Source: Fimbriimonadaceae bacterium (GTDB taxonomy: Bacteria; Armatimonadota; Fimbriimonadia; Fimbriimonadales; Fimbriimonadaceae). From it: DNA of 64,000 nt. Below the pieces are notes generated by a model that saw nothing but the letters and a program-made list of their open reading frames with translations, ran no database searches and had not been told where the DNA came from. This document shows positions 1 to 64,000 of the stretch, piece after piece. Both the position numbers and the translations under genes were made by a program. Each line of letters starts with the position of its first letter. Within the stretch, counting starts at the first letter, position 1. The DNA lies in the NCBI GenBank assembly GCA_026129685.1, contig JAHCHO010000004.1, forward strand, positions 372,001 to 436,000. The letters run 5' to 3'.

Positions 1-1074
1 GAGCAGTACCTGAAGTCCACCGGCATCGCCGACAAGGCGTACTTCGGCCCGGAGGCCGAGTTCTTCGTGTTCGACTCCTTGCACTTCGACGTGCAACCCC
101 AGAGCATGGGCTTCAAGATCGACGCCGTCTCCGCCCCCTGGAACAGCGCGAAGGAAGACAACCCCGGCTACACGATGAAGTTCAAGGGCGGTTACTTCCC
201 TTGCCCGCCCGCCGACAAACTCCAGGACCTTCGCAGCCAGATGGTCAGCCACATGATCGACTGCGGCATCGAGGTCGAGGTGCATCACCACGAGGTGGCC
301 GCCGCCGGACAGTGCGAGATCGACATGAAGTTCGACACCCTTAAGGTGATGGCCGACAAGTTGATGAAGTACAAGTTCTGCGTCAAGAACACGGCCTACG
401 AGAACGGGTACGTCGCCACCTTCATGCCCAAGCCGATCTTCGGCGACAACGGCAGCGGCATGCACATCCACATGTCGCTCTGGAAGGACGGCAACACCTG
501 CATGTACGATGAAGCGGGCTATGCGGGGCTGTCCGACGCCGCTCGCTGGTACATCGGCGGCCTCCTGAAGCACGCGCCGTCGCTGCTCGCGTTCACGAAC
601 CCGACGACCAACTCGTTCCGTCGGCTGGTGCCTGGCTACGAAGCGCCGATCAACCTGATCTACTCCCAGCGCAATCGCTCGGCCTGCATCCGCGTGCCGA
701 TGTACAGCAAGTCGCCCAAGGCCAAGCGCATCGAACTGCGCGTGCCGGACCCGATGGCGAACCCCTACCTCGCCTTCTCCGCCGCCCTGATGGCCGGCCT
801 CGACGGCATTCAGAACCGCATCGAGCCGCCGAAGCCGATGGACAAGGACCTGTACGAACTGCCGCCCCTCGAGAAGGCGCAGATTCCGCAAACGCCCGGC
901 TCCCTCCGCACGGTTCTCACCAACCTGGCGAACGATCACGACTACCTGCTCAAGGGCGACGTGTTCACCAAGGGTCTCATCGAGGCCTACATCGAGTACA
1001 AGCTGTTGAACGAGTGCGACGCGGTCGACCTGCGCCCGCATCCGTACGAGTTCTATCTCTACGCCGACGCGTAA
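1..1074 (+). CDS. glnA: Glutamine synthetase type I (partial, N-terminus outside window)
   Basis: The reading frame is open from base 1 and stops at TAA 1072-1074, so only the C-terminal ~357 residues are here. It condenses glutamate and ammonia to glutamine with ATP in the cytoplasm. Visible family motifs are [11 protein letters not shown] (glutamate/ATP site), [19 protein letters not shown], and [20 protein letters not shown]. The segment [10 protein letters not shown] matches the region that carries the adenylylated tyrosine of GSI-beta enzymes, so the tyrosine needed for GlnE control is present; whether it is modified is inference. A strong inverted repeat follows the stop. Confidence 0.97.
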
Positions 1075-1097
1075 GCTTCGGTCCCACCCCCTTGCCC

Positions 1098-1129
1098 GTC
1101 CCTCCCTCGCCGCTCGGCGCGGGAGGGAC
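1098..1129. terminator. Bidirectional hairpin between glnA and mobA
   Basis: GTCCCTCCC and GGGAGGGAC form a 9-bp perfect stem that closes a smaller CGCC/GGCG stem. It sits 24 bp after the glnA stop and 13 bp from the mobA stop on the other strand, a position that could serve both convergent genes. There is no good T tract, so intrinsic termination is likely but not certain. Confidence 0.6.
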
Positions 1130-1141
1130 GCTTCCTTTGGC

Positions 1142-1744
1142 TCACGCCGTTTCGTCCGCCAAGGCGAGGGCGGCAAGGCGAACCCACTCTTCCCGCGTGT
1201 TCGCGCCGACGACCCGGTGAGGAGCGATCCCATGGGCGACGAGGGCGTCCTCGTCGAGAATCCTCGCCTCCAACGTGTCGAACCAGCGCATCACCCGGCG
1301 CTCGCCCGCCTCGAGCAGTGGAACGATCTTGGCCAGGGCGTCGGCGCGGTAGAGCGCGCAGAGGGGTTGGGCGCGCCCTTCGATGCGCGGGACGGCCGCC
1401 TCCTTCTCCCCGATCGCCGATCGCAGTCCCTTCGGAACGCACGGATGAAGCGCCGGGATATCGCAGGACACCACCAGAACGAACGGGCGGCAAGGAACCA
1501 GCCCGGCCAACGCGGCCAAAGGACCGGCCTGGACCTCGGCGTCCGCGACGTAGTCCGCGCCCTCGGCCTCCTGACCGCCGAGCAACACCACGGGCATGCC
1601 CGCGCGCCCAAACATCCCGACCCAGCGCTGGACGATCGGGACGCCGTCCAAGGGCAACCTCGCCTTGTCCGACCCCATGCGACGACTCGCCCCGCCCGCT
1701 AGGATCGCCACCTCGATGTCGACGAAGTCCATCGTCCCGATCAT
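1142..1744 (-). CDS. mobA: Molybdenum cofactor guanylyltransferase (MobA)
   Basis: A 200-residue nucleotidyltransferase-fold protein of normal MobA length. MobA transfers GMP from GTP to molybdopterin to make the MGD form of the cofactor. The N-terminus has the signature LAGGASRRMGSDKA (GTP/Mg binding), followed by GPLAAL and SCDIPAL, the last corresponding to the conserved metal-binding aspartate region. A second in-frame ATG lies five codons downstream (MDFVD), so the exact start is open. No other Mo-cofactor genes are in the window. A MobA-like transferase of another specificity (MocA/CofC type) is the main alternative. Confidence 0.85.
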   Translation of the reverse strand: MIGTMDFVDIEVAILAGGASRRMGSDKARLPLDGVPIVQRWVGMFGRAGMPVVLLGGQEAEGADYVADAEVQAGPLAALAGLVPCRPFVLVVSCDIPALHPCVPKGLRSAIGEKEAAVPRIEGRAQPLCALYRADALAKIVPLLEAGERRVMRWFDTLEARILDEDALVAHGIAPHRVVGANTREEWVRLAALALADETA

Positions 1745-1775
1745 ATCGGAAGCCGTTCTAACCGTGCGAGGACCG

Positions 1776-2900
1776 CTAGCCCATCTTGGCGCCGCAGTTC
1801 GGACAGAAGGACGCCCCTTCCCGTAGGGCGGCCCCGCACTCCCGGCAGAACCGCGGGCGGGCGACCGGCGGGGCGGCCGGAGGCGGCGCGTCGGCGATCG
1901 GAGGCGGGACGGAGGGTTCGCCCCAAGGTTCCGCCTTACGAAGAACCTCCTTCGCCCTCGCGAGCAGTCGGTCCGGCCCGACCGGCCCGATGGTCCACCG
2001 GTCCCCGTCGCGTCCGAACTCGTAGAGGTACGTCGCCTGGACGACCGCCAGCCGATCCTTCGGGGATCGAAGAACCAGGTTCATGTCCCACCAAGCGAGG
2101 CAGCGCAACCACCAGGTGAGTTCGTGGCCGACCCAGTAGTCGTCCGGACCGATAACGGGCTGTCCTTCTGGGACCACGTCCGGCGCGCCGATGCCGATCC
2201 AGCGACGGAACGCCATGACCGCCAGTTGCTGCTCGACCTCGTCGGTTTGGAGGGCGACCCACTTGTGATCGAGCCACCCACCCACCGCCGCCATGAGTGA
2301 ATCGGGAGAGTCGCCCAGATAGCCCGCCACGAGCTGTCGCCGGACGTCCTCGAGGGTGAACGTGAAGAGCGACGTGGGGAGCCAGTTCGGGTCCGGGTCC
2401 GGGAACCGCTCCAAAAAGAGCCCGGCCAAGGCGAGGAGCACCTGAGCGACCGACTCTGGCAACGGCGGAAGCGCGATCAGGTCTTCCGGCAGATAGGCTC
2501 CCGCGAGCGGTCGGACGACCCACTCCGCCACGTCGTCGGTCGTGCGCCGCAGCCAAAGCTCGCCCGCCGCCTCGTCACCCATCTCCAAGACGGTCCAAGC
2601 TCGGTCGGAGGCGAGGGCGTACAGGTGGAATCGGTAGGACGGTCGTTGGCGCCGCCCCCGGACCAAGGTCACGGGCGCGGGTCCCTCCGCGATCGCGCGA
2701 ATGGCCGGCGCCAAGGCGGGCCGAAGGGCGTCTGGCAACAACTCGCGGATGAACGGCCCTTCCCGCACAAACGCGTCCGGGTCCGGGTCGGGCGCGCCGT
2801 AGAACGGAGAGCCGACCTGGGCGGTCGTCTTGGCCAACTCGAGGAGGGTGGGGGTTTCGCCCGCGAGGATCCACAGATCACCGTCGTTCATCGTTGCCAT
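1776..2900 (-). CDS. Hypothetical protein with C-terminal zinc ribbon
   Basis: 374 residues; family of the main body not recognised. Residues ~1-320 look like a soluble mixed alpha/beta protein rich in tryptophan and aspartate. A proline/alanine linker (~325-348) leads to a C-terminal zinc ribbon, CRECGAALREGASFCPNCG, with four cysteines spaced CxxC...CxxC. No signal peptide or membrane segment is seen, so it is probably cytoplasmic. It starts 3 bp after the stop of the 2012-residue gene and is the last gene of a four-gene operon. A role as a partner or chaperone of the large protein is inference from position only. Confidence 0.8.
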   Translation of the reverse strand: MATMNDGDLWILAGETPTLLELAKTTAQVGSPFYGAPDPDPDAFVREGPFIRELLPDALRPALAPAIRAIAEGPAPVTLVRGRRQRPSYRFHLYALASDRAWTVLEMGDEAAGELWLRRTTDDVAEWVVRPLAGAYLPEDLIALPPLPESVAQVLLALAGLFLERFPDPDPNWLPTSLFTFTLEDVRRQLVAGYLGDSPDSLMAAVGGWLDHKWVALQTDEVEQQLAVMAFRRWIGIGAPDVVPEGQPVIGPDDYWVGHELTWWLRCLAWWDMNLVLRSPKDRLAVVQATYLYEFGRDGDRWTIGPVGPDRLLARAKEVLRKAEPWGEPSVPPPIADAPPPAAPPVARPRFCRECGAALREGASFCPNCGAKMG

Positions 2901-2903
2901 GGC

Positions 2904-5900
2904 CTAGCCTCCTCCGGGCAACGACCCCAGGTACTTGCCCAGCGCGCCCGCGAAATCGTTCATACCGCCCGGGAACCCGTTCTTAGCCAGGAAGTCGTTG
3001 AACTTCGCCTGTTGGCCCGGGGTGAACCGCTCGTCGAAACCGGTGCTGTTCTTGAGCCGGTTCAGTTCTTGGGTCACCCTCGCGATGTTCGGCGGAACCG
3101 GGGGCGGGTTGTCGCCGTGCTTCGTCAGCCCTTGGTGTACCTGCTCCATCGTGTGAACCGCCTTGTGCGCCTGCGCCGCCTGTTCGCTGGGATGCCCCTC
3201 GCTGGTGATCTTGTGCGCTTCCATGTCGCCGAGTCCCTTCGGGTCCTGCAACCGGCCCTCCCCGTTCTTGACCTTCACGATGTTCGGCGGACCGCCGTGT
3301 TGGTCGGAGAAGTCCTTGCACGAGACGGGCGAGTCCTTGTCGGTGAACTCGACATTGTGGTCGCGTCGCCAGGTTTCCTGCAACGACTCGAGCGCCTTCT
3401 GCTTCGCCTCCGGACTCGAATGCGGGTCCGTCAGGGTGTCGAGGTGCTTGGAAACGTTGGGGTCGTTGGGATGCGCATCGGCCACCTTGTCCAGCGTAAA
3501 GCCCGTCTTCTGGGCGAACGCGGCGTCCGCGTTGCCCTTGTACACCTTGACCGGAATCTCTTTGCCGTTGTAGGTCAGGCGAAGGTCCTTGTCGGTATTG
3601 AAGGACGGCTTGTCTCCCGGTGTGCGGAAGTCGTCCACCTTGATGTCCTTCATCACGCGCTGGATCGCGCGCTCCCGAGCCTGGGGCGTCAGCTTCTGAC
3701 CCCCGTTGCGATCGACGATCTCCTCGGCGGCCGATCGTTTGGCGGCGTCCACCGAGTCGTTCACGATCTGGTCACGGATTCGGTCGACCTCCTTCTTGAC
3801 CGCCGGGTCGTCGCCGTTCTTGATGGACCGCATCTTCTGCGGGTCCTTCATGAGTTCGGTGACCTGGTCTTGGGTCAGCTTCCCGCCCTGGTCGTCCATG
3901 GTCTGGCGGACGTCCTCGACCACCTTCTTCGGCGGGCCGGACGGGGGCGGCTGGTCGCCGCTTCCCTTCTGGCCGCCACCGTCGTCGTCGCCGCCGCCTT
4001 TGGACGGTGGCTCGGTGCCGTCCCCTTTCCGACCACCGGGACCGTCGGGAGTGTCCGTACCGCCCTTCACCGGTGGCACGACAGGTGGCACGTCGCCGGT
4101 CGTGGTCGTTCCGTCGTCCCCGTCCGTCGGGTGGGGCGTGGGACCGTCGTCCCCGTCCGTCGGGTGAGGCGTGGGACCGTCGTCCCCGTCCGTCGGATGC
4201 GGCGTCGTGCCGTCGTCCCCGTCCGTCGGATGCGGCGTCGTGCCGTCGTCACCGTCCGTCGGGTGAGGCGTGGGACCGTCGTCCCCGTCCGTCGGGTGGG
4301 GCGTCGTGCCGTCGTCTCCGTCCGTCGGATGGGGCGTTGTGCCGTCGTCCCCGTCCGTCGGGTGGGGCGTCGTGCCGTCGTCCCCGTCCGTCGGGTGGGG
4401 CGTCGTGCCGTCGTCTCCGTCCGTCGGGTGGGGCGTGGGGCCGTCGTCCCCGTCCGTCGGGTGGGGCGTAGGGCCGTCCGGCGGAGGAGGCGCAGACCCG
4501 TCGGTCGGGTGGGGCGTAGGGCCGTCCGGCGGAGGAGGCGCCGACCCGTCGGTCGGGTGGGGCGTAGGGCCGTCCGGCGGAGGAGGCGCCGACCCGTCCG
4601 TCGGGTGGGGCGTGGGGCCGTCCGGAGGCGGAGGCGCCGACCCGTCCGTCGGGTGGGGCGTGGGGCCGTCCGGTGGCGGAGGCGGCGTCCCACCCGCTCC
4701 AGGTTCCGCGGGTTTCGGCTTCGAGAGGTCGTGGGGATCGCGGCCCTTGGCCCACTTTCCGATCAGTGTCTGCGCGATCTCCTCGCCCGTGTCCTTCAGC
4801 GACAACCAGACCGCCTCTTTCAGGCTGTACGGCTCGCCGCCCGCCTTGCTCGTCACCTGATACTTGATGAACCGAATCTCGTAGTAGAGGCCCGCCGTGA
4901 TCAGGACGGCCTTCTGAACATCGCCCTTCGTCTCCTTGAGGGCGCGCAGAAACACCGTCTCGGTGTCCCAGACGAAGGCCATGCCGAGGTCGAACGCGAA
5001 CCCGCCCAGGCTGTCGAGGAAGTCCTTCTTCCACTTCGTGACCCAATCGGCCGCCGGTTTCCCGTCCACCAGGGTCCACTGCACCGCGTCGGGGATCGCG
5101 TTGTAGAGTTGGCCGACGAGGATGCCGCTTCCCGGGAACGGAAGCGCAACCCCCGCCAAGCCGCCCAGAATCACGCCGCAGACGTAGTTGACGATGTCGA
5201 AGGCCTGGGCGCAGTTCTCGAATCGGTCGGCCCACCACAGGTAACTCGCGGCGTCCTCGAGAAGGCTCTTCTGGGCGGCCTCCCAGATCTCGTGACGCAT
5301 CTTGTAAAGGCCGTCCGGACCCAGCTCTTTGGCATGGTTCTCAACCTTGTCGATGAAGTCGCGTTTGAGAGGGGTGTCCTTTTCGAGGTACTTGAGGGTC
5401 TTGCGGCAGTTCTCCTGCTCTCTCCGGATGCTCTGGTCCATCAGGGCCGCCGGGTCCGAAGGCGCTATGAAGGTATGGGTGACCTCGAACAGCGATTCCG
5501 CCTCGCCGAAGTCGCCGGGAGCCCGTAGCACCCGCCGCGCGTCGAGCCCCATCGCGGTGGGAATGAGCAGGCCGGGTTTTGCCGTCCAGACCGCTTTCGT
5601 GTCGAGGCCCGATCCCTCCATCCGGCCCGTGAACTTGAGTTCGACGTTGGCGCCCTTGAAGGCGTTCGCGCCGCCCTTCCCGTCCCCGTCCAGCCAATCC
5701 TCCATCTCGAGCGCCTGCGCCGCCGCCGGGAGAGCCTTGAACGTCTTCGACGATTCGTCAAAAACGATCACCCGTACGCCGAACTCGGCGGGGGCCGCGT
5801 CCTTCGGATCGAGCTTCATCTTCACCGGGTTCGGGGAGATCATCAGCCCCTGCTGCCCGACCACGATCGGAATGTCGATCGCGTCGGTCTCGATCTCTTC

Positions 5901-8900
5901 GCCCGTCTTGGGATGGGTGGCCTTGCCGACGAGGTTCAGCGTGCCCTCCCTCGGCCGGAGATCGCCCGCCGGGAGTTCCCCGGGCTTGATCTTGACGAGG
6001 AAGGAGTTCGCCGGATCCTCCTCGTTCTCACCGTCGAACTCGGCGACCGTCATGTTGACGAGCTTGCGGTCCAAGTGCCAGTCGGCTTCCCCCGGATCCT
6101 TGATGATCGCGTGGATCTCGCCCACAACCCCACCGGACATCAAGGTGAGGTTCTTCTCCTTGACCTCGAGGGTGGGCCGGCCCGTCAAGTCGATGCGAAC
6201 TTGCTGCGACACATGCGAACCCGTGATGTTCGCCTCGAAGTACACGTCCAGGTAGTTCTCGATCGTCTGCGCCCCGCGCGCACTCTCGCTGAGACCAATG
6301 GTGTAGGTTCGGAACTCGCCCGGCTCGCCCTCTTGCCGGATGTCGGCGTACTGCGCCGCGCCCCCCTCCGCGCGGGCGGTCAGGAACTTGTTCAGGGCAT
6401 CGGGGTCCGAGCCGGTGTAATGACCCAAGTAGGACTGATCCATCGGGATGAGGCGCACCCGATACTCCGCGCGGTCCTTCATGTCCACCGTCAGGGACGC
6501 CTTGACGACCTGGACTTCGATGAACCAATCCGGCGGGTCGATCAAGATGCGGCCGCCCTTGGAGAGCGTTCCGACCTTCGGCACGTCGCAACTAGCCTCG
6601 ACCTCGGCGAAGAACGGCGGCGACTTGGCCAAGTCCTCCTTGGGCAGGATCGGCTTGACGGGAATCTGCTTGCCGTCCGCCACCAAGTATCCTTCGACCG
6701 GCCCTGGCCCACCCACCCAACTCGCTTGGTCCCCCTCGACTTTGAACTTGATCCTCGGCGCGAGAGCGCGGGTCTTCGCGAGCTGCTCTTCCCCCGTCAG
6801 CGATTCGTCCTTCACCTCGACCCACGCATAGATCGCGGAGTCCGATTCGTTCGCCTTGACCTTCAGCTCCTCGGGGTTCAGCCAGAGGAAGTGATCGCCC
6901 GAGACCTGCACGTCGATGCGGCAGCGCGCGGTGAGCGTGCCCTTCGGCGTTCCCACCCGCGCGACCACGTACGCGAACGTCGGCCCCTTCCGTTGGGCGG
7001 GGTCGTCCGGAACGGTGATCGTGAACGAGCAGGTCGAGCCGCCCGAATCGCCCCTCGTCTCGGCGGCGAACCACTCGGCGATCGGCCCGGTGACGCTCAT
7101 CCCGATCTGCGGGTTGAGGGAGGCCTCCAAACGCGCGCACTCCGCCCCGTCTTTGCCGCTGACGACCACCCAGGCGCGGACGTCCTCGTTGTTCGGACCC
7201 GTGAGGGTCATCGTGTAGGCGTCGAGGCACAGGCTGAACGTGTACTCGTCCGGCGGCTCCTTCGGTTCGTCCGGGGGAACAAGGTCGTCGCCGCCTGCCG
7301 CCCCCACGCCGGCCGCGTTGCCGGCGGGCTTGCTGTGGTCCACCAGCTTGTGACCCTCGGTCTTCCAGTAGTCGTCCGGGTTGCCCGAGAACTCGTCGCG
7401 CCCGTAGTCGTCGGCCAGCACGTGCCGGCAGAAAAGCATGTCGAGCAGGATCGTCAGCACCGACCCAAAGAAGGCGCACAGCAGGAGGGTCGCGACCGTC
7501 TCCGGGGTCGCCTTGGGTTTTCGGGACGACATCACGACCCCGACGCCCACCGCGATCAACGCGATGCCTGCGACCTGCACCTTGTCGGCGGGGAACCGCG
7601 AGGCCAGGTAGAACCCGGGAGCGACCCCCATCATCGCCAGTTGGGCTACCCGCATGTCGAACGGAAGACGCCCCTGGACCGCCTGCAAATGAGGTGCCGC
7701 CACGCGACGCACAACCCCGGAGAGAAACCTGGCGACGTAGTATCCCGGTCGGCCGGCCGCCACGAAAAGCAGCCCGATGCCAAGGCTCAGGTTCGCTTGC
7801 GGGTTGATGCTCAGGCGCGCGCTGGCGAACAGGGCCGCCCCCGCGCCGAGCGCCAAAGCGGCGATCCCCAACTTGCCGCTGTCCTTCACCCGAGCCAGAA
7901 TCTGCAACGGCGCGGTGACCGCCCCTAGGATGCCCTTGATCGGCCCTCGACTCAGGACCGTCATCACGACCGATGAAAGGAGCATGCCCCCGATGCCCCA
8001 GATGAAAGCATAGGAGTTGCCGTGAGTGCTTTGGGTCAGGTACAGCCAAGGCGCCCAAGGCCCCCCGTCGTCGCGAAAGCCGTCGTTTTTGTAGCCGGTC
8101 CAATACGCGTGGAGGTAAATCGAGCCGAAATAGGCGACCGCCATCATGATCGCCCGAGACACGATCATCCGAAAGACCATCGCCGGGACCGATTTGACGG
8201 TCGACTTGAACTCCTCCTTCGCGCTCTCCGCGACGCTGGCGGCGAACTTCCGGGCCGGACCGACCGACGACACCTCTTCGCGCGGCGGCTCGGCGGGAAT
8301 CCACGCCTGACCGTTCCAGCGCACCCATCCGCCCGTCTCCGGGTTGATCTGCCACCACGCGCCCGCCTCGTCCGTCACCCGGAGCTTCCCCACTCGCTCG
8401 GCAAAGGCCTCGGGCGTCATGGCTCCCTGCGAGAGGGCATCGTGCGACTCCCGGTACGCCTGCTCCAGGTCCCCGTACATCGAAGGCGCGACGGCGGCGC
8501 GGCCATCGGCCCCGGTTGTGGGAGGCTCGGCGGGTTGCCAGGCTGCCCCGTCCCAGCGCACCCAGGCGCCGTCGTCCGGCTTGATCGCCCACTCCGCGCC
8601 GTCGGCTTCGCGAAGTCGCAGTTGGCCCACCGCCTCGCCAAACGCCGGATCGGGCAACTTGCCCTGACGATGAAGGTCTCGCAACGCCCGGTACCGGTCC
8701 GCCAGCCGATCGAAGTCGTCGGCGAAGGGCGAATCGGCAAGCCACTGGGTCCCATCCCAGCGCAACCAGTCCCCCGTCTCGGGCGACGGTTGCCAGACCC
8801 CCCCTTGCTCGTCCTCGATGCGCAGCGTCGCGACGCTCGCGGCGAACGATTCGGCCGTCAACCCCCCTTGGGCTTGCGCCTGCTTCCACGCGGCGACCTG

Positions 8901-8942
8901 TGCCTCCGCGTCCCGAAACCTCCGAACCAACTTCGCGTTCAC
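2904..8942 (-). CDS. Giant multi-domain membrane protein with W-module repeats and proline-rich stalk
   Basis: 2012 residues, GTG start that overlaps the TGA of the upstream gene (GTGA). Order of parts: three ~65-residue repeats (about 8-66, 78-136, 154-216), each ending in a tryptophan-rich module such as GGWVRWNGQAWIPAEPP; about seven hydrophobic segments (~254-280, 312-331, 357-375, 384-398, 432-447, 456-471, 483-505); a long beta-rich region (~560-1200) resembling tandem Ig-like domains; a helical part with a hydrophobic stretch near 1255-1275; a proline/histidine/aspartate repeat stalk (~1414-1610); and a ~400-residue C-terminal helical region. The family is not recognised. The topology suggests cytoplasmic W-modules and a large external part. 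An adhesin, secreted effector or surface sensor are all possible; none is proven. Confidence 0.85.
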   Translation of the reverse strand: MNAKLVRRFRDAEAQVAAWKQAQAQGGLTAESFAASVATLRIEDEQGGVWQPSPETGDWLRWDGTQWLADSPFADDFDRLADRYRALRDLHRQGKLPDPAFGEAVGQLRLREADGAEWAIKPDDGAWVRWDGAAWQPAEPPTTGADGRAAVAPSMYGDLEQAYRESHDALSQGAMTPEAFAERVGKLRVTDEAGAWWQINPETGGWVRWNGQAWIPAEPPREEVSSVGPARKFAASVAESAKEEFKSTVKSVPAMVFRMIVSRAIMMAVAYFGSIYLHAYWTGYKNDGFRDDGGPWAPWLYLTQSTHGNSYAFIWGIGGMLLSSVVMTVLSRGPIKGILGAVTAPLQILARVKDSGKLGIAALALGAGAALFASARLSINPQANLSLGIGLLFVAAGRPGYYVARFLSGVVRRVAAPHLQAVQGRLPFDMRVAQLAMMGVAPGFYLASRFPADKVQVAGIALIAVGVGVVMSSRKPKATPETVATLLLCAFFGSVLTILLDMLFCRHVLADDYGRDEFSGNPDDYWKTEGHKLVDHSKPAGNAAGVGAAGGDDLVPPDEPKEPPDEYTFSLCLDAYTMTLTGPNNEDVRAWVVVSGKDGAECARLEASLNPQIGMSVTGPIAEWFAAETRGDSGGSTCSFTITVPDDPAQRKGPTFAYVVARVGTPKGTLTARCRIDVQVSGDHFLWLNPEELKVKANESDSAIYAWVEVKDESLTGEEQLAKTRALAPRIKFKVEGDQASWVGGPGPVEGYLVADGKQIPVKPILPKEDLAKSPPFFAEVEASCDVPKVGTLSKGGRILIDPPDWFIEVQVVKASLTVDMKDRAEYRVRLIPMDQSYLGHYTGSDPDALNKFLTARAEGGAAQYADIRQEGEPGEFRTYTIGLSESARGAQTIENYLDVYFEANITGSHVSQQVRIDLTGRPTLEVKEKNLTLMSGGVVGEIHAIIKDPGEADWHLDRKLVNMTVAEFDGENEEDPANSFLVKIKPGELPAGDLRPREGTLNLVGKATHPKTGEEIETDAIDIPIVVGQQGLMISPNPVKMKLDPKDAAPAEFGVRVIVFDESSKTFKALPAAAQALEMEDWLDGDGKGGANAFKGANVELKFTGRMEGSGLDTKAVWTAKPGLLIPTAMGLDARRVLRAPGDFGEAESLFEVTHTFIAPSDPAALMDQSIRREQENCRKTLKYLEKDTPLKRDFIDKVENHAKELGPDGLYKMRHEIWEAAQKSLLEDAASYLWWADRFENCAQAFDIVNYVCGVILGGLAGVALPFPGSGILVGQLYNAIPDAVQWTLVDGKPAADWVTKWKKDFLDSLGGFAFDLGMAFVWDTETVFLRALKETKGDVQKAVLITAGLYYEIRFIKYQVTSKAGGEPYSLKEAVWLSLKDTGEEIAQTLIGKWAKGRDPHDLSKPKPAEPGAGGTPPPPPDGPTPHPTDGSAPPPPDGPTPHPTDGSAPPPPDGPTPHPTDGSAPPPPDGPTPHPTDGSAPPPPDGPTPHPTDGDDGPTPHPTDGDDGTTPHPTDGDDGTTPHPTDGDDGTTPHPTDGDDGTTPHPTDGDDGPTPHPTDGDDGTTPHPTDGDDGTTPHPTDGDDGPTPHPTDGDDGPTPHPTDGDDGTTTTGDVPPVVPPVKGGTDTPDGPGGRKGDGTEPPSKGGGDDDGGGQKGSGDQPPPSGPPKKVVEDVRQTMDDQGGKLTQDQVTELMKDPQKMRSIKNGDDPAVKKEVDRIRDQIVNDSVDAAKRSAAEEIVDRNGGQKLTPQARERAIQRVMKDIKVDDFRTPGDKPSFNTDKDLRLTYNGKEIPVKVYKGNADAAFAQKTGFTLDKVADAHPNDPNVSKHLDTLTDPHSSPEAKQKALESLQETWRRDHNVEFTDKDSPVSCKDFSDQHGGPPNIVKVKNGEGRLQDPKGLGDMEAHKITSEGHPSEQAAQAHKAVHTMEQVHQGLTKHGDNPPPVPPNIARVTQELNRLKNSTGFDERFTPGQQAKFNDFLAKNGFPGGMNDFAGALGKYLGSLPGGG
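4110..4690. repeat. Coding tandem repeats (33-bp and 48-bp units) in the giant gene
   Basis: Read on the minus strand, about four copies of a 16-residue unit (GPTPHPTDGSAPPPPD, 48 bp) are followed by eleven copies of an 11-residue unit (G[P/T]TPHPTDGDD, 33 bp). The DNA copies are nearly identical even at third positions, for example the core cgtccgtcgg(g/a)tg, which points to recent slippage or unequal exchange rather than protein-level selection alone. Copy number is expected to vary between strains. Confidence 0.9.
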
Positions 8943-10012
8943 TTCGACGCACCACCTCTCTCACGGTCGTCCAAGGGTGGCGGGATGCGGACGACCCCGT
9001 TGAGGGTGCCCAGCCACATCGCTCCGAACCGGTCGCGAACGATCGTCGTGATTTCGTTGTGAGGAAGGCCGTCCCGTTCGGTCAGGACGCGAAACGAGCC
9101 TCGTTCCTCGATGGCGAGTCCGTCGTTCTCCGAACCGACCCAGAGCGAGCCGTTCGAGTCCACCGCCACCGACCGCGCCTTCGCTCCGGCGAGGCCGTCC
9201 TCTTGGTGCAGGACCCGGCCCAGGGCGACGCGATCGCCCCGGACGTCGAACTGAACGGCTCCGCCCTGATCCCATTGCCCGGTAGCCACCCAGACCACCC
9301 CGGGCGCGACTTCGACGATGTCCTGCACGTAGGGGTGGGGCAGCCCCTCGGAAACCCGCCACCGCTGAACCGACGTCGCCGAGATGCGTGTGAGGCCGCC
9401 CTTGGGGTCCGAGTTCGACCCGATCCACAGCGCGCCGTCCGAGGCGGGCAGCAGGGCGTTCACGACGGGCGACACAAGTTCGTCGGTGTGACCCGATCGG
9501 CTCCAGCGACCGGAGGGCCCCCGTTCGGCGAGGCCGGCGCCGGTCCCGACCAGCACCTTTCCGTCGACGACGCGCACGACGTTCACCCGGTTCGCCGGCA
9601 GGCCATCGTTTGAAGTCCATGAGGTGGTCCTCCCCTCCGAAAGGCGAATCAGACCGTCGGTATGGCCGATCCAGAGGGAGCCGTCGTCCCCGACCGCCAG
9701 GCTACGGATGTGGATCGGGTCCTGGGGCAAAGGAACCCGACGCCGAAACGCGCCCGATTTGGCGTCCAGTTCGAAGAGACCCCGCTTCCCGCCCGCCCAG
9801 AGCGTGTCACCGCGGATCGCCATGGCCAGCACGGGACCCGGTTCGAGGGTTCGCACCCAGCCGTGCGGCGCGGGAGACAACGCTCGCTCGGCCGGGGGAC
9901 GGCGCACCGTCGCGCCGATAAGGCCGACCCCCGCCAAGATCGCCGCGATCGCCCAGAGCGGGCCGCCGACTCGGCGTCGAATCGAGACCGGCCCGAGAGG
10001 CGCCGGCTTCAT
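8939..10012 (-). CDS. Membrane-anchored two-component-regulator-type beta-propeller protein
   Basis: 357 residues. A short basic N-terminus precedes one membrane segment (~17-36, WAIAAILAGVGLIGATV). The rest is built of ~40-residue repeats carrying motifs such as GDTLWAGGKRGLFELD, GSLWIGHTDGLIRLSEG, GALWIGSN, GVVWVATG, GSLWVGSENDGLAI and GAMWLGTLNGVVRI, the hallmark of the periplasmic propeller found in hybrid sensor kinases. No kinase or DNA-binding domain follows, so this is a free-standing propeller, probably exposed outside the membrane. It lies 3 bp after the upstream stop and overlaps the giant gene by 4 bp, so it is co-translated with it. Confidence 0.85.
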   Translation of the reverse strand: MKPAPLGPVSIRRRVGGPLWAIAAILAGVGLIGATVRRPPAERALSPAPHGWVRTLEPGPVLAMAIRGDTLWAGGKRGLFELDAKSGAFRRRVPLPQDPIHIRSLAVGDDGSLWIGHTDGLIRLSEGRTTSWTSNDGLPANRVNVVRVVDGKVLVGTGAGLAERGPSGRWSRSGHTDELVSPVVNALLPASDGALWIGSNSDPKGGLTRISATSVQRWRVSEGLPHPYVQDIVEVAPGVVWVATGQWDQGGAVQFDVRGDRVALGRVLHQEDGLAGAKARSVAVDSNGSLWVGSENDGLAIEERGSFRVLTERDGLPHNEITTIVRDRFGAMWLGTLNGVVRIPPPLDDRERGGASK

Positions 10013-10015
10013 CCC

Positions 10016-10972
10016 TCACATCCCGGGCGTCACCGCGCCCGAATTCCGGTCGACCTTGTACCACCCGAACGTGGCGGAATGGGACGCGCCGCCCCCGTCG
10101 TCCACGATCTCGTACACCCTCACCGAGTAGCTCGCCCCGTCTTCGAGGCTCGCGTCGAACCGCGCCCGCTTGCCCTGCGCCTCGAGGGTTTTGATGAAGC
10201 CCTTCACCTCGGGCAGGGCGGCCACCTTCTGGAGCGCGCCGTCCTCGTCGAGCGACCGGGAAACCGAGCTTTGCGTCATCCCGGCTTGCTCCGATTCGTC
10301 CTTCCAGAGCACCACCGTTTGGTACTCGCTCGCGGGCGGGGCGAGGGTGAGCACCATCTTCTTGCCGCCCGCCAGCATTTCGACGGTGACCGGAATCACG
10401 TCGCCGTTCGGATCGGTGAACGTGCCCTCGAGTTTGTCTCCGGGCACGATCGCCAGTTCCATACGCCCTTCCGAACTCTGGTCGCTCAGGCCGATGAGCT
10501 TGTTGCCCAGCTTCGTGATCACGAGGCGCTCGTTCCGGTCGCCGTTGCCGGATTCGTCTTCCGGATACCACGCCCCGACGAAGGCGTCGCCGGGGCCTGC
10601 AATCGGCGTGGCGGGCGGAGACCCGGGCGTGGTCGTCGTCGGCGGAGCCGTGCCGGTGGTCGGCGCTTTCGGCCGGTTCATCCACCACCAGCCGCCGCCT
10701 CCCGCCGCCGCCAAAACCACCACCCCAAGGAGGATCAGCGGTAGGCCCTTGGTCCCCCCGTTCGCGGGGGCGGGATACGCCGTCGGGGCGATCGGGGCGA
10801 CGTAGGTGGGGGTCGGCGCGGGGGCGGCGGACGGGGCGGGGATCGTCGGGGACGGAACGGCCCGGGGAGCCGGAACACCTGCCGTAGGTTCAACGGGATG
10901 CCCGCAACCCTCGCAGAAGCGACCATCGGGAGCCAGGGCGGCTCCGCAGTTCTCGCAAAACTTTGTCGTCAT
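10016..10972 (-). CDS. Zinc-ribbon / membrane / beta-rich protein, first gene of operon
   Basis: 318 residues with a strong ribosome-binding site (GGAGGAG) upstream of the ATG. An N-terminal zinc ribbon (FCENCGAALAPDGRFCEGCG, residues ~5-24) is followed by a proline/alanine linker, one transmembrane segment (~77-96, ending in GGGGWWWMN), and a ~215-residue outer domain that begins FVGAWYPED. The same architecture is found in the protein at 15915-16664, whose outer domain starts VGKWKATQ. The ribbon would be cytoplasmic and the C-terminal domain external. It leads the operon with the propeller, the giant protein and the second zinc-ribbon protein. Function unknown. Confidence 0.82.
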   Translation of the reverse strand: MTTKFCENCGAALAPDGRFCEGCGHPVEPTAGVPAPRAVPSPTIPAPSAAPAPTPTYVAPIAPTAYPAPANGGTKGLPLILLGVVVLAAAGGGGWWWMNRPKAPTTGTAPPTTTTPGSPPATPIAGPGDAFVGAWYPEDESGNGDRNERLVITKLGNKLIGLSDQSSEGRMELAIVPGDKLEGTFTDPNGDVIPVTVEMLAGGKKMVLTLAPPASEYQTVVLWKDESEQAGMTQSSVSRSLDEDGALQKVAALPEVKGFIKTLEAQGKRARFDASLEDGASYSVRVYEIVDDGGGASHSATFGWYKVDRNSGAVTPGM

Positions 10973-11011
10973 CGAGACTCCTCCTGTCAGCCGGAGACCT
11001 CTCTAGAGAAC

Positions 11012-11043
11012 TTCGCCGCAGGGGACGACCCTCCTGCGGCGAA
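11012..11043. promoter_or_regulatory. 11-bp perfect inverted repeat between divergent genes
   Basis: TTCGCCGCAGG and CCTGCGGCGAA are separated by 10 bp, in the 91-bp gap between the divergent starts at 10972 and 11064. A 10-bp palindrome, TCTCTAGAGA, lies just beside it (11000-11009). The position suits an operator or a 5'-leader hairpin of the rightward gene. It has no T tract. Confidence 0.45.
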
Positions 11044-11063
11044 CAGGGTGCGCAGGAGGCCCC

Positions 11064-11999
11064 GTGGCAACCTTGAGTCTTTGCGTCCGCTTCCTTGGGA
11101 TCGCCGTCTTGGCGGCCCTGCCGCCCGTTCTCGGATCGGCTCTCGGCGTAAGAGCCGCCGGCCCTCGGGGCTTGGTGTTCGTTCGCGACGACGATGTGTT
11201 CTACCGCCCGCCGGGCGGCTCTCCCGTCTTTATCGCCAAAGGCGCGTCTCCTCAACTGAGCGCCCAAGGAACCTCGATGCTCTACTTGGCGCCGGACAAG
11301 GCGGGGGGAGAACTGAAACACATCGTTTGGCAGACCGTGGACGGCAAGTCCCGCCGGATTCTCTATTCGGGACGGGAGAGACTCCGCAACCTGGCCTGGT
11401 CCTCGAAGAACACCCTTCTCTTCCTGTCCTGGAACGGAGCGCGGGACGAGCTGCGCACGCTCGACTGGCCGGAGGTCGGAGAACCCCGACGGCCCCTCTG
11501 GGAAGCCGGTCTCGAGGAGGGATGGGTTTTCAACCCTCGATGGAGCCCGGACGCGTCGGCGATCCTCTACCACGACAACCAAACGCTCTTCCGGCTCAAA
11601 CTGGCCGACGGTCGCCTGACGAGGACCCCCCTCGAAACCATCACCGGCCGCAAGAACAACGTGGACAGCGGCTGCTCCTTCGTCGAAGATCCGACGAAGC
11701 CCGGACGGTACGCCTATGTCGCGGCGGTTCGGGGGCCGAAGGCCTTCGAGGATGTCGTCGGCGGCGAGCCGCTATCCGCCCTCTTCGTGTACGACTCCGC
11801 CACCCGGAGACGGACTCGGCTCAGTCCCCCCGACATGGTCGCGATGGACCCGGCTTGGGCTCCCGACGGAAGCGCCCTCTACGTATGCGGCTACCGCCAG
11901 CCGCACTATCGCCAAGCCTATCCGTTCCGCATCTATCGGCTCCGACCGGACGGAACCGGCCTGACCGACCTGGGCAAGGGGGAGACTCCCGGTACGTGA
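11064..11999 (+). CDS. Exported TolB-like beta-propeller protein
   Basis: 311 residues from a GTG start with an aggagg ribosome-binding site. The N-terminus (to ~32, ending GVRAAG) reads as a Sec signal peptide. The rest contains WD40/TolB-like repeats: ASPQLSAQGTSMLYL, RLRNLAWSSKNTLLFLS, FNPRWSPDASAILYHD, MDPAWAPDGSALYVCG, followed by the typical YRLRPDGTGLTDL ending. Such propellers usually bind partners rather than catalyse. It overlaps the next gene by 4 bp (GTGA), so it is in one operon with the ABC importer, perhaps as an accessory exported component; that role is inference. Confidence 0.8.
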   Translation: MATLSLCVRFLGIAVLAALPPVLGSALGVRAAGPRGLVFVRDDDVFYRPPGGSPVFIAKGASPQLSAQGTSMLYLAPDKAGGELKHIVWQTVDGKSRRILYSGRERLRNLAWSSKNTLLFLSWNGARDELRTLDWPEVGEPRRPLWEAGLEEGWVFNPRWSPDASAILYHDNQTLFRLKLADGRLTRTPLETITGRKNNVDSGCSFVEDPTKPGRYAYVAAVRGPKAFEDVVGGEPLSALFVYDSATRRRTRLSPPDMVAMDPAWAPDGSALYVCGYRQPHYRQAYPFRIYRLRPDGTGLTDLGKGETPGT

Positions 12000-12982
12000 G
12001 GCGTTCTTGCCTTCTTGGCCTCGCCACGGCCTTGTCGCTCGTCGGATGCGCCCCGGCGCCAACGAGCCGAGAGGTCGTGGTCTACACGTCGGTGGATCAG
12101 CGTCACGCCGAGCCTATCCTCGACGCCTTCGAGAAGCGATCGGGAATACGAGTGCGAGCGGTTTACGACGTCGAGGCCACCAAGACCACGGGCCTCGCGA
12201 ACCGCATCCTTGCCGAAGTCGACCGACCCGTGGCGGACGTGTTCTGGAACGGCGAGATGGTCCAGACGTTGCGCCTGAAGGCGCACGGTGCGTTCGCACC
12301 CTATGCCTCTGCCCAAGCCAAGGACTTCCCCGCCGAATTCCGCGACCCCGACGCCAAGTGGACGGGATTCGGTCCTCGCTACCGCGTTTGGATGAGCGTT
12401 CCCGCGTTCCCGCCACGAACCATCGGGTTCGAGGACCTGGCGAAACTCGACCTGCCCGGTAACCGGATCGCGATCAGCATGCCGCTCTTCGGGACCGGCA
12501 GTTTCCAGGCGGCGGCGCTGTTCGCGCGCCTTGGCGACGAGAAGGCGGCCGCCCTCTACCAGAGCTACCTCGACAAGGGCGTCCGCTTCGCGCCCGGCAA
12601 CGCGACGGTGAGGGATTGGGTCGTCGCCGGGCAGGTCACGCTCGGGCTGACCGATTCGGACGACGCGTGCGGCGCGATCCGGAAGGGCGCGAAAGCGCAC
12701 GTGTTCCTGCCACGCGAGACCCTCGCGATCCCGCAGACCGTCGCCCTCATCGCCGGCGCCCCCCACCCCGAGACCGGCCGCGCCCTCATCGACCACCTTC
12801 TGGGTCCGGACACCGAACGGGCGCTGATCGAGTCCGGGTTCGCGCAAGTCGCTTTGCACAAGGGCTCGCCCCCAGGGTGCCTCGATCTCCCCGCCCCGAA
12901 GGTGATCCCGGTCGACCCCAAGACGATCGCCGAACACCTCGACCGGGCCCACGCCGACCTCAAAGAGCGTATCGTGCGGTGA
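11996..12982 (+). CDS. Iron-type ABC transporter substrate-binding lipoprotein
   Basis: The start is the GTG at 11996 in the GTGA overlap; 328 residues. It has a lipoprotein signal (RRSCLLGLATALSLVGC) and then VVVYTSVDQRHAEPILDAF, the typical opening of Fe(III)-binding proteins of the FbpA/FutA/AfuA group. Further family-like stretches are TTGLANRILAE, ADVFWNGE and the late FAQVALHKGS. It would capture the substrate outside the membrane and pass it to the permease encoded next. Ferric iron is the best guess from family; a phosphonate or other oxyanion substrate cannot be excluded from sequence alone. Confidence 0.85.
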   Translation: MRRSCLLGLATALSLVGCAPAPTSREVVVYTSVDQRHAEPILDAFEKRSGIRVRAVYDVEATKTTGLANRILAEVDRPVADVFWNGEMVQTLRLKAHGAFAPYASAQAKDFPAEFRDPDAKWTGFGPRYRVWMSVPAFPPRTIGFEDLAKLDLPGNRIAISMPLFGTGSFQAAALFARLGDEKAAALYQSYLDKGVRFAPGNATVRDWVVAGQVTLGLTDSDDACGAIRKGAKAHVFLPRETLAIPQTVALIAGAPHPETGRALIDHLLGPDTERALIESGFAQVALHKGSPPGCLDLPAPKVIPVDPKTIAEHLDRAHADLKERIVR

Positions 12983-14433
12983 AGAAACTCGCCCTTTGGC
13001 TTGGCGTCCTACTTCTCTGGAGCCCGGTTCTGGCGAGCCTCCCCTCCGCGTCCGTCATCCTGGCCGAGCCGCTCGGGCCACGGCGACTAGGGTTGATGGG
13101 AGCGACCCTGGCCTATGCGGCGAGCGTAGGGGCCGCCGCCGCTTTGGTCGGACTTCTCATTGCCCTCCGGGCGTCCGAGCGTCCGGCCGGCGCCCGAGGA
13201 GCGGTGGCCGCGCTCTGCCTTGTCTCGTGTGCGCTGCCCGGAGTCGCGGTCTCGGGAGCGTCCATGGGATTCGCCTCGCGGCTCTCGCCTTCGCTCGCCC
13301 AGGGATGGGTTTCGGCGTGGGCCACGCACACCGGCTTGCTCGCCCCCTTTGCCGCCTTGGCGATCCTGTCGGCGCTGTCCTCGTTGCCTCGGGAAGCGGT
13401 CGAGTCGGCCACCGTCTTGGCGACACCCGCAAAGGCGTTCCTTGGCGTCGTCTGGCCGCTCCTGCGCTCGTCCGTCCTCACGGTCGCCGGCCTTTGCGCC
13501 CTGATGGCCGCGACCGACTACGGCGTCCCTTCGCTTTTCGGCGCCGACACCTACGCCCTCGAGGTGTTCGCCGACGTCTCGGCTGGCAAGCCCGCGCTCG
13601 CATCGGCGTGGCCGATGATGCTGCCCGCCCTCGCCTTCGGCGTTCTTGCCGGACCCTGGCTTGCCGATCGCGCCCGCCCAAGCGACGCCGCCGTCGCTCC
13701 CCGCCTCTGTCTGCCTCGTCTCCTTTCGGGTTCGGCGATGGCCGCCGTAGCTGCCCTGATTCTCGGTCTCCTGGGGACGGTCGTCTCGCTCGTCGCCCAA
13801 ATCCCGGGATGGGGGGACGCATGGGTCGCCATCGCCCGCGGTCGCGACGACCTGTCAACCACCGCCGAAGTCGCCCTGATCGCTGGAATCGCCTGCACCG
13901 TCTTCGGCCTGACGGTGGGCCCTGGCCTGGCCGAAGCGCGCGGTCGGCTTGCGTGGATGCTGGTGCTCGCCCCGTTCGCCTTCCCGGCCTCCCTGGTCGG
14001 CACGGCGGTAGCGGGCATCGGCTCGTTACGTTCGGCACCCGAATTGTCGCCGACCATTTTGGCGCACGTGCTCCGCTTCGGCGGCGTCGCCGCCGTCGTC
14101 CTCGCCATCGGCTGGAACCGACTCGACCGAGGAGCGGTGGATGCCGCCCGCGTCTTTCTCAAGCCGACCGCTCGGGCCATCCGGGTGTATCCGTTTCTGC
14201 TTGGTCCTTTCGTCACTTGCGGATTCCTGATCGCGGCTATCCTGTCGGTAGGTGAACTCGGAGCGACGCTCATGACGATCGCGCCCGGCCGTTCCACAGC
14301 GACGATTCGCCTCTACAACGCGTTGCACTACGGCGCATCGGACGATGCCGCTGCGATCGGTCTTTGCCTTTGTCTCTCCGCCGGATTGGCGTACGCAATC
14401 GGGTTGACCGGGAGGCGCCGATGGGCGACTTGA
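12979..14433 (+). CDS. Fused iron-type ABC transporter permease
   Basis: Start is GTG 12979 in the GTGA overlap with the binding protein; 484 residues with about 12 hydrophobic segments. Two permease halves are fused, as in FbpB or ThiP. Each has an ATPase-contact loop of the EAA type: PREAVESATVLATPAKAF near residue 135 and GAVDAARVFLKPTARAI near 385. It forms the membrane channel for the binding protein upstream and the ATPase downstream, which it overlaps by 13 bp. Confidence 0.87.
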   Translation: MKKLALWLGVLLLWSPVLASLPSASVILAEPLGPRRLGLMGATLAYAASVGAAAALVGLLIALRASERPAGARGAVAALCLVSCALPGVAVSGASMGFASRLSPSLAQGWVSAWATHTGLLAPFAALAILSALSSLPREAVESATVLATPAKAFLGVVWPLLRSSVLTVAGLCALMAATDYGVPSLFGADTYALEVFADVSAGKPALASAWPMMLPALAFGVLAGPWLADRARPSDAAVAPRLCLPRLLSGSAMAAVAALILGLLGTVVSLVAQIPGWGDAWVAIARGRDDLSTTAEVALIAGIACTVFGLTVGPGLAEARGRLAWMLVLAPFAFPASLVGTAVAGIGSLRSAPELSPTILAHVLRFGGVAAVVLAIGWNRLDRGAVDAARVFLKPTARAIRVYPFLLGPFVTCGFLIAAILSVGELGATLMTIAPGRSTATIRLYNALHYGASDDAAAIGLCLCLSAGLAYAIGLTGRRRWAT

Positions 14434-15068
14434 TCGTACTCGAACGGCTCGCCAAACGGTTTGGGTCCCATACGGTCTTCGAGGACGCCACGCTCCGAGT
14501 CGAGGCCGAAGAACGCGTCGTCATCCTCGGCCCGTCGGGCATCGGGAAATCCACCCTGTTGAGGCTGATCGCCGGCCTGGAGAACCCTGACGAGGGCGCG
14601 ATCTACCTGAACGGGCAAGAGGTCTCGCAGGTTCCGCCCCACCTTCGGAACGTCGCGTGGTTGCCCCAGGGCGCTTGCCTTTGGTCCAACATGACCGTCC
14701 GCGACAACGCCCGATTCGTCTCCCCCTCTCGGGGCGTGTCGATCGATAGGAATCTCCGGGGCCTCGGAATCGGAGACGTCGCCGATCGCCCGCCGCATAC
14801 CCTTTCGGGAGGGCAGGCGCGTCGCGCCGCCATTGCCCGCGCGCTCGCCGCCGAGCGGCCGATCGTGCTCCTCGACGAACCTTTCGCACACCTGGGCGGG
14901 GAGCTTGCCCAGGTGTGCGCTCGCCACATCGTGGGTTCCCTCACGGACTCACGCTCGACCATGATCGCGGTCGGACACGATCGTTCGGTCGCCGAATTAC
15001 TGGATGCTCGTCCGGTTGATTTCGTCCAGATCGCGAGCGTCCCTCGACCGCAATTCGCTCTCGATTAG
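14421..15068 (+). CDS. ABC transporter ATP-binding protein of the iron-type importer
   Basis: The ATG at 14421 (MGDLIVLERLAKRFG) is chosen because it gives a standard ABC N-terminus. 215 residues with Walker A GPSGIGKSTLL, Q-loop VAWLPQG, signature LSGGQARRAAIARAL, Walker B PIVLLDEPFAHL and the switch histidine in VGHD. It lacks the C-terminal regulatory domain that full-length FbpC/MalK-type ATPases carry (family ~340-370 residues), so it is the short form. It completes the operon 11064-15068 and drives import by ATP hydrolysis. Confidence 0.9.
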   Translation: MGDLIVLERLAKRFGSHTVFEDATLRVEAEERVVILGPSGIGKSTLLRLIAGLENPDEGAIYLNGQEVSQVPPHLRNVAWLPQGACLWSNMTVRDNARFVSPSRGVSIDRNLRGLGIGDVADRPPHTLSGGQARRAAIARALAAERPIVLLDEPFAHLGGELAQVCARHIVGSLTDSRSTMIAVGHDRSVAELLDARPVDFVQIASVPRPQFALD

Positions 15069-15078
15069 GAGACCGGCA

Positions 15079-15918
15079 ATGGCCCAGTTCTGTCGTCAAT
15101 GTGGGGCGGCCCTCAAGGAAGGGGCCCGCTTCTGCAATTCCTGCGGCGCGGCCGCGAGCTCGGCGGGCCCCTTGCCCACGGCATCACCTGGGGTCGCCAA
15201 CATCCCCCCGCCGCCCGGGGTTCCGAGGGTTGCCGGCGGACCGAGCGCCGCCCCGTTCGCCGCACCCGTGATCGCCCCATCGGCTTACGGAGCCTACGCG
15301 CCGACCGACGCCCCGCCCGGCTCGATCGTCGCCCGGGGCCGCGAGTTCGCCGCCGCCGCCGCCCGTTCGGTTCCCACCACGGGTCCGCTCGGCAAGGTGC
15401 TCCAGCGAGCCATCCGCGCCACCTTCCTCGATCCCGACGCCTACCACGAAGTCGCCGCCAATCCGACCCTCAACGGTGAAGCCGCCCTTCTGGCGGTCGT
15501 CGCGCTCGTGTCGGTCGCCGTGGGTCCCGCCCTGCTCTCGGCGCTCGGTGGTCTCAACCTGACGTGGCTCCTTTCGCTCGTGCTCGTCCAGGCGGTCGCC
15601 CTCGCCGCGTTCGTGGCGGCGGTCGGCGCCGCCTCCAACTCGATCGTCGGAACCAAACTCGACTACGGCGTCGTGTTCCGCACCACCGCCTATGCCCAGG
15701 CGGTCGGCGTGCTCGGGCTCGTCCCGGTGGTCGGCCAACTCATGGGTCTTTGGCGTCTCGCCACGATGACGATCGCCCTCAAGACGATCGGACGGTGCGA
15801 GACGGGCAAGGCGATCACGCTGCTGATCGTGGGCGGCATCGGCGGCGCGGTGGCCTCGGCGGTGGTCACCCCGATCGTCTGGAATCTCGTCGGCGGTACC
15901 GGAGGATTCATGCGATGA
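15079..15918 (+). CDS. Zinc-ribbon protein with Yip1-like membrane domain
   Basis: 279 residues; ATG 15079 has GGAG nine bases upstream. An N-terminal zinc ribbon (FCRQCGAALKEGARFCNSCG, residues 4-23) is followed by a proline/alanine linker to ~90 and then a membrane domain with four to five segments, beginning near LNGEAALLAVVALVSVAVG. The pattern resembles the YIP1 family of small integral membrane proteins, often found behind zinc ribbons in bacteria. It is the first gene of a four-gene cluster and overlaps the next by 4 bp (ATGA). Biochemical role unknown. Confidence 0.8.
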   Translation: MAQFCRQCGAALKEGARFCNSCGAAASSAGPLPTASPGVANIPPPPGVPRVAGGPSAAPFAAPVIAPSAYGAYAPTDAPPGSIVARGREFAAAAARSVPTTGPLGKVLQRAIRATFLDPDAYHEVAANPTLNGEAALLAVVALVSVAVGPALLSALGGLNLTWLLSLVLVQAVALAAFVAAVGAASNSIVGTKLDYGVVFRTTAYAQAVGVLGLVPVVGQLMGLWRLATMTIALKTIGRCETGKAITLLIVGGIGGAVASAVVTPIVWNLVGGTGGFMR

Positions 15919-16664
15919 AGTGTCCAAAGTGTCAGATCGACAACGTGCCGGACGCGAAGTTCTGTGAGGGTTGCGGCACGAAACTGGTCGCCCCGGCGGC
16001 GCCCGCGCCCCAAGCGGCCGTGCCCAACGCGTGTCCCTCCTGCGGCAACCCCCTGAAGCCAGGGGCGCGCTTCTGCGGAAGTTGCGGCGCGGCGATCGGC
16101 GGGACGACCCCGGTACCGGGACCCGCCTACGCTCCTCCTCCGACGGCAGCGCCCCGCGCTCCGGCGCCCGGACCCTACGTCCCGCCCCCGGCGGCGGCGC
16201 CCGTGGGCTATCCGCAGGTTCCACAGTACGCCGGGTCGGTCGGGATGGCCGCCCCGCGCAAAGGCCGGGGTTGCCTGGTTCCCATCGTCGTCGCCATCGT
16301 GATCCTTGCCGGCTTGGGCTACGGCGGTTGGACGGTCTGGACGCGAACCGTGCTCTCGAACCCCATGGTCCTCGTCGGAAAGTGGAAGGCCACCCAGAAC
16401 GCCAAAGTGGTCGGCGAGGTTTTCGTGTTCGAACCGGTGGAAGGCGGCGTGAAGGTCCTCCCCGAGAGCGGCCAGGCGCCGATGGACATCGTGCTGAAGC
16501 CCAGCGCTCCGGCCGAGTTCAAGGGCCGGATCACGAACCCTTCCGACGCTTCCCAATGGGCCGACATCACCGTAAAGGTCAACCATCCGGGGAGCATCCG
16601 GATCTCGTTCGATCTGTCCGACGGCACCAAAGACGCGGTGGACGCGGTCCGGGCCGGAGTGTGA
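15915..16664 (+). CDS. Double zinc-ribbon membrane protein
   Basis: 249 residues from ATG 15915 in the ATGA overlap. Two zinc ribbons stand in tandem: CPKCQIDNVPDAKFCEGCG (3-21) and CPSCGNPLKPGARFCGSCG (~38-56). A proline/alanine linker leads to one membrane segment (~115-137, GCLVPIVVAIVILAGLGYGG) and a ~105-residue beta-rich outer domain starting VGKWKATQNAKV. The layout repeats that of the protein at 10016-10972, so the two are probably distant paralogues. The next gene starts 4 bp after its stop. Confidence 0.8.
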   Translation: MKCPKCQIDNVPDAKFCEGCGTKLVAPAAPAPQAAVPNACPSCGNPLKPGARFCGSCGAAIGGTTPVPGPAYAPPPTAAPRAPAPGPYVPPPAAAPVGYPQVPQYAGSVGMAAPRKGRGCLVPIVVAIVILAGLGYGGWTVWTRTVLSNPMVLVGKWKATQNAKVVGEVFVFEPVEGGVKVLPESGQAPMDIVLKPSAPAEFKGRITNPSDASQWADITVKVNHPGSIRISFDLSDGTKDAVDAVRAGV

Positions 16665-16668
16665 AACC

Positions 16669-18267
16669 ATGGAAATCCTGCGTCGGATCCTGCTCGCGGT
16701 CGGCGTGTACGGCGGGCTCTGGCTGATCGCCTGGGCCCCGCCGTACCTCTATTCGGCGGAGGCGGTGGACTGGGAAGCCGCTCGAGAACGCAAGATCGGT
16801 CGCCACGAAGACGCCATCCGGACGATGAGCGGCCTTGTGCCCGAAGAAGACCTGAAGGGCGTCGACCTGGCCCAGAACGCCCGCGGCGATCTCGCTGCCT
16901 TCATCGCGTCCGAAACCAAGGGACACACCGACGAGGTGCCCTCCGAAATGTGGCGCGGCGTCTTCGCCGGCCTTGCGGCAACCGCCGACGGGAATCCGCC
17001 CTCGGAGGCCTGGCGAGCGCGGGTCGGACGGTACGTCGGCGGCGACACCCTCTTCTTCACGCCAGAAGAACCCCCGTTCGACCGCCTGGCCAAGACCTTC
17101 ACCGGCGACGTTGCCTTCCGGTACCTGGAGATTCGCGATGGCGCGGCGGTTCAGCACGTCGCCGTCACCAAGCGGGGGCGCCAGGACGTCGTGAACTACG
17201 CCCCGGCGGCCATGGCCTACCCCTATCGCCTCTTCGGACTCATCGCGCTCGCGGCGGGCATCGCCTTGTACGCCTTGCTTCCTTGGCCCAAGGTGGCGCG
17301 CGAGTCGTTCCGCTACTCCCGCGTCACGGCGGGCACCGTCCCGGACGGGATGGCGGCGGTCGCGGGCGGAATGTTCTTCGTCCTCCCGCTCCTGATCACC
17401 AACGCGAACGGTTACGGCGACGGTCCATTCGCCGAGGGCTGGATTTGGGTCACGGCGGCCCTGTGGCTCCTCACCGCGATCCTCGCCTCGATGTGGTTCT
17501 TCTCCGCGCGCTATACGGCCACCAGCCTCGAGCCCCTTGCCGAGGGATTGCGGCTTCGGACCCTTCGGGACGACCTCCTGGTCCCCTACGACGAGATCGG
17601 AGCGGTCGGCGCCCGGCGCGTCGACAACCCCAAACTAAGCAAGTTCTTGATCTGGGCGTCCGTCCTCACCGGAAGTTGGCGGTCCCTCGGCTCGGCTCTG
17701 CTCGCCTCGCGCGCGGAGTTCGGCCTGTCGCTGCGGCTCAAGGACGGTCGCCTATGGGTGTTCCCCACCCGCACGACCCTCGGTGCCGCGCCGCTCGTCG
17801 GCCGGTTGTCGGGGATGGGCGTGCCCATCGAACAAACGGCCTACGACGTACTCGGCGTGGATCCCGGGGACCCCGCGCTTACCGGCGACTTTCCTCCGTT
17901 GGGTCGCGGTTTTGGCGCGGCGTTCGCCCTCGTCGTGCTCCTCGTTCCCGTCGCGGTGCTGGCGACCTTCAACCGCCCGCTCCCGCCGTTGTCCACCCCC
18001 GACTCGCCCTTGCCGACGGCTCTCTACAAGTCGTCCAAGCCGAAGCCCTGGGTGCCGACCCGGGAGTTGATGCAGCGCGAGAACAAAATCATGGCGGAGA
18101 TGGGCGTCATCAACAAGCGGATGAAGGAGTTGGAGACCCTTGTCCGATCCGACGACCCGACGGTGCGCGCCAAGGCGGCAAAGGAGTCCGACGAATGCAC
18201 GAATCGAATGCTAGAGTTGAGCGCCGAGTTCGACAAGGTGCGCAAGGAGGCGGGCGCGCCGGACTGA
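16669..18267 (+). CDS. Multi-pass membrane protein with C-terminal coiled coil
   Basis: 532 residues, not recognised as a named family. A membrane segment at ~5-25 is followed by an external-looking stretch to ~180, then hydrophobic segments near 187-207, 225-245 and 262-285. After these comes a soluble part resembling a bacterial PH-like domain (LEPLAEGLRLRTLRDDLLVPYDEIGAV). Another segment lies near 418-440, and the tail (~465-532) is highly charged and helical (MQRENKIMAEMGVINKRMKE). It belongs to the zinc-ribbon cluster and is followed by an overlapping lipoprotein gene. Confidence 0.72.
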   Translation: MEILRRILLAVGVYGGLWLIAWAPPYLYSAEAVDWEAARERKIGRHEDAIRTMSGLVPEEDLKGVDLAQNARGDLAAFIASETKGHTDEVPSEMWRGVFAGLAATADGNPPSEAWRARVGRYVGGDTLFFTPEEPPFDRLAKTFTGDVAFRYLEIRDGAAVQHVAVTKRGRQDVVNYAPAAMAYPYRLFGLIALAAGIALYALLPWPKVARESFRYSRVTAGTVPDGMAAVAGGMFFVLPLLITNANGYGDGPFAEGWIWVTAALWLLTAILASMWFFSARYTATSLEPLAEGLRLRTLRDDLLVPYDEIGAVGARRVDNPKLSKFLIWASVLTGSWRSLGSALLASRAEFGLSLRLKDGRLWVFPTRTTLGAAPLVGRLSGMGVPIEQTAYDVLGVDPGDPALTGDFPPLGRGFGAAFALVVLLVPVAVLATFNRPLPPLSTPDSPLPTALYKSSKPKPWVPTRELMQRENKIMAEMGVINKRMKELETLVRSDDPTVRAKAAKESDECTNRMLELSAEFDKVRKEAGAPD

Positions 18268-18665
18268 CCCTGCTCGCCGCTCTCCTTCTCGTCGGTTGCC
18301 CGGGCGAACCACCGGACAAGACTCCCGTCGCGAAACGCCTGGAAGTCGTGTTCCTCAACCGTGACCAGGGGTGGGACGTCGAGGTCTATCGTGGCCGCGT
18401 TCGGCCGCCGAAGCGCATGGTCCTGAAGCCCGGCCAAGGCCGAGAACAGACGTTCGACCTCACCCTCGAGGGCAAGAGAGGCTACGAGGACCTCGAATTC
18501 GTCGCCTACGCCCACGATTCCGCCGTCGCCGACAAGACGCTGAGGGTGGACGCGAGAACGCAACCCCGGCTCGGCATCGTGTTCCAGCGCGACGCCGAAG
18601 GCAACCCGGCCCTGTTCGTCCTCACCAATCCCGATAGCGTCGAGTGGACCCCGGTCCGCGCTTAG
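18195..18665 (+). CDS. Small lipoprotein, start uncertain
   Basis: The mature part begins at a lipobox, LLAALLLVGC, and runs ~110 residues to TAG 18663-18665. The only in-frame ATG (18195) gives 156 residues and a 73-bp overlap with the upstream gene, with an arginine-rich N-region. A CTG at 18264 would make a 4-bp CTGA overlap like other overlaps in this window, but would leave a signal peptide without positive charges. No family recognised; the body is beta-rich (RLEVVFLNRDQGWDVEVYRG). Likely anchored to the membrane together with the products of the cluster. Confidence 0.6.
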   Translation: MHESNARVERRVRQGAQGGGRAGLTLLAALLLVGCPGEPPDKTPVAKRLEVVFLNRDQGWDVEVYRGRVRPPKRMVLKPGQGREQTFDLTLEGKRGYEDLEFVAYAHDSAVADKTLRVDARTQPRLGIVFQRDAEGNPALFVLTNPDSVEWTPVRA

Positions 18666-18668
18666 CCC

Positions 18669-20165
18669 TCAGGACGCCAAACGGAACGTCCCGGCGTAAA
18701 CGCACAGGGGCGGCAACGAGACGGTCGCGACCCCGTCGCGAACGCGAGCGTCGTCGTGGGTGCAAGCTCGGACGCGATGGCGGTCGTCGAGCGTGTTGGT
18801 CGCCTTCGGATCGTCGCCCGCCACGTACTCCGCGCCGACAAGGTTGGCGATCGGCGCGTCCGCCAGCCTCACCTTCACGTCCAAGGTCTCGGTTAGGCTT
18901 CGGTTCACAAGGAACGCGTGGAGGGTGGACCCGTCGAGGATCGCGCTCGCGTCGAGGTACGTCGCCGTCCCGTGCGTCTTGCCGACGAAGCTCGGGCCGT
19001 CGACCCGCACCTGTAGTGAGGTGCCCGTCCGACGCTTGCTGAACATCTCGAACGGGTAGAAGATCGGCTGAAGCACCATTTCGTCGCCCCGCGTGAGGAT
19101 CGGCGCGATCACGTTCACGATCTGGGCGATGTTCGCGATCTTGACCGAATCCGCGTGGCGGATGAAGCTGTTGAGGTACCCGGCGACCACCAGAGCGTCC
19201 TCCAGATTGTACTGCTCCTCGAGCAGAGGCGGGGCGAACTTACCGTGGCCGTCCACGTGCTCCCCGTCCCGCGCCCGATACCACACGTTCCACTCGTCGA
19301 AACTCAGGAAGGTTCGCTTCTTGCGACGAAGGGTGGCCTGGGCGGCGCGGCAGACCGCGTCCGTCGCCTCGATCTGCGCGTCGACCGTGTTCATCACTGC
19401 CAGGTAGTCCTCCGTGTCGTCGTTCGGGTTCCCGACGTAGCTGTGAAGACTCAGGTAGTCCGCCTGGCCGTTCATGTGCATCAGCACCGTGCGGTCCCAA
19501 TGGAGGTAGGTGGGCAGACTCGTGCTGCAGGAGCCACAGGCGACCACCTCGATGCTCGGGTCGCACATTTTCATCATGCGGGCGGTCTGCTGCGCTTGGA
19601 TCGCGTAGTTCTCCGCCGGGACGTGTCCGATCTGCCACTCCCCGTCCATCTCGTTGCCGAGGCACCAAAGCTTCACGTCGTGCGGGTTCGGGTAGCCGTG
19701 CTCGACGCGCAGGTCCGCCCAACGCGAGCCCGACCGCACGTTGCAGTACTCCAGCCAGTTCCGCGCCTCCTCCGGCGTCCCCGTGCCCAGGTTCACCGCA
19801 AGCATCGGCGTCCACCCCATCCGCCGGGACAACTCGAGGAACTCGTTGGGACCGAACTCGTTCGTTTCGATGCTCTGCCAGGCGAGGTCGCGCACCGTCG
19901 GCCGCTTCTCGCGCGGGCCGACCGCGTCGAGCCAGTGGTAACCGCTGACGAAGTTGCCTCCCGGGTAGCGCATCGCGGTGAAGCGCAACCGCCGCAACGC
20001 CTCGAGCACGTCCGAGCGGCACCCGCTTTCGTCCGCGTGCGCGCTCTTCGGGTCGTAGACGCCCTCGTACACGGCTCGACCGAGATGCTCGAGAAACCCG
20101 CCGAAAACCCGCGGATCCACGGGGGCGACGGTGAAGGCGGTGTGCAGATGAAGGGTGGTTTCCAT
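18669..20165 (-). CDS. Alpha-L-arabinofuranosidase, glycoside hydrolase family 51
   Basis: 498 residues, normal for GH51. It releases terminal arabinofuranose from arabinan or arabinoxylan oligosaccharides. Visible: GGFLEHLGRAVYEGVYDP, MRYPGGNFVSGYHW, the acid/base glutamate in LWCLGNEMDGEWQIGH, and the nucleophile glutamate in SFDEWNVWYR. There is no signal peptide, so it acts in the cytoplasm on imported oligosaccharides. It is the last gene of the leftward arabinan operon, 7 bp after the permease stop. Family knowledge and context agree well. Confidence 0.95.
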   Translation of the reverse strand: METTLHLHTAFTVAPVDPRVFGGFLEHLGRAVYEGVYDPKSAHADESGCRSDVLEALRRLRFTAMRYPGGNFVSGYHWLDAVGPREKRPTVRDLAWQSIETNEFGPNEFLELSRRMGWTPMLAVNLGTGTPEEARNWLEYCNVRSGSRWADLRVEHGYPNPHDVKLWCLGNEMDGEWQIGHVPAENYAIQAQQTARMMKMCDPSIEVVACGSCSTSLPTYLHWDRTVLMHMNGQADYLSLHSYVGNPNDDTEDYLAVMNTVDAQIEATDAVCRAAQATLRRKKRTFLSFDEWNVWYRARDGEHVDGHGKFAPPLLEEQYNLEDALVVAGYLNSFIRHADSVKIANIAQIVNVIAPILTRGDEMVLQPIFYPFEMFSKRRTGTSLQVRVDGPSFVGKTHGTATYLDASAILDGSTLHAFLVNRSLTETLDVKVRLADAPIANLVGAEYVAGDDPKATNTLDDRHRVRACTHDDARVRDGVATVSLPPLCVYAGTFRLAS

Positions 20166-20172
20166 GGAAGGG

Positions 20173-20997
20173 TCAATCCTTGAGGCCGGTCGAGGCCATG
20201 CTTTCGACGATCTGGCGCTGATAGGCCATGAAGACGAGAATCAGAGGAGTCGTGGCGAGCACGCTGGTCGCCAGCGTGAGGCCGTACTCCGTGTAGTAGG
20301 AGGTCTGGTAGAGGGCGATGCCCACGGGCAACGTGTAGTTGCGAACCGAGTCCATGAACACGAGGGGCCCGAGAAAGTCGTTCCAAGACCCGATGAAGGT
20401 GAAGATGCCGAGGGTGGCGATCGCGGGCGCGCAGAGGGGCAGGCTCACGTGCAGGAACACGCCCAACCAGGAGCACCCGTCGAGGAGCGCCGCCTCTTCG
20501 ATCGCCTCCGGCACCGAGCGCATGAACTGGGTCAGCATGAACACCCCGAAACCCCCCGCCGTCGCGGGAACGATGAGGGCGGCCGGCGTGTCCAGCCAGT
20601 GCAACCGGCTCAGCATCAAGTACAGGGGCACCAAGAACAGCTGGCCGGGGACCATCATCGAGGCCACCACGACCCCAAGGAACGCGCCGCCCCCGGGGGC
20701 CTTCACCCGCGTGATCCCGAACGCCGCCATCGAGGCCAACGCCACCACGAGCAAGGTCACGCTCGAGGAAACGAAGAAGCTGTTCAGCAGCCATCGTCCG
20801 AACGGCGCTTCCTCCGCCCAGCCCAGGACGTGACGGTAGTTGAACAAGGTCCACACGCGCGGAATCACCGACTCCGGGTTCAGGACCTCCGACTCCGGCT
20901 TAAAAGACGTCACGAGCATCAGCCCGACGGGCGAGACGAACAAGAACGCCACCAAGAACATCAAGCCCGTGACCAGGTTTCGGCCCAGCTTCGTCAA
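20173..20997 (-). CDS. Sugar ABC transporter permease (MalG/AraQ type)
   Basis: 274 residues from a TTG start at 20997 (MTKLGRNLVTG) that overlaps the upstream TGA (TTGA); GGAG lies six bases upstream and the resulting length fits the family. Six membrane segments and the EAA loop VPEAIEEAALLDGCSWLGVF, followed by the typical GSWNDFLGPLVF and the ending ESMASTGLKD. It pairs with the permease encoded just upstream. No ATPase gene is in the operon, so a shared MsmK-type ATPase elsewhere is expected. Confidence 0.93.
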   Translation of the reverse strand: MTKLGRNLVTGLMFLVAFLFVSPVGLMLVTSFKPESEVLNPESVIPRVWTLFNYRHVLGWAEEAPFGRWLLNSFFVSSSVTLLVVALASMAAFGITRVKAPGGGAFLGVVVASMMVPGQLFLVPLYLMLSRLHWLDTPAALIVPATAGGFGVFMLTQFMRSVPEAIEEAALLDGCSWLGVFLHVSLPLCAPAIATLGIFTFIGSWNDFLGPLVFMDSVRNYTLPVGIALYQTSYYTEYGLTLATSVLATTPLILVFMAYQRQIVESMASTGLKD

Positions 20998-21869
20998 TGG
21001 GCGCTCCTCCGCAAAAAGCGGTACTGGACCAGGGCGAACACCGCGATCACCGCGAAGAGCAGCCAACTCATCGCCGCCCCGTAACCCATCCGGTAGTTGT
21101 TGAAGGCCGTCTCGTAGATGTACTGGACCACCCCGCGCGTCGCGAGTTCGGGTCCGCCGCGCGTGAGGAGGAACGGCTGCCCGAACACCTGGAACGCCCC
21201 GATCGTGTTCGTCACGACGATGAACAGCAGAACGGGCCGGAGAAGAGGCAGCGTGATCCGGTGGAGGAGCGCCCGATGCCCCGCCCCATCGAGGACCGCC
21301 GCCTCGAGGATTGCGCGCGGAATCTGCTGAAGGGCGGCGAGAAGGATGACCGACGTGCCCCCCAACCCCCACCACAGACTCATCACGACGATGCTCGGCA
21401 TCGCGAAGTCGCGGTCGGACAGCCACGGTTGCGGGGGGAGCCCCAAGTGCTTGAGGGCGAAGTTGAACAACCCGAACTGGCCGTTGTAGAACCACTGCCA
21501 CAGGATTCCGGCGACCGCGACGTTGAACATCCCCGGCAGAAACAGAAGCGCCCGTACCGTGTTGCGGCCCGTCGTCATCGCGTTCAGCCCGAAGGCCATT
21601 GCGAGCGCGGTGACCACGATGCTCGGCACCATCAGCACCACGAAGGCGAAGGTGGCCCGGAACGCCTGCCAGAAGTAAGCGTCCTTGAGCGCGTCGTCGA
21701 AGTTGCGCACCCCGACGTACTGAATTTGGTCCCGCGCGGTGAGGTCGAACTGCATGAACGCCAGCACCAAGGCGACCCCCACGGGAACGATCACGAAGGT
21801 CAGAAACGACAAGGCGTAGGGCGCCATAAATGCCCATCCGATGCACGCGCGCTTCCGGGAGTACGTCAC
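20994..21869 (-). CDS. Sugar ABC transporter permease (MalF/UgpA type)
   Basis: 291 residues, GTG start overlapping the stop of the binding-protein gene (GTGA). Six membrane segments, with an N-terminal AFMAPYALSFLTFVIVPVG, the long first external loop (VGVRNFDDALKDAYFWQAF), and the EAA loop PRAILEAAVLDGAGHRALLH. It is the partner of the permease that follows and carries arabino-oligosaccharides or arabinose by context. Confidence 0.93.
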   Translation of the reverse strand: MTYSRKRACIGWAFMAPYALSFLTFVIVPVGVALVLAFMQFDLTARDQIQYVGVRNFDDALKDAYFWQAFRATFAFVVLMVPSIVVTALAMAFGLNAMTTGRNTVRALLFLPGMFNVAVAGILWQWFYNGQFGLFNFALKHLGLPPQPWLSDRDFAMPSIVVMSLWWGLGGTSVILLAALQQIPRAILEAAVLDGAGHRALLHRITLPLLRPVLLFIVVTNTIGAFQVFGQPFLLTRGGPELATRGVVQYIYETAFNNYRMGYGAAMSWLLFAVIAVFALVQYRFLRRSAH

Positions 21870-23158
21870 GGCATCGTCCCCCGTTCGCGACGGTCGCGAT
21901 CCAAGAACCGCTGGGCGTTCTCATCGGCGATCCGGAGCGCCTCCGCCGGGTTCGTGCGGCCCCTCATCACCTTCTCCACCGCGAGGTCGATCTCGAGCGT
22001 CAGTTCGAACAGGATCGTCGTCCGGGGCGGGTACAGCATGAACGGCACCTGCCGCGCGAAGGCGGACTGGACCGGCATCTTCAGGAACTCGGGGTCCTGG
22101 CGCACGCTCCGCCGTGCCGGGACCTGCCCCGCGCCCGCCCACTCGACGCTGTTCGCCGAGAGGAACTTGATGAAACGGGCCGACGCCTGGCGTCGGCGAG
22201 AGTCCAGCCCTTCGCGGACGCAGAGCACGTGCGAGTCCGCCATCGTTCCCGGTCGCTTGCCGATTAACGGGATCGGACCCCCGAGGTAGGGCATGTCGTT
22301 CAGCCGCTGGAGGTCGCCGAGCATGTAGACCCCGTCGAACACCATCGCGACCTTCTTCTGCCGGTAGCCCACCCAACCCAGACCGTTCTCGGGCGGAGGC
22401 ACCAGTTTCTCCTTCTGCAGAATGCTCAGAAACTCGAGCGCCGCCACGTTGCCCGGGTTGTCAAGGTCGGCGTTCCCCTTTTCGTCGAGGTACCGCCCCC
22501 CGAACTGGGGCATCAGCGACTGGAAGTTGTTCCGCCACAAGGTCAGGGCGAACCCCCAAACGTCCGGGCGTCCGTCGCCGTCCAGGTCCTTCCGCATCTT
22601 CCGCGCCGCCGAAAGGAACTCCTCACGTGTCTCTGGCAATCGGGGGTGGCCATCCTTGTCCACGAACCCCGCTTCCTTCAGCATGTCCGCGTTACCGTAG
22701 AGGCCTTGCGGGTGGATGTCCAGCGGCAACCCGACGAACTTCTCCCCGTACCGGACCTGGTTCAGTACGTAGGGGTCGAAGTCGTCCTGCGGGACGCCCT
22801 CCGGCCCTTCGAACAGGCCCCGCACGTCCGATACGAATCCCGCTCGGTGCATCCGGGGCAGGGTGCTGGCGTGGATGACGAAGACCTCGGGGCCTCGTCC
22901 GTCCATCGCCGCGACCATCAGCTTGTTGTAGTAGGTCGCCCAGTCCATGCGCTGCATCGAGACGCGCACGTCCGGGTTCTGCTCGTTGAACCGTCGGATC
23001 ATCCGCAGCATCGTCCGGCCGTCCGGACCGGTGAAGCCGTTCCAGAAGTTGAGTTCGATCCGCCCACGATCCCCCGCGAACGAAGGCAAGTCTGCCCGCA
23101 TGATCCCGAGCGCCGCGCACACCCCGAACAACAAGGCGAGCGACGCCTTCGGGCTCAC
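21866..23158 (-). CDS. Sugar ABC transporter substrate-binding protein
   Basis: 430 residues from a GTG start, one base after the GH43 stop. The N-terminal hydrophobic segment (ASLALLFGVCAALGIM) is a Sec signal or anchor. The mature part shows the family-1 binding-protein pattern: IELNFWNGFTGPDGRTMLRM, RFNEQNPDVRVSMQRMDWA, and VPPPENGLGWVGYRQKKVA. It would bind arabinan oligosaccharides outside the cytoplasm, judged from the flanking GH43 and GH51 genes. Confidence 0.9.
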   Translation of the reverse strand: MSPKASLALLFGVCAALGIMRADLPSFAGDRGRIELNFWNGFTGPDGRTMLRMIRRFNEQNPDVRVSMQRMDWATYYNKLMVAAMDGRGPEVFVIHASTLPRMHRAGFVSDVRGLFEGPEGVPQDDFDPYVLNQVRYGEKFVGLPLDIHPQGLYGNADMLKEAGFVDKDGHPRLPETREEFLSAARKMRKDLDGDGRPDVWGFALTLWRNNFQSLMPQFGGRYLDEKGNADLDNPGNVAALEFLSILQKEKLVPPPENGLGWVGYRQKKVAMVFDGVYMLGDLQRLNDMPYLGGPIPLIGKRPGTMADSHVLCVREGLDSRRRQASARFIKFLSANSVEWAGAGQVPARRSVRQDPEFLKMPVQSAFARQVPFMLYPPRTTILFELTLEIDLAVEKVMRGRTNPAEALRIADENAQRFLDRDRRERGTMP

Positions 23159-23159
23159 G

Positions 23160-24476
23160 TCAGCGTCCCTCGGTACGCTTGATCCCGCGTATGACCATCC
23201 CCGCCCGGTTGCGCCCGACGTAGTAGCCGTCGCGCACGATCAGGCGGTCCTCCCAGAACGCGTTCGGCTCGTCCGTTCGCGGCCACTTCAAGGTGAGGGC
23301 CTCGCCCTTGAGGTCCCAGTGGCCGGTGACGCTTCCGTCGGTGAACGTCCCGTCCTTCTTGAACGTGGCGGTGAGCACCCTGCCGAAGTCGGCTTGGTGC
23401 GTCCAGACCCCTTCCATGCCCGTCTCCTTGGGTCGCGTCGCTTCAAGTGGCAACGCGGGCAGGGGCCATCCTTCCGCGTCCCACCACAATTCGCGTATCT
23501 GGAGCGCGGGCCGGCCCCACACGTCGCCGTGCCAGTGCTCGCGGCCGTCGTAGAAGTGGTAGGGCATCACCCATCGTCCGTCGGAAAGGCGCAACACGTC
23601 GCTGTGGCCGGGCGCGAACATCGGCGGCGAACCGCGCAACACGTTCGTGTTGCCCCCGTCCACCATCGAACGCCCCTCACGGTCCAGGAACGGCCCGTTC
23701 GGCTTCTTCGAGCGTCCCACCATAATCCGGTAGGTGCTGCGGACCCCCTGCGCGGCCAGCCCGTAGGAGACGAACAGATAGTAGTAGCCGTCGCGGTAGC
23801 AGACCGCGGGCGCTTCGAGGGCGTTCCCGCGATCGGCGGTGTTGCGCGCCACGCACGTCAGGTCCGACCGGTCGGGGTGTTTCAGCTTCCCCGTCGCCGG
23901 GTCCAGTTCGGTCACGTGGAGGCCCGCGAAGTAGGAGCCGAAGAACAGCCAATGACGCCCCTCCTGGTCCACGAGCACCTCCGGATCGATCGCGTTGAAG
24001 ACATCCTTCCCCTGCACGCTCTCGATCACGAGCCCGTGGTCCACCCAGCCCTCGTGAGGCCCATCGGGGTCGAAGCGGTCGTTCTCGCAGAACCCGATCA
24101 CCGAACCGTTCCCGCCGAAGCGCTCACTGGCGCAATAGTACATGCGTAGACGCTTCCCGAAATGGATCACGTCGGGAGCCCAGAGCGATCGGTGGTTCGG
24201 AATGCGCTCCTTCAGCCAGTCGGGCGTCTCCGCCAGAACGTGCCCAAGGTCGGTCCAGGTCTTGAGGTCCTTGGACGTCCGCAGGCTCCCAAAGCCGTTC
24301 CCGCTCGTGTGAAAGCAGAAGTACCGTCCACCGACCTCGAGGATCGTCGGATCGTGAACCCCCTCGACGCCCACCGCCTTGGCGCCGTCGCCGGGGAACG
24401 CTTCCCAATCGGCGCGTGGCGCGAGGTCCTGAGCGATGCCGGAAACGGTGGCGATGGCGCACATGAGCGTTAGCAT
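23160..24476 (-). CDS. Exported GH43 arabinanase-like glycoside hydrolase
   Basis: 438 residues with a Sec signal peptide (MLTLMCAIATVSGIAQ). The catalytic triad positions of GH43 are visible: base aspartate in GVHDPTILEVGGRYFCF, the pKa-modulating aspartate in FNAIDPEVLVD, and the acid glutamate in LEAPAVCYRDGYYYLF. The stretch SLWAPDVIHF is typical of endo-1,5-alpha-L-arabinanases. A ~100-residue beta-rich domain at the C-terminus (DFGRVLTATFKKDGTF) follows. It would cut arabinan outside the cell, feeding the ABC importer encoded after it. Confidence 0.92.
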   Translation of the reverse strand: MLTLMCAIATVSGIAQDLAPRADWEAFPGDGAKAVGVEGVHDPTILEVGGRYFCFHTSGNGFGSLRTSKDLKTWTDLGHVLAETPDWLKERIPNHRSLWAPDVIHFGKRLRMYYCASERFGGNGSVIGFCENDRFDPDGPHEGWVDHGLVIESVQGKDVFNAIDPEVLVDQEGRHWLFFGSYFAGLHVTELDPATGKLKHPDRSDLTCVARNTADRGNALEAPAVCYRDGYYYLFVSYGLAAQGVRSTYRIMVGRSKKPNGPFLDREGRSMVDGGNTNVLRGSPPMFAPGHSDVLRLSDGRWVMPYHFYDGREHWHGDVWGRPALQIRELWWDAEGWPLPALPLEATRPKETGMEGVWTHQADFGRVLTATFKKDGTFTDGSVTGHWDLKGEALTLKWPRTDEPNAFWEDRLIVRDGYYVGRNRAGMVIRGIKRTEGR

Positions 24477-24570
24477 GTTCTTGGTCGGCCTCCGAACCCG
24501 TTATCGAGCGTTCGCGCCCGATCCAGGCGCACGAGGACCCTCGGGCGGGTCGCGACCGGAGATCGGAGGG

Positions 24571-24768
24571 CTAGTTGCCCGGGCCGGGGCCGGCCTCTTT
24601 GCCGCCGCCCTGCTGCTGCGACATGCCGGCCCGCTGCGCGTCGATGGAGTTCTCCATCTTCTTCGCGCGGTCCTCGGCTTCCTTATCGCCGCAACCGAGC
24701 ATCGGCACGAGGGCCAGACTCGCGGCGACGAGCGCCGCCAACACACGGGTCCATCGGAGGGTTCGCAT
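24571..24768 (-). CDS. Small lipoprotein
   Basis: 65 residues: a signal peptide ending in the lipobox LVPMLGC, then a short charged helix (DKEAEDRAKKMENSIDAQ) and a glycine/glutamine-rich tail. No family is recognised. It lies between the prepilin gene (79 bp upstream) and the GH43 gene (94 bp downstream) on the same strand. A role in pilus or surface assembly is only a guess from position. Confidence 0.7.
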   Translation of the reverse strand: MRTLRWTRVLAALVAASLALVPMLGCGDKEAEDRAKKMENSIDAQRAGMSQQQGGGKEAGPGPGN

Positions 24769-24804
24769 GGTCTTCAGAATTGTGTCGTACGTGGTGGACG
24801 TGGC

Positions 24805-24835
24805 CGGGTCCCAACCCCTTTCTGGGAGGGACCCG
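24805..24835 (-). other. Hairpin downstream of the prepilin gene
   Basis: CGGGTCCC and GGGACCCG form an 8-bp stem around an inner TCCC/GGGG pair, just after the prepilin stop at 24848. There is no T tract, so it may partly terminate or protect the prepilin mRNA and lower expression of the genes behind it. Confidence 0.5.
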
Positions 24836-24847
24836 ACCCATCCCGTC

Positions 24848-25696
24848 TCAGAGGCGGCTCAGGTCGCACTGGCCCCAGCTCTCCCAGTTGTTCCGGGAGG
24901 TCGGGGTGCGCGGCGTCAGACTCGTCGTGTTCGGGACCAACGTCCAGTTCGTACCGTCAAAGAGATTGACGTCGCTGTTGATGCCGAACTGGCGGAACTT
25001 CACGCCGCCGCGTTTGAAGAACTTGGCGTGGCTGTCCGCCATCCCGTAGTTGTCGCCATCGCCGAACGAACCGCCCATCCAGTTAAGGTCGATGCCGTTG
25101 CAGACGGGGGTGCCGGGAGACGCGAACGACCCGCCGAACACCAGCGAACCGTCGGCCTGCTGTCCCGCGAACGGGGTCGGCTGGTAGTACGCGTCGCGGC
25201 TCGTGCCGTCCGTCGCCTGGTACACGATCACGTCGGCGATCGCCGAAATCGCGGACTGGTTCTTGCGAACCACCGCGCCGTTGAAGTCGTAGCTGGCGTT
25301 CCCGCCGTTCGGCACGTCCACCGCGCCGTAGATCGGATTGCTGATGCGCGCCGCCGCCGGGTTGATGTAGATGCCGAAGCTCTTCGTGTAGGGGAGCGTG
25401 CCCTTCGCCCAGTTGGTCGGGGCCAGCGGGTCGTTCCAACCGAGCGGGAGGTTGTCGCCCGGGAACCAGAAGATGAACCCGTCCGGGAAAGTGTCCGCCG
25501 ACGGGAACACGTCGTCGTAGTCGGACATGTACATCGCGGTGGCGATGCCCAGTTGCTTCACGTTCGACAGCGAGTTGGTCTTCTTGGCGGCGGTCTTCGC
25601 CTGGGCGAACACCGGGAACAAAATCGCGGCAAGGATCGCGATGATCGCGATGACGACGAGTAGCTCGATTAGGGTGAACGCGTTGCGTCTCTTCAT
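24848..25696 (-). CDS. Type IV prepilin-like protein with N-terminal methylation motif
   Basis: ATG 25696 is chosen because it puts MKRRNAFTLIELLVVIA at the N-terminus and has GAGGA upstream; 282 residues. The class III signal (KRRNA|FTLIE) with glutamate 5 of the mature protein is cut by a prepilin peptidase. The hydrophobic helix is followed by NSLSNVKQLGIATAMYMSDYDDVFP, the segment typical of the large DUF1559-like/H-X9-DG pseudopilin families of Armatimonadota and Planctomycetota, and near the C-terminus GMADSHAKFFKRG. It is probably a minor pilin or surface protein. It heads the arabinan gene run on the same strand. Confidence 0.92.
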   Translation of the reverse strand: MKRRNAFTLIELLVVIAIIAILAAILFPVFAQAKTAAKKTNSLSNVKQLGIATAMYMSDYDDVFPSADTFPDGFIFWFPGDNLPLGWNDPLAPTNWAKGTLPYTKSFGIYINPAAARISNPIYGAVDVPNGGNASYDFNGAVVRKNQSAISAIADVIVYQATDGTSRDAYYQPTPFAGQQADGSLVFGGSFASPGTPVCNGIDLNWMGGSFGDGDNYGMADSHAKFFKRGGVKFRQFGINSDVNLFDGTNWTLVPNTTSLTPRTPTSRNNWESWGQCDLSRL

Positions 25697-26050
25697 GGGG
25701 TCCTCTTCAATGAGGGGCTCGAACACGCCGGGCGTGGCGATGCGCAGGCGAGAGTCGGGACTCGAAAAGCAAGGGTGAGCGAGCAAGGGACCGCACGGCC
25801 TTCCTCCCTCGTCCGGGCGGACGCGGCCCGCTCGGCGAGGGCGGACCAAGCGCTTCGTCCGACGCCGATCGTCGGTCGGCGGTCTTGGCCCAGCGGAGGT
25901 GTCGTCGTCGAACCCATGCCTCTACATAACATCATACGACATGTTATAGCTAAATGGGCATATACCGATGAAAATGTTCATTTTCCCGCCCGTGGAACCT
26001 GGAACCGGCCCGTCCGCACGGCAAAACCGGGGGCTCGTGAACCGCTTGCC
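25697..26050. promoter_or_regulatory. 354-bp control region with AT-rich island and two inverted repeats
   Basis: No gene. Most of this gap is GC-rich, but 25918-25985 is clearly AT-rich. It holds ATAACAT-N8-ATGTTAT (25926-25947) and GAAAATG-TT-CATTTTC (25970-25985), both perfect inverted repeats. The region lies between the ArsR-type regulator gene and the prepilin/arabinan genes, all leftward. Binding by that regulator is inference. -10-like TATAAC and TATGAT stretches occur on the minus strand within the island, but no convincing -35 box pairs with them. Confidence 0.65.
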
Positions 26051-26998
26051 CTACGGTGGAGGAACCGGATGCTCGTGCGGCATTCGGTAGAACAGCCGCA
26101 ACAGAAGGTCCTGTTCGTAGTTGCCAAAGCCCCTCCCAAACAGCGTGAAGCCGCCCTGGTGGGTCGCGTCCGCCTTGACCCCGATCCGCACCCGCGTCGT
26201 CTGCCAGGGACCGACCGCCAAGTCCTCGATCCTCACCTGCGAGACCCGCACCCCGTCAATCGACGTCCCGGTGGAGTTCACGTGCCACACCTTCAGGAAC
26301 CCGCTCTGGTTCAGGTTGTCGTGCCACCAACTGGGGTTGAGCCGGCCCCGCTGCCCGCCCGGATCCCCGGGAGAACACCACGTTCCCACTTCGACGCCGT
26401 TGAGCCAGACGGTGACGTCCGATGGAAAGTCGTTGTCGTAGCCCGGCGCCTCCGAACCGACCTCCATCGCCAGATCGATGCTCGTGATCGTGGCCTGCAG
26501 CGGTAGGGAGTTTGTGAAAACGTACTCGACGTAGCCGCCCGCCGACCAAAGAATCTCGGCCTGCGCGCGCTCGGGAAGAAAGAATGCGACCGGGTTGTCG
26601 AGATGGCCGATGAAACGCTCCCGGCTGGCGAGCCCGCAGGTCGGAAACGCCTGCACCTCCGTGTACATGCCGATCGGCACTTCGATCTCCGCCACCAGAT
26701 CCGACTTTGGCGTGGGCGCCGAGAGGTCGACGATCAGACGGTCCTGGGCCCGCCGACAGCGCTTCTGCATCCCTTGCGGCCCCGCAAGATAGTCGCTCTC
26801 GACCAAGCCGACCTCCTCGAGGATCTGAACGTGCTTGGTCACGCTCGGCTGGCTGAGCTTGAGCGCTTGGCTCAGCTCGTTGATGTTCATGTGGCGAACG
26901 CCGAGCAACTCGATGATCCGCGCCCGCGACTCCGAGGCGAGCGCCCGAAACATGGCGACGCTCTCGACGGCGGACAGCTCTTTGATGTGGTACGGCAT
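26051..26998 (-). CDS. ArsR-type winged-helix regulator with long C-terminal ligand domain
   Basis: ATG 26998 (MPYHIKELSAVE) is the start that fits the domain; 315 residues. Residues ~10-85 are an ArsR-type winged helix (ALASESRARIIELLGV, NINELSQALKLSQPSVTKH). It lacks the metal-binding cysteines of ArsR/SmtB. The C-terminal ~200 residues are beta-rich, with VTVWLNGVEVGTWCSPGD and RRGRLNP-like GQRGRLNPSWWHDNLNQ. This long form is known mainly beside sugar-transport loci, so control of the adjacent arabinan genes is a reasonable inference. It stands divergent to the GGDEF gene. Confidence 0.85.
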   Translation of the reverse strand: MPYHIKELSAVESVAMFRALASESRARIIELLGVRHMNINELSQALKLSQPSVTKHVQILEEVGLVESDYLAGPQGMQKRCRRAQDRLIVDLSAPTPKSDLVAEIEVPIGMYTEVQAFPTCGLASRERFIGHLDNPVAFFLPERAQAEILWSAGGYVEYVFTNSLPLQATITSIDLAMEVGSEAPGYDNDFPSDVTVWLNGVEVGTWCSPGDPGGQRGRLNPSWWHDNLNQSGFLKVWHVNSTGTSIDGVRVSQVRIEDLAVGPWQTTRVRIGVKADATHQGGFTLFGRGFGNYEQDLLLRLFYRMPHEHPVPPP

Positions 26999-27119
26999 CG
27001 TGACCGGAAAGCCAAATGGCGCGGTTGTCCCCAAGTGTAACGCATCCTGCGCCTGCAGGTTTGGCGCGCGACGCACCGATACTTTGGAGGGAGACGTAAC
27101 GGACTCCCAGGGGTTTGCC

Positions 27120-28457
27120 ATGCCGCATCGGAACCATAACGTGGAAACGGATCTGCCGGTACCCGCCGGCGATCCCTTTGCCGGCCAAGACCGGTGCCGA
27201 CCGAACGCGTCCGCCGAATCGGACCTTCGCATCCATCGCCTCACCCAAGCCGTCCGATCCATGCGCAAGGGCGACTTCGAGCGGGCCATCGCCGACTCGA
27301 CGGGGACCGACGAACTGGGGGATCTGACCGTCGAGGTTCGACGCCTGGCTGGATGGCTGAACGCCCGCTTCGCCGAGATGGACCGCCTTATGGAGGTCGC
27401 CGAGCAGGTCGCCCACGGCATGTTTCTCGACGACGTCCTCCAGCGGACCTACGAGTCGTTCAAGCCCCTCATCCCCTACGACCGCATCGGGTGCGCGCTC
27501 CTCTCCGAGGACGGCGCGAGCCTGACCGCCTACTGGGCCCGCACCGAGTACGCCGCGCCCATGCTGACCGGAGGGTACACCGGAGCCATGGCGGGAAGCA
27601 GCCTGGAGCACATCCTGAAGACCGGGCGCCCGCGCATCATCAACGACCTCGAGGCGTACCTCCGGGAGCACCCGAACTCCGAATCCACCAAGGTCGTCCT
27701 CGCCGAAGGGGTCCGCTCGAGCCTCACCTGCCCCCTGATTACCGACGACCATCCCATCGGATTTCTCTTCTTCTCGAGTTGCCAGAAGAACACCTACCGC
27801 GACCTCCACCAGGACGTGTTCCTCAAGATCGCGGGCCAGTTGTCCGCGCTCATCGAGCGAAGCCGCCTCTACCAGCGCATCTGGAAACTCAACGAGGAAC
27901 TCCAGGTCGCGCACCGCAAGATCGCCGACCAGGCGGCCCGAGACCCCCTCACCGGTGTCCTGAACCACGGCGCCGTCTTGGACGTGCTCGAAATGGAGTT
28001 GCACGACCCCGACGGCGGAACGCCGCCCGGCGTGATCATGGCGGACGTCGATCACTTCAAGTCCGTGAACGACCGCCTCGGGCATCTGGCGGGGGACGAG
28101 GTGTTGCGCCGCGTCGCCGACGCCATCCAAGGATGCCTGCGCTCGACCGATTCCCTCGGGCGCTACGGGGGCGAGGAGTTTCTGGTCGTGCTTCCCGGTG
28201 CGAGCGACCGAACCACCCGAAGGGTGGCCGAGCGAATCCGGCTCGCCGTCGAAGGCACGCCCGTCGAGGTCGGGGGCGACGTGGTCCGCGTGACGATCAG
28301 TCTCGGCGTGGCGCTTCCCGAAGCGCACCTCCAAGCCAACGCGTCCGAAAGGATCGGCGTCGCGGACAAGGCGCTGTACGCGGCCAAACACGCGGGTCGG
28401 AACCGCGTGTGCGTCCGTGGTCTCGACGCCGCCCGGAAGCCGGCGAAAGCCGCCTGA
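27120..28457 (+). CDS. Diguanylate cyclase with HAMP-like and GAF domains
   Basis: ATG 27120 gives 445 residues; starts farther upstream would run into the divergent regulator's control region. A HAMP-like stretch (~40-95, LTQAVRSMRKGDFERAI) has no membrane segment in front. A GAF domain follows (~110-265, DRIGCALLSEDGASLTAYW), then a helical linker and a GGDEF domain (~285-440). The catalytic motif is GGEEF, and RSTD stands five residues before it, which matches the product-inhibition I-site. It should make cyclic di-GMP from two GTP, with feedback control. The GAF ligand is unknown. Confidence 0.93.
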   Translation: MPHRNHNVETDLPVPAGDPFAGQDRCRPNASAESDLRIHRLTQAVRSMRKGDFERAIADSTGTDELGDLTVEVRRLAGWLNARFAEMDRLMEVAEQVAHGMFLDDVLQRTYESFKPLIPYDRIGCALLSEDGASLTAYWARTEYAAPMLTGGYTGAMAGSSLEHILKTGRPRIINDLEAYLREHPNSESTKVVLAEGVRSSLTCPLITDDHPIGFLFFSSCQKNTYRDLHQDVFLKIAGQLSALIERSRLYQRIWKLNEELQVAHRKIADQAARDPLTGVLNHGAVLDVLEMELHDPDGGTPPGVIMADVDHFKSVNDRLGHLAGDEVLRRVADAIQGCLRSTDSLGRYGGEEFLVVLPGASDRTTRRVAERIRLAVEGTPVEVGGDVVRVTISLGVALPEAHLQANASERIGVADKALYAAKHAGRNRVCVRGLDAARKPAKAA

Positions 28458-28466
28458 CCCGGCGGA

Positions 28467-29129
28467 CTAGCCGTCGCGAACCGTCAAGAACCCGACTTTC
28501 GACGACGACGCCGGATCGTCCACGATAACGATCGTGTGCGTCTGCTTCGAACCGAGCGTCAGGTCGGCGTCCGCCAGCACCGGCTCGACCTCGTGCTCCG
28601 GGGTCGCCCGGACGCGCGCCGAGGCGGTGTCCACCAGAAGGTATTGTGTGCGCTGCCCGTTCGCGATCGACAGAACCGAAGGCGACGCGTCCTCGAGCTT
28701 CGTGGTCCGCCCCGTCAAGAAGACGTCCACCGTCCCGGCCATCGCGGAGCCGTGCCAGACTCGTACTTTTGCCTGGTCGGTCGAGGCCGGCTCGTTGTCG
28801 TCCTTGACCCAACCGACCACGGGCGCAAGGGCGGCACCCGTAACGAGCATCGTGTACTCCGCCCGGCGCTCGACGTCGAACGCTCCCTCCCAAAGGGTTC
28901 GGGACGTCCCCGCCTCTCGCAAGGAGAACACGTGGCTCTTAGAGGAGAGCGTACGGTAGGCGCTCGCCGCGACGGTTATGCCGGTCAGTTCCGCCTTTCC
29001 GTCCACGTACAGGTCGACCGTCCCCAACGCGGGCGAGGCCACCAGCAGTCGGAACTTGCCCTTGAGGGAGTTGTCGGAGCAACCAAGGCAAAGGAGCGCC
29101 GCGAGCAACGGGAGGAGCCAACGCGTCAT
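28467..29129 (-). CDS. DUF4397-type lipoprotein
   Basis: ATG 29129 gives 220 residues starting with a lipoprotein signal (MTRWLLPLLAALLCLGC). The mature part has two repeats of the DUF4397 type: FRLLVASPALGTVDLYVDG and VRVWHGSAMAGTVDVFLTG. Such domains are common in exported proteins of unknown function. It is convergent with the GGDEF gene, 9 bp apart. Confidence 0.82.
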   Translation of the reverse strand: MTRWLLPLLAALLCLGCSDNSLKGKFRLLVASPALGTVDLYVDGKAELTGITVAASAYRTLSSKSHVFSLREAGTSRTLWEGAFDVERRAEYTMLVTGAALAPVVGWVKDDNEPASTDQAKVRVWHGSAMAGTVDVFLTGRTTKLEDASPSVLSIANGQRTQYLLVDTASARVRATPEHEVEPVLADADLTLGSKQTHTIVIVDDPASSSKVGFLTVRDG

Positions 29130-29259
29130 GACGCCTAACCCATTCGCGCCGTGTCGGCGGATTCCTGCGGCCCTGCCCCTAGCGGGGTGCCGTCGGCCGA
29201 GCAAGAGGATGACGGCGGGCGGGCGCGAACCGCCTCGTCCGCCGTCAACCCGCCCGCCG

Positions 29260-30741
29260 CTACCAGACGGTTTCGACGGTGTAGGTGATCACCTTTTCCT
29301 CGCCCGGCGCGAGGTTGACGGTGAACTCCATCGTGTTGGAGTCGGCCTTCCGGAAGTCCATGCTCTTCGCCGTCACCGTCCAGTCGCCCCAACGTCGCTC
29401 AAGGTAGTACACCGTATCCGCCACGTCCTTGCGGTTGCGAATCGCGATCCTGAAGGACTCGCGGGTTCGGCGCGGCCCGAGCCGCTCGAAGTTGGTCCGC
29501 AGTCGCTCGCCGACGATGTCGAACGAACGCCCGACGACCAGCGACACCTTCTCGTCCTTCGGGGTGTGGTTGATCTGGTCCTCGCCGATCATCTGAACCG
29601 AACCGGACTTGTCGCGCTGGTAGACCTTGACCCGGCCCTGGGGCAACGGAACGCCCAGGCCGCTCGCCTTGTCGTTCACGAACTCGACCCGCACCTGAGG
29701 CTTCAGTTCGCCGACCCCGATCTCGCCCTCCCCCGGATAGTACATTCCGACCATCCGAAGGGGGTCGAGGATGAGGCGCTTCTGGTACTTGAGGGTGTCG
29801 CTCTCCAAAAGGCTGATCTGCTTGGTCTCGCGGTCCCGCACCGTGGCCGGACGCTGCAGCGTGTAGAGGTGGTACTCGAAGAGGGACTCCTCTTCGAAGT
29901 TCTTCGCCCTCGACATGGCCAGTTCCGCGCCGCCCCCGCCGAAACCGCCCGCCATCCCGCGAGGCTGGGGACGAACCCGGTTGACGTCGCCCGCGAGAAG
30001 CTTCAAGTTGACGTCCTTGAACGACTTGCCGCACTGGTTGCTCAGGGTCACCCAGCCGACGAACCCCCCGGAGCCATCGTCCGAGATCGTCATCACGTAG
30101 TCGGCGTTCCACGTGATACCGTTCGTCAGGTAGCTGAGTTCGACCGAGTTCTTCCCCGCTTTGCGCGAATCCAGTTCCCACATAAGGGTGGGGCGGCTGA
30201 TCAGCCCCTCCGGTATCTCCGCGACCTCGATCTCGCCCGTCGGATTGAGCAGAATTCGCCCGTCGTCCGCCTTCACGACCATCCCGTTGTAGGTGTTCAG
30301 CGCCCCCCCGCCGAACCCCCCGCCGTAGTAACCGTTGCCGAACGGGCTCCCCAGGTCGGGCCCCGCATTGACGACGGCCGTCGGCGAACTGAGCAGCGTG
30401 CCGGCGATGCGCTCCTTCTTGCCGTCCGGCAACACGCGGTTGAACACGATCCGCTTTCCGACCGCCTTGTTCAGGATCGCCTGGACGCCGATGAGGTCGT
30501 ACTGGTAGTTCTGCTCCAGCACGGACATCGAGCCGGGCGACGACACGCTGCGGAAGCCGACGCTGTTCGGCTCGATCTGGGACGCGACGTCCTCGATCGC
30601 GACCGACTGGCGGCCCAACTTCAGGTCAAGGTTGCGAATCTCCTTGACCAGCGCGAAATTCTGGTTGTAGACGGTGAGTTCGGTGCCCCGGTCGGCCTGC
30701 AACGTCGCCAGCAGACCGCCAAGAATCGGTAGCCATATCAT
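29260..30741 (-). CDS. Exported DUF4139-domain protein
   Basis: ATG 30741 has GGAG 10-13 bases upstream; 493 residues. The N-terminus (MIWLPILGGLLATLQA) is a short signal peptide. The mature protein opens GTELTVYNQNFALVKE, and the middle carries TNGITWNADYVMTISDD, the core of the DUF4139 family. A glycine-rich loop lies near 145-155 (FGNGYYGGGFGGG). Members are predicted surface or periplasmic beta-sandwich proteins; function unknown. The gene lies upstream of the DUF4397 gene on the same strand, 130 bp apart. Confidence 0.85.
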   Translation of the reverse strand: MIWLPILGGLLATLQADRGTELTVYNQNFALVKEIRNLDLKLGRQSVAIEDVASQIEPNSVGFRSVSSPGSMSVLEQNYQYDLIGVQAILNKAVGKRIVFNRVLPDGKKERIAGTLLSSPTAVVNAGPDLGSPFGNGYYGGGFGGGALNTYNGMVVKADDGRILLNPTGEIEVAEIPEGLISRPTLMWELDSRKAGKNSVELSYLTNGITWNADYVMTISDDGSGGFVGWVTLSNQCGKSFKDVNLKLLAGDVNRVRPQPRGMAGGFGGGGAELAMSRAKNFEEESLFEYHLYTLQRPATVRDRETKQISLLESDTLKYQKRLILDPLRMVGMYYPGEGEIGVGELKPQVRVEFVNDKASGLGVPLPQGRVKVYQRDKSGSVQMIGEDQINHTPKDEKVSLVVGRSFDIVGERLRTNFERLGPRRTRESFRIAIRNRKDVADTVYYLERRWGDWTVTAKSMDFRKADSNTMEFTVNLAPGEEKVITYTVETVW

Positions 30742-30847
30742 GAGATTTGGGTCTCCTTCCGGCGTGGTTTCGCGGGCGCGCCGCAAGTCCTTCCGCCGAA
30801 GAGTAGGACGCGCCAGACCGCGCCGCGTTTGGGCCATTCTCTCCAGT
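30742..30847. other. Leader region of the DUF4139 gene
   Basis: 106 bp between the DUF4139 start and the repeat array. It holds the ribosome-binding site of that gene (reads aaggag on the minus strand) and a TACTCT box that could be a -10 element. Nothing else is recognised. Confidence 0.4.
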
Positions 30848-31245
30848 CCATTCCCCTCCCCCGGAGGGGTGGCCGTTGACCTCGACGCAGTTCTCGACGC
30901 TGGCGAACCCATTCACCTCTCTCGGAGGGGTGGCCGGTGACCATCGACCCAGTTCTCGACGCTGGCGATCCCATTCCCCTCCCCCGTAGGGGTGGCCGGT
31001 GACCTCGACCCAGTTCTCGACGCTGGCGAACCCATTCCCCTCTCTCGGAGGGGTAGCCGGTGACCTCGACCCAGTTCTCGACGCTGGCGAACCCATTCCC
31101 CTCTCTCGGAGGGGTGGCCGGTGACCTCGACCCAGTTCTCGACGCTGGCGAACCCATTCCCCTCCCCCGGAGGGGTGGCCGGTGGCCATCGACGCAGTTC
31201 TCGACGCTGACGAGCCCATTCCCCTCCCCCGGAGGGGTGGCCGCA
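30848..31245. repeat. Tandem array of 61/62-bp hairpin-containing units
   Basis: Seven unit starts (motif CCATTC) lie at 30848, 30909, 30971, 31032, 31093, 31154 and 31216, spaced 61 or 62 bp. Each unit holds an inverted repeat, CCCCTCCCCCGGAGGGG or CCCCTCTCTCGGAGGGG, then tggccggtgacc, tcgacccagttctcgacg and ctggcgaacc. Copies differ by a few substitutions; two carry a one-base insertion (gaccatcga or ggccatcga). The reading frames through it on both strands are by-products of the repeat. The array is non-coding by all signs here. Confidence 0.93.
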
Positions 31246-31536
31246 GGCCGGGGTGGTCTCCCTTCCCTCCGCCGTCGGTTGACGAAGAACGCCCTCAAGT
31301 GCATAGAGGCGAGTCAGGCCGCCACGCCGTAACCCGGGGATCGGCGCCCTACGGCTGGCGCACCATGGGACGAATCGCGATGGGAACGACGCCTGGCGGC
31401 GCGGGGCCAGGACTGACGGGAATGACCGTCGGTGGCCCGGGGGAAGAGTGACGGGAGTGACGGGAGTGATGACCTGCGGCGCGGGGAACAAGAGTGACGG
31501 GAATGACGAGAATCCAACCGGGGTCGCCGCCCCCGC
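31246..31536. repeat. Intergenic tract with short degenerate repeats
   Basis: No gene supported. From ~31396 to 31515 two imperfect long copies occur, each with a g-c-g-g-c-g-c-g-g-g-g core followed by gtgacggga(a/g)tgac motifs (31412-31426, 31446-31473, 31492-31507). The first part continues the last array unit as tggccgcaggccgggg, a form of the G/C-rich extragenic hairpin seen in many high-GC genomes. Whether any RNA is made from it is unknown. Confidence 0.5.
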
Positions 31537-32019
31537 CTAGAGCCTTCGCTTCGCGCCGTGCATCCGCTCGGTGTCCCGACGCTCGTCCTTCTTGGCGATC
31601 GCGTCGCGCTTGTCGTAGCTCTTGCGGCCCCGCGCGAGTCCGATCTCCAGCTTGACCTTGCCGTGGTTGAAGTAAAGCTTGAGCGGAACCAGGGTCAGAC
31701 CCTTCTCTTGGACGCGCCGGGCCAACTTCTCGATCTCGCTTCGGTGCATCAGCAGCTTTCGGTCGCGACGGCGTTCGGGGAGGAAGTGGACGGCCTTCTC
31801 GTAGGGCTCGATGTCCAAGTTGAGGACCCACGCCTCGCCGTTCACGAACTTGCAGTAGGCGTCGCCGATGTTCGCCCTCCCGTTCCAGACGCTCTTGACC
31901 TCCGAGCCGACCAAAACAAGGCCCGCCTCGATCGAGTCGAGAATCTCGTAGTCGAACCGCGCCCGGCGATTGTGGATCGTCGGCGGGCCGTGCTTGGCTT
32001 CCGCGTCTTTCTTCGCCAT
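31537..32019 (-). CDS. smpB: SsrA-binding protein SmpB
   Basis: ATG 32019 gives 160 residues, the usual SmpB length. SmpB binds tmRNA and is needed for rescue of stalled ribosomes. The protein shows NRRARFDYEILDSIEAGLVL, GSEVKSVWNGRANI, the conserved PLKLYFNHGKVKLEIGLARG and the basic tail YDKRDAIAKKDERRD that enters the mRNA channel. The ssrA gene itself was not found nearby. Confidence 0.97.
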   Translation of the reverse strand: MAKKDAEAKHGPPTIHNRRARFDYEILDSIEAGLVLVGSEVKSVWNGRANIGDAYCKFVNGEAWVLNLDIEPYEKAVHFLPERRRDRKLLMHRSEIEKLARRVQEKGLTLVPLKLYFNHGKVKLEIGLARGRKSYDKRDAIAKKDERRDTERMHGAKRRL

Positions 32020-32090
32020 GTGGGAACACCGGAGTCTACCGAAGCGTTGCTTCCGACGGACCGGCCAAGGCCCGTCCGCCCGCTCGGAGG

Positions 32091-32104
32091 TACATTCTTC
32101 CACG
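32091..32104 (+). promoter_or_regulatory. -10-like box directly before the FKBP gene
   Basis: TACATT (32091-32096) ends 8 nt before ATG 32105, and no Shine-Dalgarno sequence is present. This fits a leaderless or near-leaderless transcript. Similar boxes occur before seven other genes in the window. Confidence 0.5.
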
Positions 32105-32935
32105 ATGAAGCCTCGCTTCGTGTTCGCCGTCCTGGGGGCGCTCGCCCTCGGTTCGCTCTCCCTCGTCGGTTGCCAGACCGGCGGCGCGTCCGGCAACCCC
32201 AAGGCCGGCGACGCCAACGACCCGAAGTCGCCCGATGGCAAGCCCGCCGGAAAACTGACCGAACTCAAGATCGAGGACAAGAAAGTCGGCACCGGTCCCG
32301 CCCTGGCGAACGGCGACGCCGCCTACGTGCTCTACGCCGGCACCCTGGCCAACGGCAAGGAGTTCGACAGCAACATGACCGCCAAGTATCCGTTCGTCGT
32401 CATCGTCGGTACGGGCGGCGTTATCAAGGGCTGGGACCAAGGCCTTCTCGGCATGAAGAAAGGCGGCCGGAGACGACTCTCCGTCCCCGCCGAACTTGGG
32501 TACGGCAGCGTCCCGAGCGAGAAGATTCCCGCCAACTCGGACCTGTTCTTCGACCTTGAACTGCTCGACATCGTGAAGTCCGGCGAGCTCGACATCGTGG
32601 ACAAGACCGACCTGCAGGTGGGGACCGGAGCGGTGGCGGAAAAGGGAGACAAGGTCTCGATCACCTACAAGGCCTACTCACCGACGGAACAGACGTTCGA
32701 GGAACAGAAGGACCGCGAGGTGACCCTGGGCCCCGCCGGCAACATCAAGTTGCCCGGGCTCGACTTCGGCATCGTCGGCATGAAGGTTGGGGGCAAGCGC
32801 AAGATTCGAATCCCGCCCGCCGTCGGTTACGGTCCGGGCGGCGACCCGTCGTACGGTATCCCCGCCAACATGGTCGTCACCTTCGAGGTCGAACTGAAGA
32901 AGATCGTCCAGAAGAAGGCGGTCCCGTCGGGCTGA
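32105..32935 (+). CDS. Lipoprotein with two FKBP-type prolyl isomerase domains
   Basis: 276 residues. Lipoprotein signal (MKPRFVFAVLGALALGSLSLVGC), a linker, then FKBP domain 1 (~55-160; GKEFDSNMTAKYPFVV, VIKGWDQGLLGMKKGGRRRL, PAELGYGS) and a second FKBP-like domain (~165-270; GDKVSITYKAYSPTEQ, GIVGMKVGGKRKIRIPP, VGYGPGGDPSYGIPANMVV). The second copy lacks the usual F-D-S core and the IxGW motif, so isomerase activity is better supported for the first. It should help fold exported proteins. Confidence 0.92.
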   Translation: MKPRFVFAVLGALALGSLSLVGCQTGGASGNPKAGDANDPKSPDGKPAGKLTELKIEDKKVGTGPALANGDAAYVLYAGTLANGKEFDSNMTAKYPFVVIVGTGGVIKGWDQGLLGMKKGGRRRLSVPAELGYGSVPSEKIPANSDLFFDLELLDIVKSGELDIVDKTDLQVGTGAVAEKGDKVSITYKAYSPTEQTFEEQKDREVTLGPAGNIKLPGLDFGIVGMKVGGKRKIRIPPAVGYGPGGDPSYGIPANMVVTFEVELKKIVQKKAVPSG

Positions 32936-32942
32936 CGGCGCG

Positions 32943-33629
32943 ATGCGACCGCGACTCGTCCTGGTGGGGTTCCTTGTCCTCCTGATCGGCGGCGTCGGGC
33001 AGGCTCAGATCGCCCCTCGGGGCAAGGCCTTCCTGTTCAGGCTGAAGCTGGCGAAGGGCCGTACCCTGGAGTTCACCCAGACGACGACCGTCGTCACCAA
33101 GGCGATGCCGAAACAGACCCTCACCGGCCCGTTCCGGATGTCGGCGCTGGACGTCAAGGGGAGGCTGACCACCCTCCGGATCGTCGTCGGTCCCATGTCG
33201 CTTGCCGGCCGGACCGTCACCGCCAAGCAGGTCGCCACCCTCACCGTCAACGACCGTGGCGAGACGGTGAGCGGGGCCGCCGCCGAGATCCAAACCTTCG
33301 GCGCGAGCCTACCGGAAAGCCCGGTCAAGGTCGGTGACCGTTGGTCGGAATCGACGAACCTCCCGGTGGCGAGCGGACCCGCCACGACCGTCGAAACGAC
33401 CTACGAGTTCCTCGGCGTTCGAACCGAGGGTCCCCGCCGGGTGGCCCTGCTCGGCGTCGTCCTCCGGGGCCGGGGCGGGATCCAACTCAACGGCAAGGGC
33501 ACCGTCCGCCTGGACTGCGCGGACGGAACCCTCCTCAAGTACGAAGTGGTCAGCAACCTCAACCTCGGCCCCGGGTCCGGCCCGGAGGTGAGAGCGACCT
33601 CGACGACCGTGGTCGCCCGGAAGCCATGA
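32943..33629 (+). CDS. Exported protein of unknown function
   Basis: 228 residues with a clear Sec signal peptide (MRPRLVLVGFLVLLIGGVGQAQ). The mature part is an alternating beta-strand protein (LRIVVGPMSLAGRTVTAKQV; ESPVKVGDRWSESTNLPVA), a pattern seen in uncharacterised exported proteins of these phyla. It starts 7 bp after the FKBP gene and overlaps the next gene by 4 bp (ATGA), so the three are one transcription unit. Confidence 0.75.
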   Translation: MRPRLVLVGFLVLLIGGVGQAQIAPRGKAFLFRLKLAKGRTLEFTQTTTVVTKAMPKQTLTGPFRMSALDVKGRLTTLRIVVGPMSLAGRTVTAKQVATLTVNDRGETVSGAAAEIQTFGASLPESPVKVGDRWSESTNLPVASGPATTVETTYEFLGVRTEGPRRVALLGVVLRGRGGIQLNGKGTVRLDCADGTLLKYEVVSNLNLGPGSGPEVRATSTTVVARKP

Positions 33630-34351
33630 GCGCGCGCGTCGTCGTTCGAGTCCCGGCGTCCGACCCGGCCTTGGCCCGGCTCGTGGAAGGACATCCGTAC
33701 CTCGACCCGTCCGATCCGACTGAAGGCGAGGCGCTCGAGCTCGCCATCGGCGGTTGGAAGCGTCGGTTGTACGCCGGTTCCGCTTCGCCCTATGTCCGGG
33801 GCCTGGTCGAACTCATGGACAACAACCCCCTCGTCTGCGCCGACGAGGCTTCCGTCCCGGGTCCGGCGGCGACTCTCGCCCTCATCGGCCTGGGGCCTCT
33901 GGCCCGAGCGGGAATCCTCGCGGACGAACCGGCGGTCCAACTGAACTTCGCCGACGCCCACGCCGACCTCCACGATCATCTGCGCTTGCTCGGTTACGAC
34001 GGCGAGGTGCTACGGTCGCACGAGGACGTGGACCTCGGATCCGTCCTCGCCGCGACCGTCCTCGCCCCCGTCCAGACGCCCGATCCGATCGACCTGCTGG
34101 ACGACCTTTACGACGAATGCTTCGGCCGCTCGTTCTTCGTTCGACGCGCGGAAGACGGCCCATGGGAGGCGTCCCGCGTCGCGGACCGGCCCTTTGCCCT
34201 CTATCGGCTCCGGGTCACCCCTGGCGAGCCGACCAGTCTGCTGACGATCCAAGTGATGGCCGACCGAGACGGCAAGTGCGGCGCCGGCCAACGCCTCCAC
34301 GCCCTCAACGTGATGTGCGGATTCGAAGAAGACACCGGTCTCTTTCCGTAG
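33626..34351 (+). CDS. ArgC-like protein lacking the catalytic cysteine
   Basis: ATG 33626 in an ATGA overlap; 241 residues. The C-terminus GKCGAGQRLHALNVMCGF followed by EEDTGL closely follows the conserved end of N-acetyl-gamma-glutamyl-phosphate reductase, and residues ~56-98 (YVRGLVELMDNNPLV, then VPGPAATLALIGLGPLARAG) align with the ArgC active-site segment. Where ArgC has PGCYPT, this has PGPAAT (Pro80), so the acyl-enzyme cysteine is missing. The HRHxPE histidine motif is also absent, and the N-terminal NAD-binding half is largely reduced (family ~340 residues). It is probably not an active reductase; the role is unknown. Confidence 0.65.
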   Translation: MSARVVVRVPASDPALARLVEGHPYLDPSDPTEGEALELAIGGWKRRLYAGSASPYVRGLVELMDNNPLVCADEASVPGPAATLALIGLGPLARAGILADEPAVQLNFADAHADLHDHLRLLGYDGEVLRSHEDVDLGSVLAATVLAPVQTPDPIDLLDDLYDECFGRSFFVRRAEDGPWEASRVADRPFALYRLRVTPGEPTSLLTIQVMADRDGKCGAGQRLHALNVMCGFEEDTGLFP

Positions 34352-34422
34352 CGTCCTGCGACGGACCGGAATGCTCGTCATGCGGGCGCCCCAGGATCGG
34401 TCTACAGGCGGCCGGCTTCGAC

Positions 34423-34435
34423 TAAACTCCGTGCC
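34423..34435 (+). promoter_or_regulatory. -10-like box directly before mazG
   Basis: TAAACT (34423-34428) lies 7 nt before ATG 34436, with no ribosome-binding site and no clear -35. This fits a leaderless start. Confidence 0.5.
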
Positions 34436-35488
34436 ATGTCCTCTCCGGTCACCGTCGTCGGCCTTGGTCCGGGCGCGCCCGATGGCTGTCCCGCCCCCAA
34501 CCGCCGGGCCCTTCGTTCCGCAGATCGGGCTATGGCGTACGGCCGGATGGAAATCTACGACTGGCTTGAGGTCCTCGTCCTCGTGGAGCCCTTCGCGCCC
34601 GAAGCCGCCCAAGTCGTGGCCGTGCCCGGCAACCCCGTCCAGCACCCCGGGCTCCTGCAGACCCTCGCAGACCGAACGGTGACCCTGATGCCCGCTCCCC
34701 CTTACGCGGAAACGAGCGAGACCTTCGTCGGCCTTGCCGGCGCGGTCCGGGTGGTGGATCGGCTACTCGGCCCGGGAGGTTGCCCGTGGGATCAAGCCCA
34801 GACCCACGAATCGCTCAAGAGGCACCTCGTGGAGGAAACCTACGAAGTGGTCGAGGCGATCGACTCGGGCGATCTGGAGAAGCTGCGCGAGGAACTGGGC
34901 GACCTGCTGCTCCAACCCCTCCTCCATGCCCAGATGGAGGCCCTCGCCGGCAGCTGGGGCTCGGACGAAGTCGCCCAGGGCCTCATCGACAAACTGGTAC
35001 GACGTCACCCTCACGTTTTCGGCGATGCCAGCGTCGCCGATGCCGACGAGGTCCTCAAGAACTGGGACCGCATCAAGCAAAGCGAGAAAGGGGGCGAACC
35101 CCGTTCCATCCTCGAAGGCGTCCCGAAGTCCCTTCCCGCCCTCCTCCGCGCCTTTGAGGTCAGCAAAAGGGCCGCCCGCGTCGGATTCGAGTGGCCGGAC
35201 ATCGAGGCCGTGTTCGCCAAGCTCCGCGAGGAGGAGGCCGAATTCCTAGAAGCTCTGGCCGGTGGCGACCCCTCCCGCATTGAGGCCGAGATGGGCGACC
35301 TGCTGTTCACCCTTGTGAACGTCGCTCGATGGGCGCGGGTCGAACCGGAGGACGCCCTCCGTAGGATGCTGGACCGCTTCACCGACCGATTCCAGGCCAT
35401 GGAGGCGACGGCGGACAGGCCTCTCCGCGACCTCACCGCCGCCGAGTGGGACGCGCTCTGGGAGCGCTCCAAGGCTTCCGTCGGCTAG
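34436..35488 (+). CDS. mazG: MazG nucleoside triphosphate pyrophosphohydrolase with shortened N-terminal extension
   Basis: 350 residues. Residues ~1-90 open like a tetrapyrrole-methylase domain (VTVVGLGPGAP), as in YabN-type fusions, but are less than half the normal length and lack most of the methylase. Two MazG repeats follow: GGCPWDQAQTHESLKRHLVE and ELGDLLLQPLLHAQMEA (first), then EEEAEFLEAL and EMGDLLFTLVNVARWARV (second). The EExxE...ExxD metal-binding pattern is visible in both. MazG hydrolyses (d)NTPs to monophosphate and pyrophosphate for pool cleaning. It is followed by a MmgE/PrpD-family gene. Confidence 0.93.
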   Translation: MSSPVTVVGLGPGAPDGCPAPNRRALRSADRAMAYGRMEIYDWLEVLVLVEPFAPEAAQVVAVPGNPVQHPGLLQTLADRTVTLMPAPPYAETSETFVGLAGAVRVVDRLLGPGGCPWDQAQTHESLKRHLVEETYEVVEAIDSGDLEKLREELGDLLLQPLLHAQMEALAGSWGSDEVAQGLIDKLVRRHPHVFGDASVADADEVLKNWDRIKQSEKGGEPRSILEGVPKSLPALLRAFEVSKRAARVGFEWPDIEAVFAKLREEEAEFLEALAGGDPSRIEAEMGDLLFTLVNVARWARVEPEDALRRMLDRFTDRFQAMEATADRPLRDLTAAEWDALWERSKASVG

Positions 35489-35498
35489 GCCCGAACGG

Positions 35499-35511
35499 TA
35501 TTCTCTGGCCA
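35499..35511 (+). promoter_or_regulatory. -10-like box directly before the PrpD-like gene
   Basis: TATTCT (35499-35504) ends 7 nt before ATG 35512; no Shine-Dalgarno sequence. It lies only 11 bp after the mazG stop, so the PrpD-like gene may have its own leaderless promoter. Confidence 0.5.
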
Positions 35512-37071
35512 ATGGTCCCGCACTCCGACGACGCCGTCCTCCTCGCTCGCGACACGAACCAAGCCCTCGGCATCGGCCGTTTCGCGATCGAGTTCTTGGC
35601 CGGCCGACTTGGCCCGGGACCGTCGGACGCAGTTCTCGCTCGCACCAGCCTCTTCCACGCCGACGCGTTCTTCTGTGGGGCCTCCGCCCTCGCGCTCGGG
35701 ACCAACGCCCCGACGATCCTCCGCGCCGAGGCTCTGGAATACCCCGACGCGCAGGGGGCTGCCGTTCTCGGCTCGAAAGTCCGGGTCAAGGCTGAGAAGG
35801 CGGTCGCCGCGAACGCCTCCGCCGTCCGTGAGTGGGACTCGAACGGCACCAACTTCGGCTTCAACCCGACCCTCGGCCACGTCGCGGGGGAGTTCGGCCA
35901 CAACGACTTCTACCCGGTTGTGATCGCCGCCTGCCAACAACGGGGCCTCGACGGCGCGACCGCCCTTCGGGCGATGGCGCTCCTCGACGAGATTCGCGGG
36001 CGTCTGGCCGAGGTGTTCAGCCTCAAAACCTACAAGATCGACCACGTGGTGCACGGGGCGATCGCGTCCGCCGCCGTCTACGGCGCGCTCATGGGGGCGA
36101 CCGCCGAGCAGATTGAGAGCGCGATCGGGATGTTCGTCGCCCACGCCATTCCGTGGAGGGCGATCCGCGCCGGCAAACAACTCAGCGATTCGAAGGGCGC
36201 CAGCGCGGCGATCAGCACGGAGATCGCGATCAACTTCACGAAGCGCGCCCTGGCCGGCTTCCTCGGCCCGCGCGACATCTTCCGCAACCCGGAGAGCATG
36301 TTTCGGCAGTTTTCGAAGACGGGAGGCGACAGCCCCTTCGACCTCGTTCTGTCCCACTCCGGTGACGACTTCGCGGTGATGGGAATGCACTTCAAGCTCG
36401 GACTCTACGAACACCAGTCCGCAGGCGCGCTCCAGGGAATCCTCGAACTCGTTTCTCGGCACGACGAGATGCTCGTCCCCGGCGCGATCGAGGAGATCGT
36501 GGTGACGGCGTACGAGCCCGCGTTCGGCATCATCGGAGACCCCGCCAAGCGTGACCCCAGAACCCGCCAGTCCGCCGACCACTCCATGGTCTACATCGTC
36601 TCGACCCTTCTGCGGAAGGCCCTGGAGGCGGGCGAGAGCGCCGATCTCCCGACCGGCTCGACCGACGAACTCTGGAGGCGCCTCATGCTGGGACCCTACG
36701 ACTATGATCGGTCCGCGATCCGCAACGAACGGACCCGCGCTCTCATGGCCCTCGTCCGGTTCGAGCATGGCGGACCCGAGTACGACGCTCGCTACCCGGA
36801 CGGCATTCCCACATCGGTCCGCGTTCGCCTAGGAAGCGGGCGGACCCTCGACACCGGGCTGGTCATGTACCCGGCGGGCCACGCCCGCAACGCGGACGCC
36901 GACCGAGACGCCATCCTCCGCCACAAGTTCGGGTTGCTCGGGGGGCTCGCCTACGGGGAGGCAACGTCCGAGCAGCTCTCCCGGCGCCTGCTCGAGCTCC
37001 ATTCCGAGGATTCGGACGGCATCGCCACCCTCTACGGCACGCCGATCGCGGACCACGAATACCAGGAATGA
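35512..37071 (+). CDS. MmgE/PrpD family protein
   Basis: 519 residues, a little longer than 2-methylcitrate dehydratase PrpD (~480). The fold and motifs agree: GTNFGFNPTLGHVAGEFGHN (substrate loop), YKIDHVVHGAIASAAVYGAL, WRAIRAGKQLSDSKGASAA, and QSADHSMVYIVSTLLRKAL, which carries the conserved ADHS. Family members dehydrate 2-methylcitrate or related hydroxy acids. No prpB or prpC is nearby, so the substrate is open. It overlaps the next gene by 4 bp (ATGA). Confidence 0.85.
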   Translation: MVPHSDDAVLLARDTNQALGIGRFAIEFLAGRLGPGPSDAVLARTSLFHADAFFCGASALALGTNAPTILRAEALEYPDAQGAAVLGSKVRVKAEKAVAANASAVREWDSNGTNFGFNPTLGHVAGEFGHNDFYPVVIAACQQRGLDGATALRAMALLDEIRGRLAEVFSLKTYKIDHVVHGAIASAAVYGALMGATAEQIESAIGMFVAHAIPWRAIRAGKQLSDSKGASAAISTEIAINFTKRALAGFLGPRDIFRNPESMFRQFSKTGGDSPFDLVLSHSGDDFAVMGMHFKLGLYEHQSAGALQGILELVSRHDEMLVPGAIEEIVVTAYEPAFGIIGDPAKRDPRTRQSADHSMVYIVSTLLRKALEAGESADLPTGSTDELWRRLMLGPYDYDRSAIRNERTRALMALVRFEHGGPEYDARYPDGIPTSVRVRLGSGRTLDTGLVMYPAGHARNADADRDAILRHKFGLLGGLAYGEATSEQLSRRLLELHSEDSDGIATLYGTPIADHEYQE

Positions 37072-37658
37072 AACCGCTGGTCTTCACGCATATCGGGGTC
37101 GGCAACATGGCGGTGGCACCCGCGGTCGTGGCCACTCTGGGCACCTACTTTGGAGAGCGGCCCCTCGAGGTTCGGCTCTTCGATGCGGACGAGGAGCGGG
37201 CCGACCTGATGCAACGCTTCGCGGAGATGGTCTTCCAGATCGAGAAGACGGGCCACCAGTTGGTCCTGTGCGGGCATCTGGGAGAGGCGATGGAGGGGGC
37301 CGAGCGGGTCGTTCTGTCTCCCGAGGCGAATTTCTCCCGTCGACTCGCCCGGCTGTCAGACCCCGCACAAGCTTGGGACGTGGCGCTTTCGAGCGTGGCG
37401 CGCGCCGTCCCCAAGGGCGTCGCCTGCCTCAGCCTGCTTGGCCCCGAGATCCGAGTGCCCTTGCGCGACTACTATCGAATCGAATGGCCGCCGCCCATCG
37501 GTCCCGACCAACTTCGGGCCATGCCGCACCAGATACTGCGCTGGCTGCGAACAGACGAGTACGTCCAACCGTTCCTGCGTCAGCACGCGGGCTCGCCGCT
37601 GAAACGGTGGATCGACGACCCGTCGAGCGCCGACCTCGTCCTCGGTTCGCCCCTGTAG
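37068..37658 (+). CDS. Rossmann-like protein, GH4-type NAD-binding resemblance
   Basis: 196 residues. The N-terminus VFTHIGVGNMAVAPAVVATL resembles a nucleotide-binding beta-alpha-beta, followed by an acidic strand end (VRLFDADEERADLMQRF) and AMEGAERVVLS. This arrangement recalls the NAD-binding part of family 4 glycosidases and malate dehydrogenases, but the protein is under half their length and no catalytic part is seen. Co-translated with the PrpD-like gene (ATGA overlap). Function unknown. Confidence 0.55.
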   Translation: MKPLVFTHIGVGNMAVAPAVVATLGTYFGERPLEVRLFDADEERADLMQRFAEMVFQIEKTGHQLVLCGHLGEAMEGAERVVLSPEANFSRRLARLSDPAQAWDVALSSVARAVPKGVACLSLLGPEIRVPLRDYYRIEWPPPIGPDQLRAMPHQILRWLRTDEYVQPFLRQHAGSPLKRWIDDPSSADLVLGSPL

Positions 37659-37687
37659 TCCCTCTGCCGGTTCGCGCCGGTGGCGGG

Positions 37688-37698
37688 TACATTGGGCC
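37688..37698 (+). promoter_or_regulatory. -10-like box directly before the TMEM14-like gene
   Basis: TACATT (37688-37693) ends 5 nt before ATG 37699, without a Shine-Dalgarno sequence. It fits a leaderless transcript. Confidence 0.45.
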
Positions 37699-38064
37699 AT
37701 GCCCTGGTTGAACGGAGTCCTGTACGGCTACGCCCTTGTGAACTTGGCGGTCGGCCTGCAGGCTTTCCTCGGCGAAAAGCACAGCACGATCTCGTTGGTG
37801 GCGGGCGGCGGAGCGGCGGTCCTCACCGTCCTCGGCGTTTGGCTCGCCCAAAGGAACACGCTGGGTGGCTACGGGCTGTGCGCGCTCGTCACAATCTTGC
37901 TGATCGGGCGCTTTCTTCCCGTATTCCTAAAGGATTCGTCCAAGCTCTATCCGGCCGCCCTGATCGCGGGTCTCTCGTTGGCGGTCTTGGCCTGCCTGGT
38001 GATCGGCCATTTCGCCGCGCCATCCCGGTCCGCCCCCAGCGCCAAGGCCGAAACCCGGCAATAG
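37699..38064 (+). CDS. Small membrane protein, TMEM14/UPF0136-like
   Basis: 121 residues with four hydrophobic segments (about 5-25, 31-48, 55-75, 82-103). The pattern YGYALVNLAVGLQAFLG, GGYGLCALVTILLIGRF and FLKDSSKLYPAALIAGLS matches the TMEM14 family in order and spacing (small, four helices, F-x-K-S-G/K-K-P loop). Function in bacteria is unknown. Confidence 0.7.
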   Translation: MPWLNGVLYGYALVNLAVGLQAFLGEKHSTISLVAGGGAAVLTVLGVWLAQRNTLGGYGLCALVTILLIGRFLPVFLKDSSKLYPAALIAGLSLAVLACLVIGHFAAPSRSAPSAKAETRQ

Positions 38065-38127
38065 CTCGAACCGAGCCGCCCAATTGCTGACGACCTCGCG
38101 AACGCAGGTCCTTTGGAGCGGTTCGGA

Positions 38128-40413
38128 TTACTTGGAGGCGCTCAGCGACGCGACGAACTGGGAGACCCGGTCGCCCTGGGACCGCAAGGTCGCGATCATC
38201 TCGTCCATCTTCGCAAAGCGGTACCGAAGTTGCTGCTCCTTCACGGTGAGGCGGCTGGAAAGCGTCTGGATGTCCTCGCCAAGTTGGTCGAGCTGGTCCT
38301 GAAGGGAGTTCTCGGAAGTCGTGAGTTGGCCGTTCACCGTGTCGAGGAACCCGGACATGAGGTCGGTCACCTTCGTGCCCACGCCTTTGGTGACCGTCAT
38401 CGAACCGACGAGGCCGGAGCCGGTCCCGGTGTACTGAATCTGCAACCCCGCGGTCTTCGCATTGCCGGCGTTGCCCGTAAGGTACTGGCCAACCCCCGTC
38501 GCCGCTTCGCCGTTGATCGTGCCCGCCACGTCGAGTCCGGTCGAGTAGGTTCCGGGCATGCTCTGGCCGATGCCCGAGTTATCGGCCGCCGCCGCGAGCG
38601 AGCTCTCTACCGTGTAGTTGCCTGCCGCGCCGTACTTCTTGCTCTCGATCTTGAGCTTGCCGCCCTCGATCGTCGCCGACACCAAGTCTTTGAGCTTGGA
38701 ATCCGAGTTGATCTTGGCGACCGTGTCGGCCAGAGCCGAACCTGATTCGATGACGAACACGTAATCCGAGTTGCCGAAGAGGGCTCCCCCGAAGGTGAGG
38801 GTTTCGGTGACACTGTTCGCCGAAGTCTGCGCGACCGCCGACGTGTACGCTCCCTTCGTCGCCGCCTGGGTAACGACGACGTCGTAAGCGCCTGCTCCCG
38901 AAGCCACCGTCTTGTCGGTACTCGAGATATAGGTCAGTTCGGTGACCGACCCCGCGCCCGCCGTTCGGAAGAGCTTGCCAACCGCGTTCGGATCGGCGTT
39001 CAGGGCGGTCGAGAGGGTCGCCTCGTCGTAGCTCAGCTTGCCCGCACTGTCGAAATCGAATCCGAGGGCGGCGAGGTTCCGGTAGTTGCCCGTCAGACCC
39101 GCCACGTTGTCGAAGACCAGCGACGAGACCGCGTTCTCGATCTGGGTCGCCATCGGATCTCCCAGCAACGGTCCGGCCGCAAACGTGTCCTTGTCGAACT
39201 TGCTGTTCGCGGCGACGAAGTCGACAATGCCGTTGTAAGCGCTGACGAAGTCCTTGACCTTCGACTGCACCGCGGACTCGTCCCGCGAGAGCGTCAAAGT
39301 CGATTTCTCGGGGGTCGTCTCGTTCGCCTTGAGAAGCGTGAGGGTCGCCCCGGGAATCACGTTGCCGACGGTGTTCGTCGCGCTCGTCAGGTTCACGCCG
39401 TCGAGAGAGTAGTGGGCGTCCTGCGCCGCGACCAATTCGCTGGAGTACCCCTGCTGCAGCACGCCCAGGGCGGTCAGAACGTTTTCGCTGTCGGTGAAAG
39501 TGGGCGTTCCCGAGTCGCCCACGATCTTGAGCCGGTACTTCGTGGAGCTTCCCTCGGTGACGCTCTCGACCGATGCCGTCACCCCCGCGCCGGCCGCGTT
39601 GAGGTTGGTCGCGATGGAATCCAGGCTGTCCGTACTCAGGTTGATGTCGATCGTCTGCCCGTTGACGGTGATCTGCACGGTGTTCGGCGGCACGATCGCC
39701 ACGTTGAGCATCTGGCTGACCGCCGTCGTGGGACTGGAGAACGCAAAGCCGGCCGCCCCGTTGGTTACCGCCGAGCGGATTCCCGACGCGCCGCCGACGA
39801 GCCCGAGACTCGACAGCACGCTGCTCGTTCCCAGATCGGACAGTTGGATCGCCTTCCCCGCCCCGGTGTCCTTGGCGGTCAGGGTCAGGTAGGCGTTGCC
39901 TTCGCCACCATTGATCAGGCTGGCCGTCACGCCGGCGTTCGCCGAATATATCTTCTGGGCGACGGTGGTGAGGGTATCGGTCGCCGTCACCTCGACTCCG
40001 ACTCCGTTGACGCTGAAGGTACCGGACAGTCCAAGGGCCGCCGTCGTCGAGGCTTGCGCCCCGCTCGAGACCTTGTGCGCCTGCGCCAACTTCGAGACCT
40101 CGAGCCGATAGGTGCCTGCGATCGCCCCCGCGTTGGTAGTGATGGTCGCGACCCCCGTGTCCGACGAGGACGCCCGGATCGGATTGAACGCCGACGCGTT
40201 GTTCAAAGAACCCGCCGCCGTGCTTAGCGACCGCATTCGCGAGCGAAACTCGGCGTACAGACTCTGCCGATTGGTGATCTCGGCCTGCCGCTGCTGGAGC
40301 CGCTTGATCGGGATCGCCTCGACCTGCATCAAACGGCTGACGATGGAATCGGTGTCGATTCCACTGCCGATGCCGCTGAACGTGATGCCGGAGAGGCTAT
40401 TGCCGAGGCTCAT
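38128..40413 (-). CDS. fliD: Flagellar hook-associated protein 2 (filament cap, FliD)
   Basis: 761 residues, well above the ~470 of E. coli FliD, because of extra domains in the exposed middle. The N-terminal coiled coil has ITFSGIGSGIDTDSIVSRLM, typical of FliD. Then come the YSLDGVNLTSATNTVGNVIP motif (FliD core) and a C-terminal coiled coil (DQLDQLGEDIQTLSSRL). FliD forms the cap under which flagellin polymerises. No other flagellar gene lies in the window, so this gene stands alone. Confidence 0.9.
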   Translation of the reverse strand: MSLGNSLSGITFSGIGSGIDTDSIVSRLMQVEAIPIKRLQQRQAEITNRQSLYAEFRSRMRSLSTAAGSLNNASAFNPIRASSSDTGVATITTNAGAIAGTYRLEVSKLAQAHKVSSGAQASTTAALGLSGTFSVNGVGVEVTATDTLTTVAQKIYSANAGVTASLINGGEGNAYLTLTAKDTGAGKAIQLSDLGTSSVLSSLGLVGGASGIRSAVTNGAAGFAFSSPTTAVSQMLNVAIVPPNTVQITVNGQTIDINLSTDSLDSIATNLNAAGAGVTASVESVTEGSSTKYRLKIVGDSGTPTFTDSENVLTALGVLQQGYSSELVAAQDAHYSLDGVNLTSATNTVGNVIPGATLTLLKANETTPEKSTLTLSRDESAVQSKVKDFVSAYNGIVDFVAANSKFDKDTFAAGPLLGDPMATQIENAVSSLVFDNVAGLTGNYRNLAALGFDFDSAGKLSYDEATLSTALNADPNAVGKLFRTAGAGSVTELTYISSTDKTVASGAGAYDVVVTQAATKGAYTSAVAQTSANSVTETLTFGGALFGNSDYVFVIESGSALADTVAKINSDSKLKDLVSATIEGGKLKIESKKYGAAGNYTVESSLAAAADNSGIGQSMPGTYSTGLDVAGTINGEAATGVGQYLTGNAGNAKTAGLQIQYTGTGSGLVGSMTVTKGVGTKVTDLMSGFLDTVNGQLTTSENSLQDQLDQLGEDIQTLSSRLTVKEQQLRYRFAKMDEMIATLRSQGDRVSQFVASLSASK

Positions 40414-40516
40414 GCGATGTCCTGCCGAGGACGAGGCGTTCTGTTCCTATCTCGTCTATCGGCAGAATCGGTCGGCCGCCCAAGAGCGTGTCACGGGAAT
40501 TCTGCCGGGTTTGGCT

Positions 40517-41365
40517 CTACGGCAACCGGAGCTTGGCCCAAACCGGATAGTGATCCGACACGTAAGCGCCTTCCTTCGCCGGCCGTAGAATGTCCGCGTC
40601 GAGCACCTCCCACTCGCTCGACGCGAGGATGTGGTCGATCTTCTCTCCATCGCGACCACCTTGGAACCCGTGGAAGGTCAGAACGTCGCGCCTCGACGGA
40701 TGGACCTCTCGAAATGGATCCCGCATGGGAAAGCCGACCCCGTCTTCGGCGGCAACGGCCTCGCGATAGGCCGGGTTCTGCTCGCCCGCGTTGAAATCGC
40801 CAAGGAACAGGAACGGCTCCCCGTTCCCCCGTCCCCGAATCCTCGCCAGGACGAGACGCACCGACCGCTCGCGCGCGTTCTGCGACTCGTGGTCCAGATG
40901 GACGTTGAAGACCCAGAACCCGCGTCCAACCCGCGTCTCGATCAGACGCGCCCACGTGCAGACCCGGGTGATGCGGTTGCCCCAAGTCACCGAACCGACC
41001 TTCTCGGGCGTATCCGACAGCCAGAACGTCCCGGACGAGGCGACCGCGAACCGCCGCGCGTCCACGAGCAGTGCCGAATACTCCCCCTTCGTGAGCCCGT
41101 CGTCCCTTCCGACCCCGACCTCGACGTACCACGGCAGCGCTTGGCGAATCTCGTCCAGTTGGGATCGGAGCGCCTCTTGGAGGCCTACGATGTGCGGCGC
41201 CCGCTCACCCAGCATTGCCAGGGCGGTCGCCCGGCGTCGTTCCCACCGGTTCTCGCCGTCATCGGCGGTCGCGAAGCGGATGTTGTAGGACATGACCTGC
41301 GCCTCCATCGGGGCGGCCGGATGGGCGGTCAGCAACGTGGTGGCCATGGCGATCGGGACGAACAC
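40517..41365 (-). CDS. Exported endonuclease/exonuclease/phosphatase-fold protein
   Basis: 282 residues from a GTG start at 41365; TAGAAA lies 6 nt upstream. A short hydrophobic N-terminus (IAMATTLLTAHPAAPM) may be a signal peptide. The EEP-fold motifs are present: QVMSYNIRFAT, HIVGLQEALRSQLDEI (metal-binding glutamate), FLGDFNAGEQNPAY (D-x-N), GEKIDHILASSEWEV and the final SDHYPVWAKL (catalytic D-H). Members hydrolyse phosphodiesters of nucleic acids, inositol phosphates or sphingolipids; the substrate cannot be read from sequence. Confidence 0.9.
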   Translation of the reverse strand: MFVPIAMATTLLTAHPAAPMEAQVMSYNIRFATADDGENRWERRRATALAMLGERAPHIVGLQEALRSQLDEIRQALPWYVEVGVGRDDGLTKGEYSALLVDARRFAVASSGTFWLSDTPEKVGSVTWGNRITRVCTWARLIETRVGRGFWVFNVHLDHESQNARERSVRLVLARIRGRGNGEPFLFLGDFNAGEQNPAYREAVAAEDGVGFPMRDPFREVHPSRRDVLTFHGFQGGRDGEKIDHILASSEWEVLDADILRPAKEGAYVSDHYPVWAKLRLP

Positions 41366-41413
41366 CCCTGGTTTCTACCCGCTTTCCCCGCCGGATCCCC
41401 CGAGTCCGCCGAG

Positions 41414-41426
41414 TATCATTCGCGCC
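41414..41426 (+). promoter_or_regulatory. -10-like box directly before the cNMP-binding gene
   Basis: TATCAT (41414-41419) ends 7 nt before ATG 41427; no ribosome-binding site. It fits a leaderless start. Confidence 0.5.
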
Positions 41427-41903
41427 ATGTCCTTGAACGAGCAACAACTCGCCGCCTTCACGAAGAGCTACTTCGTGGCGGGGCTGAACGAGGAACAACT
41501 GGCCCGCGTGGCCGCCCTTGGGCGGGTGAACCACTTGGTCGCGGGCGAGGCGATCGTTCAGGTCGGTGAAAAGAGCGGCGACCTGTTCGTCGTCCTGGAC
41601 GGCAAGATCACGATTCGCGCCGCCGATGGCGACGAGCTCGCTTCGGTCGGGCCCCCCAGCGTGATCGGCGAGATGTCGCTGATCGACGACCAACCCCGCT
41701 CGGCGAGCGCGATCTGCGTCACCCTCTGCACCCTCGTCCGCTTCGAGGCCAAGCCCCTCCGCCGCCTGATGTGGCAGGACAAGGAGGTTGGCTTTGTCGT
41801 CCTTTCGAACCTCGCCCGCGTCCTCATCACCCGCCTCAAGCAGGCGAACGAGAAGGTGGACGTCCTGATGGACAAAGTGGACCCCTGGGAGCACGCCCTC
41901 TAG
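41427..41903 (+). CDS. Cyclic nucleotide-binding domain protein
   Basis: 158 residues: one cNMP-binding beta-roll (~10-125) and a C-terminal helix, with no DNA-binding domain. The phosphate-binding cassette GEMSLIDDQPRSASA keeps the glutamate and arginine that bind the cyclic phosphate and ribose. The C-terminal helix (LARVLITRLKQANEKVDVL) is like the dimer helix of CRP-type proteins, cut before the helix-turn-helix. Probably a stand-alone cAMP or cGMP sensor acting through protein contacts. It ends 29 bp before mqnD. Confidence 0.88.
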   Translation: MSLNEQQLAAFTKSYFVAGLNEEQLARVAALGRVNHLVAGEAIVQVGEKSGDLFVVLDGKITIRAADGDELASVGPPSVIGEMSLIDDQPRSASAICVTLCTLVRFEAKPLRRLMWQDKEVGFVVLSNLARVLITRLKQANEKVDVLMDKVDPWEHAL

Positions 41904-41932
41904 AGGGAGGCGGGTACCCTCATCCCCGTTCC

Positions 41933-42754
41933 ATGAAGATACGAATCGGGCACAGCCCGGACAGCGACGACGCGTTCATGTTTTGGGGATTGGCCTCCGG
42001 GGCGGTCGAGTCGCAGTACGAGTTCGAGCACGTCCTCCGCGACATCCAGACCCTGAACGAGTGGGCGCGAGAGGGTCGCTTGGAGTCCACCGCCGTTTCG
42101 GTCCACGCCTTTGCTTACGTGGCCGACCAATATGCCCTTCTTCGCCACGGCGGTTCGTTTGGCGACGACTACGGGCCGATGATCGTCGCCAAGCGCCCCC
42201 TGTCTCGCGAAGAGCTGAAAGAGACCGTGATCGCGGTGCCGGGACTCCTGACTTCGGCGTTTCTCGCCCTCAACCTGTACCTACCGAACCCGAAGTTCGA
42301 GGTCGTGCCGTTCGACGAGATCGTGCCCGCCATCCTGGAAGGACGATTCAAGGCGGGCGTCATCATCCATGAGGGACAGCTCACCTACCAGAAGGAGGGG
42401 CTGACGCTTATCGAAGACCTCGGTCAATGGTGGAAGCGGGAGACGGGCCTGCCGTTGCCGTTGGGGGTGAACACGGTGCGCAAGGACCTCGGCTCCGAGG
42501 TCGTGAAGGACGTCAGCCGCTGTATGCGGGAAAGCATCCAAGCCGGCCTCGCCAACCGGGGCAAGGCCCTCGAATACGCCCTTCTGTTCGCCCGAGGAAT
42601 GGACGTCGAGACGAGCGACACCTTCGTCGGCATGTACGTCAACGAGCGCACCCTGGACATGGGAGAGGAAGGCGTTCGCGCGATTCGCGAGTTCCTGCGG
42701 CGCGGCGCGGAGATCGGCCTCGTCCCACCCGTCGAGATCGTCGTCGTGGACTGA
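41933..42754 (+). CDS. mqnD: 1,4-dihydroxy-6-naphthoate synthase (futalosine pathway)
   Basis: 273 residues. MqnD converts cyclic dehypoxanthine futalosine to 1,4-dihydroxy-6-naphthoate in the futalosine route to menaquinone. The diagnostic N-terminus IGHSPDSDDAFMFWGLASG is present, as are AVSVHAFAYVADQYALL (the substrate-binding and catalytic histidine region) and VIIHEGQLTYQ. The presence of mqnD implies menaquinone as the quinone, which fits the NDH-2 gene at 50960. Other mqn genes are not in the window. Confidence 0.95.
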   Translation: MKIRIGHSPDSDDAFMFWGLASGAVESQYEFEHVLRDIQTLNEWAREGRLESTAVSVHAFAYVADQYALLRHGGSFGDDYGPMIVAKRPLSREELKETVIAVPGLLTSAFLALNLYLPNPKFEVVPFDEIVPAILEGRFKAGVIIHEGQLTYQKEGLTLIEDLGQWWKRETGLPLPLGVNTVRKDLGSEVVKDVSRCMRESIQAGLANRGKALEYALLFARGMDVETSDTFVGMYVNERTLDMGEEGVRAIREFLRRGAEIGLVPPVEIVVVD

Positions 42755-42834
42755 GACTCAACGGGTCAAAGCGCACCTTGCTTCGCCCGGGCGATGCCAT
42801 GGCGAGGAGTTTGGCGGCTCGCACGGACGTCGCC

Positions 42835-44163
42835 CTAGTGTTCGACGCGTATCACGTTCCCGATCTGCTCGACGATGTGGATGTTCCGCATGGCCTTCAG
42901 CGCGCGCTGGATGCTCGCTTCACTGCTGACATGGGTCAGAAACACGATCTCGCCGAGCCTCGAGTCCACCCCCCGCATCTCCATCGCCGCCAGCGACACG
43001 TTGCAGTTCCCAAAAACGGTCGCGATGCACCCGAGCGCTTTGGGCCGGTCCTGGATCACCATCCGCACGTAGTAGCGGGTGCGGCACTTCTCGATCGGCG
43101 CCGTCGCGATCCCCTCATCGAGCGGCACCGAGTTCCCCGCTCCCCCGTAGCGAATGTTGCGGCACACGTCCATGATGTCGCCGACCACCGCCGAACCGGT
43201 CGGGTCGGCACCCGCCCCTCGCCCGCTCAGCATGACGTCGCCAACGAAGTCGCCACGAAGCCAAAGCGCGTTGTAGACGTCGTCCACACTCGCCAGAGGG
43301 TGGTTCCTGGGCAGCATCGTCGGGTGGACCCGCGCCAGTATCCCGCCGTCCTCCAGCGCCTCGACGACGCCGACCAGTTTGATCTTGTAGCCAAGCACCT
43401 GGGCGAAGTGGATGTCGCGCCGGGCGATCTTCTGAATCCCCTCTCGGTAGACGCCTTCGACGGGCACCGCCTTGCCGAAGGCGATCGAGGCGAGGATCGC
43501 GAGTTTGTACTGCGCGTCGAATCCGTCCACGTCCGCCGTCGGGTCCGCTTCCGCATAGCCTTTCGACTGGGCCTCCCGAAGCGCGTCGCCAAGATCGAGC
43601 CCCTCGTCCGTCATTCTGGTCAGGACGTAGTTGGTCGTTCCGTTCAGAATGCCCATCATCTTGAGGACGTCGTTGCCCGAGAGCTGATGACGCAAGGGCT
43701 GGATCAGGGGAATCCCACCCCCGACCGCCGCCTCGAAATGAAGGTCCAGGCCTTCTCGCGCCGCCAGGTTGATGAGCCGAGGACCCGACTTCGCCAGCAG
43801 TTCCTTGTTGGCGGTGACGACGTGCTTGCCTTGCCTCAAGGCTCGCTCGATCAGTTCCCCGGCCGGAGAGACCCCTCCCATGAGCTCAACGACGATCGAT
43901 ACCCGGGGATCGTCCACCACCGCCGTCAAGTCCGTGGTCAGGAGGTCCCGGCCGATCGCCCGCTCCTTCGCGGCGTCGCGGATCCCGACCCGGACGAGCG
44001 ACACGTCCACCCCGGCCTTCTTGCGGATCGCCTCCCGATTGTCGCGCAACATCCGGTACGTCCCCGTACCGACGGTGCCGAAGCCCAACATCCCGATCCC
44101 GATCGACGTTTCGGTCGGACCGAGCACGGGCTCGGCGAGGGCGGCGGAATCGAACTGGCTCAT
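42835..44163 (-). CDS. hom: Homoserine dehydrogenase with ACT domain
   Basis: 442 residues, normal for the stand-alone ACT-containing form. It reduces aspartate semialdehyde to homoserine. NAD(P)-binding IGIGMLGFGTVGTGTYRML, the catalytic region HFEAAVGGGIPLIQ, GILNGTTNYVLTRM, and AEADPTADVDGFDAQYKLAI with the substrate and catalytic residues are visible. The C-terminal ACT domain (~355-435, RPKALGCIATVFGN) suggests threonine feedback. It connects to metX at 57227 for methionine synthesis, though the two are not in one operon. Confidence 0.97.
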   Translation of the reverse strand: MSQFDSAALAEPVLGPTETSIGIGMLGFGTVGTGTYRMLRDNREAIRKKAGVDVSLVRVGIRDAAKERAIGRDLLTTDLTAVVDDPRVSIVVELMGGVSPAGELIERALRQGKHVVTANKELLAKSGPRLINLAAREGLDLHFEAAVGGGIPLIQPLRHQLSGNDVLKMMGILNGTTNYVLTRMTDEGLDLGDALREAQSKGYAEADPTADVDGFDAQYKLAILASIAFGKAVPVEGVYREGIQKIARRDIHFAQVLGYKIKLVGVVEALEDGGILARVHPTMLPRNHPLASVDDVYNALWLRGDFVGDVMLSGRGAGADPTGSAVVGDIMDVCRNIRYGGAGNSVPLDEGIATAPIEKCRTRYYVRMVIQDRPKALGCIATVFGNCNVSLAAMEMRGVDSRLGEIVFLTHVSSEASIQRALKAMRNIHIVEQIGNVIRVEH

Positions 44164-44207
44164 GGCGGCGACTGTGAGTGTACTTAAGGCCCGGCGACCC
44201 CCTTCGT

Positions 44208-44221
44208 CATAATGCCGGGAG
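44208..44221 (+). promoter_or_regulatory. -10-like box before the EamA gene
   Basis: CATAAT (44208-44213) ends 8 nt before TTG 44222; the spacer gccgggag could also act as a weak ribosome-binding site. It lies in the 58-bp gap to the divergent hom gene. Confidence 0.45.
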
Positions 44222-45136
44222 TTGGCCCCGACGCCGCTCCGTCCGAACCCCTATCTCCTGGTGACGATGGTCGCCTGGGGGTTCAACTTCGTGGCCCTCA
44301 AGTTCATCTACCACGAGGTCAACCCGCCGGCCCTTGGCCTCGTCCGGTTCGGGGCGATGGCGCTGGTCCTGGTCTTGCTCTGCCGAGTTCAGGGCGAGGA
44401 GGTTCGGTACCCCAAGCACAACGGGGGTCGTATCCTCGTGCAGGGATTCCTGTCGATGGGGGTGTACATGGTGCTCTTCCTCGAGGGCATGAAGCGGATC
44501 GGCGCCGCCGAGGGAGCGATCATTCTCGCCACGACGCCCATCCTCACCGCGTTCGTCGCCGCGTCCGTCAAGCAGGAGCGGCTCGTTTTTGGCACGCTGC
44601 TGGGTTCGTTCGTCGCGATGTCGGGCGTCTTCCTGGTCGTCGGGGTCGGCGCGGCGACCGGGCACATGGATTGGCTCGGGGTGGGTCTGCTCTTCGCCTC
44701 GGCGATCGTCTGGGCGGTCGCCACCGTGATCAGCAAGCCCCTCGTGAGTCGCGTTTCTCCGTTGAAGATGCTCACGCTCTCGATGCCGGGAGCGCTCGTG
44801 GTTCTCGTTCCATACGGTCTGGCCGACGCCATCCAAACCCCTTGGACCGACCTGACCACCCAGACCTGGCTCATGATCGCCCACGTGACCGCCCTCGCCG
44901 GCGTGGTTGGCTTTATGGGGTTCTACCGGGGCGTTCAGCAAGTCGGCGCGTCGGCCGCCATGATGTACCAGTACCTCGTGCCGATCCTGGCCGCCCTCTT
45001 CTCGTGGTGGGCGCTCGGGTCGGGACTCCGACCGCTCCAGTGGGCGGGCGTGATCGTCGTTCTCGGCGGCGTCGGGTACGCGAGTTGGGTCCGGACCAAG
45101 CTTGCCCTGCAGGGGGCGCTCCGGCCCGAACCCTGA
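44222..45136 (+). CDS. EamA/DMT-family transporter
   Basis: 304 residues from TTG 44222. About ten membrane segments in two EamA halves, with typical pieces MVAWGFNFVALKFIYHEVNP (first half), EGMKRIGAAEGAIILATTPI, MSGVFLVVG, then WAVATVISKPLVSRVSPLKM and YRGVQQVGASAAMMYQYLVP (second half). Members export amino acids or other metabolites. It lies back to back with hom, so export of a threonine-family amino acid is possible but unproven. Confidence 0.9.
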   Translation: MAPTPLRPNPYLLVTMVAWGFNFVALKFIYHEVNPPALGLVRFGAMALVLVLLCRVQGEEVRYPKHNGGRILVQGFLSMGVYMVLFLEGMKRIGAAEGAIILATTPILTAFVAASVKQERLVFGTLLGSFVAMSGVFLVVGVGAATGHMDWLGVGLLFASAIVWAVATVISKPLVSRVSPLKMLTLSMPGALVVLVPYGLADAIQTPWTDLTTQTWLMIAHVTALAGVVGFMGFYRGVQQVGASAAMMYQYLVPILAALFSWWALGSGLRPLQWAGVIVVLGGVGYASWVRTKLALQGALRPEP

Positions 45137-45151
45137 GTTCGCGCCGTGGCG

Positions 45152-45164
45152 CATAATCGAAGCC
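45152..45164 (+). promoter_or_regulatory. -10-like box before the zinc-ribbon coiled-coil gene
   Basis: CATAAT (45152-45157) ends 7 nt before ATG 45165, without a Shine-Dalgarno sequence; consistent with a leaderless transcript. Confidence 0.5.
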
Positions 45165-45881
45165 ATGTCCCTCGCGGAACTGCGCAAGCTGACCAAGCTC
45201 CACCTCCTCGACCAGTCCATCCGCGAGATTCGAGCCCGCGCCGCCGCGCTCGACGGCGGCAAGCGAATCCTGGCCCAGATCGACAAGATCAAGCAGGACA
45301 ACGCGGAAATCCTCGCCGACGCCCATCGCCTGTCCGCCGAACAGAAGGACCTAGAACTCCAATCCGAAGGGATCGACGCCAAGCTCAAGAAGTTCGAGGG
45401 CGAATTGTACGGGGGCAAGATCGTCAACTCGCGCGAGATTCAGAACGTTGAGAAAGAAATCGAGGCCCTGAAGCGCCAGCGAGGTCATTTCGACGAGCGT
45501 CTGCTGGAGCTGATGGAACTCGTTCCGGCCGCCAGGGAGCAGGCGAAGCACGTCGAGGAAGCCCTCGCCCAGAAGGACGTACAACTGGCCGAATACAGGG
45601 TAAAGGCGGCGGAGGCGCGCACCCAACTCGAGGCCGAGTTCAAGAAACGGATGGAAATGCGTCCCAAACTCGTCGCCGAAATCGATCCCTCCCTCTACGC
45701 CAAGTACGACCACATCCGCCAGAAGCACGGGGGCGTGGGGCTCGCGATCGTCGATGGGCGTGCCTGCGGCGCGTGCGGGACGCAGGTTCCGACCCGCGTG
45801 ATCGTGGCCGCTCAGGAGGGCAAGGTGGTCCTGTGCGAGGCTTGCCACCGTCTTCTCGTCGCAACGGAGGGCGTCGTTTGA
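45165..45881 (+). CDS. Coiled-coil protein with C4-type zinc ribbon (DUF164/CT398 type)
   Basis: 238 residues. A long antiparallel coiled coil (~5-190; LADAHRLSAEQKDLELQSEG, YGGKIVNSREIQNVEKEIEA) ends in a C-terminal zinc ribbon with cysteines in CGACGTQVP and LCEACHRLL. This matches the widespread C4-type zinc-ribbon family, sometimes linked to flagellar or secretion proteins through the chlamydial CT398 homologue. It overlaps the next gene by 4 bp (TTGA). Confidence 0.9.
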   Translation: MSLAELRKLTKLHLLDQSIREIRARAAALDGGKRILAQIDKIKQDNAEILADAHRLSAEQKDLELQSEGIDAKLKKFEGELYGGKIVNSREIQNVEKEIEALKRQRGHFDERLLELMELVPAAREQAKHVEEALAQKDVQLAEYRVKAAEARTQLEAEFKKRMEMRPKLVAEIDPSLYAKYDHIRQKHGGVGLAIVDGRACGACGTQVPTRVIVAAQEGKVVLCEACHRLLVATEGVV

Positions 45882-46564
45882 CCGTTCGGCTCCTCCCGAC
45901 CCTTGCCGCCGCACTTCTTCTGGGGGGGTGCGCCAAGTTCCCGGACGCGGGTACCGGCGCGACCGCCACCCGCCTCGTGTTCACCCTCCAGTTCGACCGA
46001 GAGATCAACCGGAACTACGTCTACGTCGTCGCGATCAACCCTTCTACGGCGGACAACCCGACGGTGCAAGGGCCGATCCCGGTTATCGCCCCACCTTGGG
46101 GGAACGGTTTTGTCGCGGGAAACGCCACCCACTTCGTCGGCTACAACTTCCTCGTCCCTGGACAGTACAACATCTACCGCTTCAAGGACGCCGCTCTGAA
46201 CAACTACGAGTTCGTCGGGGTTCCGGTCCAGTCCGAGGACGTTCTGCCGGGTGGCAACCGCCTGCGCTTCGAGATCAACCTCGCCCAAATCGCCCAGAGT
46301 CAGGCCGAGGCCGAGTCCTTCCGATCCCTTCAGGTCAACCTGCTCAGCATGGACCGCGTCCCCCAGTCGGGAACGGGCAAGGTCTGGGACGCTCTGGGCG
46401 ACGGGCGTTTGGCCTCACAGATCAATAGCCCGGTGGTCGTCTCGTTGCGAACCAGCCGAACCTACACCAACGGCTCGTTTTTCGACATTGAACCACGGGC
46501 CGACGCCGCCGATCCCGACCTCGACCTTGTGGACTTCACGATCGAGGTTCGGCGCAACGACTAG
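45878..46564 (+). CDS. Lipoprotein of unknown function
   Basis: Start is TTG 45878 in a TTGA overlap; 228 residues. Lipoprotein signal (TVRLLPTLAAALLLGGC). The mature part is beta-rich: LVFTLQFDREINRNYVYVVA, NATHFVGYNFLVPGQYNIYR, DLVDFTIEVRRND. The pattern recurs in exported proteins of Armatimonadota-like genomes, but no named family was recognised. Between the coiled-coil gene and a glycosyltransferase gene. Confidence 0.72.
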   Translation: MTVRLLPTLAAALLLGGCAKFPDAGTGATATRLVFTLQFDREINRNYVYVVAINPSTADNPTVQGPIPVIAPPWGNGFVAGNATHFVGYNFLVPGQYNIYRFKDAALNNYEFVGVPVQSEDVLPGGNRLRFEINLAQIAQSQAEAESFRSLQVNLLSMDRVPQSGTGKVWDALGDGRLASQINSPVVVSLRTSRTYTNGSFFDIEPRADAADPDLDLVDFTIEVRRND

Positions 46565-46571
46565 GCCGACC

Positions 46572-47498
46572 ATGAGCAAGTCGCCCCGCGTCTCCATCCT
46601 GCTGACGTGCTACAACCACCTCGCGTATCTCCCTCTCGCGTACCAAGGAGTGCTGGATCAGACCTGGACCGACTGGGAGATCGTGGCGATCGACGACGGT
46701 TCGACCGATGGAACGCGGGACTGGTTGCGCGCCCATGCGGACCGGGCGACATTGGTCTTCAACGATCCGAACCTGGGGACCTACGCATCGCTCAATCGTG
46801 CCCTCGAACACGCCTCGGGCGACCTGATCGCCATCCTGAACGACGACGACCTCTGGGCTCCGCAGAAGTTGGCGCGGCAAATCGACCTACTGGACAAGCA
46901 CCCGAAGGTCGGCTTGGTCCACACCGACGGGGGCTTCATCGACGGGAACGGCGACACGATCGAAGGCTCGCCACTCGGCTTCGCCTTTCCCCGTACCGAG
47001 ACCGGCGACGTTCTGCTCGACCTCCTGTACGCCAACAAGATTATCGCCAGCGCGGCGCTCGTTCGCCGGGAGTGCTTCGATCGCCTCGGCGGGTTCAATC
47101 CCGGCTACTTTGGCTCCGGAGATTGGGAGATGTGGCTCCGGGTCGCCGAGCAATGGGAGGTCGGGTTCTGCCCGGAGCCCCTCACCTACTATCGGGTTCA
47201 CGGCGCCAACGCGAGCCACAAGCTGGAGCGCATCTGGAAGGACGACCAGATGTTGCGCGAGTGGATTCGTGACCGCGCCGCCGGTTACGCCGACCGAGGC
47301 CTCGAACCGGACCGCCTGCGCGCCGCCCTCGCCCACAACGAGGCCTGCCTGGGAACCGTGCGCACCTTGAACGGAGACCCCGCCGGAGGGCGGGAAGCCT
47401 ACCTACGGTCGATCAAGCTCAGGCCCGGTCGGTGGAAGAGCTACCTGCGGCTGGCGGCGACCTTTCTTCCAAAAGGCGCGTTTCGTCGAATAATGTGA
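46572..47498 (+). CDS. Family 2 glycosyltransferase
   Basis: 308 residues with the GT-A fold: VSILLTCYNHLAYLPLAYQG, AIDDGSTDGTRDWL (nucleotide binding), LIAILNDDDLWAPQKL (the metal-binding DDD), and GGFNPGYFGSGDWEMWLRVA with the acceptor/catalytic ED-like region. The late YYRVHGANASH is a hallmark of this subgroup. It transfers a sugar from a nucleotide sugar, probably for surface polysaccharide or protein glycosylation. It is in the run begun at 45165. Confidence 0.93.
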   Translation: MSKSPRVSILLTCYNHLAYLPLAYQGVLDQTWTDWEIVAIDDGSTDGTRDWLRAHADRATLVFNDPNLGTYASLNRALEHASGDLIAILNDDDLWAPQKLARQIDLLDKHPKVGLVHTDGGFIDGNGDTIEGSPLGFAFPRTETGDVLLDLLYANKIIASAALVRRECFDRLGGFNPGYFGSGDWEMWLRVAEQWEVGFCPEPLTYYRVHGANASHKLERIWKDDQMLREWIRDRAAGYADRGLEPDRLRAALAHNEACLGTVRTLNGDPAGGREAYLRSIKLRPGRWKSYLRLAATFLPKGAFRRIM

Positions 47499-47556
47499 CC
47501 TTCAGGCGAACAAACGTCTTCCCGCGCACGACTTACTTTCCGGGAATGGTGCTCGG

Positions 47557-48720
47557 ATGAACCGATGCTACGCGGACTATGCGGCGACGGCGCCGATGCT
47601 CGACTCTGTCCGCGAGGCGATCGCCCCTTGGCTCTTCGACTACGGGAATCCCAGCTCGCTTCACGAGGAGGGTCGACGGGCGCGTCACGCGATCGACCAA
47701 GCCCGCGACGCCGTCGCCGAGGCCATGGATTGCGCCTTCGGCGAGATCGTCTTCACGTCTTCAGGGACGGAGGCGGTCAATCTGGCGATCTTGGGCTCGG
47801 CGATCGCCAACCAGGACCCCCGTCGGAGGCGCGTTGTCATCGGGGCCGCCGACCATCACGCCGCCCTTCGGACCCTGCCCTGTCTCGAGATGCTCGGTTA
47901 TCTGGTCGACCTTACGCCCGTCCTGCCAACCACCCAGACCGACCTTGCAGCGTTCGAAGCGCTTATGAGCGACGACGTGTTGCTTGTCAGCCTCCTCCAT
48001 GCCAACAACGAGACGGGTGTGATCCAACCGGTCCCCGAACTCGTCACGATCGCGCGCCGGCTCGGCGCCTTGGTCCATCTGGACGCGGTGCAGACGTTCG
48101 GACGGTGGGCCTGGACCCCCTCCCAGTTCGACGCCGATCTGGTCAGCGTGTCCTCCCACAAGATTGGCGGCCCCAAGGGCATCGGTGCGCTCTTCGTTCG
48201 GGCGGGCACCAAGATCAAGCCGATCATGGTTGGCGGCGGCCAAGAGCGCGAGCTTCGATCCGGAACGGAAAACGTGGCGGGCATTGTGGGCTTCGGCCGC
48301 GCCGTGGCCGCGCGATCGGACCGATCCGATCCCAGGCGATCCGCCCGCGACGCGTTTCTCGCCACGCTCGAAGCCGCCAAGGACCCTCGCCTGCGGTTGA
48401 CCGCCGACCCGCGCACCCTTCCCGTACTCGACGGTCACCTCCACGTTCGCTTCGAGGGACTCTCCGCCGAATCGCTCCTCATCCTGCTGGACCGCCTTGG
48501 CGTCGCCGCGAGTTCAGGGGCGGCGTGTTCGGCGGGAAGCGTCGAGCCGAGCCACGTGTTGCTCGCTGCCGGATTCTCGCCAAGCGCGGCTCGAGAAGGA
48601 CTTCGGTTCTCGTTTGGTCCGGACCATGACGAGGCATTCGGGGTAGAAGTCGCCCGGCGGGTGCTGCAGGCCGTGGAGAGGGTCGGCGCGGCCAAGCCAG
48701 CGCGTGCCGCCGGTTCTTGA
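47557..48720 (+). CDS. Cysteine desulfurase (NifS/IscS family)
   Basis: 387 residues. It removes sulfur from cysteine through a persulfide for Fe-S clusters or thio-cofactors. Motifs: YADYAATAPML, NPSSLHEEGRRAR, FTSSGTEAVNLAI, HANNETGVIQPVPEL, the PLP lysine in SVSSHKIGGPKGIG, and the active-site cysteine in SSGAACSAGSVEPSHVL. The short loop around this cysteine fits the group I NifS/IscS type. No iscU/iscR is next to it; the next gene is a large exported orphan. Confidence 0.94.
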   Translation: MNRCYADYAATAPMLDSVREAIAPWLFDYGNPSSLHEEGRRARHAIDQARDAVAEAMDCAFGEIVFTSSGTEAVNLAILGSAIANQDPRRRRVVIGAADHHAALRTLPCLEMLGYLVDLTPVLPTTQTDLAAFEALMSDDVLLVSLLHANNETGVIQPVPELVTIARRLGALVHLDAVQTFGRWAWTPSQFDADLVSVSSHKIGGPKGIGALFVRAGTKIKPIMVGGGQERELRSGTENVAGIVGFGRAVAARSDRSDPRRSARDAFLATLEAAKDPRLRLTADPRTLPVLDGHLHVRFEGLSAESLLILLDRLGVAASSGAACSAGSVEPSHVLLAAGFSPSAAREGLRFSFGPDHDEAFGVEVARRVLQAVERVGAAKPARAAGS

Positions 48721-48750
48721 CTTCGGCTTGTTCCCGGGCGCGAGTCCTGT

Positions 48751-48762
48751 TACACTGCGTCC
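48751..48762 (+). promoter_or_regulatory. -10-like box before the 730-residue gene
   Basis: TACACT (48751-48756) ends 6 nt before ATG 48763; no ribosome-binding site. It fits a leaderless start. Confidence 0.5.
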
Positions 48763-50955
48763 ATGTGGAGCCTCGGCCTATGTGCGGTGGTCACCGTCGG
48801 CGTCCCCGCGCGGACGCTCCTCCGAAACCCTACGGTGACCCTTGAGCGATCCGCCGTCACCCTCGAACGCGCCGCAAAAGAAGTAAGCGAGAAGACCGGC
48901 ATCATTGTGAGGGCCGATCCGGCCATCGGCAAGGAGGTGGTCGCATTCCGGGCGCGCGACGCGCGCTTGAGCGACGTGCTTGGCAAGATCGCCGACGCGG
49001 TCGGCGTGGACCTCGAGTCGACCAAGGAAGGCGGGTACCGGTTGTTCCTTTCCGAGGAGACGCGGCGCGCCCAGACGGCCGCCCACGATGCACGACTCGC
49101 CGACGAGTTCCGGCGGATTCGCGAGGAGTTGACGAAGGGGGCGCGGCTCGATCAGGATGGGGATGCCTCGTACTTCCGGGCATGGGTCGCGCGTCGGGCG
49201 AAGGTTGCCGACTTGACCGACGAGGAGCGCTACTTTGCGGAGCAGCGACTGGATACCGAGCGCTCCGAGGCTCGGTTCGGTCTGCGACTTCTGCAGGGCG
49301 TGCGGCCCGAGGACGCGGCCCGCATTCCGCCCGGCGAGTTCCGCTTGTTTCGTTCTCAGCCGACCGCCCGTCAACTCAAGCTCTCCCTTGACAATCCTTC
49401 CGCCGTCTTGGCCCGCTTCGTCCGCGAGCGCCGTGCCCACGTCGCGCTGAAACCGCCGCCGAAGCCGGACGAGGCGGTCGAGGCCGCCGTCCCGGCTCGA
49501 TCTTCGAGCGCCTACCGAATGGTCCACCTGCCCTTAGAAGAGCCCGTGCCCGAGGACCTTGCCGAGCCAATCGTGTTCATTGGTCGCCGTCTTGACCAGC
49601 GTGGCGCCCTTGACCTTCGTGCCCTTGCCGCCACCCGCGAAGGTCGGATCATCGAGGTATGGAGCGACCTCGCCGTCCCCGACCAGGGACTCGACGGCTT
49701 CCGGATTCCCAAGGTCCCCGAAGGACTTCCCGGCGAGACCGAGCGATTTCGTGAGACGGTGGCCGCCCGCGAGTTCTTCGAGCGCACCCGGGCGACCGAA
49801 TCCCCGATCGCCGACTCGATTTCCGGCGAACTGGCCGCCCTCCTCAAGCGCCCCGAAGAGGTCGATCCTTGGTCGTTCGTGACGGAAGCCCTGTTCCAGA
49901 TTCCCCGCGACGGCCGCGTCAGCATCGCCTTCAGCCCGGTGGACCCGACGTACTCCAACATCGTCCGAGCTTGCGCACCCGAGCGAACCTTCGGCGACCT
50001 CTTCCGCGCGCTCGTTCTCGGCGGTTACCGGTTGGACCATCGCGACGGTTGGCTGACGATCGCGCCGACGGACCCGGTGGCCGCGCGCGCGGCCTTCCTC
50101 GATCGGACGCGTCTGGGTGCGTTCGCCCGGGCCGTCGCCCTAAGGGGTTACGCCGACTTCCGATCCCGCTGTCTGGTCGCCACCCCGATCGAGGTCTCTC
50201 GGTTCGGGTCGCCAAGCGCCCTCAGTGAGATGCTGCTCGGCGTCATGACGCGCGAGCAAGGTATCAGCAACGTCTGGCCCGTGGACGAACTCTGGCGGCG
50301 CGCTCTTGGCGAACTTCCCGATTCCCAGTGGCGCGCCCTCGACCGGGGCGACGTCGTATCCGTCCTTTCATTGACGGGCACGTCCAAACGTGCGGTCGAA
50401 GCCCTCTTCTACGGCGGCTACCTCACCATGCTACGGCAAGCGCCCGACGGCGCCGGTACCGAGGGCATGACCAGCGAATCGCCGACGTTCGCCCACCCGC
50501 TGGCTCTCCCGGCATCGCTCGCGCTCACCCTCGCCGTCCGCTCCGAAGAGGCGCTCGTTGGTGTCGGCGGGAGTTCGCGCGTTCGGTTCGGCGACGTTCG
50601 GACCCTTGAGGGATGGGCGAACGCCCAAGCGTGGCAGGAACGGTTCGGCGAGCCCAAGATTGAGTCGGTGCTTCGTCCCGGCCGCCAGGTGCGACGAGAG
50701 TATCGCCTTGAGGTCGGAGGCTGGTTCGGACCGTTCACCGCGACCGAGTTTGTGTGCGACTTCGCGCGCCCCGGCTTCACCTTGGATGCTCTGCCCGTCG
50801 GCTTGGCGATGCGGTTCGCCCCGCTGCTCGAACTCGCCCGTGGCCGTGCGAACGCCTCGCGCGTCGACGTCGGACGCAAACCTCCGCCGCCATGGACCTT
50901 CCCGGCGGGACCCAGCGGTCCCACCAAGGAATCCCCACCAATCCGTATAAAGTAA
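48763..50955 (+). CDS. Large exported protein with secretin-N-like (STN) segment
   Basis: 730 residues. A short hydrophobic N-terminus (MWSLGLCAVVTVGVPA) reads as a signal peptide. Residues ~25-95 (ERAAKEVSEKTGIIVRADPA, ARLSDVLGKIADAVGVDLES) look like an STN-type alpha/beta domain, as found at the start of secretins and TonB-linked receptors; a second similar segment occurs near 390-430 (VSIAFSPVDPTYSNIVRACA, LFRALVLGGYRLDHRDGWLT). No secretin pore domain follows. Otherwise unrecognised. The NDH-2 gene starts 4 bp after its stop. Confidence 0.72.
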   Translation: MWSLGLCAVVTVGVPARTLLRNPTVTLERSAVTLERAAKEVSEKTGIIVRADPAIGKEVVAFRARDARLSDVLGKIADAVGVDLESTKEGGYRLFLSEETRRAQTAAHDARLADEFRRIREELTKGARLDQDGDASYFRAWVARRAKVADLTDEERYFAEQRLDTERSEARFGLRLLQGVRPEDAARIPPGEFRLFRSQPTARQLKLSLDNPSAVLARFVRERRAHVALKPPPKPDEAVEAAVPARSSSAYRMVHLPLEEPVPEDLAEPIVFIGRRLDQRGALDLRALAATREGRIIEVWSDLAVPDQGLDGFRIPKVPEGLPGETERFRETVAAREFFERTRATESPIADSISGELAALLKRPEEVDPWSFVTEALFQIPRDGRVSIAFSPVDPTYSNIVRACAPERTFGDLFRALVLGGYRLDHRDGWLTIAPTDPVAARAAFLDRTRLGAFARAVALRGYADFRSRCLVATPIEVSRFGSPSALSEMLLGVMTREQGISNVWPVDELWRRALGELPDSQWRALDRGDVVSVLSLTGTSKRAVEALFYGGYLTMLRQAPDGAGTEGMTSESPTFAHPLALPASLALTLAVRSEEALVGVGGSSRVRFGDVRTLEGWANAQAWQERFGEPKIESVLRPGRQVRREYRLEVGGWFGPFTATEFVCDFARPGFTLDALPVGLAMRFAPLLELARGRANASRVDVGRKPPPPWTFPAGPSGPTKESPPIRIK

Positions 50956-50959
50956 GAGA

Positions 50960-52270
50960 ATGGACGGCGCGCACAAGCCGATGGTCGTGGTGATCGGCGG
51001 CGGTTTCGGGGGCCTTGCCACCGTGAAGGCCCTGGGACGAGCCCCGGTCGAGGTCACCCTCATCGACCGACAGAACCACCACCTGTTTCAGCCGTTGCTG
51101 TACCAGGTGGCGACGGCCGGCCTGTCCGCGACGAACATCGCGTGGCCCATCCGCAGCCTGCTTCGTTCCCAGCGCAACGCGCGCGTTCTGATGGCCGAAG
51201 TCCGAAGCGTGGACCCGATCAAGCGGGTGATCTTCCACGACCACGGGTTCCTCGCCTACGATCACCTGGTGCTCGCCACGGGGGTAACCCACTCCTACTT
51301 CGGCCACGACCATTGGGAGCCCTTCGCTCCCGGCCTCAAGACGCTGCAGGACGCCGCCGAGATTCGAAGCAGGGTGCTGTCGGCATTCGAGCAAGCGGAG
51401 GCCACCCCGAACCCGCTCGAGCGCCGTCGCCTCCTCAGCATCGTGATCGTCGGTGGCGGCCCCACCGGGGTGGAGTTGGCGGGCAGTATCGCGGAACTCG
51501 CGCGCCGAACCCTCGCACGAGATTTCCGCAAGATCGACCCTGCCGACGCCCGCATCGTGCTGATCGAGGCGGAAGACCATCTCCTGGCCTCGTTCGATCC
51601 GGGGCTTCGCGAATACGCGCGCCGGACCCTCGTTCGGTTGGGCGTCGAAGTACAGAACGGCGTCCGGGTGAACGACGTCCGGGTGGACGGCGTCGAGACG
51701 AGCAGCGGGTTCATCCCATCGCGAACCGTGCTCTGGGCGGCGGGCGTCCGTGCCACCCCCGCCGGCGAGTGGCTCGGCGCCGACGTGGACCGGATGGGGC
51801 GCCTCGTGGTAGACGACCACTGCCGCGTGCCGCGTCTCGACAACGTGTACGCCATCGGGGACCTCGCCCACTTCATCGGTTCGGACGGCAAGCCCCTGCC
51901 GGGCGTCGCGCAGGTCGCGATGCAACAGGGCGCGTACGTCGGACGGCAGATCGCGGACTCGGTGACGGGCGAAAGCGCAACCGCCCGATTCGTCTACAAG
52001 AACTTGGGCAACATGGCGACCATCGGCCGCCGCGCCGCCGTCGCCGAATTCGGCCACGCGCGGTTCGCCGGCTTCCCCGCCTGGCTCGTTTGGCTGTTCG
52101 TCCACCTTATGAGCCTGGTCGCCTTCCGCAGTCGAGTCACCGCCCTCGTCGAGTGGGTCGCCGCCTACGTCACGTACGAGCGAGGCGCACGGGTGATCTC
52201 GGCCCGTGACGAGACCGCCGATCGAGAGTCGGCCACAAGACCGACCCCAAAGCCGCCAACCCGAACGTAG
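50960..52270 (+). CDS. ndh: Type II NADH dehydrogenase (NDH-2)
   Basis: 436 residues. It passes electrons from NADH to quinone through FAD without pumping protons. Two Rossmann motifs are visible: VVVIGGGFGGLATVKAL (FAD) and IVIVGGGPTGVELAGSIAEL (NADH). NHHLFQPLLYQVATAGL is the typical quinone-side motif and NVYAIGDLAHF the second FAD site. The hydrophobic C-terminal stretch (AWLVWLFVHLMSLVAF) anchors it to the membrane. It likely reduces menaquinone, in line with mqnD. Confidence 0.95.
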   Translation: MDGAHKPMVVVIGGGFGGLATVKALGRAPVEVTLIDRQNHHLFQPLLYQVATAGLSATNIAWPIRSLLRSQRNARVLMAEVRSVDPIKRVIFHDHGFLAYDHLVLATGVTHSYFGHDHWEPFAPGLKTLQDAAEIRSRVLSAFEQAEATPNPLERRRLLSIVIVGGGPTGVELAGSIAELARRTLARDFRKIDPADARIVLIEAEDHLLASFDPGLREYARRTLVRLGVEVQNGVRVNDVRVDGVETSSGFIPSRTVLWAAGVRATPAGEWLGADVDRMGRLVVDDHCRVPRLDNVYAIGDLAHFIGSDGKPLPGVAQVAMQQGAYVGRQIADSVTGESATARFVYKNLGNMATIGRRAAVAEFGHARFAGFPAWLVWLFVHLMSLVAFRSRVTALVEWVAAYVTYERGARVISARDETADRESATRPTPKPPTRT

Positions 52271-52273
52271 GCG

Positions 52274-53056
52274 CTACTTCCAGTTCTCGCAGCCCGCGAA
52301 CGGATAGTGCTTCCCTTCCACGAACTTGGGCCGCGGGTGGTAGTCGTTGATCCCGGGGCGCGGTTCGCCTCGGAACAAGAACGGGCAGCCTGCCCCCTCC
52401 ACCGTGATCTGGGTCGTCGGCGGGATGTACCGAATCGTCAGCCCGTACCGCCACTGGTCCGATACGTTGGCCTCGGACCCGTGGACGATTTGAGGATTGT
52501 GGATCGAGACGTCTCCCGGCGCCAGCTCCAAGTCCACCGCCCTCGACTCGTCCACGAACTTCGCCTCGATCTCCGAGCCCAGTACGCTGTCCACCTCGCG
52601 GTTCTCCTTCATCTCCTGCAGTTCGAGCTTGTGCGTGCCCGGGATCACCCGCATGCACCCGTTCTCGCGCGTTGATGGGCCGCAGGCCAACCACAAAGTG
52701 GTGACCTCCATCGGCTTCAGCGGCCAGTAACTCCCGTCTTGGTGCCACAGCACCGCCCGCCCCGTCTTCGGCGGCTTGCAGATGTAGTGCGACGCAAAGA
52801 GGGCGACCTCGGGTCCGATGAACACCGACGCGAGGTCGAGGAGTCGCGGGTCGCTTACCAACCGAACCCAGAACGGGTCGTTTGGCACCAGCCAGTGATG
52901 CAGGTCCTCCGGCTTCAGGTCCGGGTTTTTTTCGAGCAGCCAGGCCACGTGCCCGACCGCTTCCGCCGCCAGAGCGGGATCAATGGCGTTTCGAACGATG
53001 ACGTAGCCATCGCGGTCGTAGGCTTCTCGGAGCCGCTTTGCTTCCTGTGCGTCCAT
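52274..53056 (-). CDS. Phytanoyl-CoA dioxygenase-family protein
   Basis: ATG 53056 (MDAQEAKRLREAYDRDGYVI) gives 260 residues, normal for PhyH proteins. These are Fe(II)/2-oxoglutarate-dependent hydroxylases. The iron-binding H-x-D is in VLWHQDGSYWPL and the distal histidine in NPQIVHGSEANVSDQ; an arginine for 2-oxoglutarate follows in YGLTIRY. The GDVSIHNPQ and CMRVIPGTHK stretches are typical. It is the last gene of the sugar-ABC operon, 11 bp after the permease stop. The substrate is unknown; a compound carried by the transporter is one idea. Confidence 0.9.
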   Translation of the reverse strand: MDAQEAKRLREAYDRDGYVIVRNAIDPALAAEAVGHVAWLLEKNPDLKPEDLHHWLVPNDPFWVRLVSDPRLLDLASVFIGPEVALFASHYICKPPKTGRAVLWHQDGSYWPLKPMEVTTLWLACGPSTRENGCMRVIPGTHKLELQEMKENREVDSVLGSEIEAKFVDESRAVDLELAPGDVSIHNPQIVHGSEANVSDQWRYGLTIRYIPPTTQITVEGAGCPFLFRGEPRPGINDYHPRPKFVEGKHYPFAGCENWK

Positions 53057-53067
53057 GGGGGTGAAGT

Positions 53068-53934
53068 TTAGCCTTTCAGACCCGTCATCGTGATGCCTTC
53101 GATGAACTGCTTCTGCGTGAAGAAGAACAGCACGATGATCGGCGCCACGACGATCGCCGAGGCGGCCATCAGGAGATTCCACTGGGTGCCCCCGTGCTGA
53201 CTCTGGAACACCTGCAGACCGAGCGACAGGGTGAACGTCTTCTGGTCCAGCAAGTAGATGAGCGGTCCCAGGAAGTCGTTCCAAGTGCCCATAAAGTGAA
53301 ACAGCGCGACGACCGCGAGCGCCGGTTTAGCGAGCGGCATGACCACCGACCAATAAATCCCCCATTCGGAGCAGCCATCCAGCTTCGCCGCCTCCGACAG
53401 CTCGAACGGGATCGAGCGAAAGAACTGGCGCAACAGGAAGATCGCGAACGCCGAGCCGAACCAGGCGGGCACCCAGAGCGGTTTAAAGGTGCCGATCCAG
53501 CCGAACTCCTTGAACATGCCGTAGATCGGCACCATGAGCACCGGGAACGGAACCATCATCGTTGCCAGCGTCACCGCGAAGGCAAAGTCGCGGCCGGGCC
53601 ACTTCAGCCGGCCAAAGGCGTACGCCACCAACGAGTTGGAAACCACCGTGCCCGCTACCCCGAGGATGCACAGGATCAGCGTGTTCCGACCGTAGACCAG
53701 GAACGGGATGTAGCCGAGAGTGTCGCTGCTGTAGGTGAAGGCCTCCCGGAAATTGCCCCACATGAACACGCTCGGGATCCACTTCGGCGGCTGAAGCATC
53801 GTCTCGTCGATCGGCTTAACCGCCGTCGAAAGCATCCACAACAAGGGAAACATGAAAAGCAACGACAAAGCGACCAAGACCAGGTGGATGCCCGCCGTCT
53901 TCAGCTTCTGTGTTTGCTTGTGGCTCCGCGCCAT
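53068..53934 (-). CDS. Sugar ABC transporter permease (MalG type)
   Basis: 288 residues, six membrane segments, EAA loop in IPFELSEAAKLDGCSEWGIY, then FHFMGTWNDFLGPLIYLLD and the end EGITMTGLKG, all typical of MalG/UgpE/AraQ proteins. It starts 1 bp after the partner permease gene. No ATPase gene follows, so a shared ATPase is likely. Confidence 0.94.
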   Translation of the reverse strand: MARSHKQTQKLKTAGIHLVLVALSLLFMFPLLWMLSTAVKPIDETMLQPPKWIPSVFMWGNFREAFTYSSDTLGYIPFLVYGRNTLILCILGVAGTVVSNSLVAYAFGRLKWPGRDFAFAVTLATMMVPFPVLMVPIYGMFKEFGWIGTFKPLWVPAWFGSAFAIFLLRQFFRSIPFELSEAAKLDGCSEWGIYWSVVMPLAKPALAVVALFHFMGTWNDFLGPLIYLLDQKTFTLSLGLQVFQSQHGGTQWNLLMAASAIVVAPIIVLFFFTQKQFIEGITMTGLKG

Positions 53935-53935
53935 C

Positions 53936-54820
53936 TCACGAACCTCCGTAATGGACGTGCTTCTCCGACAGGCGAAGCGAGATCATCGTCAACACCAGGA
54001 TGATCAGGAACATGATCCAGCCCATCGCGCAGGCGTAGCCCATCTTCTGGTACCGAAAGGCGTTGTCGAACAGGTACATCGTGTAGAAGTAGGTCGAACG
54101 GGCAGGCGACCCGCCCGGGAACATGACGTAGGGGACGGTAAACACCTGGAGCGTCCCGATAATCCCCATGATGAGGTTGAAAAGAATGACGGGCGAGATC
54201 ATCGGCAGCGTCACATTGCGCGTCTTCTGCCAGGCGGTCGCCCCGTCCAGATCGGCCGCCTCGTAGAGCTGAACCGGCACGTCCTGCAACCCCGCCAGGT
54301 AGATCACCATCGCGTTGCCGACGCCCCACACGCTCAACAACACGAGCGCCGGCTTAGACCACTCCGGATCGCTCAGCCAGTTCGGCCCTTTGATCCCGAT
54401 GCCGCCAAGCGCCGCGTTCACCAGCCCGCTCTCACCGTTGAACATCCAGAGCCACAACACGGCGAGCGACACCATCGGCACGAGCGAAGGAAGGAAGAAG
54501 AACGTACGGTAGAACGCGAGCCCCTTCACCTTCGTGTTCAGCAACAACGCGAGCGAAATCGCCACCACCATCCCCAGCGGCAACGCGAAGATCGCGTAGT
54601 AGGCGGTGTTGGAGAGCGTCTTCCAGAAGATCTCGTCCCGCATCAGGTTCTCGTAGTTGCGCGTTCCGATCCATACGGGCAGTTTCAGGACCGAGTAGTC
54701 GCAGAAGCTGTAGTAGATGGACGCGCAGAGAGGGTACGCCAAGAACACCGCAAATCCGATCAGCCAGGGCGACGCGAACAAGAACGCCGCCGTTGCCTCC
54801 TTCCTGCGTTTGAGCGTCAT
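53936..54820 (-). CDS. Sugar ABC transporter permease (MalF/UgpA type)
   Basis: 294 residues, start ATG overlapping the binding-protein stop (ATGA). Six membrane segments with AAFLFASPWLIGFAVFLAYP at the N-terminus, and the EAA loop VPVQLYEAADLDGATAWQKT. Partner of the permease downstream. Confidence 0.94.
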   Translation of the reverse strand: MTLKRRKEATAAFLFASPWLIGFAVFLAYPLCASIYYSFCDYSVLKLPVWIGTRNYENLMRDEIFWKTLSNTAYYAIFALPLGMVVAISLALLLNTKVKGLAFYRTFFFLPSLVPMVSLAVLWLWMFNGESGLVNAALGGIGIKGPNWLSDPEWSKPALVLLSVWGVGNAMVIYLAGLQDVPVQLYEAADLDGATAWQKTRNVTLPMISPVILFNLIMGIIGTLQVFTVPYVMFPGGSPARSTYFYTMYLFDNAFRYQKMGYACAMGWIMFLIILVLTMISLRLSEKHVHYGGS

Positions 54821-56163
54821 CGCTTCTCCGCCTCCTCGCGAAGTCTCTGCTTCAGCAGGTAGTCGTCGAGGATCGGCTGCATGCGCGCCTTGACGTACGC
54901 GACCGCTTCCTCGGGAGTTTTCTTCATCAGGTAGACCTCGTCGAACGCGTTGTTCAGCTCGGCCTCGTATTCCGGCCAGATCCCCAGTTGGGGCGGCGAA
55001 ATGGAGTTCTTACTTTTCGCCAACTCGGTGAACAACTTGATGTACGGGTTCGGGTGCTTGGCATAGAACTCCGCGCTCGAAGTGGCGAGCGGCGAGTGCT
55101 TTCGCTGGCCCAGGCAGAGCAGTTCCATCCCCTCCTGCGACTGCACGTAACGAATGAACTTGAACGCCTCTTTAGGATGCTTCGCCCCTTTCGGGATCAC
55201 GAGCACGTCGAGGTCGACCAACGTGCTCCGCTCAAGGTCCGGCCGATCCGCCGGATAGGGAAACGGCGCCGCCCCCCACTCGAGCTTGGGCGCGAACTGA
55301 CTAATGAAGTTGTACATCCACACGCCCTGGATCAGCATCGCCACCTTCTCCGACATGAAGGCGTTTTGGGGCGACGAGAAGTTGCCGAACCCGCTTCGGA
55401 AGTTCTGAAGATCGCCGGCCCCGTACTTCTCCGAATAGGACCGGATCCACTTGTACGCCCGGATGTACTCCGGCGTGTCGACGGTGATTTTGGATTCGCC
55501 GTCCCACAGCTTTCCGCCAAAGAAGGATCCCCAGGACCAATTCCACCACCCCGGCTCGTTCGGTAGGAATCCCGAGCGAACGATGCGTCCGTCCTTCCTC
55601 CCTCCTTCGCGAACCGTCATCTTGGCGGCCATCGCGTCGAGTTCCTCGAACGTTCGCGGCGGTCGGTCGGGGTCGTACCCCGCCTCCCGCAGCATCTTCT
55701 TGTTGTAGTGCAACGCCGTCGACGCGGGTGTGCTCGGAAGCGCCCAAACGTGCCCTTTGTAGAACCCGATGTCCCAATAGCAGGGGATGTACGAATCTCG
55801 CGACAGGCCCGCTTCGGCGCAGAACTCGTCGAGCGGCAGGATCGCTCGGCTGTCCGCATATTGCGCCACATTGGGACCGTACAGGCCGGCGACGTCGGGC
55901 GGATTGCCTCCGGAGGTGGCCAAGAGCGTCTTGTCCTGGATGCCGCTCACCGTCAAGAGCTCGACGAAGACCTCGCTCTGCTTCTTGTTGAAAGCGTCCA
56001 CCACCGCCCGCATGGCGTCGCCTTCGAACCCCGTCCATTTCTCCCAGTACGTGATCCGAACGGGGCCAGGCTTGACCTCGGGGGTCGTGATGCGCTCGCC
56101 GTAAAGGGCGGTTCCGACCACGACGGCGGCAAGTCCGATCGTCCCAATGGCGCGGGGATTCAT
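54817..56163 (-). CDS. Sugar ABC transporter substrate-binding protein
   Basis: ATG 56163 (MNPRAIGTIGLAAVVVG) is chosen for its fitting signal or anchor segment; 448 residues. Family-1 binding-protein marks: VRITYWEKWTGFEGDAMRAV, FNKKQSEVFVELLTVSGIQD, PPDVAGLYGPNVAQYADSRA, and ALPSTPASTALHYNKKMLRE. Aromatic-rich segments (GWWNWSWGSFFGG) suit a carbohydrate ligand. Which sugar is unknown, since no hydrolase is in this operon. Confidence 0.92.
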   Translation of the reverse strand: MNPRAIGTIGLAAVVVGTALYGERITTPEVKPGPVRITYWEKWTGFEGDAMRAVVDAFNKKQSEVFVELLTVSGIQDKTLLATSGGNPPDVAGLYGPNVAQYADSRAILPLDEFCAEAGLSRDSYIPCYWDIGFYKGHVWALPSTPASTALHYNKKMLREAGYDPDRPPRTFEELDAMAAKMTVREGGRKDGRIVRSGFLPNEPGWWNWSWGSFFGGKLWDGESKITVDTPEYIRAYKWIRSYSEKYGAGDLQNFRSGFGNFSSPQNAFMSEKVAMLIQGVWMYNFISQFAPKLEWGAAPFPYPADRPDLERSTLVDLDVLVIPKGAKHPKEAFKFIRYVQSQEGMELLCLGQRKHSPLATSSAEFYAKHPNPYIKLFTELAKSKNSISPPQLGIWPEYEAELNNAFDEVYLMKKTPEEAVAYVKARMQPILDDYLLKQRLREEAEKR

Positions 56164-56321
56164 GAATGGGTCCCGGATTCGACGCGGTCGCCCCCGCTCC
56201 TTCCTGAATCGGTTCACCAAAGCCGACGACGGGACCGCCAAGGCACCCGATCACCCTTCCATCGCCCATTGGACCCATAATGGAACGTCTCGAACGCTCG
56301 TTACGTGGTGAATGCAGCGCA

Positions 56322-57146
56322 ATGAAAGCCGTCAAAACCCTCTTTCCCATTCTCCTGGTTACTCTCGCCGCCGCCTCTCTCGCGGGTGAGATTCGATGGG
56401 CCAAGTCCATCGCCATCGCCCAAGCCGAATCGAAGCGGTCCGGCAAGCTCCTCATGGTGGACTTCTACACCGACTGGTGCGGTTGGTGCAAGAAGCTCGA
56501 CAAAGACACCTATACCGACGCCAAGGTCATCGATCTATCCAACCGCGTCGTGTCGCTCAAGACCGACGCCGAGAAAGAGGGGAAGGACCTCGCGAAGAAA
56601 TACGGCGTCAACGGTTACCCCACCATCCTCTTCCTCGACCCGCAGGGTTCGGTGGTGGGCAAGATTGGCGGCTACCTTCCTCCGGCGGGCTTCGCCGAGG
56701 AGTTGGTGAAGGTCACCGAGAACTACGCGGCCTATCCCAAACTTGTGGCGACGCTCAAGGCGAACCCGGCCAACGGAGAGGCCAACGCCCGGATGGCAGG
56801 CATCCTCGCCGCCCGAGACAGCATCGCGAGGGCCGAAACCCATCTTGCCGCCGCCGAGAAGGCCGGCTACAAGGGCGCCTATCTCGCGGGCGCCTACAAC
56901 GCTGTTGGGGACCATTATCAACTCGCCAACGAAGCGAAGAAGGCGATCGCCTTCTTTGAGAAGGCCGTCGCCATCGCCCCAAACGACAAGGTCAAGTCCT
57001 ACAGCCTGATCTCTCTCGCCGTCTGTTGCCAGATGGCGGGCGACAAGGCGGGCGTCCAGAAGCACGCCAAGGCGCTCGTCGCCCTGAAGGGCGCCGACCC
57101 CGAATACGTTCAGATGGCGAAGCAGATGCTCCAAGGCACCCCTTAG
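56322..57146 (+). CDS. Exported thioredoxin-fold protein with TPR-like C-terminus
   Basis: ATG 56322 gives 274 residues beginning with a Sec signal peptide (KTLFPILLVTLAAASLAGE). The thioredoxin domain (~25-135) has the redox motif in DFYTDWCGWCKKLDKDTY (C-G-W-C) and the cis-proline loop NGYPTILFLDPQG. The C-terminal half is helical, TPR-like (AGAYNAVGDHYQLANEAKKA; AIAFFEKAVAIAPND). Likely a periplasmic thiol oxidoreductase or thiol-reducing helper; the partner is unknown. Divergent from the sugar ABC operon. Confidence 0.9.
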   Translation: MKAVKTLFPILLVTLAAASLAGEIRWAKSIAIAQAESKRSGKLLMVDFYTDWCGWCKKLDKDTYTDAKVIDLSNRVVSLKTDAEKEGKDLAKKYGVNGYPTILFLDPQGSVVGKIGGYLPPAGFAEELVKVTENYAAYPKLVATLKANPANGEANARMAGILAARDSIARAETHLAAAEKAGYKGAYLAGAYNAVGDHYQLANEAKKAIAFFEKAVAIAPNDKVKSYSLISLAVCCQMAGDKAGVQKHAKALVALKGADPEYVQMAKQMLQGTP

Positions 57147-57159
57147 TTCGCCCGCCTTC

Positions 57160-57195
57160 TCGGTCGGCGAATTCAGAGTGGTTCGCCGACCGAGG
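57160..57195 (+). terminator. Strong hairpin after the thioredoxin-fold gene
   Basis: CTCGGTCGGCGAA and TTCGCCGACCGAG form a perfect 13-bp stem with a 10-nt loop, 13 bp after the stop. It lacks a T tract; it may act as a terminator or protect the 3' end. It also lies upstream of metX. Confidence 0.5.
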
Positions 57196-57226
57196 GTCTG
57201 TCACCAAGTATCCTCTGGCCTAACCG

Positions 57227-58312
57227 ATGGCCATTGATCCCGCCTTGTTCCAGGAGAACGAGCGCCTCGACCCACGGGCCAAAGCCGTGCGCTTCGCGGA
57301 GGTCGGTGAACTGCGGTGCGAAGCGGGGGGATTCCTCCCTTCGGTCACCGTCGCCTACGAAACCTGGGGCGAACCGAACTCCGACCGATCCAACGCGGTC
57401 GTGATCTGCCACGCCCTGTCCGGCGATTCGCACGCCATCGGCTGGTGGGACCGAATGGTCGGTCCCGGCCGGCCCATTGACACCGATCGTTACTTCGTCA
57501 TCGGCACGAATTCACTCGGCGGGTGCCAAGGCACCACCGGGCCCGCCTCACCCCACCCAGGCGACGGCGCGCCCTGGCAGACCCGCTTTCCGATCGTCAC
57601 CGTTGGCGACATGGTCGAGGTTCAGATGCGCTTGGTGCGGATTCTGGGCATCGAGACGCTGCTCGCCGTGGCCGGGGGCAGCATGGGCGGAATGCAGGCG
57701 CTGGAGTGGACTCTCCGCGAACCCGGACGCGTCCGCAGGGCCTTCATCACCGCGAGCTGCGCGGCGCACTCCGCGATGCAGATCGGGTTCAACGAGGCCG
57801 CCCGTCAGGCGGTGATGCGCGACCCTCGATGGAAGGGCGGTCACTACGATCCTGGCGACCCGCCTGCCGCCGGACTCGCGGTGGCGCGCATGCTCGGTCA
57901 TCTCAGCTATCTCAGCGAGGCCGCTTTCGACGCGAAGTTCGGGCGACGCCTCCAGAACAAGGACACCTTCGACTATCACCTGGGAACCGAGTTCCAGGTC
58001 GAGAGCTACCTGGCCCACCAGGGCGACAAGTTTACGACTCGGTTCGACGCCAACAGCCTGCTCTACCTAACCCGGGCGATCGACTACTACGAGCGTCGGT
58101 CGTTACAAGGCAGCCGATCCGAGTACCTCTTCACGAGTTTCGACAGCGACTGGATCTACCCGACGCACCAGAGCCGCGCGCTGCACGAGATGGCGCTCGC
58201 CGCCGGGTGCCATTCAGAGCACCACGAGGTCTCGCTCCCCTTCGGGCACGACGCGTTCCTCCTCGACGGGGAACACCAGGGAGCGTTGGTCCGCCGCTTC
58301 CTCGAATCCTGA
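57227..58312 (+). CDS. metX: Homoserine O-acetyltransferase (MetX type)
   Basis: 361 residues, alpha/beta hydrolase of normal MetX length. It acetylates (or succinylates) homoserine for methionine synthesis. Visible: YETWGEPNSDRSNAVVICHA, GTNSLGGCQGTTGPASPHPG, the nucleophile serine in AGGSMGGMQALEW, the catalytic aspartate in FDSDWIYPTHQSR and histidine in PFGHDAFLLDGEHQ. Acyl donor specificity (acetyl- versus succinyl-CoA) cannot be fixed by eye. Convergent with the rRNA unit. Confidence 0.95.
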   Translation: MAIDPALFQENERLDPRAKAVRFAEVGELRCEAGGFLPSVTVAYETWGEPNSDRSNAVVICHALSGDSHAIGWWDRMVGPGRPIDTDRYFVIGTNSLGGCQGTTGPASPHPGDGAPWQTRFPIVTVGDMVEVQMRLVRILGIETLLAVAGGSMGGMQALEWTLREPGRVRRAFITASCAAHSAMQIGFNEAARQAVMRDPRWKGGHYDPGDPPAAGLAVARMLGHLSYLSEAAFDAKFGRRLQNKDTFDYHLGTEFQVESYLAHQGDKFTTRFDANSLLYLTRAIDYYERRSLQGSRSEYLFTSFDSDWIYPTHQSRALHEMALAAGCHSEHHEVSLPFGHDAFLLDGEHQGALVRRFLES

Positions 58313-58332
58313 GAACCGGGCGGCTCAAAACA

Positions 58333-58362
58333 GAAAAACGGTCCTGCTTTCGCAAGACCGTT
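58333..58362 (-). terminator. Intrinsic terminator of the 23S-5S unit
   Basis: On the minus strand AACGGTCTTGC-GAAA-GCAGGACCGTT forms an 11-bp stem (one wobble) closed by a GAAA tetraloop, followed at once by a T tract (tttttctgtttt). It lies ~12 nt after the 5S 3' end, a textbook Rho-independent terminator. Confidence 0.92.
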
Positions 58363-58373
58363 CTTCAAAGCTC

Positions 58374-58495
58374 TATCCGGGCAACGTGCTTATCTCCCGG
58401 GAGGTCACCCTCCGAGTACTTCCGCCGCTGAGAGGCTTAACTGCCGTGTTCGGGATGGGAACGGGTGTTTCCCTCTCGCCATGATCACCCGAATA
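58374..58495 (-). rRNA. rrf: 5S ribosomal RNA
   Basis: The minus strand has the 5S hallmarks GAAACACCCGTTCCC, ATCCCGAACACGGCAG and TTAAGCCTCTCAGCG. Ends were set by helix I, TATTCGGG (5') pairing with CCCGGATA (3'), giving 122 nt. It follows the 23S gene by ~85 bp on the same strand. Confidence 0.96.
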
Positions 58496-58581
58496 GAAAC
58501 CGGTTGTATCGCGGCGGCTCCCGACAGCCGCATACTGATTTAGTGGGATTGACGCACCGAGCGGAAGCTACGGTATCGAAG

Positions 58582-61541
<2,960 letters not shown>

Positions 61542-61660
61542 GACATATTTCGATTTCGCAGCTTCGAGTTTGCTCGATGCGTCAAACCACTAAACCAATA
61601 TGCTACTGTCAAGGAGCCTTCGCAGACCGCCGGGCCCGTTTGGGTCAGCGGCAAGAGAGA
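61542..61660 (-). other. Leader of the 23S-5S transcript
   Basis: About 110 nt between the predicted transcription start (~61654) and the 23S 5' end. It carries no tRNA and no 16S 3' end. It probably contains processing pairs with the region beyond the 23S 3' end. Confidence 0.6.
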
Positions 61661-61689
61661 ATCATACCAAACCCCGTCCCGAAAGTCAA
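61661..61689 (-). promoter_or_regulatory. Sigma-70 promoter of the 23S-5S unit
   Basis: On the minus strand TTGACT (61689-61684), a 17-bp spacer and TATGAT (61666-61661). One mismatch to each consensus box at ideal spacing makes this the clearest promoter in the window. It lies in the gap to the next gene, so the 23S-5S pair is transcribed on its own. Confidence 0.9.
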
Positions 61690-61715
61690 GGGGGCGGGCG
61701 CTTTTTCCGAAAGTC

Positions 61716-62684
61716 CTAGGCCCGCGAGGCCGACCCCCCGTCCCGAATCGGCTTCCCGACCCGCTTCAGCCTCAGTTTGAGCGTGCCGGCCACCGCCTGC
61801 CACTCCGCCTCGTCCAGCCGTTTCGCACTTCCGTCCACGAAAGCGACCGTCCGTTTCCCGTCCGGCCAAGGCGTGTCCTCGTACAACAGCACCGTTTCGG
61901 CAGCGCTTTCCACCGAGGTCGACGCGACGCCCGCCATGGCCATGTTGAACAGAATCCGGCCCCCGCTCGGGTTCGGCGTCTTCAGGATCTCCTCGTTCTT
62001 GAGATAAGGCTGAACTTGTCGAAACGCGCTCGCCGTGCTCTGCACGTAGGGAAACGCGTCGTCGTGGTCGCCCGCGTACAGCATGAACCCGAGCGCGATC
62101 TGCTTCAGGTTGCTGAGCGCCACCGCCTCCTTGGCCGACTCCTTGGCCTCGCTGAAGACCCCGAGCAGCCCGCCGGGAGCGTCCGATCCACCCGCCGTTT
62201 TGAGTTCCAGGAGCTTCGCCTTGTCCATGCCGAGCGGCACGATCGAGACGATCTGGTCCACCCTGACCAGGGTGAGGCGCATCTCCCCGGGGGCCGTCAT
62301 TTTCGGCGCCTCGTTCCCGCCGCCCGCCTGGTTCAGGTCGAAGGCGACCTTGCCCTTGTACGTCACGAGGTAGGTCTGCTCGCCGATCGACACCTCGCGG
62401 CCGTTCGTCCAGTGCTTGCTTACCGCGTCCGCGAACGCGTTCCCACCGCCGAGCAGCCCGCCCATCATGCCCCCCATCATGCCGCCGACCATGTCCATGT
62501 AGTTCCCCATCCCCGCGGTGGTGATGTCGAGAGCTCGGAAGTCGTCCGGCAGTTCCTCCACCTTCAGGGAGTGCTTGAGGACCTCCCCCTTCAGAAGCTC
62601 GGAAAACGTAAGTCGGTGCGACTCCTGGGCGAGTGCCCCGTGAGACGCCATGAGAGCCAAGGTAACGATCGCGAACGGTTTCAT
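61716..62684 (-). CDS. Sec-exported protein with a pilin-like segment
   Basis: ATG 62684 gives 322 residues with a normal signal peptide (MKPFAIVTLALMASHGALAQ). A glycine/methionine-rich stretch (~68-90, MVGGMMGGMMGGLLGGG) is unusual. Near 190-215 stands ALSNLKQIALGFMLYAGDHD, followed by DAFPY, the segment that in type IV prepilins of this phylum directly follows the N-terminal helix; compare the prepilin at 24848-25696. The C-terminal part (ETVLLYEDTPWPDGKRTVAF) and VDGSAKRL match the H-X9-DG pseudopilin end. Here the class III prepilin signal is missing. Function unknown. Confidence 0.75.
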   Translation of the reverse strand: MKPFAIVTLALMASHGALAQESHRLTFSELLKGEVLKHSLKVEELPDDFRALDITTAGMGNYMDMVGGMMGGMMGGLLGGGNAFADAVSKHWTNGREVSIGEQTYLVTYKGKVAFDLNQAGGGNEAPKMTAPGEMRLTLVRVDQIVSIVPLGMDKAKLLELKTAGGSDAPGGLLGVFSEAKESAKEAVALSNLKQIALGFMLYAGDHDDAFPYVQSTASAFRQVQPYLKNEEILKTPNPSGGRILFNMAMAGVASTSVESAAETVLLYEDTPWPDGKRTVAFVDGSAKRLDEAEWQAVAGTLKLRLKRVGKPIRDGGSASRA

Positions 62685-62784
62685 AGGCCACGCTCCATTC
62701 GACCCCAGCATACGCGCCCCCTTTCCTCGAAGTTGCGTCCGGCGGACCCAGTCCCCCCTCCAGGGTCTGCGCCATCCTCCTCGC

Positions 62785-63927
62785 ATGAGCGCCCGCTTCG
62801 CCGTCGTCGGTTGCGGCATCCAGGGAACCGCCGCCGCCTACGATCTGCTCCAATTCACCGATGGACCGGTGACCCTCGCCGATGCCGAACCGAAGCGGGC
62901 CGAACGCACGCGCGATCGCCTCGTCCAGCTCCTTCCGGAGTCTGAGCCGAGACTGCGGAGCGAACCGCTTGACGTAAAGGACACCGCCGCCGTCGAAGCG
63001 TTCTTGGCGCACCACGACGTGCTGGTCAGCGCCGTCCCCTATCGACTGCATCCCGCCCTCGAGCATCCGGCGATCGTGCTCGGCAAGTCGGTCGTGGACA
63101 TGGGGAACGACACCGACGCCGTCCTCGTAATGCTCGATCGCGATGCCGAAGCCCGCGTCACCGGCGCGACCATCGTGCCCGACGCGGGCCTGGCTCCCGG
63201 CTTGGTGAACTCGTTCGCGCTCGCCCTCCTCGAACGACACCCCGAAGCGCGCGCCATCCGGGCCTATTGCGGCGGATTGCCGAAGCGCCCGCGCCCCCCG
63301 CTCAACTACGCCCTGCGGTTCAGCCTGGAATCCCTGCTTGGAGAATACGAGGACGACGCGTTCGAACTTCGGGAAGGCGACGTCGTGCGGATCGACCCTC
63401 TCACCGACCTCGAGCAGATTGACTTCCCCGGCGTCGGAACCCTAGAGGCGTTCGTCACCTCCGGCGGGTCCGGCACCGCACCCTTCACCTTCCGCGGCCG
63501 GCTCGACTCCTATTCGTACAAAACGTTGCGCTACCCCGGCCATTGCCAGGCAATGCGGACCCTTCGCGACCTAGGGTTCTGGGACTCGGCGGAGGTCTCG
63601 CCGGGGATGTCCTCCCGAGCCGCCACGATCAGGGTTCTCGAGCGCGTTCTCACCGACGAGGACGGCGAGGATGCGGTCTTCGTCAAGGTCGCGGCGACCC
63701 TTGCCGATGGCAGCGAACACGCCCTGTTTCTCAACGAGGGCCGGGACCCGTCCACCGGCTTCACCGCCATGGAGCGCCTCACCGGCTTCTCCACCGCGAT
63801 CCTCGCCCAAGCCGTGGCCGAAGGCGAGGTTCGCCCGGGGGTCGTTCCGTACGAGTCGGCCATCTCGGGCGAGTCCTTTCTCCGGCGGCTGGCACGACGC
63901 GGCATCGCGCCGTTCACCGCTCCTTGA
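62785..63927 (+). CDS. Saccharopine dehydrogenase-like oxidoreductase
   Basis: 380 residues. N-terminal NAD(P)-binding motif FAVVGCGIQGTAAAYDL, then LDVKDTAAVEAFLAHHDVLV, VSAVPYRLHP, and VVDMGNDTDAVL, followed by VPDAGLAPGLVNSFAL, all in the order found in saccharopine dehydrogenases and L-lysine 6-dehydrogenases. YSYKTLRYPGHCQAMRTL is the typical later segment of the lysine-6-dehydrogenase-like subgroup. The substrate (lysine, carboxynorspermidine or other) cannot be decided. Confidence 0.85.
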   Translation: MSARFAVVGCGIQGTAAAYDLLQFTDGPVTLADAEPKRAERTRDRLVQLLPESEPRLRSEPLDVKDTAAVEAFLAHHDVLVSAVPYRLHPALEHPAIVLGKSVVDMGNDTDAVLVMLDRDAEARVTGATIVPDAGLAPGLVNSFALALLERHPEARAIRAYCGGLPKRPRPPLNYALRFSLESLLGEYEDDAFELREGDVVRIDPLTDLEQIDFPGVGTLEAFVTSGGSGTAPFTFRGRLDSYSYKTLRYPGHCQAMRTLRDLGFWDSAEVSPGMSSRAATIRVLERVLTDEDGEDAVFVKVAATLADGSEHALFLNEGRDPSTGFTAMERLTGFSTAILAQAVAEGEVRPGVVPYESAISGESFLRRLARRGIAPFTAP

Positions 63928-64000
63928 GCGCCCGCAGGGTCCGGTCGGCTTCCGCCGCGACCTCGCGATCGGGTGATCGCTCCAGCCCACGGAGGACTTG
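63914..64000 (-). CDS. C-terminus of a HEAT-repeat-like protein (partial)
   Basis: The minus strand is open from the window edge to TGA 63916-63914 and encodes 28 residues, VLRGLERSPDREVAAEADRT then LRALKER. The helix pattern with an RxVxxxAxxxL spacing is like the last HEAT or PBS-lyase repeat of a larger protein. Its 3' end overlaps that of the oxidoreductase gene by 14 bp, tail to tail. Too short for a firm call. Confidence 0.5.
   Translation of the reverse strand, partial: QVLRGLERSPDREVAAEADRTLRALKER

Follow-up and report, generated by a model that had tools for sequence, protein, structure and literature searches.

Eight genes in the central part of a 64,000-nt stretch of a Fimbriimonadaceae genome (assembly GCA_026129685.1, contig JAHCHO010000004.1, positions 372,001 to 436,000; hereafter the window) were noted, in a reading made from the letters alone, to have a TANNNT or CATAAT hexamer ending 5–8 nt before the start codon, without a Shine-Dalgarno (SD) sequence. 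A -10 box at that distance would put the transcription start at or next to the start codon. This raises the questions of whether the hexamers are indeed promoter elements, whether the corresponding mRNAs would then be leaderless, and how far the arrangement extends beyond these eight genes.

Start-adjacent hexamers in the window

The sequence-only reading placed all eight hexamers correctly (Table 1, where the gap is counted from the last T to the start codon). Its remark that no convincing -35 boxes accompany them also holds: the best matches agree at 2–4 of 6 bases, with spacings of 15–19. The proposed lack of SD sequences stands for the region 4–13 nt upstream, where none of the eight genes has one, but needs qualification further out, since 32105 has a GGAGG 14–15 nt upstream. 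This run is directly 5′ of its box, upstream of the inferred transcription start, and lies farther from the start codon than a usual SD would; it is more plausibly part of the G-rich context common before boxes in this genome. At 44222 there is a GGAG match adjoining the start (gap 0). The canonical SD-led layout, with an SD at 4–12 nt and a promoter further upstream, is thus found at none of the eight.

A +7 rule puts the inferred transcription starts at -2 to +1 of the eight start codons, which are purine-initial, and so compatible with +1, with the TTG of 44222 as an exception. Transcription of 48763 is expected to begin at the A of its ATG, and the 32105 and 44222 mRNAs may have leaders of 1–2 nt (about 2 nt is predicted for 44222).

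Table 1. Hexamers preceding start codons in the window (positions counted from its first nucleotide; gap, nt between hexamer and start codon). The last two rows are candidates outside the initial eight.
Hexamer	Position	Strand	Gap	Start codon or gene	Predicted product	Orthologues with box	Posterior
TACATT	32091..32096	+	8	ATG 32105	FKBP-type peptidyl-prolyl isomerase with lipoprotein-like signal peptide	11/11	
TAAACT	34423..34428	+	7	ATG 34436	MazG	0/2 testable	
TATTCT	35499..35504	+	7	ATG 35512	MmgE/PrpD family	24/29	
TACATT	37688..37693	+	5	ATG 37699	TMEM14-like membrane protein	17/19	
TATCAT	41414..41419	+	7	ATG 41427	cNMP-binding domain	6/11	
CATAAT	44208..44213	+	8	TTG 44222	EamA transporter	16/19	
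CATAAT	45152..45157	+	7	ATG 45165	CT398-like coiled coil with zinc ribbon	24/28	
TACACT	48751..48756	+	6	ATG 48763	730 aa, no Pfam match	0/2 at same offset	
TATGAT	1740..1745	-	7	ATG of gene 1142-1732 (-)			0.97
TAAACT	53065..53070	-	8	ATG of gene 52274-53056 (-)			0.98

The eight boxes are not the whole set within the window; the genes beginning at 1732 and 53056, both on the minus strand, are further examples (Table 1). Two genes of the window may be mentioned for their products. The last of the eight (48763-50955, +) has diverged relatives on two other contigs of the same genome (C11 and C12), and many genomes of the family have them too. A very long gene, 2904-8942 (-), encodes 2,012 aa from a GTG start.

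Enrichment across the genome and in orthologues

The genome comprises 3.94 Mb, of which 2.0 Mb was analysed (65.7% GC in that part). Genes were predicted with our own caller, in which the choice of start depends on nothing but coding potential and a start-codon prior, upstream signals playing no part; it yielded 1,776 genes over the 2.0 Mb, with 91% coding. Expected box counts were predicted from positions further upstream of starts. The genome-wide motif count proposed with the initial observation bears it out: 226 of 1,750 genes have a TANNNT that ends 5–9 nt ahead of the start, where 44.2 are expected, an approximately 5-fold enrichment (Poisson P ~ 2e-83). When all 64 patterns of the form XXNNNX were scanned, TANNNT ranked first (z = 25.2) and CANNNT second, the latter matching the CATAAT boxes among the eight.

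As a negative control, 350 kb of the GC-matched replicon pSymB of S. meliloti (Sinorhizobium), processed with the same caller, gave 5 boxes against 7.5 expected, with SD patterns ranking top. As a positive control, 150 kb of D. radiodurans MP1 taken through the same pipeline gave 16 against 4.3, with a gap profile equal to that of this genome. If starts are allowed to move under a motif model, 18.0% of genes are boxed at gap 5–9, versus 2.4–2.7% when the identical procedure is applied at offsets displaced 20 or 27 nt further upstream. A fair estimate of the share of genes led by a start-adjacent box is about 15%, or about one in seven. The gap varies from 5 to 10 among boxed genes; given this variation, some mRNAs may have leaders of 1–3 nt.

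Orthologues of the eight genes were gathered from up to 60 related genomes, their starts being picked blind to the box. A box is found at gap 4–10 in 98 of 121 orthologues across other genera, compared with 10, 1, 3, and 7 orthologues in four control windows of equal width (about 5 per window). Six of the eight genes have such orthologue support; the two that do not, 34436 and 48763, are represented by two orthologues each. The CATAAT of the zinc-ribbon gene (45165) is itself retained in most genera, and EamA (44222) orthologues mostly have CATACT before a GTG.

The closest relatives of the MmgE protein of the window are mostly on Armatimonadetes/Fimbriimonadia and Planctomycetota contigs. A TANNNT peak before starts is also seen in 38 loci annotated as Planctomycetota (506 kb), with 36 boxes against 6.8 expected and commonest gaps of 6 and 9–10. 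The anchor gene common to all loci was left out of both the Armatimonadota and the Planctomycetota counts.

Promoter character, start codons, and operon position

About 4% of boxes are accompanied by TTGAC(A), mostly at a spacing of 17, which indicates that the hexamer behaves as a -10 element of the sigma-70 type. Among the boxes listed, nine have a -35 matching at least 5 of 6 bases, six of these being a perfect TTGACA (two of the entries being one promoter counted twice); a perfect -35 occurred in 0 of 885 shuffles. For the remaining boxes, no -35 was found above the level of shuffles. Boxes also tend to follow GG: at the two preceding positions, G has a frequency of 59% and 64%, vs. about 40% at other TANNNT located upstream of genes, and this GG is perhaps part of the promoter.

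The choice of start codon also differs. TTG is rare in box genes (2 of 246, vs. 83 of 1,504 in the others; P = 3.5e-4), and GTG is as common in them as elsewhere; the depletion of TTG fits the purine of ATG or GTG being the first transcribed base.

Boxes are concentrated in the first genes of transcription units. They precede 110 of 560 divergently transcribed genes (19.6%, vs. 3.5% expected), compared with 30 of 577 genes starting no more than 20 nt behind an upstream gene (5.2%). A weak peak remains in this second group (30 vs. 4.8 expected), which represents internal promoters or mis-called starts. SD-like motifs are distributed oppositely, with their peak in operon-internal genes, which fit the canonical SD-led layout, and SD-led initiation thus coexists with boxed genes in this genome. 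The 16S tail, GGATCACCTCC, is intact, i.e., the anti-SD is present. No percentage of SD-led genes is given, because the mixture model assigns its SD class too freely, to shuffles as well.

The rRNA genes themselves are unlinked. The 23S and 5S genes are together in the window (58376-61536, -), apart from the only 16S gene found, which is on another contig (C15:367492-369001), about 12 kb from its end.

Probable leaderless expression and the alternatives

Taken together, the enrichment, the boxes of orthologues, the start-codon bias, the operon position, and the -35 spacing support the leaderless interpretation originally offered, and we consider it very probable that the boxes are -10 elements placed for leaderless or near-leaderless mRNAs. 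The transcription start at the start codon, like the mode of ribosome binding, is something that we infer from these sequence patterns. As -10 elements of housekeeping-type (sigma-70-like) promoters, the boxes would cause RNA polymerase to start at the start codon or about 0–3 nt from it, and the resulting mRNAs would be leaderless or nearly so, without an SD site. Their translation would presumably proceed via direct recognition of the 5′-terminal AUG or GUG by ribosomes carrying initiator tRNA. About 15% of genes would use the box layout, mainly those first in their operons, with operon-internal genes using SD sites.

The boxes might instead be real -10 elements whose true start codons are downstream; the annotated starts would then be too early, and the mRNAs would carry leaders of the ordinary kind. 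Start calling is error-prone in GC-rich DNA, and the coding-only caller did choose starts at 34436 and 41427 other than those of the sequence-only reading; homology nevertheless backs the latter in both cases, and in the 34436 product a match to the MazG N-terminal methylase begins at residue 5. In the 48763 family, the same-genus orthologues have their starts 8 codons later, with a TATACT about 11 nt before a downstream ATG instead. An aligned start codon with a box at near-fixed distance is retained across many genera, however, in the large majority of the orthologues counted above, and the depletion of TTG in box genes also speaks against early annotation, which is very unlikely as the explanation. 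Very unlikely as well is that the AT-rich hexamer works at the RNA level, by binding the ribosome or S1 independently of an SD in a leadered mRNA. Non-SD signals of this type have been put forward for several phyla (PMC5397173), and SD usage in Fimbriimonadia is low, with SD sequences in 25% of genes according to Table 1 of a 2024 PLoS One study (PMC10783764), the source for this point. An element of this kind does not account for an enrichment that is highest in genes needing their own promoter and low operon-internally, nor for the TTGACA at 17 bp from some boxes, and the motif is no U-rich tract but a sharply spaced TANNNT.

It is scarcely credible that the pattern is due to chance, with AT-rich hexamers picked out by eye, or to artefact, although single-site matches are cheap. 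A TAA or TAG inside the box can end an open frame, which may skew the calling of starts, a real concern at gaps 6 and 9. This artefact is ruled out by counting only TA[C/T]NNT, in which no in-frame stop is possible (115 vs. 23.8 expected). The displaced-offset and pSymB controls and the conservation in orthologues also speak against chance.

Leaderless or near-leaderless expression, which we thus prefer, is of an already known kind. The leaderless genes of Deinococcus-Thermus (Life Sci Alliance, 2025; PMC12340547) are alike in the TANNNT that precedes the start codon by a few bp, usually without a -35, in their spacing dependence, and in the position of the -35, at 17 bp, when there is one. 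They belong to another phylum, and the share reported there is about 30%, against about 15% here; the frequent GG before the box and the CATA(A/C)T of some conserved genes are further differences of the present genome. The leaderless genes of Actinobacteria (Zheng et al., 2011; PMC3160421) are similar in their TANNNT, with its centre about 12 bp upstream of the start codon, in being mixed with SD-led genes, in their share (about 20% of genes), and in high GC. Armatimonadota and Planctomycetota are both absent from the bacterial groups listed in that 2011 survey. According to GeneMarkS-2 predictions, 21.6% of bacterial species have leaderless transcription (PMC9581028). The low-SD study cited above concerns what is probably the same class as the host, and in the accessible part of that paper no -10 boxes or leaderless genes are reported. 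A search of the literature on leaderless genes together with Armatimonadetes, Armatimonadota, or Fimbriimonas found no description, within a literature seen in part; the domain-wide species scan in the supplement of PMC12340547 may include the lineage. Armatimonadota is in this sense a lineage for which no earlier description was found.

It is possible, though somewhat short of an even chance, that leaderless expression in the Armatimonadota is of old standing and conserved, served by a lineage-specific and largely -35-independent promoter (a GG followed by TANNNT, or the conserved CATA(A/C)T) that over 20 genera keep in front of the same genes, and that the layout is widespread in Planctomycetota. 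On the leaderless reading as such, the Armatimonadota, in the form of the Fimbriimonadia, join the lineages in which leaderless genes are common, with the Planctomycetota suggested as well; this is of interest for deciding between an ancestral and a repeatedly gained leaderless initiation. It would also help to explain why SD usage is reported to be low in Fimbriimonadia.

More practically, the box could serve as a rule for fixing gene starts in these GC-rich genomes, and the boxes conserved among orthologues make up a ready test set for what a promoter without a -35 needs. As to the polymerase itself, the sigma-70 region 4 family matches at 27 places in the genome, 24 of them over the cut-off, and many alternative sigma factors are likely to be encoded there.
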